This document shows positions 1-64,000 of a DNA stretch of 64,000 nucleotides, one piece after another. The notes under the pieces are model-generated. The model searched no databases. It saw only the letters and a program-made list of their open reading frames with translations, and was not told the DNA's origin. The translations under genes were made by a program, and so were the position numbers. The DNA is taken from NCBI GenBank assembly GCA_963920705.1, contig OY987237.1, positions 13,174,601 through 13,238,600 of the forward strand. The letters run 5' to 3'. Source of the stretch: Odiellus spinosus (Eukaryota; Arthropoda; Arachnida; Opiliones; Phalangiidae). How positions within the stretch are numbered: position 1 is the first letter of the stretch; each line of letters opens with the position of its first letter.

Positions 1-14
1 CGCGTACGAAATAC

Positions 15-1480
15 GCTAGGGGGCGTTTAATATCATTTTATTGAACATATATAAACTATAGAGATACATTTCCATTTTATAACAAATGAATTTCCCGATA
101 CAGGTTTTTCAAATTTGGAAATTTTATCACGGTAGTATAAATAAAGTAATAACCTAATATAGAGTTCTAAATCGGTAATTATAAGGCGTTAAATTACCTG
201 GGTAATGGTTAATTACAGTTTGATTAGATCTGGTGAAATTACCAATTAATGATAATTTATAATTAAAAGGTTTTTTGGTTTAAAATTGATTCCATTATTA
301 AAATATGTCAAATATTGTTTTAATTCGTCTAAGGGTCTATCCGCGATTTTTAAAGCCCCTTTAAAGTCACCTTCTTTTCTAGATTAGCAGACAGCGTTGA
401 CCATAATAAATTGTACAGTCGAAGCTAGGCTCTGCGCGTTAAAGGGAGAATGCAACCTAACAACAAGTGATTTTTTTTATCGATTCCTTGTTGTTTAAAT
501 CCACCAGTGAACAAATATTAAACTAGAAATAAATTTAAAACTTACCCAGAAAATAGGCTTAGTGGGATTCATGGAGATCCTGATTTCCTCGCGTATAAGG
601 TCCAGCGACCAATCGAACGCGATTGTAAGTCTAGCGGAGATTTCGCGTGAACGACGGGCCTTCGCTCATTGGTCGCTAGACCTTATACGGAGGCAATTCA
701 GCTGATCTCCATGAATCCCGCTAAGCCTATTTTCCAGGTAAGTTTTAAATTTATTTCTATTTTTGTAAACTTAGGCCTATTTAAACAATATGGAATCGAT
801 CGGTGCATTCTCCCTTTAATTAAGAGTATTTTAAAGGGGAAAATTGTAGAGCAGATTTCTTATGGTAATTCAAGTCTCAAACACTTTACACTATCAATGC
901 ATACTCAAAAGGTCAAGGGTATCATGATTGTAGGTTTTTAGTCAGAAATAAGAATTTTGAAGCGTTTGAAATATGAAATTTAAAATTATAGTAATTCCAA
1001 CACAAATTATTTTTCGAATACCGGGGAATTTACCGTGATACGGTTAATTACCGAGTAATTTAGTAATTTCCAAATTTATTATAATTTTGGAACTCTACTC
1101 TAGGTGCACGCCGTGATAAAGTTTGAAACTTAGCAAACCAAATAAGTGATAATGTAACTCTAGAATAAATTATAACTCCAAAATTTAACACGGATAATTG
1201 TTTGCTAGTTCACTATTTGTATAGTATCTTTAAAGATAAAATAATTCCAAATTCCAATAACGTGGTGATAAATATTTATAGCTATGGCAATTAGCTTAGA
1301 TTTTATTGAAGTTTTGTTGAAAATAAGATTAATTAGTTTACAACTAATAAAGATTAGAAGTTTTAATTACGAGACACGTTTTATCAACGTCTTTAGTGTA
1401 CCTTTAACAAAGCTTATCAAGTATCAAGTGACAAAAACGTCTGCCACTTAATTCAATAAAAGTAAACAACGCCCCCTAGC
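15..1480. mobile_element. Long-TIR non-autonomous element with nested T4-A copy
   Basis: The ends are inverted copies of GCTAGGGGGCGTT followed by a TTTTATTGAA tract (15-27 and 1468-1480). Sub-terminal stretches are also inverted copies of each other, such as the TAGAGTTC/GAACTCTA segments near 160 and 1090. No coding capacity is visible. A T4-A element is nested inside at 439-819. A diverged fragment of the same interior appears near 57790-57905. The target duplication is unclear because the left end is close to the window edge. Confidence 0.55.
439..819. mobile_element. T4-A MITE, full copy
   Basis: TTAA flanks both ends. The TIR reads AGGGAGAATGCAACCTAA at the left, with GCATTCTCCCT at the right. 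An inner inverted repeat pairs the GGCTTAG..GATTCATGGAGATC segment with GATCTCCATGAATCCCGCTAAGCC. There is no ORF of note. A TTAA duplication is typical of piggyBac- or Kolobok-mobilised elements, but the superfamily is not proven here. Confidence 0.8.
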
Positions 1481-2970
1481 TTTAATACTATCAGCAAAGG
1501 TTCGGGTAAATGTACAGGCAGATTCTGATTCGAGACACTCTAGCGGCCGCTGACCATGTAAATAGTGTACGCAGGTAGCGCCACTCTTTGGAGATAGTCC
1601 TTTTAAAGGCCCTATCTGCTCTGAAATTTGCCCCTGTAAAATGCTCTTCCCTTTTTCACATAGCCTAGCTTTGACTGAACAATTTGGTTGTCTGCTAAGC
1701 TAGAAAAGAAGGCGACATTAAAGGGGATTTCAAAATCACAGATAAATCCCTATAATAATTACCAGCCTTACTTCGAATTTTTCAATACCCAAGAATCTTA
1801 ATGACATCTTTTAACTAGGACACAACGGGAGCGTATCTTTTTGTCTGATAATAGGCCTTTCTCTAAAATAATCTTGGAAACGGATAAAATAGCCGTTTAA
1901 AAGCACCCGTTTGTATTGAAGATGTAGCGTTTTTTCAAGGTTGGTTCAAAGTATAGGATTTTCTATACTTTTTCCAGCCTTGAAACTAACAAAAAGAGCC
2001 GTTAAATAGAACCTGTTTCTACGGAAGATGTTGCCTTTTTCAAGGCTGGGACGTAATCAGAATTTATATTATCATATATTGTTGTTTCCAATTTCTTCTC
2101 GTAGCTATTCTTTGATCTTCGATAGAAATAAGATTAGTAACTCCACTCCCAAATAAACTTTACTTAAGTTTGGATTTGATGATAAGATTAGGTTGAACTT
2201 TAAATAAAAATTTATCATGTTGAAATATTTTCATTATTCCCCCTTGGTTATTTATTACCATACGACATTGATTGCTTAAAGTGACCCTGTCACCAATTAT
2301 TGCTAATTTATCGAGTTTAAAATGATCGACAAAGATGGCTTAAGAATAGTTAAATCGGCGCTAGGGTGATACCAGAAGCGCATCTCGCCGATAAAGAGGA
2401 ATAAGTGCGCGACTTTGTTCATAGGATTAGGTAGGACTAATTTAATTATACAACAAATTAGGCAGCGAATGTAATGTTTAATGATAGTAATCGTAATCAC
2501 ATAGTATTTAAAAGAGACCTTAATCTACGCTTAAGCTTACTTATCTCCAACAGAAGCCGCCCTATCGTATGGTTTCTTAAGATTCTATAATTCACGCTGA
2601 GGTTTAGGGACAAAAAGCGATGCCAGTTGGGCGGTTTTCAAGCCCAATTGGGCGACTTTCAATGTTCATTCACGAGAAAAAATTTGTTGGGCTGTTTTTG
2701 GGCTAGAACCATCAAATAGCAACCGAAAAGGCTTATTATTGGGTATTTTAACGCGGGAGATGGGAGGGACAAGTTGAAAGTTGAACTTCAACTTGTAGGA
2801 GATTTGGATCAAATTTGCATACTAAAGAAATTGATTTCGCTATTTCAGGAGCAATTTTTAAAATTATAAGGCGATTTTCATTCTCCCTTTGAAGGTTTTT
2901 ATTTAGTACACAGGCCCTAAAAGCGAGGTTCGTAAACTTAATAGCCCTCTAAGAGAAGATTTTTACTTAC
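1481..2970. other. Intergenic, no gene assigned
   Basis: AT-rich sequence. Two similar segments near 1905-1945 and 2005-2050 share a GAAGATGT..TTTTTCAAGG core. A 1610-1650 segment (TATCTGCTCT..ATTTGCCCCT) is also found near 5045-5075, so some of this is old repeat. A short open stretch on the minus strand at 2303-2450 looks protein-like but cannot be tied to a gene. Confidence 0.4.
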
Positions 2971-3072
2971 GTTATTTAGACAAGATAAAAATAATAAAAT
3001 GAAACTGAAAAATAAAGTTAACGACGTCATTATCGTCGCTGTGGCTAATGATATTTGATCATATTTTATTAC
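2971..3072 (-). CDS. Possible single exon encoding a membrane segment
   Basis: On the minus strand a strong acceptor (TTTTTTCAG) is followed by 34 open codons and a good donor (AAC|GTAAGT). The translation starts VIKYDQISLATATIM and continues into a hydrophobic run, SLTLFFSFILLFLSC, long enough to span a membrane. I could not find neighbouring exons with compatible phase, and I do not recognise the protein. It may be a fragment of a multi-pass membrane protein gene or a chance match. Confidence 0.2.
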
Positions 3073-3418
3073 CTGAAAAAATTGTTCATTGAATTTAAGA
3101 TTACAAAATAAATGAAGATAAGAAAGACGTTCGAAAAAACCCAACAGATGCTTGAAAAAGTTTATCAAATATTCTAAGGATTGGATTTTCCAACAAAAAG
3201 GTTTCAAACACAGATACCAGAGGCCACAATGACAAAAGCCAGTAAAAATTTATACCGGTTTTTAGCACCTACATAAAAACACCTACAAGATATATTATCA
3301 TAAGATAATTCCTAGCTCCGTATAAGTGAAAGTCGAATTCAAAATATATACCCAACAATTTAACGACGAATATTTAATAACTTCATTAAAAAGACACTTC
3401 TATCAGAGACGCGTAAGC

Positions 3419-3686
3419 AACGTTCACACTACCGTTTCCCAATCGATTTTAATCCATAAAATTAAACCGATATTTAAATCGTTCGGAATCGTTTTTAACC
3501 TCGCCATTCGCCTATCATTTTCGTAAATCGATTTATTATAGTTTCTTCTGTAGGTTGTTGAAGCCGAATCGATTTGAAACTGGGTCCCGAAGCAGTTTAA
3601 ACAAATCGATTCGAGAAAAGCGGTTTTCCCTGTCACACGACTGCAAAAATACGTTTTAAATCGACTCAAATGCCTAGGATGAACAC
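3419..3686. mobile_element. Family F TIR element, copy 1
   Basis: The left end reads CGTTCACACTA and the right end GGATGAACACGCG. The interior has AATCGATTT motifs and the TAGGTTGTTGAAGCCGAATC segment shared with copies near 3796, 34986 and 40005. No coding capacity is visible. Confidence 0.55.
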
Positions 3687-3795
3687 GCGATATTGGCTAT
3701 GGCGTGCGATATATTTGGCTCGTGTCATCTGACCGTGACGTCATTAGGAGACTTTAATAGCAACAAATCGGCGCCGAATAGATTTTCACTATAGC

Positions 3796-4367
3796 TACGT
3801 CACACTTGTATTTCTTAATCGATTTGAAAAGGTACAATAAAACCAATATTCAAATCGCCAGGAATTGTTTTAAGCGTCACGTGTTCACGCTTTATCTTTA
3901 TAAATCGATTTATTATAGCTTCATCTATCGGTTGTCGAAACCGAATCGGTAAGAAACTGGTTATCGAAGCAGTTTCGAGAAATCGAATCGATTCGAGAAA
4001 AGACAGTTTCCCTTTCACACGACTCTAGCCAAGGAGGATCAGAGAAGGAGAGGAAATGTGGGGACGGCGCGGTTCCTACTGCGTCGGCCTAAACTCCCAC
4101 TCTGGGAGAACGGGGGTAGAGACGTTTCGTGGTAAAATGTTGTCGCGTGGGTAAAACGAATCCTTTATGAGACGCGCTAGCTAGCGACCACGTGACAACA
4201 GTTTACCTCGAGAATTTCCTATCCCCCTTTCCACCCGAGTGGGAGGTTGGCTCTTCTCTCTCTAACTCAACGCAGCCCCACATTTCCTCTCCTTCGCTGA
4301 TCCTCCTTGCTCTAGCGAAACCTTTTAGAAATGTTTAAATCGATTCCAATACCTAGTGTGAACGCGG
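3796..4367. mobile_element. Family F TIR element, copy 2, split by D7-E
   Basis: This copy has the same sequence as copy 1 (AATCGATTTGAAA, TCGGTTGTCGAAACCGAATCG and a terminal CCTAGTGTGAACGCGGC). It is interrupted at 4030-4309 by a D7-E element with a clean 7-bp duplication, so family F is older than that insertion. Confidence 0.6.
4030..4309. mobile_element. D7-E MITE, copy 1 (7-bp TSD CTCTAGC)
   Basis: The termini are CAAGGAGGATCAG and CTGATCCTCCTTG. The flanks CTCTAGC (4023-4029) and CTCTAGC (4310-4316) are identical. The interior carries inverted segments such as AACTCCCACTCTGGGAGAAC and the GAGTGGGAGGTTGG side. It is 280 bp long with no ORF. Confidence 0.85.
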
Positions 4368-4736
4368 CTAATTAAATTAAGCCTAATACGACAATTATGA
4401 GATGTCTAAAAGTAAGTGTAATAAATAGGGCTTATAATAGCTGGAGTATTTGTATTTTTTCTTCTATATATATATATAAATCCAAAATACAAAGAAAATA
4501 AAGTTGTTTTTTCAATAATTTTCAATATAATGTAAAAAATAATAAAAAATTAAAAACTTAAATATAACGTTTGATATAAAATAATTATAAATTAATCCAA
4601 AAACAATGGGTGTTGATTTCATCATTAAGTTGACGTTTTTATTGCTAATTAAAACGCTCAAAAGGATAAGATTTTAATCATATTTAATTAAAAAAAAATT
4701 GAGCTTGGTCAAAATTGAATTACGTTTTATTACAGG
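4368..4736. other. AT-rich spacer
   Basis: Very AT-rich sequence with a TATATATATA run near 4467. No gene, RNA or recognisable repeat is seen. Confidence 0.4.
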
Positions 4737-5342
4737 CAGAAGCCGATAAAATCTTTCTTTGAAGTCTATTAATCTGTTCCATAGAGCACTCCAATCTGCG
4801 ATGGGTAAACTTTTACTTGCTCAGAGCCTCGGAAGAGGCCTAGTTCATACTCCCTCTCTATGAAAAATTTAAATTTCTTTTCGGGGAGGGGCTTTAACAT
4901 ATATATGATGTTTATATTTCCAGCCAATCCTGTAGGTAAGAAGGGTCCCAAGCCCTAGAGTTCCCACGCGTAGCCCTTGTTTCCATACTCTCAAGGACAA
5001 ACTAACTACAGAGGATCCCACTGGTTTCAGCCCCATTAAAGGTCATATCTGCTCTACAATTTGCCCCTTTAAATTTTCATCCTTTACGCATACAGTAATG
5101 AGTTACGCGTGAGTAATGAACACTGCTTATCCAACCAACTCAGGTTCTTAGGAAAACACCTTTTGGAAAAACGTTTCGGGGGAATCAAAATGGAATGAAC
5201 TTTACTGCCCCTGGCCAAGGATCTCCACACAGAATTTTTTTTCCCTATAGGGCTACTTTTTGGGGCGAAACTTACGCAATCAGACATGGATAAATAAGGC
5301 CCCAGAATAATAGACTTCAAAGTCGGGTTTCATTGGCTTCTG
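4737..5342. mobile_element. Diverged D7-B-related element
   Basis: The ends (CAGAAGCCGATAAAATC and GGGTTTCATTGGCTTCTG) match the D7-B family. The element is about 600 bp instead of 337 and the interior has diverged, so it is an older or longer relative. No flanking duplication is clear. Confidence 0.6.
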
Positions 5343-6723
5343 ATACCAGATGAGGTAAAATACTGACTTTTTTTATAAACATTTCTAAATATTTGAGCCA
5401 CTGGTTAATTTATTTTTATAAATCACAATATTTTCAATTATTTTGGGGTGGTTTTCAACATTTAATGATAAGTATTAAGTAGATTTTGGGAAATTTAGTT
5501 CATTAGTTGATTGTTAGCAACTTTGTTAAGAAATTCAAACATTACGTGTCTATATTGTAGCTGATAGCGTTTGGTCTAAAATTTCATTATAAATAAGAAT
5601 TATTCCAATTAAACTATGTCTAAAATACGTGTACTATGAAATATTTTTCATTTATTTTACAACCCATTAGATTTTTTACTCTACAAATATGCAAATAATA
5701 ACGATTACAAATTTGGCCCAAAAATTGACTAAATTATTCAAAAATAAATGAAATTGATCCACCCCTTGTAACCAAATTTTTGGCCTAAGATTTATTATTT
5801 TTTGCGTAAAAATGGGCCAAATTTGAGAGAATTATACGTAAATTACCTAAATTCTTGAAAATGAGCTTCTAATCTAGTGGGTTAGGCCTAAAATGACCAT
5901 ATAACTGAGTTTTGGCTTAATAGTTTTTGGTTTAGGCCTAAAAATATATAAAATTGATCTATAACTAAGGTTTTTGGCATAAAAATATAACAAAATGTAA
6001 GAAATCCCCAAGAGATTAAACATAACACTAAATTAATTTAGATTTAGGCCTAATGGTTATTATTTTAGGTATAAAATAGACCAAATACCGTAAAATTTTA
6101 ACGAACTGATCCAATCCCCATGAGATTAAGATTTTTTTGGCCTAATAGGCATTAGTTTAGGCCTAAAATATACGAAATTGAACTACACACCCCTTGTAAC
6201 TGAGTTTCTTAGCATAAAAACAGACCCAAAGATCTTAGGTCTCAAAATAGTTAGTTTAGACCTAAAAATTGACCAAAATATGGTAAAACTAGATAGAATT
6301 GACCGAATTTCTTTTAGAGATAGTTTAAAATAAATAATTTTAGGCCTAAAATAGATCAAATTACTCAAAATAACAATTGATATTACCCCAATTATTTCGA
6401 TATTTTTTACCCCAAATACAATTAAAACGGTAATTTAATTAATAGACTTAAATTAAAATATGCGTAGGTGATTTAAATACGTTGTTGACCTAAAAATGTA
6501 CCTAATAACTATGGAAGCAAATTTAATTGATCCTAAGCTTGGCCATGTTTCCCTCGTTAAAATTATCAAGTCTTACGACTAAAAGAGATCTTAGAATTCT
6601 TCAGGAGCTGTTAAGATATTCTTAAGACATTAAGGGTCATTTAGTAAAATTTTGATTGTAGGTTTGGCAAATTTTTCCTCGATAAAATTATAATGATGGT
6701 AAATTATTAAATGAAAGTTAACT
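5343..6723. other. Intergenic with degenerate AGGCCTAAAATA repeats
   Basis: Between about 5750 and 6370 the motif TAGGCCTAAAATA and the phrase CCCTTGTAACTGAG recur with much decay. This suggests an old tandem or inverted repeat of roughly 120 bp. No gene is seen. Confidence 0.4.
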
Positions 6724-8253
6724 TTAAACGGTGGCGTCGCTATCTACGTTATGTTTTTTATAAAATTCGTCTAAAATCCTTAATACGTTATCCAAACTCT
6801 CGGTCTCGGATTTCCCATCGTCCCCTATCTTTTGAATAATTTCTTCTTCGGTGCCACTTTTGACAGGTGCCAATGCGTCGATGAATGACGCTCGACTGGG
6901 CATCGCTCGGACAATCACCTTTAAGATATACCGAGAAAATAAACCCAAGATATTTGCTCGATTTTAAAACTTTTCTATGAATTATCAAATTATCCGTAAC
7001 ACTGTCCAACTATTGGGATATTGTCAAACTATCGGGGAAATACATCTAATAATCCGGGAAATATGCCAAATTATTTGGGAAATAAGTCAAATAATGGTAA
7101 ATAATTGCCAACTTATCCCGGAAATTGCCAAATTATCCCCAAAATTCAACCAATTTTTTTTCAAAACTCTACAATTTCAAACGAAATTCTTCAATTTTAA
7201 ACAAAACTCCCCAATTTTCCATAAAATTCACTAATTTTAAATTAAATTACTTCCCAAATATTTCCCGCTTAGAATTTCTCTTAATTTTTTTCAAATCTCT
7301 CTGAATTCCATAATAAAATCAGAAAAACTACATACGGTAAAAATTCCTCTAACGATCCAACCATGGTATGGTTTTAGAGTTTCTGTGTAGGCGGTGTTAG
7401 CGCAACTACACAGATCGTGACTACTTTTCATGAATTCTTTCAGAAAAACATTGATGAAATTCAACGCCCTTCGATACAAAACAATCCAGATTCAATCAAA
7501 GTCATTGAAATTTAAAATGAAGGTTAAAAAAGGCCAAAAAGAGGGCTACCTTTTCAACCACAAGAGCGCGTCAGTAGCGTCAACCTCTTTAGGTTCGTCC
7601 TTATGTTCAATTTCGTACAAGACTATATCTTGAAGAGTCGGGAACTTTGAAACGTCACTCGTATATTTTTTATTAATTTTCTAGTTGGGGAAATTACGAG
7701 ATCTTAATTTTTAAAGATTTCCAGACGAATTAAGAGCTTAAGTAAAAATTATTTACGTTTATATTGCCTTGAATATCTTTGTTTACGGGTGAAAATAGAG
7801 TCGGACCCAACAAATCTATTGATTTTCAATAAAATTACTCATTTCGAGACTTTGTAAAGGTTTAGGGATTATCGCTACTATCAAAATATCTAGAGGGATT
7901 GAATCAGTGAAAAAAACTAACCAAAAATGGGTACAATGCTACGACATGCATTCAGAAATGGTTCCACAGGGATTTTCTCATCATCCACTAGTACTATGTC
8001 AGAAAATCTAGAATATTTATACGTTTTGACGTATTAAAATCATTTCAAAGTTTGAAAATAATTGAATTTACCACACTTTCCTAATTTATTTTAGATAAAT
8101 ATAATTAAATATGACGTACTTATGAGTCATTTGAGAGAAGAAAGTGGAGATTACAGTGGGTACTTCTTTAACACTAGCCTGCGTTGAATTTTCAACGCTA
8201 TTTTCTTCGGGTTTTTGAACCACATCGGGTAACGCTGCTTGATCGCTCGACAT
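6724..8253 (-). CDS. Glycolipid transfer protein (GLTP) domain protein, PLEKHA8/FAPP2-like, 6 exons, 245 aa
   Basis: GLTP-fold proteins move glycosphingolipids between membranes in the cytosol. The minus-strand exons are 8120-8253, 7922-8007, 7757-7815, 7550-7680, 7336-7468 and 6724-6918. All junctions are GT..AG and all phases join (738 nt). The ATG at 8253 follows an in-frame TGA 12 nt upstream. The sugar-headgroup signature is intact: D87, N91 and K94 in KDIQGNINK (spacing as D48/N52/K55 of human GLTP), W134 in ALLWLKR and H172 in YHGWIVRGIF. The start of the domain (TVISTFFSQMTHKFSDI) and the C-terminus (FYKKHNVDSDATV) resemble PLEKHA8 more than GLTP itself. The N-terminal 30 residues are acidic and probably disordered. 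No PH domain exons were found upstream, so this is probably a stand-alone GLTP-domain protein. Intron sizes are 112, 106, 76, 81 and 417 bp. The exon 4 donor (GTAGCC) is weak. Confidence 0.9.
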
Positions 8254-8672
8254 TCCTTTGGTTCAAAATTATTATTTAGTCGTTAAAATTTATCATAAAA
8301 ATGGTATTTAAACTAATTAGTAAAGTCAACATCCACCAGACCGCCGGTATTAATCCTATCTATAATCTAAACAAGCCTTGGTTAAATTTTGCAGATACTA
8401 CTGTGTTTTCCTAACAATTCTAAAGCCTCATTCCCTTTGAACAAGCTTTATACGTAAAAATATGCTTATTAATCATTTAAGCAAGGTTTGAAATATAATA
8501 ATTACCAAAATTTTGAAGAAAAGTTGATTTTCTAGGGCCCCAAAATTAAGGTTGGCGTTGGCCTAATCTTAGAAGTTTTAGCACTTTGCAGACGATTTTT
8601 TCTAAAGTCACGTGACATGATTAGAGAAAATTCAAACTTCAAACACGAAGATTTTTTTCACATTAGACATAA
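8254..8672. other. Upstream region of the GLTP-domain gene
   Basis: AT-rich sequence that probably holds the promoter of the minus-strand GLTP-domain gene. No TATA box or known site is convincing. A 37-codon plus-strand ORF (8301-8414) is too weak to call. Confidence 0.4.
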
Positions 8673-8998
8673 CAGGATTGCCACAGTTTTTTCAGATTCA
8701 AATTCCCTGACTTTTCCAGGTTTTCCCTGACCTTTTCCAACTATGTTCCCTGACTGTTTCGGCTAATACTACACAATTTTTAAGCTTTTATTTTCTATAT
8801 AATCGCGTTAGCCAAACTTTTCGCACGCGTATCTTTGTTCTAATCTACACAAATGACACGGTCAGCTTCGAATCTTTTCCGCGGATAATGATTGCAATTT
8901 CCTGGCTTCTCGAAAGATCTTTAAATTCCCCGAGTTTTTTGGCTCATTTTCAAATTCCCTGACTTTTCCCTGTTTTCCCCGACCTATGACAACTCGAG
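8673..8998. mobile_element. Family H hAT-like MITE, inverted copy
   Basis: The left end is CAGGATTGCCACAGTTTTTTC. Internal TTCCCTGACTTTTCC repeats follow, and the right end is degraded (CTATGACAACTCGAG). It matches the copies at 23562 and 61254 in inverted orientation. CAGGG-type ends suggest hAT, but no transposase is present. Confidence 0.6.
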
Positions 8999-9040
8999 TA
9001 TTGATTATCCTTATCCTGTAATAATTAAGGAATTATTTGG

Positions 9041-11118
9041 AGTATTTGGTTGATTTTAACCGGGTTTTTTCTCGTTAAAAGACATTTAAACGATATAATT
9101 ATAATTTACGTAACTAATTACGACCAAAAACCGCGTCAGAATCAACCAAATATTGAAAATTATACCTTATCCGCCCCCTATGGGATTTTACATGGCGAAT
9201 CTGGATTTTAAATATTTTATTTTGACAAAACTGATTAACGGATTGGGCTCAACTCGCTTTAATGGAAATAGGACCCCAAAAGCTACCAATAACCACCAAA
9301 AAAAGTTCCAGATTCGAAACTTTATTTTTGACATTTTGGAAATCCGCGAAAATTTCAAAACTTCATTTTCCCTTTTTTCGGTTTTTCGAAAATCAGCAAA
9401 AATAAAGTTTCGAATCTGGAACTTTTTTTGGTGGATTTCGGTTCATTTCGGGGTCCTATTTCCATTAAAGCGAGTTGAGACCGATCCGTTAATCCGTTTT
9501 GTCAAAAAAAAAATATTTAAAATCCAGATTAGCCATGCTTAATCTCCATAGGGCGCCAATAATATATTATTTTGAGTATTTGGTTGATTTTAACCGGGTT
9601 TTTTCTCGTTAAAAGACATTTAAACGATGTAATTATAATTTACGTAACTAATTACGACCAAAAACCGCGTCAGAATCAACCAAATACTGAAAATTATACC
9701 TTATCCGCCCCCTATGGGATTTTACATGGCGAATCTGGATTTTAAATATTTTATTTTGACAAAACTGATTAACGGATTGGGCTCAACTCGCTTTAATGGA
9801 AATAGGACCCCAAAAGCCACCGATAACCACCAAAAAAAGTTCCAGATTCGAAACTTTATTTTTGACATTTTGGAAATCCGCGAAAATTTCAAAACTTCAT
9901 TTTCCCTTTTTCGGTTTTTCGAAAATGAGCAAAAATAAAGTTTCGAATCTGGAACTTTTTTTGGTGAATTTCGGTTCATTTCGGGGTCCTATTTCCATTA
10001 AAGCGAGTTGAGACCGATCCGTTAATCCGTTTTGTCAAAAAAAAATATTTAAAATCCAGATTAGCCATGCTTAATCTCCATAGGGCGCAAATAATATATT
10101 ATTTTGAGTATTTGGTTGATTTTAACCTGGTTTTTTCTCGTTAAAAGACATTTAAACGATGTAATTATAATTTACGTAACTAATTACGACCAAAAACCGC
10201 GTCAGAATCAACCAAATATTGAAAATTATACCTTATCCGCCCCCTATGGGATTTTACATGGCGAATCTGGATTTTAAATATTTTATTTTGACAAAACTGA
10301 TTAACGGATTGGGCTCAACTCGCTTTAATGGAAATAGGACCCCAAAAGCCACCAATAATCACCAAAAAAAGTTCCAGATTCGAAACTTTATTTTTGACAT
10401 TTTGGAAATCCGCGAAAATTTCAAAACTTCATTTTCCCTTTTTCGGTTTTTCGAAAATGAGCAAAAATAAAGTTTCGAATCTGGACCTTTTTTTGGTGGA
10501 TTTCGGTTCATTTCGGGGTCCTAATTCCATTAAAGCGAGTTGAGACCGATCCGTTAATCCGTTTTGTCAAAAAAAAAAATATTTAAAATCCAGATTAGCC
10601 ATGCTTAATCTCCATAGGGCGCCAATAATATATTATTTTGAGTATTTGGTTGATTTTAACCGGGTTTTTTCTCGTTAAAAGACATTTAAACGATGTAATT
10701 ATAATTTACGTAACTAATTACGACCAAAAACCGCGTCAGAATCAACCAAATATTGAAAATTATACCTTATCCGCCCCCTATGGGATTTTGTATGGCGAAT
10801 CTGGATTTTAAATATTTTATTTTGACAAAACTGATTAACGGATTGGGCTCAACTCGCTTTAATGGAAATAGGACCCCAAAAGCCACCAATAACCACCAAA
10901 AAAAGTTCCAGATTCGAAACTTTATTTTTGACATTTTGGAAATCCGCGAAAATTTCAAAACTTCATTTTCCCTTTTTCGGTTTTTCGAAAATGAGCAAAA
11001 ATAAAGTTTCGAATCTGGAACTTTTTTTGGTGGATTTCGGGGTCCTATTTCCATTAAAGCGAGTTGAGACCAATCCGTTCATTAGTTTTGTCAAAATAAA
11101 ATATTTAAAATCAGATTT
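9041..11118. repeat. Tandem array, about four 533-bp units with internal hairpins
   Basis: AGTATTTGGTTGATTTTAACC recurs at 9041, 9575, 10107 and 10641, giving periods of 534, 532 and 534 bp. Units are nearly identical. Each contains a long imperfect inverted repeat: one arm runs from AATCTGGATTTTAAATATT through CTTTAATGGAAATAGGACCCC to GTTCCAGATTCGAAAC, and the other arm is its reverse. Overlapping ORFs of about 70-130 codons appear on both strands in every unit. They are a by-product of this structure and are not supported as genes. The last unit is shorter at its right arm. Confidence 0.9.
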
Positions 11119-11269
11119 TACTGCGTGTAAGGGCACCGTCGGTTAAAAGCTTATTAACACTAGCATGCCTTTGACTCAGAATATTTGGTTTCTAAATAAT
11201 TCATACTGCACATATATCTCGACATGTTAAGCTGTGTTGCTTGAAATCAAATGTTACAATATAATAACG

Positions 11270-11440
11270 GATTTACCTCAAAGGGATTTCAAGAGACTTC
11301 AAAGGGATTTCAAGAGACTTCAAAGGGATTTCAAGAGACTTTAAAGGGATATCATAATTTATTGGGACTTCAAAGGATTTCAAAGACTTTTTTGGGTCTT
11401 CAAAGGATTTCAAAGATTTTTTTGGGTCTTCATTTCTGAC
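11270..11440. repeat. Short 21-bp and 30-bp tandem repeats
   Basis: CAAAGGGATTTCAAGAGACTT (21 bp) is repeated almost four times. It passes into two copies of a related unit of about 30 bp ending in TTTTTTGGGTCTT. The array is small and non-coding. Confidence 0.8.
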
Positions 11441-11902
11441 TTCCAAAATTTTGTACACCTGATTTCAAGAGTGGATAGCCCCTCGCTTTGCATAAATGTT
11501 TTCAAGGCTCTGATCTCGTAAAAAAATTTTACATATATTTATGGAAGTCTCCCTTCCCTGGTCTAACTGAATCCATACTATGAGATTCCACAATTTTATT
11601 TTTGGATAATATGAAAATTCCCTGACTTTTCCAGGTTTGTGGCAACCCTGCATAAGGTCCATTTACACGAGTTCAGCAGTTATATGATTTTGAACGTAAT
11701 CTATTTTAATCGACATTTAATTATTCCCAATTCCTAAATATAACACGAACACTTAAGTTAAATAATTTCTCTAATTAACAATTAAACGTTATAATAAAAA
11801 TTAATTGAAAAACAGTTTTTTTTAAAAAGTATATTGTTTAATTCTCTAAATAAAATGTTGAATAAATGGCGAGTTTAACACAATTTTTAAAAATTGACAA
11901 AA
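11441..11902. other. Intergenic region 3' of CDC6
   Basis: A short family H-like piece (ATTCCCTGACTTTTCCAGG, about 11608-11650) is present. On the minus strand an ATTAAA variant poly(A) signal lies at 11837-11842, about 60 bp after the CDC6 stop codon. No other feature is seen. Confidence 0.4.
11837..11842 (-). promoter_or_regulatory. Possible ATTAAA poly(A) signal of CDC6
   Basis: The minus strand reads ATTAAA about 60 nt after the CDC6 stop codon. No AATAAA is found nearer. This is a weak, common hexamer supported only by position. Confidence 0.3.
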
Positions 11903-14020
11903 TTAGGGTTTTAAAACGGAAGCGTCGTTTAAAACGGCGGCTAACAAGTTTTTATCCTGAAGTACAAACTGTAAATCGTCTTCATTCGTTTTTAAAATCA
12001 CTTTTGTGGAACGAGACTCTTTCGCCTTTTTCATATTAATTAATCCTCGTGATTCAACCAAATCGCATAAACTTAAAAACTCGGATGATTCAATTTCTCC
12101 AATTTGTCTTTTGCGACAAACTCTCCTGTGAATTTCGTGTAGCTGACGTAAAAAGAATCAAATTGATTAAAATTTAAACAAATAAATTAGAATTAAAATT
12201 AAATACCTAATTTCACGATAAAGGTTGAATATTAAGATAATTAATTGTATCTAACTAAATGTAATTAATAATTACCTTTCCAACGGTGATATCTTTAATT
12301 TTGCTACTTTTGGTCATTAACAAAAGGGTGCAAAGAAGTAATTTCTGTTGAATAGGCATGGTTGAATCAAAACTATCCGATTTCGAAGCTCCCGATGATA
12401 AAACTTGGGAAGTATAGATATCGTGTAAAACGGACATAATCTGCGGTAATCCGACGACTGAGGTCTTTTTGGGCGATTTCGCCGGACTTCTATCGACGTT
12501 AATGGAACTCAAATCATCTTCGATAATTCTTTTACCCAAAAGTCTTTGGGATCTAGCTCCTTTTTCAGCGATATCCAGAGCTCGTCTGCAAGTATCCAAC
12601 GCTTTCCTGATATCGCCCGTCGAAGCCGCTATCTTTCTAGCGCAGAATTGAACGGCTTCCGGTTTAAAAATGGCTGTGTTTTTATCTATAATAACGTCTT
12701 TCAAACGATCTTTTAAGATTTCTTGGATTTGCGATTGAGAATAAGGCATGAAATGAAGTAATTGAGGTTTAGTTCCGCAAGCGTGAAGTCGAGGGAGAAG
12801 ACGATCGGTTAAATCTAAAGCATTGGCTATTCCGATTAAAATTAATCGAGAATTTGGGAGACGCGGCCATTCGAAGATCGTGTAAAGAACTTCTTGATTT
12901 TTTGTACTTAATTGATCCATTTCGTCCAAAATCATGACGCTAATTACGAGAAAAATCACATCAATTAATTATAATCTAATTGATTATAAAAATTGATTAA
13001 AGACTTACACAGGATTTCCGTTGGTCGTTAATCGTTTTTCGATACATTTGGTTGCTTCTTTAATCGTTTGAGTAGCGGAACATCCTAATTCTTGTCCAAT
13101 TTTGTCATAAATAGACTTACTTTGTCTCATAGTCATGCAATTTACAAAAATGTTTACGAACATTTCTAATTTCTATATAAAAAAAGATTTTATTTATTTT
13201 TTTAAAATTTTAAAATCAATAAATTTTAAACTTACCTCGTGTGATTCGATAAATTGTTGAAGGCAAGCGGTTTTACCAGTACCAGGAGCTCCCGAAATAT
13301 ATAAACAACCCGGGGTTTTCGTTTTTAAATGATGGTTTAAGAATTTATCAAGTTTTGTTAGCTCGTTCTCTCGACAAAGAATTCGAGAAGGAGTCGATGT
13401 ATGTAAAGCTTGTTTGGCTTTTTGATACGGAGTAACTGTGTCCAAAATAATCTTGATTATTATAATTACTCACGTTAATAATAAATTTTAATAACTTACC
13501 ATCTTGTCTGGATAGAGTTACGACTCCAGTTGTTGGACTAGAAAGATTTGAAGTAGGTGTATTTTCATCATCACCGAAACAAAGACGTCGAACTCGTTTA
13601 GGAGGTGATGGAATCGAAATATTTACTGTAATTAGGTCGTAATTAACACCGAGTTGATACTAATTAATTAGTTATAATTAACTTACCTAGGGGATTACAA
13701 TTAACACGTTTAGGAGTTAATGGAGATCTCGGTGTCTTTGGGCTAGTCTCAATTTGATTGTCAATTTGATTTAATTTCACCGGGGTTACGTTTGGATTTT
13801 TTCTTTCGGGCGAAGGGGTTATATTTTCCGAGTCTTTACTACTAATCTTGGCTTTCGATTTGGTTTTCTTGGTCCCACTCTTAGTTTTTATGGGACTAGC
13901 TTTTAGTTTAGCCCTACCCGAATTTTCGTCATTATTACCGTCACTTTTTAGGGAATATTTCTTAATCTGCGAGCGTGTTTTACGGACGGGAAAGTCGATA
14001 GTACTTTGAACTAAATCCAT
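11903..14020 (-). CDS. Cdc6: CDC6 replication licensing factor (AAA+ ATPase), 6 exons, 575 aa
   Basis: CDC6 works with ORC and Cdt1 at origins in the nucleus to load the MCM2-7 helicase. The minus-strand exons are 13687-14020, 13500-13625, 13236-13435, 13009-13172, 12276-12939 and 11903-12142. All introns are GT..AG (61-133 bp), phases agree, and the CDS is 1728 nt. Human CDC6 is 560 aa. Residues 1-150 are a basic, disordered tail with CDK consensus sites (SPIK, SPER, TPKR, SPPK) and a cyclin-binding Cy motif, RRLCF (124-128), at the place of human RRLVF. Walker A is GAPGTGKT (202-209), Walker B VMILDEMD (276-283), sensor 1 N314 in LIGIAN, and sensor 2 R386 in GDIRKALD. The C-terminal winged helix includes VCRKRQIGEIESSEF and LVESRGLINMKKAK. 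Two more CDK sites (SPAK, SPKK) precede it. All catalytic residues are present, so the gene looks functional. Confidence 0.96.
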
Positions 14021-14115
14021 ATTAATATTTCGATGAATTAAAATCAAATTAAACTGATCATATAACTCGATAATGAACCTCAAGAAATGAAATCGCCAAC
14101 ATAATGGTAAAAAGC

Positions 14116-14132
14116 GCGCGAAAATTTCCCGC
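14116..14132. promoter_or_regulatory. Back-to-back E2F consensus sites in the CDC6 promoter
   Basis: GCGCGAAA (14116-14123, reverse of TTTCGCGC) and TTTCCCGC (14125-14132) are two perfect E2F sites facing apart, about 100 bp upstream of the CDC6 ATG. CDC6 is a known E2F target in animals, so the match to gene identity supports function. A reversed CCAAT box (ATTGG, 14154-14158) and a further TTTCCCGA (14203-14210) lie close by. Confidence 0.75.
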
Positions 14133-14169
14133 AATAGATTTTACGGCGCGTTTATTGGATGATAAACCA

Positions 14170-14175
14170 CACGTG
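14170..14175. promoter_or_regulatory. Canonical E-box upstream of CDC6
   Basis: CACGTG lies 150 bp upstream of the CDC6 ATG, next to the E2F cluster. An AP-1-like TGACTCA is at 14222-14228. Both are sequence matches only. Confidence 0.45.
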
Positions 14176-14232
14176 AGGGGGAAATTCTAGCAAATCCGCG
14201 CGTTTCCCGAATCCCGGGTAGTGACTCAATGG

Positions 14233-16000
14233 AAAATACCAAAAAGAAGTAAACATTGAAACGTGTGTTGAAACAAGAAGGAAAGTATGAAAAGGTGCTT
14301 CACCCCAAAAATTAAATTGTTTACATTATTAACCACTAAAGCAACTGCAATTATAGCAGTCTATTTGATTCATTTTAATATTGCGCAGAAAAATTTAAAA
14401 TATTTCCAATCTCTTATTTAGAGATTTTGTGGAAATGGTCAAAATCAAAGGTCCTATTTTTGAAGATTTTTGTTTAAAACTTCTATCGAAGGCAAATATT
14501 TAATATATTGTTCTTATAATTAACAGCCTAATTAGCGATTTTTGACATGGCAGAACCTGCGATGTTAATATAGCTTGAGGCGAAGTTTAACGTTACTACG
14601 AACACTGCATTGGTCAGTTTAACGTAATTGCGGGGTTTTAAATTAACTTATTGGTTGTGATAGGTGAAAATTATAGAAGTGGCTTTAGATATTCTTTTAC
14701 ATTTATAGTTAATTTTGTTGAAAAAAACCCAGATCAAATACGTACATTTTAAATTGAATAATATCAATGACAATTTAGCTTTTAGAGAATGCCATTGTTT
14801 CTAATATTGAAGATATATTCTTGATAATAGGCTTAAATCTTTTAGATGGTGTAAAACTTCCATTTTGAAACCGGATGGGACCGATATTTCATCTAGATTT
14901 CTTTAATTAGCTCAAAATGGCACCTATTACCTTTGCTCTTATCCAATTAAACTAACGATGCCACACTAGCTTGTCGCCACGTTTAACGTTACCACACTAA
15001 AGGAGTCTGACTCTAACACAGGGTTAAGGTGGCAAAAGCAATAATAACTTAGAATAGAGAAACCAGAATAATAATATAAAATTTTCCAAAGCGCGAGCCA
15101 GCGACAAATATATTTAATGTTCTTACCTTTCTTTAAGCCTCGGTCAACAGCAACGTCGTCGAAAAGTTCGTAAAAACATTCCTTTTTCGTTAGGCTAAAC
15201 GTATAAAACAAGGCTTCACGGATGTGGCGCGTTTAATTGGCGTTTTGCGAGCCGAAAATTGAGAAAGTCCGATGCCGTACACAATTTCAGCGCTTGACGG
15301 AAGAAAGATTAAGAATTTAACACTCGCGGTTAGGCTTGGTAAAAACGCGTCATATATCCATAGTGTATATCCAAAGTTTCTGAAGCGCTCGTATAATCCT
15401 TCGATGACAAAGAACAGAAATGCGTTTCGGTCTCGATGTTTCTAAAATATGCAAAATGGTATCCTACCGCCTTAGTAACGCGTAGAAGATTTAATTACTC
15501 AAGAAAGACACCTAAAACGCAGTTTCAATCAGAGACACATAACCGGCTATCCTTCCTACGGAGGATACAGGATATTCCAATTCCTCTTTCCACCATGGCT
15601 TCCCCCACCATAAAAAGTTGAGTTAAATTTTGGGCTCTTCCGAAAACGCACTGATTGGTTGAAAGTTCAAAGTGATTGGCTGGTGGCTTGTGCCGTTCGT
15701 GGCTGCTGGGAGACTGAGTTGTTGCTATGGCTCTGTGGTTGCATACAACGGCATTGCAAAATAAATTTTATTGTTATTATTATTATAATTAAATTAAAAA
15801 TCACTTGCAATTGCGCGCAAATTGCTTTACATGTCAAAAATACAGTGCGGAGATTCGATACTCGACGAAAATTCATCTTTAAATGTGTTTTTGGATATTG
15901 AATTCGTAAGTTAGGCTTAACGGTCGTTCTTTCTAGCCCTAAATTCGTCTTCATGGCCGCGGTTGCTAAAATCTCCCGAAGTTAGCGGAGGTCCGTAGGA
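14233..16000. other. Intergenic, no gene assigned
   Basis: No repeat family dominates. A minus-strand open stretch near 15130-15235 ends in a good donor (AAAG|GTAAGA) but has no ATG or matching partner exon. The 15600-15960 part has higher GC and an ATTGGCT box, which could suit a promoter. Nothing firm is seen. Confidence 0.35.
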
Positions 16001-16117
16001 ATGAGTTTGATTCTCGTCAAAATGTTCGCCGCTCGCGCTATTTCCGTGATTTCACGGTATTTGTCATCCGAAGGAAGAAGAAAGCTTGTGGAAATTAAGT
16101 TCGGTATCGGCCCGTAA
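16001..16117 (+). CDS. Short ORF resembling a mitochondrial presequence (candidate first exon)
   Basis: This is a 38-codon ORF with two in-frame starts (16001 and 16022). From the second ATG it reads MFAARAISVISRYLSSEGRR, which is Arg/Ser/Ala rich with no acidic residue in the first 15 and so resembles a mitochondrial targeting peptide. A possible donor is at TTCG|GTATCG. No convincing downstream exon was found. I do not recognise a protein. Confidence 0.2.
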   Translation: MSLILVKMFAARAISVISRYLSSEGRRKLVEIKFGIGP

Positions 16118-16619
16118 ACGCGTTACCAGTTCGGGGAACAATAAATTTGGGAAATTTTCTACAGGACTCGGATGTTTTTTTCCAGCGAACAATGAATTAC
16201 TTTTGCCGGTATAAAATCATTTTAAAATTGTGCCAAAATGTACTTATATCGTGGAATTTGTGATCCAAAGACTGAGGAGCGTACGAAAGTACAGCGGGAT
16301 GGATTACTCGACACTCACAGGATATGAATGGGTGAGTTATCATTGTTTTTATTTTTGAAGTTGAACGTTGAATTCGGGGGTTAGGCTTAGCGAAATACAA
16401 TTTGGGGAAAGGATACGATGAAGACAATGGATTCTCAATTCAGTTTCATTCCGTAACTCAACATGTTTTCACACTTTTCATATGGTTACGGATAATTTTC
16501 GTCCTTTATATTATTTTACAAACAAAATAATTTAAAATACAAGTTCTGCCAATAAGGCTTGAGTCAAATATTCTGAATATAAAACTTCTTGCTTTAAAGC
16601 CTTTTTTATATTTTTTTGC

Positions 16620-16965
16620 GGATTTACAAAATGTCATCCGAATTTTTCTTAGTGGATTATTTCGGTTGCTTTTGGGGCTTTATTTTCCATTAATGCGAAT
16701 TGTGACTAATCCGTTAATCAATTTTGTCAAAATGAAGAATTTAAAATCCAGATTTGCCACGTTAAATTCAAATAGGGTTCGGATAATGTATCTGGGGGAA
16801 TTTGATTGATTCTGAGCTGATTTTTTCCCGTAAATAGTTATGTAAATTATAATTATATCGTTTGTCTTGTAACGAGGTTACAATTTAACAAGATTTCGTT
16901 GTGTTTAATTGCCATAGGGCGCCAATAATGTATTATTTGGAGTATTTGGTTGATTAACATAGTTA
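16620..16965. repeat. Diverged solo relic of the 533-bp repeat
   Basis: GTGGATTATTTCGG, CCGTTAATCAATTTTGTCAAA, CCATAGGGCGCCAATAAT and GAGTATTTGGTTGATT match the unit tandemly repeated at 9041-11118, in the same order. It is one decayed monomer on the other side of CDC6. Confidence 0.75.
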
Positions 16966-17532
16966 AATAGACTTTCTTAAAATGATGACTGGTGAGATTC
17001 CCTTTTTTCGGTAGTTGTTTAGCCGGAGCTTTACAAATATCCGGAAAAGATACGACGCTAATTAGCCCACCCCCAAAGACTAATCAAATAAATGGGAAAT
17101 TTAGGGAAAGTTTCCTTTTAGGCCCCGGGAAATAGGGTTTTATGGCCTTGGGAAAAATCCCACGTTTAAGTAAAAGACTTATACAGAAAGGTCGGGATCT
17201 CCGCTACAAAATTCGGGTCTCAAAACCACCTGAAATTGTCCCAGAATTCATTGCAAAAGGTAAATTTCAAATTACCTATATGGGCCTTCTATTGGCGCGG
17301 CGCGAAATAATATATGGAAAACCTCCCAAAAATCGCGAATAGAACCACTTCCACATATCGAATCGAGAAACGAGTGCCACTAATAGATTCCTTGACCCAA
17401 ATATTCTGAGGGAAAGGTGGAATTAGGGCGCGCGAGCTAGTATTTGCGAAATAAAAATAAAATAATGATATTTTTTTTATTTAATTTAATATTTCTTATT
17501 AATATTAAATAATTTCTATTAAGTTTAATTTG
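16966..17532. other. Intergenic; basic 66-codon ORF and old repeat
   Basis: A plus-strand ORF (17142-17342) begins MALGKIPRLSKRLIQKG and is rich in Lys and Arg. I do not recognise it. The part from about 17340 to 17450 (AGATTCCTTGACCCAAAT, GGGAAAGGTGGAATTAG) occurs inverted at about 58200-58740, so it belongs to a repeat. A minus-strand AATAAA (17476-17481) is the likely poly(A) signal of the secreted-protein gene. Confidence 0.4.
17476..17481 (-). promoter_or_regulatory. Poly(A) signal AATAAA of the secreted-protein gene
   Basis: A canonical AATAAA on the minus strand, about 52 nt downstream of the TAA at 17533-17535, in an A-rich stretch. Confidence 0.5.
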
Positions 17533-20500
17533 TTATCCGGCTCCAGCAGCAGCAATTATAGCCAACAGTATAACTGGTCCAACAGCGTCGATGGTACACT
17601 AGAATTAAATAAATAAATAAATAGACTCTATTTTTAATATTCCCAAACATGAAAATAATTATATTTGGAAGTATTTTTGTCCCCAAAAACATTACTTAGA
17701 ACTAAATTTGGTCTATTTTGGATCTTAAATATGAAATTGTTAATTGTTAGAGTCAGGAGAATGACCTCACAAAAATAAATCCATCCCCCTGCTCTAAATC
17801 ATAAATTTCTAGCTACTTGCCTAACTACCATATTCTCGTCCTTAAATCTCTATATCTGCCCTATTTTCATCCTCAAACAACAAAATCTGACCTTTTTTGA
17901 CCCTCAAACAACAAAAGCTGACCTATTTTCATCCTCAAACAACAAAATCTGCCCTATTTTCATCTTCAAACAACAAAATCTGCCCTATTTTCATCCTCAA
18001 ACAACAAAATCTGCCCTATCTTCATCTTTAAACAACAAAAGCTGCCATATTTTCATCCTCAAACAACAAAATCTGCCCTATTTTCATCCTCAAACAACAA
18101 AATCTGCCCTATTTTCATCTTTAAACAACTAAATTTGCCCTATTTTCATCTTCAAACAACAAAATCTGCCCTATTTTCATCCTCAAACCACAAAATCTGC
18201 CCTATCTTCATCTTTAAACAACAAAAGCTGCCCTATCTTCATCTTTAAACAACAAAAGCTGCCCTATTTTCATCCTCAAACAACAAAATCTGCCCTATTT
18301 TCATCCTTAAACAACAAAATCTACCTTATTTTCATCCTCAAACAACTAAATCTGCCCTATTTTCATCCTCAAACAATAAAAATTTGGCCTATTTTCATCC
18401 TCAATCAACAAAATCTGCCTTATTTTCAGTCTCAAACAACTAAATCTGCCCTATTTTTATCCTCAAAGAACAAAATCTGACCTAATTTCGTCCCAAATTG
18501 CCAAAAATTGGTCTACTTTACCACCGAAACAACGTTATAATTAACGTTTCATCCCAGATTATTATATAACAAAACTAAATTTTAAAAACTATTAATTTTT
18601 ATTGTTTAGTTATACGTTGTCAGAGGGAGGAAATTTCTTAATTATTATTGGACGGTTTTAAGTCAACTAGAATTAATTTCCGACGTGAAAGCGACTTCCT
18701 TCCGGTTATGTGTAATCAATCATTGAGGTCGGATTAGGCGGGGGGAGGGTCCCTGGAACAAAATTATGGTTTGAATGATGGCTATATTTTAATCTGGATC
18801 ATTTAGAATCTATCGAACCGCAACTCTTAAGTATTTTCTATTTTTATCGAGAAATAAATAATTCATATCAGAAGCCGATGAAACCCTCCTTTGAAGTCTA
18901 CTACTCTAATGTTCCATATAGCGCTCCTCTCTGTATGGGTAAAATTCACAATTTTACGAGATCGGAGGGGTCTTACTTCATACCCCCCTGTCTTCGGAAA
19001 AGTGGAAATTTTCTCTCTCCACAAACGACGACGTTTTATTGACGAACTCCAAGGCTGCTACCTGCTAGAGATATTCGCTCCGAAAATATCTACCGTTAGA
19101 AGGCGTACGAATCGCGCATTTTGAAACTAACCCATACAGAGAGGGGTAGACAAGACCCGCGAGTAATAGACTTCAAAGGAGGGTTTCATCGGCTTCTGTT
19201 CATATTTTTTCTTCTCATCCAAATTCAATCGGATAAATAACCACTCGGAATAGTCAATGCGTACGAAGCTAGATTGCCTCGTAAAACTCGGATATTGCTT
19301 TAGCGTAGTGTTGTTAATTTTCCGTGAAATTGTAAAAGAGTTTATTCCATGGCAATACGTACCCTTCTAAGATTGCAGGGTGACCACTTTTCCTATATTT
19401 CCTATTTTTTTCCTATATTTTCACCTCTTTCCTATTTTCTCCTATAATTTAATAGCAATTCCTATAATCTCCTATATTTCTACTCAAAATCTCTAGTTAA
19501 GGGTCAAGTTATAAATCATACTGTCAGCTCAAAACTGTAGTGCCCTTTTGATAACTCATTAAGCTCTCGTGTCTGCGATTTTCCATACCTTTTTCTGGTC
19601 ATGAAACTAAAATCCTAATTACGCTTAGGCAATCAATTAAAAGTTGCGAAGTTGGTAACGCACTAGCGTGTTGATGGCGGAGAGCGAAGTTCGATTCCCC
19701 GTACAACCTTTTTATTTTTTTTATTTTAGTGTTAATTACTAAATTATGTCATGTTGAAACATTTGAAATAATAGATGCGTAAATAATAATGCAAATAGGT
19801 GTATTACCTATAAAAGCGTGTACAACGAATATGGGTATAATCTTGCCCAAATGAAACAAATATTCGCTTGTTGTCCCACTTAATAATATGGTACTTAATA
19901 GAAATCACAATCCGCTTTAGATGTAAAAATTATAAGCCGAATGATAAAGGAAGATGGAAACAGAGCTTCAGTCCTACCTTAAAATATAGTAAAAAATACT
20001 TTGTCAACAATTAAAAAATAATAAAAATCATAATTTAAGGTGCTAAGTGGTGTCCCACTTTTTCATGGGACAAATGAAAAGGGCGCAAATGAAACGGGTG
20101 ACAAATGAAACGGGTGACAAATGAAAAGGATGACGAATGAAACGGGTGACAAATGAAACGGGTGACAAATGAAACGGGTGACAAATGAAACGGGTGACAA
20201 ATGAAAAGGGTGACAAATGAAACGGGTGACGAATGAAACGGGTGTCAAATGAAACGGGTGACGAATGAAACGGGTGACAAATGAAACGGGTGGCAAATGA
20301 AAAGGGTGACAAATGAAACGGGTGACGAATGAAACGGGTGTCAAATGAAACGGGTGACAAATGAAACGGGTGACGAATGAAACGGGTGTCAAATGAAACG
20401 GGTGACAAATGAAACGGGTGACGAATGAAACGGGTGTCAAATGAAACGGGTGACAAATGAAACGGGTGACGAATGAAACGGGTGTCAAATGAAACGGGTG

Positions 20501-23500
20501 ACGAATGAAACGGGTGACGAATGAAACGGGTGTCAAATGAAACGGGTGACAAATGAAACGAGTGACGAATGAAACGGGTGTCAAATGAAACGGGTGACGA
20601 ATGAAACGGGTGACGAATGAAACGGGTGTCAAATGAAACGGGTGACAAATGAAACGGGTGACGAATGAAACGGGTGTCAAATGAAACGGGTGACAAATGA
20701 AAAGGGCGACAAATGAAACGGGTGACAAATGAAACGGGTGACAAATGAAAAGGATGACGAACGAAACGGGTGTCAAATGAAACGGGTGACAAATGAAACG
20801 GGTGACAAATGAAACGCGTGACAAATGAATCGTGTGACAAATGAAACGGGTGACAAATGAAAATATTATATTAATTATTAAACTATAGTAAAAAATACAT
20901 AGTCAAGAGATGAGACAGAATTTAAGGTACTAACAAGATGGTCAAGCCCATGATAGCTACACCCCTGACAGGAGGTGACAAATGAAAAGTGGTGCGACAA
21001 ATGAAAAGTAATGGCAGGGGTGTAGCTAACATGCGCTTGACCACCTTGTTAGCAGGTGCTAACAAGATGGTCAGACCCATAGATAGCTACACCCCTGACA
21101 GGAGGTGACAAATGAAACGGACGACAAATGAAACGGGTGACAAATGAAACCGGCAACAAATGAGACGGTTGACAAATGAAACCGGCAACAAATTCTTCCT
21201 ATATTTTCCTATATTTCGCAAAGAAATTTCCTATATAGGATTTTCAAATTTTCAGTGGTCACCCTGAGATTGTAACCGCGAGTTAAGAACAGAAATCAAT
21301 AAGATGAAGATTGGAATTGCATGATAAATTAACTCACAACGACCATGTCTTGAATGCAAAGTTGTTGTTCCATACTCATGGTCTACAAAAAGCCATATCA
21401 TTAATTTCAATATCAATAAATAATCAAATGAATCAATAATACCACGAGTCTATTCAGACGAGGCGTAATTAGCCGGTTTAATTAGATTTAACCGAGGTTT
21501 ATTGAACTGAGAAAGCTACGTAAACCTCGGTTAAATCTAATTAAACCAGCTAATTGCGCTAGCTCGTCTGAAGAGGGTATTAGGGTGTACCAAAAATTGA
21601 AGGTTATCTTTGATATATAAATATTAAATTATTCGTATCAATGATAATGAGGACGTAATGCCCAAATTTGAATCTTCTATATCAATATGTTTTCTTTATA
21701 TGATAATTTAAAGGGAGAATGCAACCTAAGAAGTGATTTTTTTTATCGATTCCTTATGCTTTAAATAGGCCCAATCCGACATTAACAAAATTAACGAACA
21801 AATATTAAAATAGAAATAAATTTAAAACTTACCCGGAAAATTGGCTTAGCGAGATTCATGGAGATCCTGATTTCCTCGCGCGTGAGATCTAGCGACCAAT
21901 CGAAAGCGTGAACGACGGGCCTTTGTTCATTGGTAGCTAGACCTTACACGGAAGCAATTCAGGATCTCCATGAATCCCGCTAAGCCTTTTTTCCTGGTAC
22001 GTTTTAAATTTATTTCTAGTTTATTTGTTTTGTAAACTTTTTATTAGCGGATTAGGCCTATTTAATCACTTGTTATTAAGTTGAATTTTCCTTTTAAAAG
22101 CTTTCCTATGACATTTTCGAAAGAAAATTGATATGTTAAAGGCCTAGGATTACTTGTGCCTGTCACCCTGGAAACAAACTCACCCTCCAGGCTTTTTCTA
22201 GCCTCGCTACTCAAGGGGAAGCTCAGAAGATGAGCCCACTTCCAGTGAAACAGGCGTGGGATAAGCGGAAGAAATCCTAGGCCTTTAAAATCTTTTCCAT
22301 ATCATTTAAGATTGAAATATCTCGAAAATTTACATCTATCCAAAATCCTTAACTTCTTTGATGCCTATTTGGTTCAACCAGAAGTAGATGAAACCCTCAT
22401 TTGAAGTCTACTACTCTAATATTCCATATAGCGCTCCTCTCTGTATGGGTAAAATTCACAATTTTACGAGATCGGAGGGGTCCTACTTCAAACCCCTTGT
22501 CTACGGAAAATTGGAATTTCTCTCTCTCCACAAACGACGACGTTTTTTTGACGAACTCCAAGGCTGCTAGAGATATTCGCTCGACGAACTCCCGCTCCGA
22601 AAATATCTACCATTAGGAGGCGTACGAATCACGATTTTTGAAACTAACCCATACAGAGAGGGGTAGACAAGACCAGGGAGTAATAGACTTCAAAGGAGGG
22701 TTTCATCAGCTTCTGGTATTTGGTTATCCATTTAATATGTAGATATCCTTCCCTAGCTTTCGTATTGACAAATCACAATCGTCGCATTTGATCCTTCAAT
22801 TTTGACACACCGCGATAAGATTAAAGCTTTAATAATATATAAATATTAATACCGAATTAGCTTGGGATGGTTCGGCGCCTTTCAAACAAGGAGTCATTTC
22901 CATCATGCACTGCGCGGCGCGTTAAACAAATCATTTAATTACGCTAATTAGATCTTATAAGATTTAAGCAGAGGACAACGCGAGCTGTTGCTAATATGTT
23001 ACGCCGGCAGCTCGCGTTTTCCGTGTAATACAAGCTGTATCAACTCTGCCCTAGACCATAAATGACTGGAGATGGAGCCGAAAAATGAGACATTATTCAT
23101 TTTTAAGGGATAATGAAGTCGATAAAGCTCATATTAAGATCATAGAACAAGCCGCGCAGGGATCCCAGCCGTCAAAAACCTGAATGTTTCTCGTAAGCAG
23201 ACCTTATTAGCTTAGTTTTGTATAAATTGCTTGTCACAATTAGAGCTGAAACAAGCTTACAAAGTGGGTGGGAGCTCAATCAAATTCTAAACGGTTCACG
23301 CGAGTTCAATAACTAAAATTCAACGTGGCTATCGTGTTTGTGAGCAAGTAGTTCCCGTATATAACTGTAAAATAAAATTTATTATATATTTTAAAAGGTA
23401 TTTTTGCTGAAATTTGCCTCGCAAAATCCTAGCCCCCTTCATAAGGCGCGGCAAAAGTTTATAAGGAATTTTAATTTATGGCTGGGCTCCCTGAATTTAG

Positions 23501-24658
23501 ATCAATTTATTTCCCTGGGATTTCCAGGTTTGTATGATCCCTGGATCGACATTTAAATAATCAGGGTTTCCACAGGTCAGGGAAAACAGGGAAAAGTCAG
23601 GGAATTTGAAAATGAACCAAAAAAGTCAGATAATTTTAAGATATTTTAAAAATCTGTCAAGAAGCCAGGAAATTGCAATCATTATCTGCGGAAAATATTT
23701 GAAGCTGACCGTGTCAGTTGTATAGATTAGAACAGAAGCCGATGAAACCCTCCTTTGAAGTCTACTACTCCAATGTTCCATATAGCGCTCCTCTCTGTAT
23801 GGGGAAAATTCCCAATTTTACGAGTTAGAAGGGGTCCTACTTCATCCCCCCTGTCTACTGAAAATTGGAAATTCTCTCTCTCCACAAACGACGACGTTTT
23901 TTGGACGAACTCCGAGGCTGCTAGAGATATTCGTTCGACGAGCTCCCGCTCCGAAAACATCTACCGTTAGGAGGCATACGGATCGCGCCTTTTGAGAATA
24001 ACCCATACAGAGAGGGGTAGACAAGACCCGGGAGTAATAGACTTCAAAGGAGGGTTTCATCGGCTTCTGATTAGAACAAAGATACGCGTGTAAAACTATG
24101 GCGAACACAATTATAAAAAAATAAATGGTTAAAAATTTTGTAGTATTAGCTGAAACGGTCAGGGAAAACCGTTGGAAAAGGTCAGGGAAAAACCTGGAAA
24201 AGCCAAGGAATTTGAATCTGAAAAAACTGTGCCAACCCTAATGATAATCTACTATACTCCTTCTCTCGATATTTCATTCTCCCTTTTAACCTTTGCTTGT
24301 TCCAAGATCTGGCGCGTTGTCGACTCTCGAGTAGTGTTGATAAGAGTGTATCGTTATAGGTATAAGGTAAAAGACGGTCTAATGTCCGTATATTACCTCG
24401 AAAGTGGCCTTAATAGCGCCAGGCGCCGTTGATCTGCCCATAAAATCCTTGATTCTTTGTAACAGAGCGTCGTAGATACCTTCGATTTGAGGCGAAGGGT
24501 AGACTGGTTTAGCCCGAACGACTAATATCGTAATGGAATAAATTAAAACTTTAAAATGATGTTGAATATTTATGAAAGTCTTACTTACCAACGGCTGTAA
24601 GAACAATTTGGAACAAAAACAATATTATTAACGGAAATTTCCGCATCAGTCCGCTCAT
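17533..24658 (-). CDS. Small secreted protein with two C-x6-C pairs, 5 exons, 120 aa, unrecognised
   Basis: The minus-strand exons are 24589-24658, 24397-24521, 22853-22909, 21338-21382 and 17533-17598. All are GT..AG, phases join, and the CDS is 363 nt. The ATG at 24658 has an in-frame TGA 12 nt upstream. Residues 1-27 form a signal peptide (MSGLMRKFPLIILFLFQIVL, cleavage expected after VRA). The mature part opens KPVYPSPQIEGIYDALLQRI and has an amphipathic stretch. It then has two spaced pairs, CMMEMTPC (66-73) and CIQDMVVC (93-100), a sequon N83-S-T, and a hydrophobic end (GPVILLAIIAAAGAG). The tail could be a GPI-anchor signal or a membrane helix. AATAAA lies about 52 nt past the stop. 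The function is unknown. The 57-nt and 45-nt exons are inferred from splice signals, and the GTATTA donor of the third exon is weak. Introns 2-4 hold many transposons and satellites. Confidence 0.65.
17835..18505. repeat. 30-bp minisatellite
   Basis: The unit is CTGCCCTATTTTCATCCTCA plus AACAACAAAA, about 30 bp and roughly 20 copies. Variants include CATCTT for CATCCT and AAGCTG for AATCTG. It lies in intron 4 of the secreted-protein gene. Confidence 0.9.
18506..18868. other. Intronic spacer
   Basis: Unique-looking intron sequence with a GC-rich patch (GGCGGGGGGAGGG near 18737). No feature is recognised. Confidence 0.4.
18869..19198. mobile_element. D7-B MITE (7-bp TSD TTCATAT)
   Basis: TIRs CAGAAGCCGATGAAACC and GGTTTCATCGGCTTCTG. 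TTCATAT lies at 18862-18868 and again at 19199-19205. The interior includes CCATATAGCGCTCCTCTC and a CGACGACG segment. Confidence 0.9.
19643..19707 (+). pseudogene. tRNA-like sequence, probably a tRNA-derived fragment
   Basis: GTTGGTAACGCACTAG resembles a D-arm/A-box, and AAGTTCGATTCCCC is a good T-loop/B-box. The 3' GTACAAC half-pairs with the 5' GTTGCGA, and a T-rich pol III-like terminator follows. At 65 nt it is too short and the acceptor stem is imperfect, so it is not called a working tRNA. It lies inside the family C element. Confidence 0.4.
20049..20872. repeat. 16-bp minisatellite with a 48-bp trimer
   Basis: The unit is AAATGAAACGGGTGAC, about 50 copies, with variants GACGAATG, GTCAAATG and AAAGGG. 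From about 20326 to 20700 three variants alternate regularly and give a 48-bp higher-order repeat. Long open frames on the minus strand follow from the composition and are not genes. Confidence 0.95.
20928..21112. repeat. Family I inverted repeat inside element C
   Basis: CTAACAAGATGGTCAAGCCC..AGCTACACCCCTGAC faces its reverse, GGCAGGGGTGTAGCT..GCTTGACCACCTTGTTAGC. A second left arm follows at about 21058. It looks like a small TIR element or hairpin duplicated in place. Confidence 0.65.
21383..21707. other. Intron 3 segment of the secreted-protein gene
   Basis: A short inverted pair, ATTAGCCGGTTTAATTAGAT with ATCTAATTAAACCAGCTAAT (about 21468-21555), forms a hairpin. Otherwise nothing is recognised. 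Confidence 0.45.
21708..22097. mobile_element. T4-A MITE, full copy
   Basis: TTAA lies at both ends. The left TIR is AGGGAGAATGCAACCTAA. The inner GGCTTAGCGAGATTCATGG / CCATGAATCCCGCTAAGCC pair is intact. Confidence 0.8.
22136..22288. mobile_element. T4-J short TTAA MITE
   Basis: A 153-bp element: TTAA, AGGCCTAGGATT at the left and AATCCTAGGCCT, TTAA at the right. Non-coding. Confidence 0.7.
22379..22715. mobile_element. D7-B MITE, slightly diverged
   Basis: The ends CAGAAGTAGATGAAACC and GGTTTCATCAGCTTCTG each differ by one or two bases from the family. No exact flanking duplication is seen; TATTTGGTT occurs near both sides. Confidence 0.8.
23562..24240. mobile_element. Family H MITE interrupted by D7-B
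   Basis: CAGGGTTTCCACAGGTCAGGG at the left and CTGTGCCAACCCT at the right, with GGGAAAAGTCAGGGAATTTG repeats. A D7-B element is inserted at 23733-24069 and splits it cleanly. Confidence 0.75.
23733..24069. mobile_element. D7-B MITE (7-bp TSD ATTAGAA)
   Basis: 337 bp between identical ATTAGAA flanks (23726-23732, 24070-24076). The host sequence is family H, whose uninterrupted copy at 61254 reads straight through this point (TTAGAACAAAG). That confirms the 7-bp duplication against an empty site. Confidence 0.92.
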
Positions 24659-24806
24659 TTTGATGGCTCACCATCAAATAAATTACATTTAGGCCCCATC
24701 AACCAATCAACTTTTGCTTTTATTAGAAAAGATCGATATAGGTAAATGTCTATAATTTGAAATATGCGGGTGTCAGACCTTCTAAACTCCATAATTAATA
24801 TCGAAA

Positions 24807-25176
24807 TTAAAGGGAAACTGTAACATCGCCAGATTTAGATTTCAAATCCCCATTATATTAACGACCTTTTGGTACATTTTTAAAATATCACGACTTTTAT
24901 GTTTAAAGGGACACGTTTTAGACACTTTTTAGATGTTTAAATTAATTTCTGAAGTTTGGTAAAATTTGAATATAAGTAAATATAAATTCGGACCAATCAT
25001 ATTATTTTAGCCTTCAACACCGCTTGTAATGTCCTAACATTAAAAGAATAGGCCGGCGTTTGATACCCAGAACCTTGCACATCAAACTCCGGCCTATTAT
25101 TTTAATGTTAGGAATTCGTTTTTTGGCATCTGGTGATTTCTAAAATAAATTCAAAAGATGTTCCATTTCACTTTAA
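24807..25176. mobile_element. T4-L MITE, short copy
   Basis: TTAA at both ends, AAGGGAAACTG at the left and AGATGTTCCATTTCACTT at the right. An inner hairpin pairs CCTAACATTAAAAGAATAGG with the matching CCTATTATTTTAATGTTAGG. Confidence 0.7.
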
Positions 25177-25239
25177 TTTTTTTTTTTTTTTTTTTTTTCA
25201 TTTTCAATTTTTATGACCTTAATCAAATTTCCCGACTTT

Positions 25240-25460
25240 TCCGTGACTTTGTAGGCATTTTTTTAAATTCATTGATTTTCTCATGAGTTTCATTGGCCAG
25301 TTTTCTAAATTCATTGATTTTTCTTATGACTTTTTATTGGGCAGTTTTTTTAAATTCATTGATTTTTCTCATGAGTTTCTATTGGCCAATATTACAAATT
25401 CGTTGATATTGGGCAATTTTATTAATTCATTGATGCTCTCGTGACTTTCCATAGGCCACG
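25240..25460. repeat. Tandem repeat of about 58 bp
   Basis: AAATTCATTGATTTTTCTCATGAG followed by TTCTATTGGCCA recurs about four times with decay, after a poly(T) run at about 25180-25200. Confidence 0.7.
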
Positions 25461-25549
25461 TTTAGAAAGCTACACGTTTTTATACGTATAAGAATGAGCA
25501 AAGGCCAGTCGTGCGACTTCGAATACCATCCAACTGTAAAACAAAATTC

Positions 25550-25857
25550 AAACGAATATTCAACTAGAAATAAATTTAAAACTTACCCTGAAAATAGGCT
25601 TCGCTGAATTCATTAATATTCTGAATTTCTTCCGCAATGAAGAGCAAAGACCCATCGTTAAGGCGAGATCTCCGTGAGACTTCCAATAGCTGACCCTTTA
25701 ACGCGAAGAAATTCAGTTGATCTCCATGAATCAAGCTAAGCCTATTTTCCTCGCAAGTTTTAAATTTATTAAATGGATTAGGCCTATTTAAACGATAAGG
25801 AATCGATAAAAAAAATCGATTGTTATTAGATATCAGTGTCCCTTTAAAGTTAATAGG
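25550..25857. mobile_element. T4-A copy, left end degraded
   Basis: AACTAGAAATAAATTTAAAAC through ATTCATTAATATTCTG, then CTCCATGAATCAAGCTAAGCC and a 3' end CAGTGTCCCTTTAA. The 5' TIR is not recognisable. Confidence 0.6.
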
Positions 25858-26042
25858 GGTTTAAAAGTATTAATTATACATAAATAGTACCATTATGCTA
25901 TTACTTAATACACACGCGAGTAGAGGTTTACGACGCAACAAGTTTTATACGAAACGAATTAAAACCAACCCTTAAATCCAACCCAATTCAACATTAAAGT
26001 CACGCTGTTACCATGGGTTATATTTTTAGTTTGTTCGTACTA
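25858..26042. other. Spacer
   Basis: Nothing recognised. Confidence 0.4.
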
Positions 26043-26409
26043 TTAAAGGGAGAATGAAAGGCCGAAACAACCTATTTTTAATCGATTAAGAATGCTAAAA
26101 TAATGAGAAAAATAATAATGTAACTCACCGACAATATTTCCTTATTTTATAATCAATTTCCAAAGTTCCGATGCTAAGCCTAGTTTGCCTAGCTCGGTGA
26201 ACTAGGCTAGCACGACCTGTATTTTGTTTTAATATTCGCGGCTGTTCTTGTCGCCAATCACGAGCGAGTACGCGTATTTTAAAAATACGCGTACTCGCTC
26301 GTGATTGGCGACTAGATCAGACGGGAATATTAAAATAAATACGGCTCGTACTCGCCTAGGATCTCTGCAATTTACTCAATTTCCATTTGATGTGACAGCC
26401 TCACTTTAA
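26043..26409. mobile_element. T4-P TTAA element with a perfect palindrome core
   Basis: TTAA at both ends (left AGGGAGAATGAAAGG, right GACAGCCTCACT). CTAAGCCTAGTTTGCC and ACGCGTACTCGCTC occur internally. The left TIR resembles T4-A and the right resembles T4-Q, so it may be a hybrid. The core is a near-perfect hairpin at 26250-26312. Confidence 0.65.
26250..26312. repeat. Perfect 31-bp palindrome arms, 1-nt spacer
   Basis: The left arm 26250-26280 begins GTCGCCAATCACGAGCGAGT. The right arm 26282-26312 is its exact reverse complement. It could extrude as a cruciform. Confidence 0.95.
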
Positions 26410-26893
26410 GAGTCAAGCGTGGTGGCTTTTGGGACTAAAAATATTAATTTGATTCAAATTATAGTGTATGAGGGAAGGTGTTAAAAAGGCAACAGAAGTA
26501 TACTACGTTCTTGGATTACAAATAAAAAAGTTTCACGCCCAAAATGCCAAAAATAGAAAATGGGGAACTAATCTCTCCCCCCTTGGAACGAAATATCAAC
26601 ACAATGGGGATTAGAGAATTGCAGTTTTCTGGGAAAAATATGCAATATTGTAGAAGAATACGTGGAACTAAAAGGAATATTAATATTCCTTGGTGGAACC
26701 ACCCATCAAGGCGTCAATGCCGAGTTTATTTTAATAATAACATTGAAGGGGTTTCGCTTTTTTGACCTCAATATGGTAGAAAATAGATAACAATTCGGAT
26801 ATACCAACAATCCAAAAATGGATTAAAAAGTCTGATTAAAGGGGAAATGAAAGAATTTAACGACGGATTGAGAAAAATATTCAAATAGTTTCT
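26410..26893. other. Spacer with a doubtful ORF
   Basis: A 73-codon plus-strand ORF (26544-26765) includes NINIPWWNHPSRRQC, which vaguely recalls LINE endonuclease ends. It is not enough to call, and GGAATATTAATATTCC is a local palindrome. Confidence 0.3.
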
Positions 26894-27175
26894 TTAAAGG
26901 GAGAATGAAATCTAATTACGAGTGATTTTTATCGATTTCTTACCGTTTAAATAGGCCTAATCCACCAATAAAAACAAATATTAAACTAGAAAACAATTTA
27001 AATCTTACCCGGAAATTAGGCTTAGCTGGATTCGTGATTGAAGGGTCAGCGACCAATCGAATATTATTTGATGTCACACGGAGATCTCGCCTCAACGATG
27101 GGGTCTTTGCTCATTGGTCGATGACCCTTCATTTCAGGATCTCCATGAATCCAGCTAAACCTAACCTAGATAAGT
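26894..27175. mobile_element. T4-A copy, 3' truncated
   Basis: TTAA plus AGGGAGAATGAAATCTAA at the left. The inner GGCTTAGCTGGATTCGTG / CCATGAATCCAGCTAAACC pair is present. The right TIR is missing, apparently cut off where unrelated sequence starts near 27176. Confidence 0.65.
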
Positions 27176-27208
27176 TACGACAGACTCGTCGCTCATGCGC
27201 AGTTGATT

Positions 27209-27495
27209 ACTAAGAAAGGGTTTCACCCTGGACACGCGACGTACAGCAATCTCTGCCTTCCACTGAAGTTTGCCAGATTTTTTAATAGTTAGGGATCTTG
27301 GTGGGGCGGTTCGCTTGCGCCTCAAGCGGTCATCGAGCCAATTATCGTAGCAGCGCAGGCGCGATAGCGGTAGAGAACCATCTAAGGAAGGAAGAGCGCG
27401 CCACCGAAACGTACTAATACCGCCTCTATTGGCAATAACATTTAATAATGACGTAGGAAGCACGTCACGTGTCCAGGGAGAAACCCTTTCTTAGT
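27209..27495. mobile_element. Family K TIR element
   Basis: ACTAAGAAAGGGTTTCACCC..CTGGACACG at the left and CGTGTCCAGGG..AAACCCTTTCTTAGT at the right, a nearly perfect TIR of about 28 bp. The interior is GC-richer than its surroundings. No target duplication is clear. Confidence 0.65.
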
Positions 27496-28371
27496 CTATG
27501 CCTACGTATCAAATGTTTTCCCGACAGGTTTCGGCTATCTTCGCGTTCATTCCCCTTATAGATCTTCATTGTTTTTATGAATTCCTCATTTGGTGAATGA
27601 AACATTCCTCGTGTCCTGGTGTTGGAATATTTATCGCGATATTAAGCTACCCTTCGTTTTCAACTTTTCGTTACGTAACCCTTTTGCCAAGCCTCTAATA
27701 ACCTATCAAGACCCTCTTGCTATGCTTAATTGATTTTTCCCGCCCCTCATTTGGAACTGTAGGACCTTTCGTCGCCACGCGACATCTCGCCTCATTCCCT
27801 ATTTCGTAAGATAACAATCTGTAACAATCTAGACGAAGTAGTACCCGAATCACTCCTAATTTACAGTACGACTTAAACTACTACTTTGCCGGGATATGTA
27901 AAGGGATGATCAAGTGTTTCGATCAATATTTTTAATCGTTATTTAGTTCGAATTATTACCAAAAATTGTAAACTTTGAATTTTTCGAACTTTGGGGTGAT
28001 TTGGTATTTGGGAATATTTTGAATTTGAAAATCTTTGGTTGTTGGGACTATTTGGACTTATTTGACCGTTGGGCTGTTTGGTTTTTGGTCGAAATCGCGA
28101 CGGCCGGGCGTGACACTCTCCTTCGTTTTTCGAGAGAGAGAGTTGGAGAGTCGTTTTCCGTCGATACATTTTCACCCCCGTAAACGTATAGAAAGTTCTA
28201 CTTGATATTAGCACCGCCTACTTAGTTCCAATCTCAACCGCTAGAGAGGACAATTTCGAATTCCGTATCTCGACCGTTTAGAGTTTTTTTGGATTTTTTC
28301 CCGCTCTCATCGGGTTAAAAGTTCTGACGACAAAACTTTCAGAACCACGTACCAATCGTAATACGCCTTGT
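27496..28371. other. Intergenic with fragments shared elsewhere
   Basis: ATCGCGACGGCCGGGCG..ACGCTCCTTCG-like sequence (about 28095-28190) recurs near 55066-55130. GTTCTGACGACAAAACTTTC..CCAATCGTAATACG (about 28320-28365) recurs inverted near 37555-37605. These are pieces of an unnamed repeat. No gene is seen. Confidence 0.45.
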
Positions 28372-28708
28372 CAGAAGCCGATGAAACCCTCCTTTGAAGT
28401 CTATTACTCCCGGGTCTTGTCTACCCCTCTCTGTATGGATTAGTTTCAAAAAGCGCGATTCGTACGCCTCCTAATGGTAGATATTTTCGAAGCGGGAGTT
28501 CGTCGAGCGAATATCTCTAGCAGCCTTGGAGTTCGTCAAAAAAACGTCGTCGTTTGTGGAGAGAGAGAATTTCCAATTTTCCGTAGACAGGGGGGATGAA
28601 GTAGGACCCCTCCGATCTCGTAAAATTGGGAATTTTACCCATACAGAGAGGAGCGCTATATGGAACATTAGAGTAGTAGACTTCAAAGGAGGGTTTCATC
28701 GGCTTCTG
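28372..28708. mobile_element. D7-B MITE (7-bp TSD GCCTTGT)
   Basis: 337 bp with exact GCCTTGT on each side (28365-28371, 28709-28715). Inverted relative to the copy at 36532. Confidence 0.92.
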
Positions 28709-29343
28709 GCCTTGTTGTAAACTTGAAGCTTGATTTACATGTGTTTATTTTTCATTACTTCATAATTTTATCATTTTCCAATCCTGATTAAAAAATTTGT
28801 CAATTGTTTCATCATCCCTTTAATGAGACTCGACTTTGTCCGTAGTGAAACTTGAACGTGATTGGCTGATTATGTTCAATAATAATTGCGTTTTGGCGCG
28901 AGCAACATCCACGAAGACACTCTTATTTTTCCAACGACTTCTCGATTGCCATCTCATCTTTTTTTAGCGCTGGCAATTTTGATTAGTTGATGTTCAGTTC
29001 TGACTTTAACGCGTTATCAAAGGCTAAATGACCTTCTTTTACCATTTGTTCTAGTTTGAAACTTTCATTGAACCTATTTTCTTATAATATATGTAATACG
29101 TCCTCGTGTAAGTGGTAAGAATCGTGATTAATGGGAATTTCAAGCTTTTCTCATCATCTTTGCTAATTAGCCTCTCTTAAATGTTAGATTCCAACCCCAT
29201 CCAACCCTCTCTCGTTGTAGGAAGACATCCATTGTGTAGAAGATTTAAAATATGTCTCTAAAGGAAAAGTGAATTACATTCTTATTTTATTAAAGTGGGA
29301 ATGTAACCCTTCAGAGAGTGATATTTTATCCTTTATTAGCAAG
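28709..29343. other. Intergenic, nothing assigned
   Basis: A CCCTTTAATGAGACTC piece at about 28828 and a TTAAAGTGGGAATGTAACCC piece at about 29291 look like ends of old TTAA elements. No gene is seen. Confidence 0.4.
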
Positions 29344-30060
29344 TAGGGTGACCACTTTTCCTATATTTCCTATATTTTCACCTCCTTCCTATTTTCTCCT
29401 ATAATTTAATGGCAATTCCTATAATCTCCTATATTTCTATTCAAAATCTCTAGTTAAGGGTAAAGTTCTAAATCATACTGTCAGCTGTGGCTGTATAAGA
29501 TTATTTTAGCTTAACTGTACATTTTCCAGTTATAATAGTCTGTAAAATTCCATTCTATTTAAGCAAGAATCCATTCAGGTTCCATAAGAATATGGGAGCA
29601 TAGCTTTAGCCTCTGTTACCATCCTTCCAAACTTTGTAACAAAAGTTCGTCCGCAATTTTCGCAACTTTTTTTCGGTCGGCTCCATTTTTATTACCCAAA
29701 ATATTATGTCAAGGTCGTTAGTGGCGCGGGTTAATAATATAATGTCAGGAGCGATTTACTTGAAAAATCGATTCGAAGCAGACAACATTTGTAACAAAGT
29801 TTGGGAGGATGGTTATTCAATCGCGGCCCTCTCATATTCTTATGGAACCTGAATGAATTCTTGATTTAAGCAATTGATCATATTAATACCATGTTTAAAC
29901 CGGCGGCGAGAGTTGTCACGCAATAATAAACATGGTTCCTACTTTTAATTATTTTCCTATTTTATCATATATTTTACACTTATTTCTTCCTATTTTATCC
30001 TATATTTTACACTTATTTCTTCCTATTTTATCCTATATTTTACATAAAACTCATATCTAG
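29344..30060. mobile_element. Family C element, 3' truncated, with nested D7-D
   Basis: Left end TAGGGTGACCACTTTTCC with the family interior (CTATAATTTAATGGCAATTCC, TCTCTAGTTAAGGGT, CATGGTTCCTACTTTTAATTA). The CACCCTG right end is missing after a small CCTATTTTATCCTATATTTT tandem. Interrupted at 29564-29863. Confidence 0.7.
29564..29863. mobile_element. D7-D MITE (7-bp TSD ATTTAAG)
   Basis: 300 bp with ends CAAGAATCCATTCAGG and CCTGAATGAATTCTTG. ATTTAAG lies at 29557-29563 and 29864-29870. Other family C copies read ATTTAAGCAATTG without interruption, giving an empty-site control. Confidence 0.88.
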
Positions 30061-30123
30061 CTATTGAGAAAACATATCTTGGACTCTTTATGATACGACG
30101 CTAATAATATTTCTTTGTAATTT

Positions 30124-30204
30124 CTTTTACTGTTGGATTAGACCTATTTAAACGATAAGGAATCGATAAAAATCACTTGTTATTAGGTTGCATTCTCCCT
30201 TTAA
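30124..30204. mobile_element. T4-A solo right end
   Basis: GATAAGGAATCGATAAAAATC..GGTTGCATTCTCCCTTTAA only. The rest of the element is absent. Confidence 0.65.
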
Positions 30205-30680
30205 AGATGGCATAAAATAAGATAGATCTTTATAGGTATATCATCTTTTTTATGTAAGATTAGGAATAGGGAGCCGGTGTTTCTTGTCGCGGTATCATGG
30301 TACCTTGTACTAGAACACGTCGTCGTTAAAATACTAAGATAATAAGGAAACGGTTAAGTATCTTATTAGAAAACTCATCCATCACAAAAAGGGACCTTTT
30401 AATTAAAATATTATCAAGAAAAGAGCTCTTGTCTCATCGGGTTCAATTTTTGAGGCTCAAAGAATCATGGATTAATAAACAGCTTCCCCCTAATGATAGA
30501 CAACGAAGTAAGAAAGCTAAAATTACATAATTCCAATCTCTAAGCGTGTAGGCGCTTTTTCAATCAAGATATATAATTATTATAATCATTATATTTTTAG
30601 TTCTTACAACTGCACCGTTGGTTGTAGCGCGAAATGTAAATTTCAAAAATATATTGGTCATTATTTTTCCAATGTATGAT
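30205..30680. other. Spacer
   Basis: No gene or repeat recognised. Confidence 0.4.
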
Positions 30681-30956
30681 CAAGAAGGATCAGACAAGGA
30701 GAGGAAAAGTGGGGACGGCGCAGTTCCTACTGCGTCGGCCTAAACTCCCACTCTGGGAGAACGGGGGTAGAGATGTTTCGTGGTAAAATATTGTCACGTG
30801 GGTAAAACGGATCCTTTATCAGCTTCGTAGTAGCCAACGACGCTAGTGACCACGTGACAACAGTTACCTCCCCCTTTCCAGCCGAGTGGGAGGTTGGCTC
30901 TTCTCTCTCTAACTCAACGCAGCCCTACTTTTCCTCTCCTTGTCTGATCCTTCTTG
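30681..30956. mobile_element. D7-E MITE, copy 2 (7-bp TSD GTATGAT)
   Basis: The ends are CAAGAAGGATCAGACAAGG and CCTTGTCTGATCCTTCTTG, with GTATGAT on both sides (30674-30680, 30957-30963). 276 bp, non-coding. Confidence 0.9.
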
Positions 30957-30977
30957 GTATGATGTACGAAATGTAGG

Positions 30978-33832
30978 CAGGGTGACCACTTTTCCTATAT
31001 TTCCTATTTTTTCCTATATTTTCACCTCCTTCCTATTTTCTCCTATAATTTAATGGCAATTCCTATAATCTCCTATATTTCTACACAAAATCTCTAGTTA
31101 AGGGTAAAGTTCTGAACCATACAGTCAGCTGTGGCGGTATAAGATTATTTTAGCTTAACTGTACATTTTACAGTTAAAATAGTCTGTAAAATTCCATACT
31201 ATTTAAGCAATTGGGTCATATTAATACCACGTTTAAACCGGTGGCGAGAGTTGTGACGCAATAATAAACATGGTTCCTACTTTTAATTAATTATTTTCCT
31301 ATTTTATCATATATTTTACACTTATTTCTTCCTATATTTTCCTATATTTCGCAAATAAATTTCCTATATAGGATTTTCAAATTTTCAGTGGTCACCCTGC
31401 CCTTGTCTTAACACTTTTCCCTTGTCTTACCACTTTTCCCTTGTCATACCACTTTTTCCCTTGTCTTACCACTTTTCCCTTGTCTTACCACTTTTTCCCC
31501 TGTCTTACCACTTTTTCCCCTGTCTTACCACTTTTTCCCTGTCTTACCACTTTTTCCCCTGTCTTACCACTTTTTCCCCTGTCTTACCACTTTTTCCCCT
31601 GTCTTACCACTTTTTCCCCTGTCTTACCACTTTTTCCCCTGTCTTACCCCTTTTTCCCTTGTCTTACCACTTTTTCCCCTGTCTTACCACTTTTTCCCCT
31701 GTCTTACCACTTTTTCCCCTGTCTTACCACTTTTTTCCCTGTCTTACCACTTTTTCCCCTGTCTTACCACTTTTTCCCCTGTCTTACCACTTTTTCCCCT
31801 GTCTTATACCACTTTTTCCCCTGTCTTATACCACTTTTTCCCTTGTCTTACCACTTTTTCCCCTGTCTTACCACTTTTTTCCCTGTCTTACCCCTTTTTC
31901 CCTTGTCTTACCACTTTTTCCCCTGTCTTACCACTTTTTCCCCTGTCTTACCACTTTTTCCCCTGTCTTACCACTTTTTCCCCTGTCTTACCACTTTTTC
32001 CCCTGTCTTACCACTTTTTCCCCTGTCTTACCACTTTTTCCCCTGTCTTACCACTTTTTCCCCTGTCTTACCACTTTTTCCCCTGTCTTACCACTTTTTC
32101 CCCTGTCTTACCACTTTTTCCCCTGTCTTACCACTTTTTCCCCTGTCTTATACCACTTTTTCCCCTGTCTTATACCACTTTTTCCCTTGTCTTACCACTT
32201 TTTCCCCTGTCTTACCACTTTTTTCCCTGTCTTACCCCTTTTTCCCTTGTCTTACCACTTTTTCCCCTGTCTTACCACTTTTTCCCCTGTCTTACCACTT
32301 TTTCCCCTGTCTTACCACTTTTTCCCTTGTCTTACCACTTTTTCCCCTGTCTTACCACTTTTTCCCCTGTCTTACCACTTTTTCCCCTGTCTTACCACTT
32401 TTTCCCCTGTCTTACCACTTTTTCCCCTGTCTTACCACTTTTTCCCCTGTCTTACCACTTTTTCCCCTGTCTTATACCACTTTTTCCCCTGTCTTACCAC
32501 TTTTTCCCCTGTCTTACCACTTTTTCCCCTGTCTTACCACTTTTTCCCCTGTCTTACCACTTTTTCCCCTGTCTTACCACTTTTTCCCTGTCTTACCACT
32601 TTTTCCCCTGTCTTACCACTTTTTCCCCTGTCTTACCACTTTTTCCCCTGTCTTACCACTTTTTCCCCTGTCTTACCACTTTTTCCCCTGTCTTATACCT
32701 CTTTTTCCCCTGTCTTATACCACTTTTTCCCTTGTCTTACCACTTTTTCCCCTGTCTTACCACTTTTTCCCCTGTCTTACCACTTTTTCCCCTGTCTTAT
32801 ACCACTTTTTCCCCTGTCTTATACCACTTTTTCCCTTGTCTTACCACTTTTTCCCCTGTCTTTCCACTTTTTTCCCTGTCTTACCCCTTTTTCCCTTGTC
32901 TTACCACTTTTTCCCCTGTCTTACCACTTTTTCCCCTGTCTTACCACTTTTTCCCCTGTCTTACCACTTTTTCCCTTGTCTTACCACTTTTTCCCCTGTC
33001 TTACCACTTTTTCCCCTGTCTTACCACTTTTTCCCCTGTCTTACCACTTTTTCCCCTGTCTTACCACTTTTTCCCCACTCTTACCACTTTTTCCCCTGTC
33101 TTACCACTTTTTCCCCTGTCTTACCACTTTTTCCCCTGTCTTACCACTTTTTCCCCTGTCTTACCACTTTTTCCCCTGTCTTACCACTTTTTCCCCTGTC
33201 TTATACCACTTTTTCCCTTGTCTTACCACTTTTTCCCTTGTCTTACCACTTTTTCCCTTGTCTTACCACTTTTTCCCTTGCATTACCACTTTTTCCCTGT
33301 CTTACCACTTTTTCCCTGTCTTACCACTTTTTCCCCTGTCTTACCACTTTTCCCTTGTCTTACCACTTTTCCCTTGCAGGGTGACCACTTTTCCTATATT
33401 TCCTATTTTTTCCTATATTTTCACCTCCTTCCTATTTTCTCCTATAATTTAATGGCAATTCCTATAATCTCCTATATTTCTACACAAAATCTCTAGTTAA
33501 GGGTAAAGTTCTGAACCATACTGTCAGCTATGGCTGTATAAGATTATTTTAGCTTAACTGTACATTTTCCAGTTAAAATAGTCTGTAACATTCCATACTA
33601 TTTAAGGAATTGGGTCACCACGTTTAAACCGGTGGAGAGAGTTGTGACGCAATAATAAACATGGTTCCTAATTTTAATTAATTATTTTCCTATTTTATCA
33701 TATATTTTACACTTATTTCTTCCTATTTCATCCTATATTTTACATAAAATTCGTCATATATTTTCCTATATTTCGCAAAGAAATTTCCTATATTTCCTAT
33801 ATAGGATTTTCAAATTTTCAGTGGTCACCCTG
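30978..33832. mobile_element. Composite: two family C copies flanking a 20-bp satellite (outer TSD TGTAGG)
   Basis: A complete C element (30978-31399) and a second complete C element in the same orientation (33377-33832) enclose the satellite. The only matching outside duplication is at the outermost ends: TGTAGG at 30972-30977 and 33833-33838. Both inner junctions carry CCCTTG. The simplest reading is that the whole 2.85-kb block behaves as one unit, or arose by duplication inside one insertion. Confidence 0.75.
31400..33376. repeat. 20-bp minisatellite with duplicated blocks
   Basis: The unit is CTTACCACTTTTTCCCCTGT, nearly 100 copies. Variants CTTATACCAC (22 bp), CTTACCCC and TTTTTTCCC mark blocks of about 100 bp that recur near 31800, 32150 and 32800, so larger segments were duplicated as well. 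Three overlapping open frames of up to 676 codons are by-products of the repeat. Confidence 0.95.
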
Positions 33833-34912
33833 TGTAGGATTTGATATGGATGAAGTACTTTTACGAAAAAGACGGAGCGAAAGCGACCCTCTTGCCAGAA
33901 CCATAGTCTAAGATATTTATTTTAAAAAATTCTAAAAATGGGGATTATTACAATCGTTTTTAACGATCTTTCCAAAAATGTTACTCAATTTTCATTTAGA
34001 GTTCTCAAAAAATAGGTGACAGCTTCGCTTCAATCAAATACGAAATTCTAGTTAATTTTCTCTATAAATTCCGTTACTAAGTTTATTTCTGTTCCCTGAT
34101 GGTAGCGAAATAAATAAGAGTAGTGAATACGTCCAGATGGGCGTGGTCATTTATTTCAAATAGTATATGTTCGTAATTTTCCAAAAATATTGGTCTCTAT
34201 ATTTCCTGGAATTTCTCCCTTATCGCGTTGAGTCCTTACCTTACTCCATTACTAATTAGATTTAAAGCAATTTACCGAGAATTTCAACTATAGTTGACAT
34301 AATCTTTCATCAAGCGAAATAATTGAAATTTTACGAGTATCTTAACTAATTCTTATAATTTTAGTTAACGAGTTTTGGGCCTCTTGGGCAGATTCAAAAA
34401 TTCAAACTTATTGTAAAGTTTCTAAATACGTCGCAAATTATATCAATCATCAATAATTTGATTATTTAAAGGGAGACTGACGTTGATTGCCCTATGGTGA
34501 TGCAGTTTCTAAATAACTCTTTGCTGCCTTTGAAATACTTTTATTGTACTTAATTTCAGTGAAATTAACGTTTAAAATTAGGATTTAAACTGTCCGTCAT
34601 ATTTGTTAATATACCAAACGGAGGCCAGCCAAGAATTTTTCTTTGGGAAAGTCAGGCTACGAGTTATGATTTCCTTTGAAATGAGGATGCCTTTATTTCA
34701 CACTTTTCTGGGTTTCCCCGCTAACCATTTATTATTAAAATTATATCAGATTATGCTTAACGCAATTTGACACAGCTGCGTATGTTTCTTACAATTTATT
34801 CGCGTAAGAAATTTTGTTTTTAATTTTATTAATTCGTAAATATTTTACCTTAAAATTTCATATTTTTGTTTCATAAAATTTTCTTGACTTATTGCTACCA
34901 TAATTCAACTTT
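33833..34912. other. Intergenic, no gene assigned
   Basis: Nothing convincing on either strand. A TTAAAGGGAGACTGACG fragment at about 34467 may be an old TTAA-type end. Confidence 0.4.
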
Positions 34913-34985
34913 TTAAAGGGAGAATGTAACCTAACAACAAGGGTTTTTTTTTTTTTTTTTTCGATTCCTTATCGTTTAAATAAGC
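34913..34985. mobile_element. T4-A solo left end
   Basis: TTAA, AGGGAGAATGTAACCTAAC, a T run, then CGATTCCTTATCGTTTAAAT. It runs directly into family F sequence. Confidence 0.65.
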
Positions 34986-35175
34986 CTAAATCGATTTATC
35001 CTAGCTTCATCTATCGGTTGTTGAAACCGAATCGATATGGAACTTGTTCCCGAAGTAGTTTCAAAAAATCAAATCAAATCGATTCGAAAAAAAGACGGTT
35101 TCCTGTTCACACGACTCTAGCGAATCGTTTTGAAACTGTTTAAATCGATTCCAAGGCCTAGTATGAACGCGGCTC
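34986..35175. mobile_element. Family F right half
   Basis: ATCGGTTGTTGAAACCGAATCG through CACACGACTCTAGCG to CCTAGTATGAACGCGGC. This is the uninterrupted form of the region split by D7-E at 4030, so it serves as an empty-site reference (ACTCTAGCGAA). Confidence 0.65.
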
Positions 35176-35596
35176 TGGTAAATTTACTTGCCATGACAAC
35201 AAATTTGGTCATATATGACACCGTTGCAACAAATGTTTAAATTACCTGATCCATATTCAAAAACGCAAATTTGATCCAAAGTCGTGTCATCCTAATATTT
35301 TGAATGTTTTCATTTAGGTTTATAGATTCCCTGACTTTTCCAGGTTTTTAAAGACAATAATTAACCTTTCCTGAGATTTCGTCCATGCCAATAACTTTAA
35401 GAATAATAAGCCGGACAAATAACAATGTCAAGCTGATGCTAGATGTTACAAGTTTAGAAGGGACATAAATTTGCCCGTAAAAGCCAGTTTCCCGTTAAAA
35501 TTTGGGTCATTCTAAAGTTGTAGACGAGAATAAAGATTCGGGAGTGGGCGTTTCTAGCACGTGGGTTAAGTGAAAGATGATCGGAATAATCATTTT
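35176..35596. other. Spacer
   Basis: Contains a family H fragment (TTCCCTGACTTTTCCAGG, about 35328-35346). No gene is seen. Confidence 0.4.
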
Positions 35597-35728
35597 TCAA
35601 AAATATTTTCTTTTTCTCTTTTTAAGAATTGGCTCTAGCTGCCAACTAGTACAAACTTTGAAATCGTGCCGAAAATCTTTGATCCATTGTTGAAGTACTT
35701 GGGCCCGGTCTAAGCTTTCTCGTAACAT
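35597..35728 (-). CDS. Unrecognised 43-codon ORF or terminal exon
   Basis: After a possible acceptor (CTTGGCAG) the minus strand reads MLRESLDRAQVLQQWIKDFR, then a Cys/Trp-containing stretch and a basic end (LKKRKRKYF, stop). Composition and codon mix look protein-coding and the region is not in any repeat I can see. No upstream exon was found between 35740 and 36500. It may be a last exon, a pseudogene piece or chance. Confidence 0.25.
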   Translation of the reverse strand: MLRESLDRAQVLQQWIKDFRHDFKVCTSWQLEPILKKRKRKYF

Positions 35729-36249
35729 CTGCCAAGACTATTCGTTATACTTTAAGACTAAGAGCTAGAAGTGGTCCCAGACTGACCCCACCCCAAATGC
35801 GGACCCCTCTCCATACCCTCTTCCGATTACCAACATTGATTTTGGCAATTCTTGGATCCCCGGGCCTAGGGTGAACAAAGCGCGCAGAAACACCGCGGTA
35901 AACCATTCGTTTGTTGAAAGTTAGCTGTCAAAGAACGCCGAATGTTCGTCCCACTTTGAATAATCCGCGGTAAATAGGCGCGATTCAATAGATTCTAATT
36001 AGAATTATGTTTGTAGGCCTATTCTAATATCAAACGATTTAATTTTCGCGTTTGTAATTAGAAGTATAGGGGTAATAGCTTTATTACGCGTTGTCAATTC
36101 AAAGTGATATCTACTTCGGGTCACCTCGAGTAATAATCTCGGTATAGAATTTCAAAGCTTATATAATTCTGGACGGCAGTAATTAAAATGCCAGTCCCAG
36201 GAATTTTTGAAGCCTAGTGAGTGGTCATTTTTCCTGGCAGCATTCAATA
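35729..36249. other. Spacer
   Basis: A GC-richer patch around 35780-35880 (CCCCGGGCCTAGG). No gene is seen. Confidence 0.35.
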
Positions 36250-36505
36250 TTTATAGGTCAGGTTTCGAATTTTCGTCGGCGTTTGACGTCTTAGGTCTTG
36301 CACATAAAACGCCGTCCTATTATTCTAATATTAGGACATTATAAGCGCTATTAAATCCTGGATTAATATGGTTGACCTTTACTTTTATTCAAACACCAAA
36401 CTTGTCTAACAATTGTTTGAAAACTCTCAAATACGTTTTATGGCATGGTGATTCCGAAAATAATTTCAAAAGCTATTCCATTGTTAGTTCCACGTTTCCC
36501 TTTAA
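36250..36505. mobile_element. T4-L copy, left end missing
   Basis: GTCGGCGTTTGACGTC / ACGCCGTCCTATTATTC hairpin, then GGTGATTCCGAAAATAAT, AAAGCTATTCCATTG and a final CCCTTTAA. Matches 24807 and 40510. Confidence 0.6.
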
Positions 36506-36531
36506 TATTTGTTTATAATTTTATTTACTAC

Positions 36532-36868
36532 CAGAAGCCGATGAAACCCTCCTTTGAAGTCTACTACTCCAATGTTCCATATAGCGCTCCTCTCTGTATG
36601 GGTAAAATTCCCAATTTTACGAGTTAGAAGGGGTCCTACTTCATCCCCCCTGTCTACGGAAAATTGGAAATTCTCTCTCTCCACAAACGACGACGTTTTT
36701 TTGACGAACTCCGAGGCTGCTAGAGATATTCAATCGACGAACTCCCGCTCCGAAAACATCTACCGTTAGGAGGCGTACGAATCGCGCCTTTTGAGAATAA
36801 CCCATACAGAGAGGGGTAGACAAGACCCGGGAGTAATAGACTTCAAAGGAGGGTTTCATCGGCTTCTG
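36532..36868. mobile_element. D7-B MITE (7-bp TSD TTACTAC)
   Basis: 337 bp with TTACTAC at 36525-36531 and 36869-36875. Confidence 0.92.
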
Positions 36869-36993
36869 TTACTACCCAAGTGGATAATAACCTATATAAA
36901 ACTATATTGAATCTACGACGGTTATTAAACTTCAATCTAATTATGGGAAATTGAATCAATTAAGGCTTTTTTCCGACAAGTTGAATTAAATAT

Positions 36994-37405
36994 TCAAATA
37001 CACGAAACGTTAATAGGCTTAGTGTCAAAACAAAGATTGGGATCTTGGAGAAAGAAATAGGAATAGAAAATCACTCCTTTCTCGTTGACAAACGCTTGTT
37101 TAGAGTATATGTTTTTGTTAAGCAGATTTTTCTCCTCTCCATCCATATCTTGTTTGTACCAACAAATCTTTCGAGACTTAAGGGAAACATCAAATATTTC
37201 CCATTTGTTAGCTCTTTGTATAATCGTCAACCTAACCGGCGACCACAACCAAAGGCGTAGCCCCGTTCTAAGCCTGTGGCCAAAGTACCTTTCTTACCCT
37301 GATAATTTCATATTATTTATTACGGAAAATTGCGGCGCATCTATAAAACATTTTGATGTATTTGTACAAAAATGAACAAACTTGAAAAGTGTATCTCGTC
37401 TTACT
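36994..37405 (-). CDS. Partial unrecognised gene: two phase-matched exons
   Basis: Exon 37298-37405 follows an acceptor (CATTATAG after a pyrimidine-rich run) and encodes VRRDTLFKFVHFCTNTSKCF, then IDAPQFSVINNMKLS. It ends GG|GTAAGA. The next exon starts after GGTTAG at 37231 and continues in phase as LTIIQRANKWEIFDVSLKS, then CWYKQDMDGEEKNLLNKN, YSKQAFVNEKGVIFYSYFFL and QDPNLCFDTKPINVSCI, then a stop at 36994. The 113 joined residues are protein-like with four or five Cys and an N-T-S sequon, which suits an extracellular domain. The first exon, any 5' exons and a poly(A) signal were not found. I do not recognise the family. It could also be a decayed gene copy. Confidence 0.4.
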
Positions 37406-38433
37406 CTATAATGTATAGATTGCGAATGGATAGTGAAAGTGAAATGAATATTGTTGTAGAAATATTTACCGCGGCAGTAAAAGTAAATCAAAGATTATAA
37501 TAACAATAATAACACAGGCTATTATATATATGCTTTAAGTTTACAAAAAGGCGTATTACGATTGGTACGTGGTTCTGAAAGTTTTGTCGTCAGAACTTTA
37601 GCCCGAGGAGAAATATCACTAACTTCGCGTTTCATCATCCCTTTAAAGTACCTTTTTTTTAAAGGTTACTTTTAGGACCGGAAAAATTGACAAAAACTAA
37701 GCTACGTAAATTTATTTATGACTTTTTTCTCTCGGGCTATGAATCTATATGATCAAAATGGTAAGTTATAAATTATAAAAGATGAATATAAACCTTTTAG
37801 GCCTAAAGCTAGTAACATTTTCATTCGGGCCTCGTCTTTCAAAAAGGTTAAAAATGCAAGCGAGTTTAATTTTAAAATGCACCCACATTTAGATAAAATA
37901 TTATAAATTGAGCAAGATGAACGACACGCCGATATTTTGAAATTTTATGTTAAAACTACCTTTTTTTTTTTGAGATAATGAGGCAAAGTCTTTGGAAGTT
38001 TTCTGAGATACTATGTAGATCATTTTTTCCATAGTGCCAGAACGCGCTAGAATCAATTGTAGGCTCTATATTAGCCACGTGACCATAGTGATGACGTAGT
38101 ATTGCTGGGAATTTTTTTTTATAAATTGTGGAAATGAATATATATATTTATACATATATATATATTTTACTGTCGCGGTAATGTTTTTGGAATAGTTTTT
38201 TAACGATGTTTACGAAAATACAAATCAATTTCCATTTGGAGCTCATGAATAATCCATGACAGCCTCACTTTAATATTTTAATTTTCATTTTTTTTGTTCA
38301 ATTAACTGCAGCCCTTTATTAATATTTCTTCTAATTACCTAATTTAAGATCGAATAATAGGATTTTTTTTGTACCATCTTTCTTGGTAAAATTTCGATAT
38401 AATTTTTCTTATTTCGAGTTAGTTGTTTCAGAT
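37406..38433. other. Intergenic with pieces of older elements
   Basis: A 37555-37610 segment is shared (inverted) with 28320-28365. A block from 38030 to 38275 (TGTAGGCTCTATATTAGCC, GATGACGTAGTATTG, ATGACAGCCTCACTTTAA) is shared with T4-Q at 62801 and with about 58790-58850. No gene is seen. Confidence 0.45.
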
Positions 38434-38863
38434 TTAAAGGGAGAATGCAACCTAACAACAAGTGATTTTTTTATCGATTCCTTATCGTTTAAATTGGCCT
38501 AATCCACGGATAAAAAGTTTAAAAAACAAATATTAAACTAGAAATAAATATGAAACTTACCAGGAAAATAGGTTTAGGTGGATTTATGGACATTCTGAAT
38601 GGCCTCCGTGTAAGGTCTAGCGACCAATGAGCGAAGGCCCGTCGTTCACGAGATTTACAATCGCGTTCGATTGGTCGCTAGACTTTATACGCGAGGAAAT
38701 CAAGATCTCCATGAATCCCGCTAAGCCTATTTTCCGGGTAAGTTTTAAATTTATTTCTAGTTTAATATTTGTTTTGTAATTTTTTAAATCGTTGGATTAG
38801 GCCTGTTTAAATGATAAGGAATCGATAAAAAATCACTCTTTGTTCGGTTGCATTCTCCCTTGA
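38434..38863. mobile_element. T4-A MITE, full copy
   Basis: TTAA, AGGGAGAATGCAACCTAAC at the left and GGTTGCATTCTCCCT followed by TTGA at the right. The GATTTATGGACATTCTG / AGATCTCCATGAATCCCGC inner pair is present. Confidence 0.8.
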
Positions 38864-39544
38864 AGACAAAACTTGCGAAATAATGAGGTGGATCAATAGA
38901 AAAGCGATGCACCTGCCAATGACGGCTTAACCCAATTTTTCTTTTAAAAGATCTTTAATCACTAGCACGTAATCCCGGTTAATACGTCGCGAAATCCATC
39001 AGCATAATCTTATAGAAAATATCCGAGATTTATATAAAAGCGACGGCTTAAGAAATTGTACTTGGGGATTAACTCGTACGTTATTTATAACAAAAATGAA
39101 AAAATCTGTCTTTATTTACATCACAAATAGTCTCCGCGCGTATTAAACGAGGCGTACATAAGCTTAAATCTTTGTAGAAATAACCGGAAGCTAAGAATGG
39201 ATATAAGTTAACATCGGAGTATTTTTGAGATCGCGAGAATTTTGGTTGGAAAATTTTTCTTTTTCATTTTATTTTATTTAAAATCGTCATCCATTCGAAA
39301 AACATTACAGTTTAAATGTTTTACTTTGGGAGAATTTAAATGACGTCACAAAGTGATGACATTTTGGTACCGTTTGCTTCGTTTTTCCCGTTCGTTATAT
39401 ATTTTTAATACTGGTTCAAACCAACAGAAGCTGATCGTATTCGAAGCTTTTATTTTACTTTTTCTCGTATGTACCATGGCACCGAGGGGGCTGTCACTTG
39501 AGAAACTCAGTGTACTAGTGGGAGGGAACTAGCGCAAATTCGTC
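38864..39544. other. Spacer with an isolated TATA-like box
   Basis: TTTATATAAAAGCG at about 39030 looks like a TATA box, and a 16-codon ORF starts at about 39096. No gene follows, so no promoter is called. Confidence 0.35.
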
Positions 39545-39850
39545 AGAAAGTTACAAGAACTATCAGGAACTTACCCGAACTCTCATAAATTTTATGAAAA
39601 ATCTCGTAAGTTTTTGAGATCTCTGGGGAATTCTTGGGAACTATCCCAAACTCTTCTGAACTCTCGAGAACTCTCCCAAACTCTCGAGAACTCCCACGAA
39701 CTGAACTCGCGAGAATTCTCTCGAATTCGGAAGAACAGGCACGAACTCTTTCGAATTCGGGAGAACTCTTAGAAATTTGGGAGAACTCGAAGCAAATTGG
39801 AACGAATTCGAAGAACTCGCGTGAACTCTGGCGAACTCATCAAAATTCGA
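39545..39850. repeat. Degenerate short repeat GAACTCTCGAGAACTC
   Basis: GAACTCTC, GAGAACTC and CGAATTCG motifs recur many times with heavy decay. Weakly open in both strands. No function assigned. Confidence 0.65.
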
Positions 39851-40004
39851 ACTCATTTGTACACAAAAAAACCAAGTGTCTATCCCCTCTCATGACACCC
39901 ACCGACCGGATGTAAAAAGCTTTTTACGCTTGACACGTAGGGAGTGACGTAGCCAATGACGTTAAAGCGACGAGTGTGACTGTTTCTCTTAAAGATTCGT
40001 TCAC

Positions 40005-40445
40005 ACTATAGTTTAGGTCACATCACGCTAACGTATATCCCAATTGATTTTAATCTATAAAATGAAACCGATACATTTAAATCCCTCGGAGTCGCTTTAA
40101 ACTCGCCATCTGTTGAGGTATCATCTTCATAAATCGATTTATTATAGTTTCATCTTTAGATTGTTGAAGCAGAATCGATTTGAAATTAGTTTTCGAAGCA
40201 GTTTCGAGAAACAATTATAGTTTACAAAGAAACCCAGAATTATAATTTAATTTTGAACATTAAAATCTAATTTAAATATAGGTATTAGTAAATTACAAAA
40301 TGAGGATCTTAAAAATAAAATTTAAGTTCAGTTTCAATATCCATTTAAAGATAATATTTCCTAATTTAATGTACTCTAAATTTTATGGCGGAAGACGACA
40401 TTGCGAACTAGAAATCTTTATCCGAGTGTGAACAATGCCCAATTA
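40005..40445. mobile_element. Family F copy, degraded
   Basis: CGTTCACACTATAGTTTAGG at the left, CAATTGATTTTAATC, GGATTGTTGAAG-like core, and a possible right end CCGAGTGTGAAC at about 40422. The interior after 40215 has diverged. Confidence 0.5.
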
Positions 40446-40509
40446 GAAACAACGTGAACCGGGCACACGCCCACCTTAAAAGCGTGGGTTAAATAAATAC
40501 AGAAAAGGG

Positions 40510-41145
40510 TTAAAGGGAAACTTCGAGTCAAAAATAGAACAGCTTTTGAATTTATTTTCGGAATCACCGTGTTAATCACTGGTGTTTAAATTAATTTCAG
40601 AAGTTTGGTAAAATTCGAAAAAAAAAAAAAGTAAATATAAATTCGGGCCAATCATATTATTTCAGTTTCAACAGCGCTTGTAATGTCCTAACGTTAAAAG
40701 AATAGGCCGGCGTTTGACGCCTAAAACCTTGGTCATCAAACGCCGGCATATACTTTTAATGTTAGGGCCTTAAAAGCTTGTAAAGCAACTTCCAGGGGCT
40801 ACGGCCATTGGGGTACAAATATAATGATGAATTATCACAGTAGATGGCGCGCTTGCGCCTTACTCTATCTCTCGCTCTCGTACCTATCCACTTATTACAC
40901 CCGTTGCAATGGGAAACGCGTTGAGTCTCGAAGCGCGAGGTGACGGGTTACCGCCTAGTTTGTCTCTCTTCAAAGCTTAGCCAATCAGAATAGGATCAGA
41001 ATGGGAACTACGATAGCGACATCTCTTAACAGATCGGCGCGTAAAGAGTGTACTCCAATGGTTCGCTGCCCCTGCAAGTTCCTCTTCAATTTCGAATTCG
41101 TTTATTCAAAAGCTGTTTCATTTCTAGCTCAAATTTTCCCTTTAA
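40510..41145. mobile_element. T4-L MITE, full copy
   Basis: TTAA at both ends. The left end AAGGGAAACTTCGAGTC..AACAGCTTTTGAATT mirrors the right end ATTCAAAAGCTG..TCTAGCTC..TTTTCCCTT. The inner hairpin AGGCCGGCGTTTGACGCC / ATCAAACGCCGGC is present, and a GC-richer cargo lies between 40800 and 41050. Confidence 0.75.
40836..40852 (+). promoter_or_regulatory. CTCF-like core motif inside T4-L
   Basis: CACAGTAGATGGCGCGC contains the AGATGGCGC core found in animal CTCF sites. It sits within the transposon interior. A match by motif only. Confidence 0.3.
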
Positions 41146-41519
41146 CAAATTATATATCAAATGTAAGGAATGAAATCTCGCGGAAATAGTTTTTTTGTGA
41201 TTTTTGCCGAGTTCCCGAAGATCAATCCCTTTTATTGTACCGGGGTTGGAAAAACAAACAGCTGGATTTAACGGGATCCTTTAAAAGTCACCTACACTGA
41301 AACCAAGTTCTGAAACTAAAAGCCCAATAAAAGAGTTGTTGACACGTTACGAACGAGAGAGACACGTTTTTCAGATTGAATAAAATAAAAAAACAAAAAT
41401 ACGAAAAATAGTGGGAGCAAAAATGCCAATATATTTTTGGATAAATAATAAGTAATATTGAAATTGAGAAATCACCACTCTTTAAGGGAACGTGTGTCGC
41501 TTAACTTTAGTGATAGATT
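41146..41519. other. Spacer
   Basis: No gene or repeat recognised. Confidence 0.4.
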
Positions 41520-43725
41520 TAGATATATAGCACTTTTGTCGTATTGAACATATGTCGTAAATTTGATGACCTGTCGTAAATATGATTATCTGTCGTTAAA
41601 TTTGATGATAAAGACGATCTGTCGTAAATTTGATGATAAAGACGATCTGTCGTAAATTTGATGATAAAGACGATCTGTCGTAAATTTGATGATAAAGACG
41701 ATCTGTCGTAAATTTGATGATAAAGACGATCTGTCGTAAATTTGATGATCGTTAAATTTGATATCTGTCGTTATATTTGATGATCTGTCGTTAAATTTGA
41801 TATCTGTCGTTATATTTGATGATCTGTCGTCAAATTTGATATCTGTCGTTATATTTGATGATCTGTCGTTAAATTTGATATCTGTCGTTAAATTTGAGGA
41901 TCTGTCGTTAAATTTGATATCTGTCGTTATATTTGATGATCTGTCGTTAAATTTGATATCTGTCGTTATATTTGATGATCTGTCGTTAAATTTGATATCT
42001 GTCGTTATATTTGATGATCTGTCGTTAAATTTGATATCTGTCGTTATATTTGATGATCTGTCGTTAAATTTGATATCTGTCGTTATATTTGATGATCTGT
42101 CGTTAAATTTGATATCTGTCGTTATATTTGATGATCTGTCGTCAAATTTGATATCTGTCGTTATATTTGATGATCTGTCGTTAAATTTGATATCTGTCGT
42201 TATATTTGATCTGTCGTCAAATTTGATATCTGTCGTTAAATTTGATGATCTGTCGTTAAATTTGATATCTGTCGTTATATTTGATGATCTGTCGTTAAAT
42301 TTGATATCTGTCGTTATATTTGATGATCTGTCGTTAAATTTGATATCTGTCGTTATATTTGATGATCTGTCGTTAAATTTGATATCTGTCGTTATATTTG
42401 ATATCTGTCGTTATATTTGATGATCTGTCGTTAAATTTGATATCTGTCGTTATATTTGATGATCTGTCGTCAAATTTGATATCTGTCGTTATATTTGATG
42501 ATCTGTCGTTAAATTTGATATCTGTCGATATATTTGATGATCTGTCGTTAAATTTGATATCTGTCGTTATATTTGATGATCTGTCGTTAAATTTGATATC
42601 TGTCGTTATATTTGATGATCTGTCGTTAAATTTGATGATCTGCCGTCAAATTTGATATCTGTCGTTATATTTGATATCTGTCGTTATATTTGATGATCTG
42701 TCGTTAAATTTGATGATATGTCGTTAAATTTGATGATCTGTCGTTAAATTTGATATCTGTCGTTATATTTGATGATCTGTCGTCAAATTTGATATCTGTC
42801 GTTATATTTGATGATCCGTCGTTAAATTTGATCTGTCGTTATATTTGATGATCTGTCGTTAAATTTGATATCTGTCGTTATATTTGATGATCTGTCGTTA
42901 AATTTGATATCTGTCGTTATATTTGATGATCTGTCGTCAAATTTGATATCTGTCGTTATATTTGATAATCTGTCGTTAAATTTGATATCTGTCGTTATAT
43001 TTGAAGATCTGTCGTTAAATTTGATATCTGTCGTTATATTTGATGATCTGTCGTTAAATTTGATATCTGTCGTTATATTTGATGATCTGTCGTTAAATTT
43101 GATATCTGTCGTTATATTTGATGATCTGTCGTTAAATTTGATATCTGTCGTTATATTTGATGATCTGTCGTCAAATTTGATATCTGTCGTTATATTTGAT
43201 AATCTGTCGTTAAATTTGATATCTGTCGTTATATTTGAAGATCTGTCGTTAAATTTGATATCTGTCGTTATATTTGATGATCTGTCGTCAAATTTGATAT
43301 CTGTCGTTATATTTGATGATCTGTCGTTAAATTTGATATCTGTCGTTATATTTGATGATCTGTCGTTAAATTTGATATCTGTCGTTATATTTGATGATCT
43401 GTCGTCAAATTTGATATCTGTCGTTATATTTGATAATCCGTCGTTAAATTTGATATAGTCTGTCGTTATATTTGATGATCTGTCGTCAAATTTGATATCT
43501 GTCGTTATATTTGATGATCTGTCGTTAAATTTGATATCTGTCGTTAAATTTGATGATCTGAGGTTATATTTGATGATCTGTCGTTAAAATTGATGATCTG
43601 TCGTCAAATTTGATATCTGTCGTTATATTTGATGATCTGTCGTCAAATTTGATGATCTGTCGTTAAATTTGATGATCTGTCGTTATATTTGATGATCTGT
43701 CGTTAAATTTGATGATCTGTCTAAT
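41520..43725. repeat. 39-bp minisatellite (20 + 19 bp dimer), with a 28-bp sub-array
   Basis: The dimer is TGTCGTTATATTTGATGATC plus TGTCGTTAAATTTGATATC. The left flank (41590-41745) has about five copies of a 28-bp form with GATAAAGACGATC. The length of 39 bp is divisible by three, so 13-residue periodic open frames of up to 220 codons appear; they are not genes. Confidence 0.95.
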
Positions 43726-43931
43726 ATCTTACAATTCTACTTTTTTAAATTCGTAAAGCGTGAACGGGGATTTATTGAAGCCAAGTCTATAAGTTACCCG
43801 ATATTCAATCTTCCACGAAATATAATCAAAATAATATTATTGGAAAAACTTTTCTTCCGGATGTCTCGAGTTCGCCTTCTATAGCAATGATATCTAATTG
43901 AAATACACAATTTTACGGAAGGCGAAATTTC

Positions 43932-44166
43932 TTAAAGTGAGAATGCAACCTAACAACAAGTGATTTTTTTATCGATTCCTTATCGTTTAAATAGGCCTAA
44001 TCCATCAGTGAAAAAAATTACGAACAAATATTAAACTAGAAATAAATTCAAAATTACCCGGAAAAATAGGCTTAGCTGGATTCATGGATTTTTAAATTTA
44101 CAGGTGGATTGTAGGCTTATTTAAACGATAAAAAACACTTGTTATTATGTTGCATTCTCCCTTTAA
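43932..44166. mobile_element. T4-A MITE, internally deleted copy
   Basis: TTAA, AGTGAGAATGCAACCTAAC at the left; TTGCATTCTCCCT, TTAA at the right. The inner inverted pair is lost, leaving 235 bp. Confidence 0.75.
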
Positions 44167-44785
44167 GCCTCAGTAAACGGATAATTCCAAAACTTGGCCT
44201 CTCTCACGATTGATTTTGATTGGAAATAAGTTGCTTCTAGAGAATATAACGTTTTAAAGATAAGTTAATTGCCGAAAATCGATATGAAAATTCAATAATA
44301 CAAAAATAATGAAAAACGTGAAAAAATCTCTCCTTCGAAAAAAATATCCACCAATAATTAGGGCATAATTATTGCATCAATAAACCAATCAATAAAGAGA
44401 GATATAGGCACTTTTCTTTTCTTATTAAGTGAAAAATACGTCTTAATAAACGTCTCAAAATGCCTAAGCTTAAAAGAGGAAGCTCTAGCTATAACAAGTT
44501 CACAAAAGAATGCCGATAAATCATCTTTTTTTTTTGTTGTACAAATTAAGGTCGAGGATGAGCTGCGTGCTCTAATCTATATACGCGGAGTTACCATCTT
44601 AGAATGACTACAACTTCCCATAGATTAACTGCGTATTCCAATAGGAGTTTAGTTCCCTTTCGAGATTGCGTAGTTTTTATCATGAAAAATAATTTGACTT
44701 TAAACCGAAAACATCAATATTATTTTGGTATATTTTAAAATTTAAATTATCACGCCATGTTCGTTGAGTTTAGGTACAGCTCATA
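44167..44785. other. Spacer
   Basis: AT-rich; no feature recognised. Confidence 0.4.
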
Positions 44786-44931
44786 ATTAATTGGATAAAA
44801 TCTTACTAAATTCTTTTGTATATTGTAAAAAACATATTCCATATCCGTTTTTATCGAAAAATAGCCTTCTCTTAGGATATTATCCGCGTTATACGTTCGG
44901 ATAAAAAAATTCAAAATTTATTTTCCTGAAG

Positions 44932-44962
<31 letters not shown>

Positions 44963-45185
44963 TGATTTAAAATCTTAGTTTCGTTGTTTTATTTATATTC
45001 TTCAAATTAAAAGCCGATTTGAAATATTTTTCTTGTATTTTAGACTAATTCTGGAAATGTGAATTTTCTTATCCATCGTTATACGTTTGAATACGAGTAA
45101 TTTGTTCGTAGATAAAGCGCCAAATGTTCATCCATTTATACGAATATACAAATTTCATTTTTTCATTACAAGCTGTTTATTAATC
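44786..45185 (+). repeat. Left arm of a large inverted repeat
   Basis: Runs from TTGGATAAAATCTTACTAAAT through CCATATCCGTTTTTATCG, ATTATCCGCGTTATACG and GATTTAAAATCTTAGTTTCG to CGAATATACAAATTTCAT. The same series occurs in reverse at 53270-54070, and a partial same-strand copy is at 52345-52480. An A run of about 30 bases (44931-44960) is inside. Confidence 0.8.
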
Positions 45186-45849
45186 TATGTACGAAAGAAC
45201 CGAACCCCAATTTCGAACGCGTGGATCCCATCAAAGTATAGTTTTTGTTATATTATTATTTTTTCCTCGCTGCGCGGGAAACGTTGAAGTATTTATAACC
45301 TTATATAAGCGGTTCATCTCAAGAAGAATTATTACTTATTTACGGTAGTTTTTAACCCAATCTTACTCGCGAAATCTATACAGTTCTAATAACGAGGGAT
45401 CGTAGCCTATTCTCTCTGTTGTAGATTAAAGGTGGGATTAGATAGAGGAGGTTCTAAGGAAATGAAATGGGAAACTTAAGACCGCGCCGCCTAGCTGTTG
45501 TCAGTCGAGTCGACTGGGCGCCCATCACGAACCATGGTGCTTCGCGGTATAGGGGTATAAAAATTTCAAGATCTATGACAGCTGGCACCTGACGTATATA
45601 CGACGTCCGAAGCCAGTACACGCCCAAGTGAAAAACCATAGACAGCCCGAATATAACACCTAACACTATGTATATGATTTAAAGGAGCACTGATAAGTAT
45701 TTTTTTTTTTTTTTTATTTGAGCCTTGTGCCTATCTGTTTCGTATTGGTATCTGTTTCCTAATTCCCGAGAATAGTCCCACGTCAGATCTCCAGCTCAAT
45801 TTGAGTGGCTGTTAATAGAGTATTTTAGGTGCTTACAAGGCTGCAATAT
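45186..45849. other. Interior of the large inverted repeat; doubtful ORF
   Basis: A minus-strand ORF (45454-45666) reads MVFHLGVYWLRTSYIRQVPA after an upstream stretch. It looks partly protein-like but has no known domain or partner exon. Not called as a gene. Confidence 0.3.
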
Positions 45850-46330
45850 ACTATGTTTCGCCACTCAATAAAAATCGATCAAAAGTCCAAAAATGAACCC
45901 TTTATTAAAATGCAAATGGGCGTAACTTTTCTCCCCGACCTCCTAGGCATAAACCGATTGCACCGTTAGAAAGAGCACATTTCGTTTTTTATTTTAAGAT
46001 CATTAAACTATGTTTCGCCACTCGAAAAAGGTGTTTCGCCACTCGATAGAAATCGAGCAAAAGTCCAAAAATGAACCCTTTATTAAAATGCTATTTGCCG
46101 TAACGTTTCTCTGCCACCTCCTAGGCATAAGCCGATTGCACCGTTAGAACTCAGACATTCAGTATATTAGTTTAAGATCATAAAATTATGTTTCGCCACT
46201 CGATAGAAATCGAGCAAAAGTCTAAAAATGAACCCTATATGAAAATGCAAATGGACGTAACCCTTCTCCGCGACCTCCTAGGCATAAACAGATTGCACCA
46301 TTAGAAAGTAGACATCCCTTAAAATTTTTC
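45850..46330. repeat. Three tandem units of about 170 bp
   Basis: TATGTTTCGCCACTCGATAG, AAAAGTCCAAAAATGAACCC, CCTCCTAGGCATAA and GATTGCACCGTTAGAA recur in order three times (starting about 45852, 46012 and 46189) with moderate divergence. Confidence 0.85.
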
Positions 46331-46599
46331 TAGCAGTCTCCCTTACGGAAAGACAAGAGTTTAGGCGGTTTTCTTGCAAGGGATGGGCGAACATTGTCGT
46401 ACGTGTTAGGAGTTGTTTTGACTGTTTTACAGCTAAGTACTAATTTATTCTATCGATGTTCGTTGGATTAACCCTCCTCTGATGGAAGGGTTTTAATTTT
46501 CTCGTCGGGTTCAAATAAGTGAACGGTATTATTTTACGTTAGACATGTACAGGAAACCTGACCTGTTGTGTCACATATACTATGGGTAGGGATCGAGAT

Positions 46600-46770
46600 C
46601 ACACGGGATTCGGGCCATTCAGGCTATTCGGGCGATTCAGCTAATTCGGCTATTTTCGGCTAATTCGAGCGATTCGGGCATTTCGGGTGATTCGGGCATT
46701 TCGGGCGATTCGAGCGTTTCGGGCGATTCGGGCATTTTGGGCGATTCAGGCGATTCGGCCGTCCGACTTA
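46600..46770. repeat. 9-bp degenerate repeat GATTCGGGC
   Basis: GATTCGGGC, CATTTCGGGC and GATTCAGGC alternate, leading into the 18-bp satellite. Confidence 0.8.
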
Positions 46771-49700
46771 ACGTTTGGGTCCGACTTTTCGTTTTGGGTC
46801 CGACTTTTCATTTGGGGCCGACTTTTCGTTTTGGGTCCGACCTTTTGTTTTGGGTCCGACTTAACGTTTGGGTCCGACTTTTTGTTTCGGGCAATTGGGG
46901 CAATTCGGGCAATTCGAGCAATTCGGCTAATTCGGCACATTCGTTTGGGTCCGACTTTTCGTTTGGGTCCGACTTTTCGTTTTGGGTCCGACTTTTCGTT
47001 TTGGGGCCGACTTTTCATTTGCGTTCGACTTTTCATTTGCGTCCGACTCTTCATTTGCGTCCGACTCTTCATTTGCGTCCGACTCTTCATTTGCGTCCGA
47101 CTCTTCATTTGCGTCCGACTCTTCATTTGCGTCCGACTCTTCATTTGCGTCCGACTCTTCATTTGCGTCCGACTCTTCATTTGCGTCCGACTCTTCATTT
47201 GCGTCCGACTCTTCATTTGCGTCCGACTCTTCATTTGCGTCCGACTCTTCATTTGCGTCCGACTCTTCATTTGCGTCCGACTCTTCATTTGCGTCCGACT
47301 CTTCATTTGCGTCCGACTCTTCATTTGCGTCCGACTCTTCATTTGCGTCCGACTCTTCATTTGCGTCCGACTCTTCATTTGCGTCCGACTCTTCATTTGC
47401 GTCCGACTCTTCATTTGCGTCCGACTCTTCATTTGCGTCCGACTCTTCATTTGCGTCCGACTCTTCATTTGCGTCCGACTCTTCATTTGCGTCCGACTCT
47501 TCATTTGCGTCCGACTCTTCATTTGCGTCCGACTCTTCATTTGCGTCCGACTCTTCATTTGCGTCCGACTCTTCATTTGCGTCCGACTCTTCATTTGCGT
47601 CCGACTCTTCATTTGCGTCCGACTCTTCATTTGCGTCCGACTCTTCATTTGCGTCCGACTCTTCATTTGCGTCCGACTCTTCATTTGCGTCCGACTCTTC
47701 ATTTGCGTCCGACTCTTCATTTGCGTCCGACTCTTCATTTGCGTCCGACTCTTCATTTGCGTCCGACTCTTCATTTTATTTTGGGTCCGACTTTTCGTTT
47801 TGGGTCCGACTTTCCGTTTTGGGTCCGACTTCTCGTTTTGGGTCCGACTCTTCATTTGCGTCCGACTCTTCATTTGCGTCCGACTCTTCATTTGCGTCCG
47901 ACTCTTCATTTGCGTCCGACTCTTCATTTGCGTCCGACTCTTCATTTGCGTCCGACTCTTCATTTGCGTCCGACTCTTCATTTGCGTCCGACTCTTCATT
48001 TGCGTCCGACTCTTCATTTGCGTCCGACTCTTCATTTGCGTCCGACTCTTCATTTGCGTCCGACTCTTCATTTGCGTCCGACTCTTCATTTGCGTCCGAC
48101 TCTTCATTTGCGTCCGACTCTTCATTTGCGTCCGACTCTTCATTTGCGTCCGACTCTTCATTTGCGTCCGACTCTTCATTTGCGTCCGACTCTTCATTTG
48201 CGTCCGACTCTTCATTTGCGTCCGACTCTTCATTTGCGTCCGACTCTTCATTTGCGTCCGACTCTTCATTTGCGTCCGACTCTTCATTTGCGTCCGACTC
48301 TTCATTTGCGTCCGACTCTTCATTTGCGTCCGACTCTTCATTTGCGTCCGACTCTTCATTTGCGTCCGACTCTTCATTTGCGTCCGACTCTTCATTTGCG
48401 TCCGACTCTTCATTTGCGTCCGACTCTTCATTTGCGTCCGACTCTTCATTTGCGTCCGACTCTTCATTTGCGTCCGACTCTTCATTTGCGTCCGACTCTT
48501 CATTTGCGTCCGACTCTTCATTTGCGTCCGACTCTTCATTTGCGTCCGACTCTTCATTTGCGTCCGACTCTTCATTTGCGTCCGACTCTTCATTTGCGTC
48601 CGACTCTTCATTTTATTTTGGGTCCGACTTTTCGTTTTGGGTCCGACTTTCCGTTTTGGGTCCGACTTCTCGTTTTGGGTCCGACTCTTCATTTGCGTCC
48701 GACTCTTCATTTGCGTCCGACTCTTCATTTGCGTCCGACTCTTCATTTGCGTCCGACTCTTCATTTGCGTCCGACTCTTCATTTGCGTCCGACTCTTCAT
48801 TTGCGTCCGACTCTTCATTTGCGTCCGACTCTTCATTTGCGTCCGACTCTTCATTTGCGTCCGACTCTTCATTTGCGTCCGACTCTTCATTTGCGTCCGA
48901 CTCTTCATTTGCGTCCGACTCTTCATTTGCGTCCGACTCTTCATTTGCGTCCGACTCTTCATTTGCGTCCGACTCTTCATTTGCGTCCGACTCTTCATTT
49001 GCGTCCGACTCTTCATTTGCGTCCGACTCTTCATTTGCGTCCGACTCTTCATTTGCGTCCGACTCTTCATTTGCGTCCGACTCTTCATTTGCGTCCGACT
49101 CTTCATTTGCGTCCGACTCTTCATTTGCGTCCGACTCTTCATTTGCGTCCGACTCTTCATTTGCGTCCGACTCTTCATTTGCGTCCGACTCTTCATTTGC
49201 GTCCGACTCTTCATTTGCGTCCGACTCTTCATTTGCGTCCGACTCTTCATTTGCGTCCGACTCTTCATTTGCGTCCGACTCTTCATTTGCGTCCGACTCT
49301 TCATTTGCGTCCGACTCTTCATTTGCGTCCGACTCTTCATTTGCGTCCGACTCTTCATTTTATTTTGGGTCCGACTTTTCGTTTTGGGTCCGACTTTCCG
49401 TTTTGGGTCCGACTTCTCGTTTTGGGTCCGACTCTTCATTTGCGTCCGACTCTTCATTTGCGTCCGACTCTTCATTTGCGTCCGACTCTTCATTTGCGTC
49501 CGACTCTTCATTTGCGTCCGACTCTTCATTTGCGTCCGACTCTTCATTTGCGTCCGACTCTTCATTTGCGTCCGACTCTTCATTTGCGTCCGACTCTTCA
49601 TTTGCGTCCGACTCTTCATTTGCGTCCGACTCTTCATTTGCGTCCGACTCTTCATTTGCGTCCGACTCTTCATTTGCGTCCGACTCTTCATTTGCGTCCG

Positions 49701-52338
49701 ACTCTTCATTTGCGTCCGACTCTTCATTTGCGTCCGACTCTTCATTTGCGTCCGACTCTTCATTTGCGTCCGACTCTTCATTTGCGTCCGACTCTTCATT
49801 TGCGTCCGACTCTTCATTTGCGTCCGACTCTTCATTTGCGTCCGACTCTTCATTTGCGTCCGACTCTTCATTTGCGTCCGACTCTTCATTTGCGTCCGAC
49901 TCTTCATTTGCGTCCGACTCTTCATTTGCGTCCGACTCTTCATTTGCGTCCGACTCTTCATTTGCGTCCGACTCTTCATTTGCGTCCGACTCTTCATTTG
50001 CGTCCGACTCTTCATTTGCGTCCGACTCTTCATTTGCGTCCGACTCTTCATTTGCGTCCGACTCTTCATTTGCGTCCGACTCTTCATTTGCGTCCGACTC
50101 TTCATTTGCGTCCGACTCTTCATTTGCGTCCGACTCTTCATTTGCGTCCGACTCTTCATTTGCGTCCGACTCTTCATTTGCGTCCGACTCTTCATTTGCG
50201 TCCGACTCTTCATTTGCGTCCGACTCTTCATTTGCGTCCGACTCTTCATTTGCGTCCGACTCTTCATTTGCGTCCGACTCTTCATTTGCGTCCGACTCTT
50301 CATTTGCGTCCGACTCTTCATTTGCGTCCGACTCTTCATTTGCGTCCGACTCTTCATTTGCGTCCGACTCTTCATTTTATTTTGGGTCCGACTTTTCGTT
50401 TTGGGTCCGACTTCTCGTTTTGGGTCCGACTCTTCATTTGCGTCCGACTCTTCATTTGCGTCCGACTCTTCATTTGCGTCCGACTCTTCATTTGCGTCCG
50501 ACTCTTCATTTGCGTCCGACTCTTCATTTGCGTCCGACTCTTCATTTGCGTCCGACTCTTCATTTGCGTCCGACTCTTCATTTGCGTCCGACTCTTCATT
50601 TGCGTCCGACTCTTCATTTGCGTCCGACTCTTCATTTGCGTCCGACTCTTCATTTGCGTCCGACTCTTCATTTGCGTCCGACTCTTCATTTGCGTCCGAC
50701 TCTTCATTTGCGTCCGACTCTTCATTTGCGTCCGACTCTTCATTTGCGTCCGACTCTTCATTTGCGTCCGACTCTTCATTTGCGTCCGACTCTTCATTTG
50801 CGTCCGACTCTTCATTTGCGTCCGACTCTTCATTTGCGTCCGACTCTTCATTTGCGTCCGACTCTTCATTTGCGTCCGACTCTTCATTTGCGTCCGACTC
50901 TTCATTTGCGTCCGACTCTTCATTTGCGTCCGACTCTTCATTTGCGTCCGACTCTTCATTTGCGTCCGACTCTTCATTTGCGTCCGACTCTTCATTTGCG
51001 TCCGACTCTTCATTTGCGTCCGACTCTTCATTTGCGTCCGACTCTTCATTTGCGTCCGACTCTTCATTTGCGTCCGACTCTTCATTTGCGTCCGACTCTT
51101 CATTTGCGTCCGACTCTTCATTTGCGTCCGACTCTTCATTTGCGTCCGACTCTTCATTTGCGTCCGACTCTTCATTTTATTTTGGGTCCGACTTTTCGTT
51201 TGGGTCCGACTTTTCATTTTGGGTCCGACTTTTCGTTTAGGTCCGACTTAACGTTTGGGTCCGACTTACCTTTGGGTCCTACTTTTCGTTTTGGGTCCGA
51301 CTTTCCGTTTTGGGTCCGACTTCTCGTTTTGGGTCCGACGTTTTATTTTGGGTCCGACTTAACGTTTGGGTCCGACTTTCCTTTGGGTCCTACTATTCGT
51401 TTTAGGTCCGACTTTCCGTTTTGGGTCCGACTTCTCGTTTTGGGTCCGACCTATTATTTTGGGTCCGACTTTACGTTTGGGTCCGACTTCTCGTTTTGGG
51501 TCCGACCTTTTATTTTGGGTCCGACTTTTCGTTTGGGCCCGACTTTTCATTTTGGGTCCGACTTTTCGTTTAGGTCCGACTTAACGTTTGGGTCCGACTT
51601 ACCTTTGGGTCCTACTTTTCGTTTTGGGTCCGACTTTCCGTTTTGGGTCCGACTTCTCGTTTTGGGTCCGACCTTTTATTTTGGGTCCGACTTTTCGTTT
51701 GGGTCCGACTTAACGTTTGGGTCCGACTTTCCTTTGGGTCCTACTATTCGTTTTGGGTCCGACTTAACGTTTGGGTCCTACTTTTCGTTTTGTGTCCGAC
51801 TTTCCGTTTTGGGTCCGACTTCTCGTTTTGGGTCCGACCTTTTATTTTGTGTCCGACTTTTCGTTTTGGGTCCGACTTAACGTTTGGGTCCGACTTTTCG
51901 TTTGGGTCCGACTTAACGTTTCGGTCCGACTTTCCTTTGGGTCCTACTTTTCGTTTTGGGTCCGACTTAACGTTTCGGTCCGACTTTCCTTTGGGTCCTA
52001 CTTTTCGTTTTGGGTCCGACTTTCCGTTTTGGGTCCGACTTCTCGTTTTGGGTCCGACTCTTCATTTGCGTCCGACTCTTCATTTGCGTCCGACTCTTCA
52101 TTTGCGTCCGACTCTTCATTTGCGTCCGACTCTTCATTTGCGTCCGACTCTTCATTTGCGTCCGACTCTTCATTTGCGTCCGACTCTTCATTTGCGTCCG
52201 ACTCTTCATTTGCGTCCGACTCTTCATTTGCGTCCGACTCTTCATTTGCGTCCGACTCTTCATTTGCGTCCGACTCTTCATTTGCGTCCGACTCTTCATT
52301 TGCGTCCGACTCTTCATTTGCGTCCGACTCTTCATTTG
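46771..52338. repeat. 18-bp satellite with higher-order blocks
   Basis: The main unit GCGTCCGACTCTTCATTT is repeated with almost no variation. Blocks are separated by a constant spacer of about 80 bp made of variant units (GGGTCCGACTTTTCGTTTT and relatives). Spacer starts near 47771, 48608, 49355, 50372 and 51172 give intervals of 837, 747, 1017 and 800 bp. The outer parts (46771-47030 and 51180-52040) consist only of the mixed 19-20-bp variants, and a last short 18-bp block ends at 52338. Open frames of over 1,600 codons exist in several frames because 18 is a multiple of three; I do not call them genes. Confidence 0.97.
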
Positions 52339-52344
52339 CTAAAA

Positions 52345-52480
52345 ACGTACTCCATATCCGTTTTTATCCAAAAATGGCAACTTATCTCAGAATATTATCC
52401 GCGTTATACGTTCGAATAAGAAAATTCGTAGTTTATTTTCCTGAAAAATAATTAATAAAAAGATGATTTAAAATCTCACG
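52345..52480 (+). repeat. Partial extra copy of the arm sequence
   Basis: CCATATCCGTTTTTATCC, ATTATCCGCGTTATACG and AAGATGATTTAAAATCTC match the left arm in the same orientation, directly after the satellite. Confidence 0.75.
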
Positions 52481-52486
52481 AATAAC

Positions 52487-53246
52487 AGAAGATAATTGAT
52501 ATCCGATTCCAAGCTCTAGTCCAAACCCTGACCTTATCAGGATAAAAATAATTGATATATTACAAAAAGATTCTAATATTTAAACCCCTTGCGTATCGTG
52601 AACCTATCCCGAACTAGGGATCATGCGCGCGTGAATGTTGGCGTTAATTCAACGCTTCATTGAACAAGAGATATTTGGCCATTTATTCGCGCAGGACACA
52701 AATGATACAAAACCGCGTGGCGAAAGATAATCTCTCGCCGCCGAGTTTGGAATTACGAGGCATTGATAGATGGGCGATAGTAACAAAATGAACCCAAGTA
52801 CGCTGAAAAGGTCGTTGTAAATGTCAGTAAAGATTGGCTCGGCTTGGTTATCGGACACTTCTTCAAGGAAGTTAGAAACTAGCAACTAACAAGCCCACTG
52901 GGAGACAAATTCGATGAAAAACGAGCTATTTTTTTTTTGCTCGCTATACCCTTCCGTTTTTGTTGTAATCGTATTGAAAAACAAACCGATATTTGGTTTT
53001 CGGTAACAAGTAAGCTCCTTTCACACTATAGTTACATGATAAGGTCGTCCTAGCCTTTCGCGTGACAATTATCGTTAATTAAATTCCATGAATTAACTAC
53101 GTCATATATCGGGAAAATAAGACCTATATTTTTAATATCTTCATTTTGAAGTTTCTTACTTCACGCGTCAACCTAGAGGTGTAAAATTTTCAATATGGCC
53201 TTTTAATTATAGAGCTCCGAATCGGATCGATCCATTATCTTCTGTT
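52487..53246. mobile_element. Family T inverted-repeat element carrying an ORF
   Basis: CAGAAGATAATTGATATCCG at the left faces CGGATCGATCCATTATCTTC at the right, with CCAAGCTCT / AGAGCTCCG beside them. The flanking CGAATAA and TTATTCG are reverse complements, so the palindrome extends outward and there is no simple target duplication. Confidence 0.55.
52649..52885 (-). CDS. Unrecognised ORF inside family T element
   Basis: 78 codons, minus strand, with a TTG codon at the first listed position, so it is probably open at the 5' side. It reads LVSNFLEEVSDNQAEPIFTD, then IYNDLFSVLGFILLLSPIYQ and CLVIPNSAARDYLSPRGF, and ends WPNISCSMKR. Composition is protein-like with one hydrophobic stretch. 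It may be a captured host exon or a remnant of element coding sequence. No family recognised. Confidence 0.25.
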   Translation of the reverse strand: MLVSNFLEEVSDNQAEPIFTDIYNDLFSVLGFILLLSPIYQCLVIPNSAARDYLSPRGFVSFVSCANKWPNISCSMKR

Positions 53247-53269
53247 ATTCGTATATTTTCAAATATTTT

Positions 53270-54070
53270 ATTTTCGGAAAAATTGTTTTGTAACTAAAAA
53301 ATGAAATTTGTATATTCGTATAATTGTTAAATGTATAAGCAGAAATAGATGAACCGAAATTATCAACGAGAGCTTAGATTGGGAAATGCATTTTATTTGG
53401 AGTGAATGGGGAGGGTAAGCACTAGGGGAATGGGCTTCCTCGGCCTCAATGAAATACCGAGGAGGATCTTGGGAAACTGATCGCCCAACGTAGCGACGGC
53501 TGCAAACCAAGCCAGGTGGCGCATTCAACGTTTCTCGGCTAGGCGAAATTCCGCGGGGGAGGGGGCTACAACTGTCGTCTAAGAGAGGGGAAACGGAGAA
53601 CTTGCCTGTGGCGTTAGAGGAATAGCTCGTTGATAATTTCGGTTCATCTATTTCTGGTATAAGGTTTACCCGAAGATAAACATTTGGCGCTTTATCTACG
53701 AACAAATTATTCGTTTTCAAACGTATGACGATGGATAAGAAAATTCACGTTTCCAGAATTAGTCTAAAATATAAGAAAAATATTTCAAATTGACTTTTAA
53801 TTCGAAGAATATAAATAAAACAACGAAACTAAGATTTTAAATCATCTTTTTATTCATTATTTTTCACGAAAATAAATTTTGAATTCAATTTTTATCCGAA
53901 CGTATAACGCGGATAATAATCTAAGATAAGGTCATGTTTAGATAAAAACGAATATGGATTATGATTTTTACATTATCTTCGAATAAGTTAACTCGAATGA
54001 AAATTAGTCTATTTTTAATCAAACAGATAATATATAACAGAATTTAGTAGATTTTATCCAATTAATAAAT
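53270..54070 (-). repeat. Right arm of the large inverted repeat (with nested D7-S)
   Basis: Reverse copy of 44786-45185: ATGAAATTTGTATATTCG, AACAAATTATTCG, AACTAAGATTTTAAATC, CGTATAACGCGGATAAT and AGTAGATTTTATCCAATTAA. It is longer because a D7-S element is inserted at 53340-53656. Confidence 0.8.
53340..53656. mobile_element. D7-S MITE (7-bp TSD GTATAAG)
   Basis: 317 bp with ends CAGAAATAGATGAACCG and CGGTTCATCTATTTCTG. GTATAAG lies at 53333-53339 and 53657-53663. The interior is GC-richer (CGGCCTCAATGAAATACCG). Confidence 0.9.
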
Positions 54071-54848
54071 ATTATACGAATTCCCAGCTCTATGCAAAAT
54101 CCTTTATTTGAGATAATTTTAGTCCTAATTTTGTGTCCTGCATAATCCTGTATTTCCTAGAATTAATTGAAATTTATGGCTGGGCTCCCTGCATGGGCCT
54201 TTACATTCATCGAAGATGCTTGACACATTCGCCATGAAATTTTCCAATCAAATTGTAAAACAAATCACGTGGGCTGAGTAGTGAGTCGCAGTAATATGTA
54301 GATGAATTCTAATGCAATTTAATGGATATCTGATGTTTTCAGATCCCGAGATTTCAACTTTGAATGTTTTTTTTTTTTTATTTGTCAAAGGTCTTCTTCC
54401 GAAAAGTTAAGTTCCAGCTAGTATCGATTCTCACGTAAAATCGAGACCATCCATTGTATTTGAGCTAACATAGTGCAAAGGCAGGGTAGAAATAAAGCGG
54501 GCCTTGATATCGTAACAGCTAGTCCTATAATTCCATCGTAGTTTGCGTTAGTATTTCCTCAAAGTGAAAGAACGAGTGTAACAGCCGATATTTGAATTTT
54601 GATATCTTCTGGCGAAAAACGCGTATTTTGGAGGCGAAACACATTTTTGCCTGATATAAAAAAAAAAGAATTTTTTGAATATTTTAAATTCCCGTAACTT
54701 TTGAAACTTCCGTCGATCGAAACTGTTACACGCATTTTGACATAGAAAGATTGTAAAGAATTTTATTATTTCATCTTTATTTTAGAGTTTTTCCGCTCCC
54801 CACTGCCCCCAAAATAAAATAATTATCGTATGGTAATTATGCTTGAAC
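54071..54848. other. Spacer
   Basis: AAATTTATGGCTGGGCTCCC at about 54173 is shared with about 23475. No gene is seen. Confidence 0.4.
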
Positions 54849-55056
54849 TTAAAGGGAGAATGCAACCTAAGAACAAGTGATTTTTTTTATCGATTCCGTA
54901 TCGTTTAAATAGGCCTAATCCACTAGTGATAAAATTACGAACAAATATAAAACTAGAAATAAATTTAAAATTTACCCGAAAAATAGGCTTAGCGGGATTC
55001 ATGGAGATCCTGATTGTAAGGCTCGTGGAGATCTCGCGTGTACGACGGGCCATAAA
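54849..55056. mobile_element. T4-A left half
   Basis: TTAA, AGGGAGAATGCAACCTAAG to GGCTTAGCGGGATTCATGG and GAGATCTCGCGTG. The right half is absent and is replaced by the repeat fragment also present at 28095. Confidence 0.7.
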
Positions 55057-55359
55057 ATCGCGACGGCCGGGCGAGACACGCTCCTTCGGGGAGAGTCGTG
55101 TTTCGTCGAAGTCAGGTTGGAATTTTCCAATTTGGGACGATTTTGGATCAAATTAGTTGATTTTTTTCCTGATTTCTTTCGTTATTATTCTATGGGAGCG
55201 CATTGAAATAGTAAAACCGACGTCACGCATATGTAATATTTTTTAGTTTCTTATTTTTAATAAATTGACGAGCTTACAAGCGCGAGATCAATTTGAATCA
55301 AGTCACGTTGCTTGATTCTCATATTTAAAAAAAGTTTTAAAACAAAGCTACGGATTAAA

Positions 55360-55512
55360 ATGAGTTGTATAATATCAAATATTGAAATTCCTGAAATATT
55401 TCTTTCAAAGGATGGTTTAAAGATCGATGTTGGTTATAAGCCCTGTTTGCGTAGTATAGGAAAACCTTCCGAAAAGAATATAATATCATTATATAAATTC
55501 GTAAAACTTTAA
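55360..55512 (+). CDS. Unrecognised 50-codon ORF
   Basis: The ATG sits in a fair context (TTAAAATGAG). It reads MSCIISNIEIPEIFLSKDGL, then KIDVGYKPCLRSIGKPSEKN, and ends SLYKFVKL. Composition is protein-like in a non-repeat region. No signal peptide, domain or partner exon was seen. Confidence 0.25.
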   Translation: MSCIISNIEIPEIFLSKDGLKIDVGYKPCLRSIGKPSEKNIISLYKFVKL

Positions 55513-55785
55513 ACTCTGGGATTCCGACGAGATTTTTGCAAAATTAAAATTTCATTTTTCTACCAAAATTACATAAATTTATAACAGGCTGGCAAAGAAC
55601 TTAATTCCTATTGGAAAAATGGAGTTATACAAGGAAAATTGAATTCCATTTCTAGGACGTATAATTCACAAACAGATAAATTATTACGCAACAATCCAAC
55701 AATTATTAAATATAGCTATTACGCGTCCAAAATGATAATAACAATAATTTATTGGTTACATGCAGCGTAATCATATTCGTAATAT

Positions 55786-56076
55786 CAAGAAGGATCAGAC
55801 AAGGAGAGGAAAAGTAGGGCTACGTTGAGTTAGAGAGAGAAGAGCCAACCTCCCACTCGGGTGGAAAGGGGGATAGGAAATTCTCGAGGTAAACTGTTGT
55901 CACGTGGTCACTAGCGTCGTCGGCTACTACGAAGCTGATAAAGGATCCGTTTTACCCACGTGACAACATTTTACCACGAAACATCTCTACCCCCGTTTTC
56001 CCAGAGTGGGAGTTTAGGCCGACGCGGTAGGAACTGCGCCGTCCCCACTTTTCCTCTCCTTGTCTGATCCTTCTTT
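55786..56076. mobile_element. D7-E MITE, copy 3, inverted
   Basis: CAAGAAGGATCAGACAAGG at the left and TCTGATCCTTCTT at the right with the last base changed. The flanks GTAATAT and ATAATAT differ by one base. Confidence 0.8.
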
Positions 56077-56559
56077 ATAATATATTACTTAAATTACTCT
56101 AACTTTGTTTCAGATCGTTAATCTCCAAAACATATATTTAAATTAGGCTTAATCGACTCTTGAAATAATTTGAATCAATGTCTCTTACTTTGTTACAGAT
56201 CTTTCTATGTTAAACGTAGCAAAAAAACACGTTATAATCTCCAAAACATATTATTAGGGCTTGCGTTAGGCTTAATTGACATTTGAAATATTTTGAAACA
56301 AAGCCCTTGACTTGAGTCTCGCGATAATACGCTAAAAAAAGCTTGTTTTGAACTAAAACTCCAATTCAACCGGAGTTTGCAACGAAAATCATAGCGCATC
56401 TAACTTTGTTCGCGTTTACATTTTAGCGTTCCCTACAGACAGACAGACGTATACCAATTGAAATATATATTTTGAATTAAAGTTTGAGAAAAAATATTTA
56501 TTTATTATTACGAATTTTGAATTAGCCAATATTCAAAGTGTACTGGATTTTAGGAAGTG
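56077..56559. other. Spacer
   Basis: Two similar segments (TTTGTTACAGATC.., AATCTCCAAAACATAT..) at about 56105 and 56195 suggest an old local duplication. No gene is seen. Confidence 0.4.
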
Positions 56560-56896
56560 TTGGAGCCGATGAAACCCTCCTTTGAAGTCTACTACTCTAA
56601 TGTTCCATATAGCGCTCCTCTCTGTATGGGTAAAATTCACAATTTTACGAGATCAGAGGGGTCCTACTTCATACCCCCTGTCTACGGAAAATTGGAAATT
56701 CTCTCTCTCCACAAACGACGACGTTTTTTTGACGAACTCCAAGGCTGCTAGAGATATTCGCTCGACGAACTCCCGCTCCGAAAATATCTACCGTTAGGAG
56801 GCGTACGAATCGCGCTTTTTGAAACTAACCCATACAGAGAGGGGTAGACAAGACCCGTGAGTAATTGACTTCAAAGGAGGGTTTCATCGGCTTCTG
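56560..56896. mobile_element. D7-B MITE, left tip degraded
   Basis: GGAGCCGATGAAACCC at the left and GGTTTCATCGGCTTCTG at the right; full-length interior. No exact flanking duplication remains. Confidence 0.8.
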
Positions 56897-57327
56897 GCGT
56901 TTCTTATAGAGTAGGAGCGTCTTGCTTTTGTTATCTTATATGATCTCGCCTGTTCTATTTGCTCCTGGTAACACTATAGGCAAAAAATATTAATATAAAA
57001 GACAGGGTTAACAATTGTTACCATGGAAGCAAACAAGCTTAATACCCAGGCAACCAGGATATTTTTAAGGCTATAAGGCTCCGGTATTGAGATAATAATA
57101 AGGTTTCTATCGAATCTATAGCGTGTCATAATAATCGGCTTGAAAACATTTTCTAAAGATAGAAAGTTCTCCTTTATTGAGGTTTAGAATTCATTTTTTG
57201 GTATAAACTTCGCTTTCAACTTTATTTAGCAACGTGTGCGATTCGTGGGCTTAACGTTTAACTAACTAGGCTTAGTTATTACCCGCCAGATTAAAAAACG
57301 AATTTTTATTATATTAATTAGTATAGT
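56897..57327. other. Spacer
   Basis: Nothing recognised. Confidence 0.4.
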
Positions 57328-57664
57328 CAGAAGCCGATGAAACCCTCCTTTGAAGTCTACTACTCCAATGTTCCATATAGCGCTCCTCTCTGTATGGGTA
57401 AAATTCCCAATTTTACGAGATCGGAGGGGTCCTACTTCATCCCCCCTGTCTACGGAAAATTGGAAATTCTCTCTCTCCACAAACGACGACGTTTTTTGGA
57501 CGAACTCCGAGGCTGCTAGAGATATTCGCTCGACGAGCTCCCGCTCCGAAAATATCTACCGTTAGGAAGCGTACGAATCGCGCCTTTTGAGAATAACCCA
57601 TACAGAGAGGGGTAGACAAGACCCTGGAGTAATAGACTTCAAAGGAGGGTTTCATCGGCTTCTG
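57328..57664. mobile_element. D7-B MITE (7-bp TSD GTATAGT)
   Basis: 337 bp with GTATAGT at 57321-57327 and 57665-57671. Less than 500 bp from another D7-B copy in the same orientation. Confidence 0.92.
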
Positions 57665-57674
57665 GTATAGTTAA

Positions 57675-58949
57675 ACAGTTGAAGGGAAAGGAGCTAAAAT
57701 TGGAACAGCTTTTGGAATCACCGGATGCCAAAAAACTTTGACCCCCTAGGTTTTAAAAATTTGATTTGTTCGTTTTTATTTGAAAAAGATTCAAATTAAT
57801 TACCATTTTGGTCATTTTGCCTGAGCAAACCTACGTCAATTAGCATTACTCTGGTAATTATCACGTTAAATTACCAGGATAAATTACTGATTTCTAACTC
57901 TAGTCACGAGAGATTGATAGGAATGAGTTTTTCTTTCGCGCGAATTGAAAATTGAACTTGATTCGAAATACAAATATGGTTTGGGAGCTTTATATACGGT
58001 TCCCATTTTCTGTGGTCGCGTTTTGAGGCTTAGAAGATCGGAAGAGAATCGGAAGAGGAGAGAGTCGACGAAAAATTAAAGAGAGGGTAAAACAGAAAAT
58101 AAATATGGTCAGTCCTTTTAAATCTGAACGCTTCTATTTCTGAACGACGATTTCACGTGTTATATGCCAAAGCAATTAACGCTTACTTTTTAAAATCGTC
58201 AATAACTTCGCAAATACTGGCTAGCGCTCTAATTCCACCTTTCCCTCGGTAAATTCGGCCAAGGAATCTATTGGTGACACCAGAGGTATATAATAACCCC
58301 CTTCGGGGGGAAGTATGAAAGCCCCTATACTACCAATGCTAAAAATCACGAACAACAAGAGCCCGCTGCTGACTATCTAGGCCACTAGCTCGCGCTGGAC
58401 TTCTCAATGTCGCTGCTCTAGTAAAGGGTCTTTGTATAAACAAGACGGCTCGATTTGTGTTTAGAACTTCCTGTCTCAGGAGTCAGGCTGTCTGTTAAAT
58501 TGGAGTCGAAGGTTGACTTCAGCTCGCGAGTTCCGGAAGTGTGCGTAGGGAAAATTTAGTGAGGTTCAAAATGGTGTAACTATTTTTTGGGAGTAAAGCG
58601 GTGTGTCGATCCGCCGCGATTTACGCCGGGCACTCGTTGTTCGTCGATTTTACCTACCTTTCATACTTCCCCCCGAAGGGGGTTATTATATACCTCTGGT
58701 GACACTCATTTCTCGATTCGGAGTGGTTCCTTTTGCAAATTTGGGATTTTATTTTTTCATAGGTTATTAGGACAGTGAGGTTTAATAACTACGTCATCAC
58801 TATGGTCGTGTAGTTTTTATAGAGCCTACAGTTGATTCTCGCGCGGTCTTTTTTGTAAAAGTACTTACGTAATTGTGTCTAAAAATTGCTTGAAAAAATG
58901 CTTTCCATTCAAAAGCTGTTCCATTTTTAGCTCCAAGTTTTCATTTTAA
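57675..58949. mobile_element. Long T4-L-like element with nested D7-N
   Basis: The left end AGGGAAAGGAGCTAAAATTG..AACAGCTTTTGG mirrors the right end CAAAAGCTGTTCC..TTTTAGCTCC..CATTTTAA. The interior near 58200-58740 is shared with 17340-17450 and with T4-Q-like sequence. D7-N is inserted at 58281-58698. Confidence 0.6.
58281..58698. mobile_element. D7-N MITE (7-bp TSD GTGACAC)
   Basis: 418 bp with ends CAGAGGTATATAATAACCCC and GGGGTTATTATATACCTCTG. GTGACAC lies at 58274-58280 and 58699-58705. Each TIR itself contains a CCCCCTTCGGGGGG hairpin. Confidence 0.9.
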
Positions 58950-59596
58950 TATCAACGAATTTCTGGGAGTTTTACTAAGTCGAGGTATTTTTATTTTGAG
59001 CTTCCCTTTTGTTTTGAAGAAGCTAGAGACGCTGGTCGTCTTTACTTCCGGCGATAATAGCCGTTCTATTCAAACAGCCGGCAACAGTTATATCAGGAAC
59101 AGGGGGCCCCCGAAATAAGATTTTCAAAAGACATACCACTCTATACCGTTTTATCGTATGGGATGAGAGAGAGAGAGAGAGCCCAGCTTAACAAAGGGTA
59201 CAGCCGTATACAGCTGGCTGTGAACCAACCTATACAAATGCTATAAGCCTTGGCGCTAAAGATATAATAGTAGATGAACGGCTTTAACATTTCAAAATAT
59301 ACTATTCTTGGACTTATCATCCCTTAAGCGAGTTGACAACGAATATAAAGCGAAGAGTTGTAGGCCAAAAACCCATGTCTATTTTTCGGAAAAAGTACAG
59401 AAAGGATCGGGAAATAACTTAAAAACACTCTTAAAATGAATTATATAATTATCATTATTAAAGTGTTTTTATAGGCCTAATCTTCGCCTCCTATTTTTAT
59501 CAAAGCCAGTGCACGAGGGAAAAAAATAAATTCGTAAGAGAGGGTTTAGTTCGCCAATTTTCCACTATAGAGGCGCGATTAACCAAAGATTTTGCC
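58950..59596. other. Spacer
   Basis: A short GA microsatellite (GAGAGAGAGAGAGAG, about 59165-59181). No gene is seen. Confidence 0.4.
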
Positions 59597-59679
59597 GACG
59601 CGTCTCTCCCGTTACCGTGGCAACACGACGTATTAACATCTCCTACGTCGGGTTGCCACGGTAACGGGAGATACGCGTC
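59597..59679. repeat. Inverted repeat with paired RFX X-box motifs
   Basis: Arms 59597-59632 and 59644-59679 are near-perfect inverses. Each holds an X-box-like palindrome: GTTACCGTGGCAAC (59611-59624) and GTTGCCACGGTAAC (59652-59665). Confidence 0.85.
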
Positions 59680-59739
59680 TGCAAGCTAAAGTTCCCCTAC
59701 TGCTCCAGGAGCGTGTATTTGATAAAATACAGGAGGCGA

Positions 59740-59916
59740 TGGAATAATCCACCTGTAAAAAAAAATAATAGATAAATATTAAACTAGAAATAAATTTAAA
59801 ACTTTTGCGGAAAAATAGGCTTAGCTGGAATCATGGAGATCAGCTGAATTTCTTCAGCAATTGCTTAGGTTATTGTCGTAAATACAACTCTTTGTTTGAC
59901 TTCATTCTCCCTTGAA
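59740..59916. mobile_element. T4-A fragment, degraded
   Basis: AACTAGAAATAAATTTAAAAC, GGCTTAGCTGGAATCATGG and a terminal CATTCTCCCTTG. Confidence 0.55.
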
Positions 59917-60189
59917 AACACAGCTGAATTGTGAACGATAACCTTTTAATCGTGCGTGATATTTGATATAGCTAGGTATTACTCGGGGAAACCCTTCGGG
60001 ATATGTTTTTTCTTTCTAGACAATCTTTTCGCGGTTCTTTTTCCAGCACGAAAATGTCAATAAAGAATTCAGTATATTTTGTTACCTAGACCTCCCCCTA
60101 GGTGGGGTGTAGGTCTTGTTTTCTCTGCGGCGTACCCGTTGCCGTTGGAAAAGACGCAAAACATTAGTCGCGTATGAAGCTTTAACTTC

Positions 60190-60716
60190 GAGAACTTGAA
60201 TGTGATAAAGGGAATGCGACAAAATGAATGCGACAAAGTGAATGCGACAATGTGAATATGACGAAGGGAATGCGACAATGTGAATGCGGCGAAATGAATG
60301 CGTCAAAGGGATCGAATGCGACAATGTGAATGTGACAAAGTGATTGCGACGAAATGAATGTGACAACGTGACTGCGACGAAGTGAATGTGACAACGTGAA
60401 TGCGACAAAGGTAATGCGACGAAGTGAATGCGACAGAGTGAATGCGACGAAGTGAATGTGACGAAGGGAATGCGACAATGTGAATGTGACGAAGTGAATG
60501 TGACAACGTGAATGCGACAAAGGTAATGCGACGAAGTGAATGCGACAGAGTGAATGCGACGAAGTGAATGTGACGAAGGGAATGCGACAATGTGAATGTG
60601 ACGAAGTGAATGTGACAACGTGAATGCGACAAAGGTAATGCGACGAAGTGAACGCGACAGAGTGAATGCGACGAAGTGAGTGTGACGAAGGGAATGCGAC
60701 AATGTGAATGTGACAA
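60190..60716. repeat. 14-bp minisatellite with a 112-bp higher-order unit
   Basis: The basic unit is GTGAATGCGACGAA with base changes. AATGCGACAAAGGTAATGCG recurs at about 60399, 60511 and 60623, a period of 112 bp (eight units). Open frames on the minus strand come from the repeat. Confidence 0.93.
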
Positions 60717-61253
60717 ACACGAAAAGGGGGAACATGGAACCCCATTGACATAAGGCGTTTACACCCTTAATAGGTGCATGTATTTATGCGCTTAAACATC
60801 TTGTTTGTAACCTTCAACAATGGAACCAAAATCTTATTGTCAAAAATCAAAATCGAGGAAATTACGGCGGCTACAAAGTCCCTTAGCTTTAAGAAAGAAG
60901 TCGATGAAGATTCAATTTCATTTTAATGAAAGGGTTTTCTTTTGATTGAATTTGGTGTTTGGCTTCTGGCGAATCAATAATAAGTCTCAAACCAGGAAGC
61001 GTTTTTGTTAGGTCACACGGATTTTTTCCTAGAGGTAGAATCCAATTCCCTGACAAGGTTAGTAAATAGACGGGTTAAGCGAACTTGTTATTAGGTTGCA
61101 TTCTACCTCTTAATGTAGCCAACCTTTCACCTTTAAAAAGGTTACTATTCTTGTAAAGTAAAACCGAAGGGTCAGACGCTCTTGAACTTACTGTACACCA
61201 GAGTTCAGCTTTGACAGTGCATTGAGTTCGAACTCTTATGAACTTTGAGTTCA
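60717..61253. other. Spacer
   Basis: A GAACTTGTTATTAGGTTGCATTCTACCTCTTAA-type piece near 61080-61115 is an old T4-A right end. No gene is seen. Confidence 0.4.
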
Positions 61254-61518
61254 CAGGGTTTCCACAGGTCAGGGAAAAGTCAGGGAATTTGAAAATGAAC
61301 CAAAAAAGTCAGGGAATATAAAGATCTTTCAAGAAGCCAGGAAATTACAATCATTATCTGCAGAAAAGGTTTGAAGCTGACCATGTCAGTTATATAGATT
61401 AGAACAAAGATATGAACGCGAATAAAAGGTTAAAAATTGGGTAGTATTATCTGAAAAGGTCAGGAAAAAACCTGGAAAAGTCAGGGAATTTGAATCTGAA
61501 AAAACTGTGGCAACCCTG
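61254..61518. mobile_element. Family H MITE, uninterrupted copy
   Basis: CAGGGTTTCCACAGGTCAGG at the left and CTGTGGCAACCCTG at the right; GTTCA flanks both sides (5 bp). It provides the empty-site reference for the D7-B insertion at 23733. Confidence 0.75.
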
Positions 61519-61784
61519 GTTCAGCTTTGATGGTGCAAAGAGTTCAAAAATTTTGTACACCCGAGTTCGCGAGTGTCAGCCCCCTTGAGTAAACCAAAAG
61601 TGTGTAGAATATATTTCTTATTTTTATAATTAAATTGATAAACGTGACGTAATTAGTTTAGCCCTGGCAATATTAGTATATCGTAACATAAATCAGTGTA
61701 CGAAGACGTATTGTCAATCAATTTTGATTAGGATTGATCGGCGTAGTGCGGAATCAGAGTGAATTTCTTATTATTTTTTTCTCT

Positions 61785-61938
61785 CGCGAATCTCGCTAAG
61801 CCTATTTTCCGTGTAAGTTTTAAATTTATTTCTAGTTCAATATTTGTTTTGTAAACTTTTTATCTGTAGATTAGGTTTATTTAAACGATAAGGAATCGAT
61901 AAAAAATCACTTGTTATTAGGTTGCAGTCTCCCTTTAA
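61785..61938. mobile_element. T4-A right half
   Basis: CGCGAATCTCGCTAAGCC..GTAAGTTTTAAATTTATTTC..GGTTGCAGTCTCCCT, TTAA. Confidence 0.65.
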
Positions 61939-62800
61939 AGGTTTGTATTCTCAAATTTCCTCGGCGACTGCCGGCTCGGGTCGTATACATTTTTTTGATT
62001 TATTTTCGAGAAAACAGTGGGGAAGGATTCCTCCCTCACTCCGATTGAGAAAAATAAATTTCACACTTGGTATAAAATAAATCGCCAAATTTCTCCCCGT
62101 TTGGATTCATTGATCATTTCTAAATGGCCGCGCATCGATAGATAGATGGACCCAAAATGAAATCGCATCCGCTGTAGGTTTTTGTAGAGCTCGGAATCGG
62201 ATAATGAATAACTTCGGATATCCATTGATAACTAGGTTTTTTTTTTTTTCGGATATTTTAATCTTGGAGTTTAAAAACCACAAATCATATAAACAGACGC
62301 GTATCAAATGGGGGATACGAATTAGACCCGGAGATAAAATTTTAAGCTCGATTAATAAACAAATTACGCGTTTATTCGAACGGATAACAAAACTTTTAGC
62401 GTATCTACTGTTCGTCTGAGTTACCACTAACAGCTAAGTTAGCTAACCATGGAAAACCAAAATCAGGAAGTGAAGTTTACTTAATTAATAATAATCTTTT
62501 GATAACTCGGTGTATCCTTAGTGTCCAATTTTTAGCGCTCCATGGTTGTAAATAATATTTTCCCAAAAGGAAAGCGCCATAAATTATTTACATTCGTTTC
62601 TTAGAGGATATTATTGCGGGGGTGTAAGAGAGAGAGAGAGGCACGCCCATTACCTGTACATGCTACATTTCGCTAATGAAATTATTAATAATTTTGTTTT
62701 GTTTAATTTAATTAAAAGCGCTAAACCCAATCATGCAGCGTACACTTAGTTGCGCTAGCGATCAAAACAACTGCTATAGAGATCCATTCTTATTAATTTC
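61939..62800. other. Spacer
   Basis: Open frames of up to 106 codons overlap on both strands at 62107-62427, but none resembles a known protein. GA microsatellite at about 62628. Confidence 0.35.
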
Positions 62801-63757
62801 TTAAAGCGAGCCTGTCACGAGATTTTTCATGTATACTCAAAATGGAAACGCTAGGCCTCAAGCCGTTCATAGAAAATTTTAATAGGAAAAAAAGGATTCC
62901 ACTGGAAAATTTATATTATTTGATAGGACAGTTAATAATTATATTCAACTAGTTTTAGTTCGTAGCACAAGAGAAAAAATATAGGATTTTGTACGACTGT
63001 TGTGAAATTGTAGGATTTTGTACGACTATTGTGAAATTATAGAATTTTGTACGACTATTGTGAAATTATAGGATTTTGTACGACTATTGTGAAATTATAG
63101 GATTTTGTACGACTATTGTGAAATTATAGGATTATATAGGACATTTTTAAAAATATAGGATTGTGTACGACTATTGTGAAATTATAGGATTTTGTACGAC
63201 TATTGTGAAATTATAGGATTTTGTACGACTATTGTGAAATTATAGGATTATATAGGACACTTAAAAATATAGGATTATGTACGACTATTGTGAAATTATA
63301 GGATTATATAGGACATTTTTAAAAATATAGGATTGTGTACGACTATTGTGAAATTATAGGATTATATAGGACACTTAAAAATATAGGATTATGTACGACT
63401 ATTGTGAAATTATAGGATTATGTACGACTATTGTGAAATTATAGGATTTTTCACGACTATTGCGAAATTATAGGATTATATAGGATACACATATCTCATA
63501 TTCGTTTCAGTAAAAATCAATACTTGTTAATCACCATTTTCGATAATTTTAAAATATAAATTCGCCGCAATAATACTACGTCATCACAATATGGTCGCGT
63601 GATTTCCCTATTGTAGAGCCTATACGCCAGTGATAAAGTCGCTTTCGCGGCGTCTTTTTCGTAAAACTACTTAATCCAGAAATTCTTATCAAGTTTAAAA
63701 CCGGCAGAGGTTTAAAATTTTTAATATGGCGTGATTATGGTGACGGATTCCCTTTAA
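62801..63757. mobile_element. T4-Q TTAA element containing a 29-bp satellite
   Basis: TTAA, AGCGAGCCTGTCAC at the left and GGTGACGGATTCCCT, TTAA at the right. TACGTCATCACAATATGG and TTGTAGAGCCTATAC link it to 38030-38275 and 58790-58850. A minisatellite fills the middle. Confidence 0.6.
62990..63485. repeat. 29-bp minisatellite
   Basis: The unit GAAATTATAGGATTTTGTAC plus GACTATTGT alternates with a variant holding ATATAGGACA..AAAAATATAGGATT. About 15 units. Confidence 0.93.
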
Positions 63758-64000
63758 TCTTGGGGGTGGGGGGGTGGAGGGGAGAGGCTTTTAAATATTT
63801 TATTCGGAAGTTGATAAGCGAGCGTAAGGCTTTTATTAATAAATTAAAAACAACCACGCGACGCTTCTAGTTTCTATGAATATTGAATGATCCGTGGTTA
63901 ATTACGAGTTTTATAATAAAGAAGAATGATATTATTATTATTATTAACACGCATGCATGCATAGCCAACTACATAGCGTAGCGCTGTCTTTTGAACTTCT
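63758..64000. other. Window end, nothing assigned
   Basis: Short ATT microsatellite (about 63930-63945) and a GCATGCATGCAT run. No gene is seen. Confidence 0.4.

Follow-up and report, generated by a model that had tools for sequence, protein, structure and literature searches.

The D7-B, D7-E, D7-D, D7-N and D7-S elements of Odiellus spinosus are best explained as non-autonomous P-superfamily MITEs that, like 1360 and Galileo, duplicate 7 bp of target DNA, and we put the probability of this reading at about 0.78. In this scheme, P transposases supplied by genes at other loci would cut at the CA..TG ends of a D7 element, a break staggered by 7 bp at a palindrome of the form T-N-N-[G-T-N-N-N-A-C]-N-N-A would let the element in, and gap repair would leave the 7-bp duplication behind. 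The D7 elements are probably passengers of a known transposase superfamily and not a new kind of element, because their insertion marks match those of the P elements in the same genome.

D7 Insertions in the Window

The window is a stretch of 64,000 nucleotides of contig OY987237.1, and the coordinates below, given without strand, are positions within it. The preliminary description had reported at least five families with CA..TG ends and exact 7-bp target duplications, and this was borne out at all ten named copies: each duplication abuts the element, directly before CA and directly after TG. A seed-based scan of the window returns nine of the ten, D7-D being the one that it misses. Half of these copies belong to D7-B, namely one of 330 bp at 18869..19198 (TTCATAT) and four of 337 bp at 23733..24069 (ATTAGAA), 28372..28708 (GCCTTGT), 36532..36868 (TTACTAC) and 57328..57664 (GTATAGT). 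D7-E is present at 4030..4309 (280 bp, CTCTAGC) and 30681..30956 (276 bp, GTATGAT), while D7-D occupies 29564..29863 (300 bp, ATTTAAG), D7-S 53340..53656 (317 bp, GTATAAG) and D7-N 58281..58698 (418 bp, GTGACAC). Their inverted repeats are long, their insertion sites are varied and unrelated, and the copies found are gene-less, without a transposase gene. CA..TG ends in terminal inverted repeats, seen in all ten named copies, are a trait of the P superfamily that is shared with other elements.

Three further copies were identified in the window. A 291-bp D7-E copy at 55786..56076, whose last base is T, is flanked by an imperfect 7-bp duplication with one mismatch (GTAATAT/ATAATAT). A 337-bp D7-B copy at 22379..22715 and a divergent B-like copy of 606 bp at 4737..5342 (L001:2208-2813) are both without a matching duplication.

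Empty sites carrying a single 7-mer were found elsewhere in the window for five insertions, where three had been recognized before. These are E 4030 (empty site at 35041-35174), B 23733 (8917-8763), D 29564 (31128-31281 and 33527-33670), B 28372 (37611-37532) and N 58281 (17450-17359). The last two sites are partial alignments that differ from the duplication by one base, reading GCCTTTT and GTGGCAC, respectively. A search of the window for an empty D7-S site found none.

Duplication Length

A census was compiled of 47 distinct copies, all with CA at both ends by construction, drawn from the window, eight E loci (the best matches) and 30 N loci (the first on contig 1); B, D and S copies entered it as by-catch of these sources. 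An exact 7-bp duplication flanks 38 of the 47, and the remaining nine comprise five 7-mers with one mismatch and four with two or more. By family, the exact count is 9/14 for B, 10/11 for E, 15/18 for N, and 2/2 for both D and S. The chance of an exact 7-mer at fixed ends is about 1 in 16,000 (4^-7), or somewhat higher in AT-rich DNA. None of the 47 copies has an 8-bp duplication, the 8-mer comparison always giving at least three mismatches. A duplication of 7 or 8 bp is expected of the P superfamily, and one of 8 bp of hAT elements.

Across the genome, about 2,970 D arms, 2,370 N arms and 360 S arms were counted per strand. At one locus (L043), a D copy and an N copy lie at the identical 7-mer in the same register.

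Target Site

The 38 sites with exact duplications share the palindrome T-N-N-[GTNNNAC]-N-N-A, in which the brackets mark the duplication. Positions 2 and 6 of the duplication are complementary in 26 of the 38 sites (p = 1.2e-7 against 0.27). The D7 palindrome is close to the published motifs of 1360, GTTNAAC (PMC3276498), and Galileo, GTANTAC with a 15-bp palindrome (PMC4168063). A GT..AC palindrome centered on the duplication is a feature that D7 has in common with the P superfamily, although not with it exclusively: the target given for the hAT element hobo, GTNCGNAC, has one as well (PMC3276498).

P Elements of the Genome

At least 150 matches to P transposases are present in the genome. 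Domains and structure confirm their identity: among six P frames, Pfam domains of the RNase H, GTP-binding and THAP types were detected in six, five and two, respectively, and for the two frames searched by structure the sole relative was the P transposase of Drosophila, whose structure is solved. Reading 17 loci resolved both ends of eight transposase-bearing elements, of which seven have a 7-bp duplication and one (L015) has 8 bp. This ratio describes part of the sample, as the other nine loci (L025, L010, L018, L031, L033, L036, L034, L013 and L102) yielded no ends in the flanks read. L025 and L027 belong to one family, and the ends of L027 could be resolved. The inverted repeats of the eight elements measure 28-52 bp, and six of the eight begin with CA. 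Those with 7-bp duplications are L019, L024, L027, L028, L032, L035 and L037; five of the seven have CA ends and two start with CG, with inverted repeats of about 34-52 bp. The L027 element is itself inserted in a D7-B copy, with its own 7-bp duplication. At another P match with an open frame of 929 aa (C16:6742736), neither duplication-flanked inverted repeats nor a D7 end was found within 6 kb.

The solved Drosophila P transposase matches the frame of L015 (8 bp) with E = 1.2e-29 and that of L019, the only 7-bp element compared, with E = 5.4e-19, these being scores of frames of unequal length and not a tree. It is a tentative and rather doubtful suggestion that duplication length follows transposase lineage, with 7 bp common in a broad set of P elements and their MITEs and 8 bp near Drosophila P.

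End Sequences and the Search for a Parent Element

The ends of B and S are alike: of the 14 bases that follow CA, 10 agree (uncorrected p = 0.002, with about ten pairs compared). These two families may share one transposase. The other pairs among the five families have ends without resemblance. Furthermore, when D7 ends were set against those of the eight P families, none of the 48 comparisons was notable (best p = 0.04). These P families differ from each other in their ends, yet mostly make the same 7 bp. The single transposase source that the preliminary description had favored thus finds no support. While one superfamily is likely to serve all five D7 families, several of its transposases are more likely to be involved than one, because most D7 families have unrelated ends.

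A full-length element combining D7 ends with a transposase was sought in a partial search, which covered the 17 P loci and the arms of families S, E, B and N. None of the 17 loci held an element that combines a transposase with a D7 end. Searches that extended the arms into new sequence, each taking only about half of the possible next bases, gave no candidate parent that survived reading. Since no such element was found, the link between D7 and P transposases is one that we infer from their common insertion habits.

Several candidates were examined and rejected. At L010, a D7-N-like end (CATAGGTATAAAATAAC) lies beside a P transposase; its flank is common to L011, and no right end was found in 8.8 kb. 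At L076 and L027, 40 bp of a B end upstream of a P transposase proved to reflect the insertion, into a B copy, of a P element that has ends of its own. An E arm at C2:24358294, 7.7 kb from the P match L014, is directed away from that match. On contig 8, three consistently oriented B arms have P matches at a distance of about 5.3-5.4 kb. All three share their flank and the B MITE interior, and represent one old B copy in duplicated P-bearing segments. By chance, 0.46 neighbors of this kind would be expected, and three or more occurred in 0.85% of shuffles, which tested position and not cause and drew on 120 P matches out of the 150 listed, 100 of the 161 B matches and partly guessed contig sizes (18.5 Mb for contig 8, whose true size is 20.4 Mb).

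Origin of the D7 Families

The chief rival to a P origin is that the D7 families are MITEs of a hAT lineage making duplications of 7 instead of 8 bp. CAG..CTG ends are common in hAT elements too. In addition, an example command in a Repbase paper extracts hAT families annotated with a "7-bp TSD", so that such families may exist, and hobo has the same GT..AC target palindrome (PMC3276498). In the same survey, however, hobo makes 8 bp at 1,196 of 1,198 sites, a length absent from the D7 census, while the resolved P elements of this very genome make 7 bp in seven of eight cases. We therefore regard a hAT origin as unlikely.

A single undescribed superfamily moving all five families would account for the consistent 7 bp and CA..TG, for the resemblance of B and S, and for the D and N copies at one 7-mer in the same register at L043. 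Given that the ends are otherwise unrelated, and that a known superfamily with at least 150 matches has the identical habit here, this alternative is very unlikely, and the undescribed group allowed for in the preliminary description is not needed. Its other suggestion of a Dada-like source is a misfit. Dada elements do make duplications of 6-7 bp, but they are described as lacking terminal inverted repeats and targeting specific positions within small RNA genes (PMC3706591). The inverted repeats of D7 are long and its sites are varied and unrelated, which makes a Dada origin extremely improbable. The proposal of a P-like source in the preliminary description, by contrast, is the idea best supported by the resolved P elements and by the 7 bp published for 1360 and Galileo.

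If the P origin is correct, abundant P-superfamily MITEs reside in a genome that also carries numerous P-transposase matches. Such a genome would be suited to asking what decides between 7 and 8 bp among transposases of a single superfamily. It would also caution annotators against filing 7-bp CA..TG MITEs under hAT or as unknown.

Comparison with Known Systems

Within this genome, the closest systems are the seven P elements that make 7 bp; they resemble D7 in their duplication and mostly in their CA ends, but have transposase frames and different end sequences. Among published systems, duplications of 7 bp are reported for 1360 (PMC3276498) and Galileo (PMC4168063), and of 8 bp for P itself and for zebrafish P elements. 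The Drosophila element 1360 (hoppel) makes 7 bp at 274 of 279 sites and, like D7, has a palindromic target; the D7 copies found are gene-less and belong to another genome, and the two are likened by duplication and target motif. Galileo, also of the Drosophila P superfamily, likewise makes mostly 7 bp at a palindrome, but is described with very long inverted repeats and some copies at 8 bp, and its flanking motif is AAN-GT..AC-NTT where D7 has T-N-N outside the duplication. The P-MITEs of Anopheles gambiae are gene-less like D7 and are mobilized by P transposases, whereas they are reported to make 8-bp duplications and to share their ends with parent P elements (PMC1562414).

Target-Site Duplications of the D7 Families

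All ten 7-bp duplications that the preliminary description had named for the gene-less D7 families are correct at their elements. Nine of them were recovered by a seed-based scan of the window (contig 15, 13,174,601-13,238,600; genome of 443 Mb in 286 contigs) for inverted repeats with flanking duplications, the output of which includes many low-complexity or nested artefacts. A sample of 47 distinct copies that carry CA at each end was assembled from the window, eight D7-E loci (best matches) and 30 D7-N loci (listed first, contig 1), and is for this reason enriched in young copies and poor in D and S. The duplication is exact in 38 of these copies (B 9/14, E 10/11, N 15/18, D 2/2, S 2/2), five carry one mismatch and four at least two, while an 8-bp duplication was found in none of the 47. 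Alignment to the window of element flanks joined by a single 7-mer yielded pre-insertion sites within other repeats for the insertions E 4030, B 23733, B 28372, D 29564 and N 58281 (family and start). All five sites hold the 7-mer once, two of them in a form one base off the duplication. The D7 duplications are real and consistent. At another locus (L043:1178-1917), a D7-D copy adjoins a D7-N copy and the 7-mer GTACTAA stands before, between and after both, as if the duplication of one element had served as the exact insertion site of the other.

Abundance and Relationship of the Ends

Terminal arms (first 18-20 bp, up to two mismatches, forward + reverse) are abundant genome-wide relative to the reversed pattern used as control: 2,973+2,957 versus 0+1 for D, 2,385+2,358 versus 10+10 for N, and 366+354 versus 7+6 for S; E gave 1,964 first-look candidates. 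After the CA, B and S ends agree at 10 of 14 bases (p 0.002, in a comparison of about ten family pairs), B/N and N/S share 7 of 14 (p 0.06 and 0.13), and no other pair of different D7 families stands out. Judged from these ends, B and S may have a common source, which the other families need not share.

P Elements of the Same Genome

A profile search of the genome with the P-transposase model PF21787 gave at least 150 matches (150 of 386 first-look candidates scored). In a Pfam scan of six P frames, the RNase H domain was present in six, the GTP-binding insertion in five and the THAP domain in two; comparison of two frames with solved structures gave the Drosophila P transposase as the sole relative. 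Flanks were read at 17 loci and both ends resolved in eight. Seven of these eight elements have 7-bp duplications, with ends that differ among them: L019 (CATAGACTAAG, GTCTGTC, 5,670 bp), L028 (CATCGACAAAC, GTTAAAC, 4,609 bp), L037 (CGGTGCCTCCG, TTTGAAG, 3,777 bp), L024 (CGTTGCCTACG, GTTTATA, 4,581 bp), L032 (CACTACCTCC, ATCCGAC, 4,140 bp), L035 (CATGGAAAAATAAGC, CCCTGCT, 5,343 bp) and L027 (CATGGACTCTAAATC, ACTACAC, 5,725 bp). The eighth, L015 (5,207 bp), has ends CATAGATAAAATAAC and an 8-bp duplication, CGCCAACC. L027 is nested in a D7-B copy (C17:8098388-8104458, also read as L076 and L101). Set against the ends of these eight P elements, the D7 ends gave no notable match in 48 pairings (best p 0.04).

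About 30 of the P-transposase matches lie on contig 1 at about 3.13-10.06 Mb, an interval that exact N arms skip among the matches listed (first 100 places) and in which D and S arms are present. Another P-type match falls within a 929-aa open frame (L102, C16:6739900-6745900); inverted repeats were not detected in these 6 kb, and it may be a lone gene that lacks element ends.

Patterns running from an arm into new sequence, with exact ends required and about half of the possible next bases accepted, gave one match for S, 33 for E, 44 for N and 161 for B (100 of them listed); these patterns turned up no element that combines a D7 end with a transposase. Arm positions were compared with the P list by script for B and E, with 120 of the 150 P rows, and by eye for S and N. 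Among the matches listed, only three B arms, on contig 8, were plausibly spaced and oriented relative to a P match, and these proved to belong to an old B MITE carried within duplicated segments.

Other Repeats of the Window

The scan also revealed a family with CAGGGTGACCACT ends and 6-bp duplications and an AGGGAGAATGCAACC family flanked by TTAA. Two CAGGGTGACCACT elements, at 19376-21266 (duplication AGATTG) and 30978-33832 (TGTAGG), have 17-bp ends and interiors with long tandem-repeat reading frames. Inverted copies of AGGGAGAATGCAACCTAA adjoin TTAA at 443-815, 38438-44162 and 43936-44162, possibly a family with TTAA targets. A long tandem array of a short repeated unit (46687-52451) is open on both strands, with frames of up to 1,632 aa that are probably not genes. 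A 234-aa frame at 12255-12959 (-) may be part of a CDC6/ORC-type AAA+ protein.

Origin and Target Preference

D7 is most economically read as several families of 7-bp-type P-superfamily MITEs. This placement is probable: it rests on three traits and was made mainly because seven of the eight P elements make 7-bp duplications. The defining trait would be an end in common with an element that encodes a P transposase; none was seen among the 17 P loci read or with the arm patterns for S, E, B and N. The chief rival is a hAT lineage with 7-bp duplications. The single transposase source proposed earlier (P-like, Dada-like or undescribed) is doubtful, since the 7-bp P elements themselves have different ends. 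We do not claim that the literature lacks 7-bp P MITEs; the comparisons draw further on PMC1562414, PMC7776569, PMC3706591 and PMC4455052.

In the 38 sites with exact duplications (strands pooled), position 2 of the 7-mer is T and position 6 is A in 79%, and position 1 is G and position 7 is C in 41%; beyond the 7-mer, the third base out is T on one side and A on the opposite side in 68%. Complementarity between positions 2 and 6 occurs in 26 of the 38 sites, versus 0.27 in random 21-mers of the window (binomial p 1.2e-7), and that of the outer pair in 19 of the 38 (p 0.002). GT..AC alone is unspecific, since hobo, with an 8-bp duplication, has the target GTNCGNAC (excerpts of PMC3276498). The D7 palindrome, centred on the 7-bp cut, resembles the targets of 1360, GTTNAAC (same excerpts), and of Galileo, GTANTAC (excerpts of PMC4168063).
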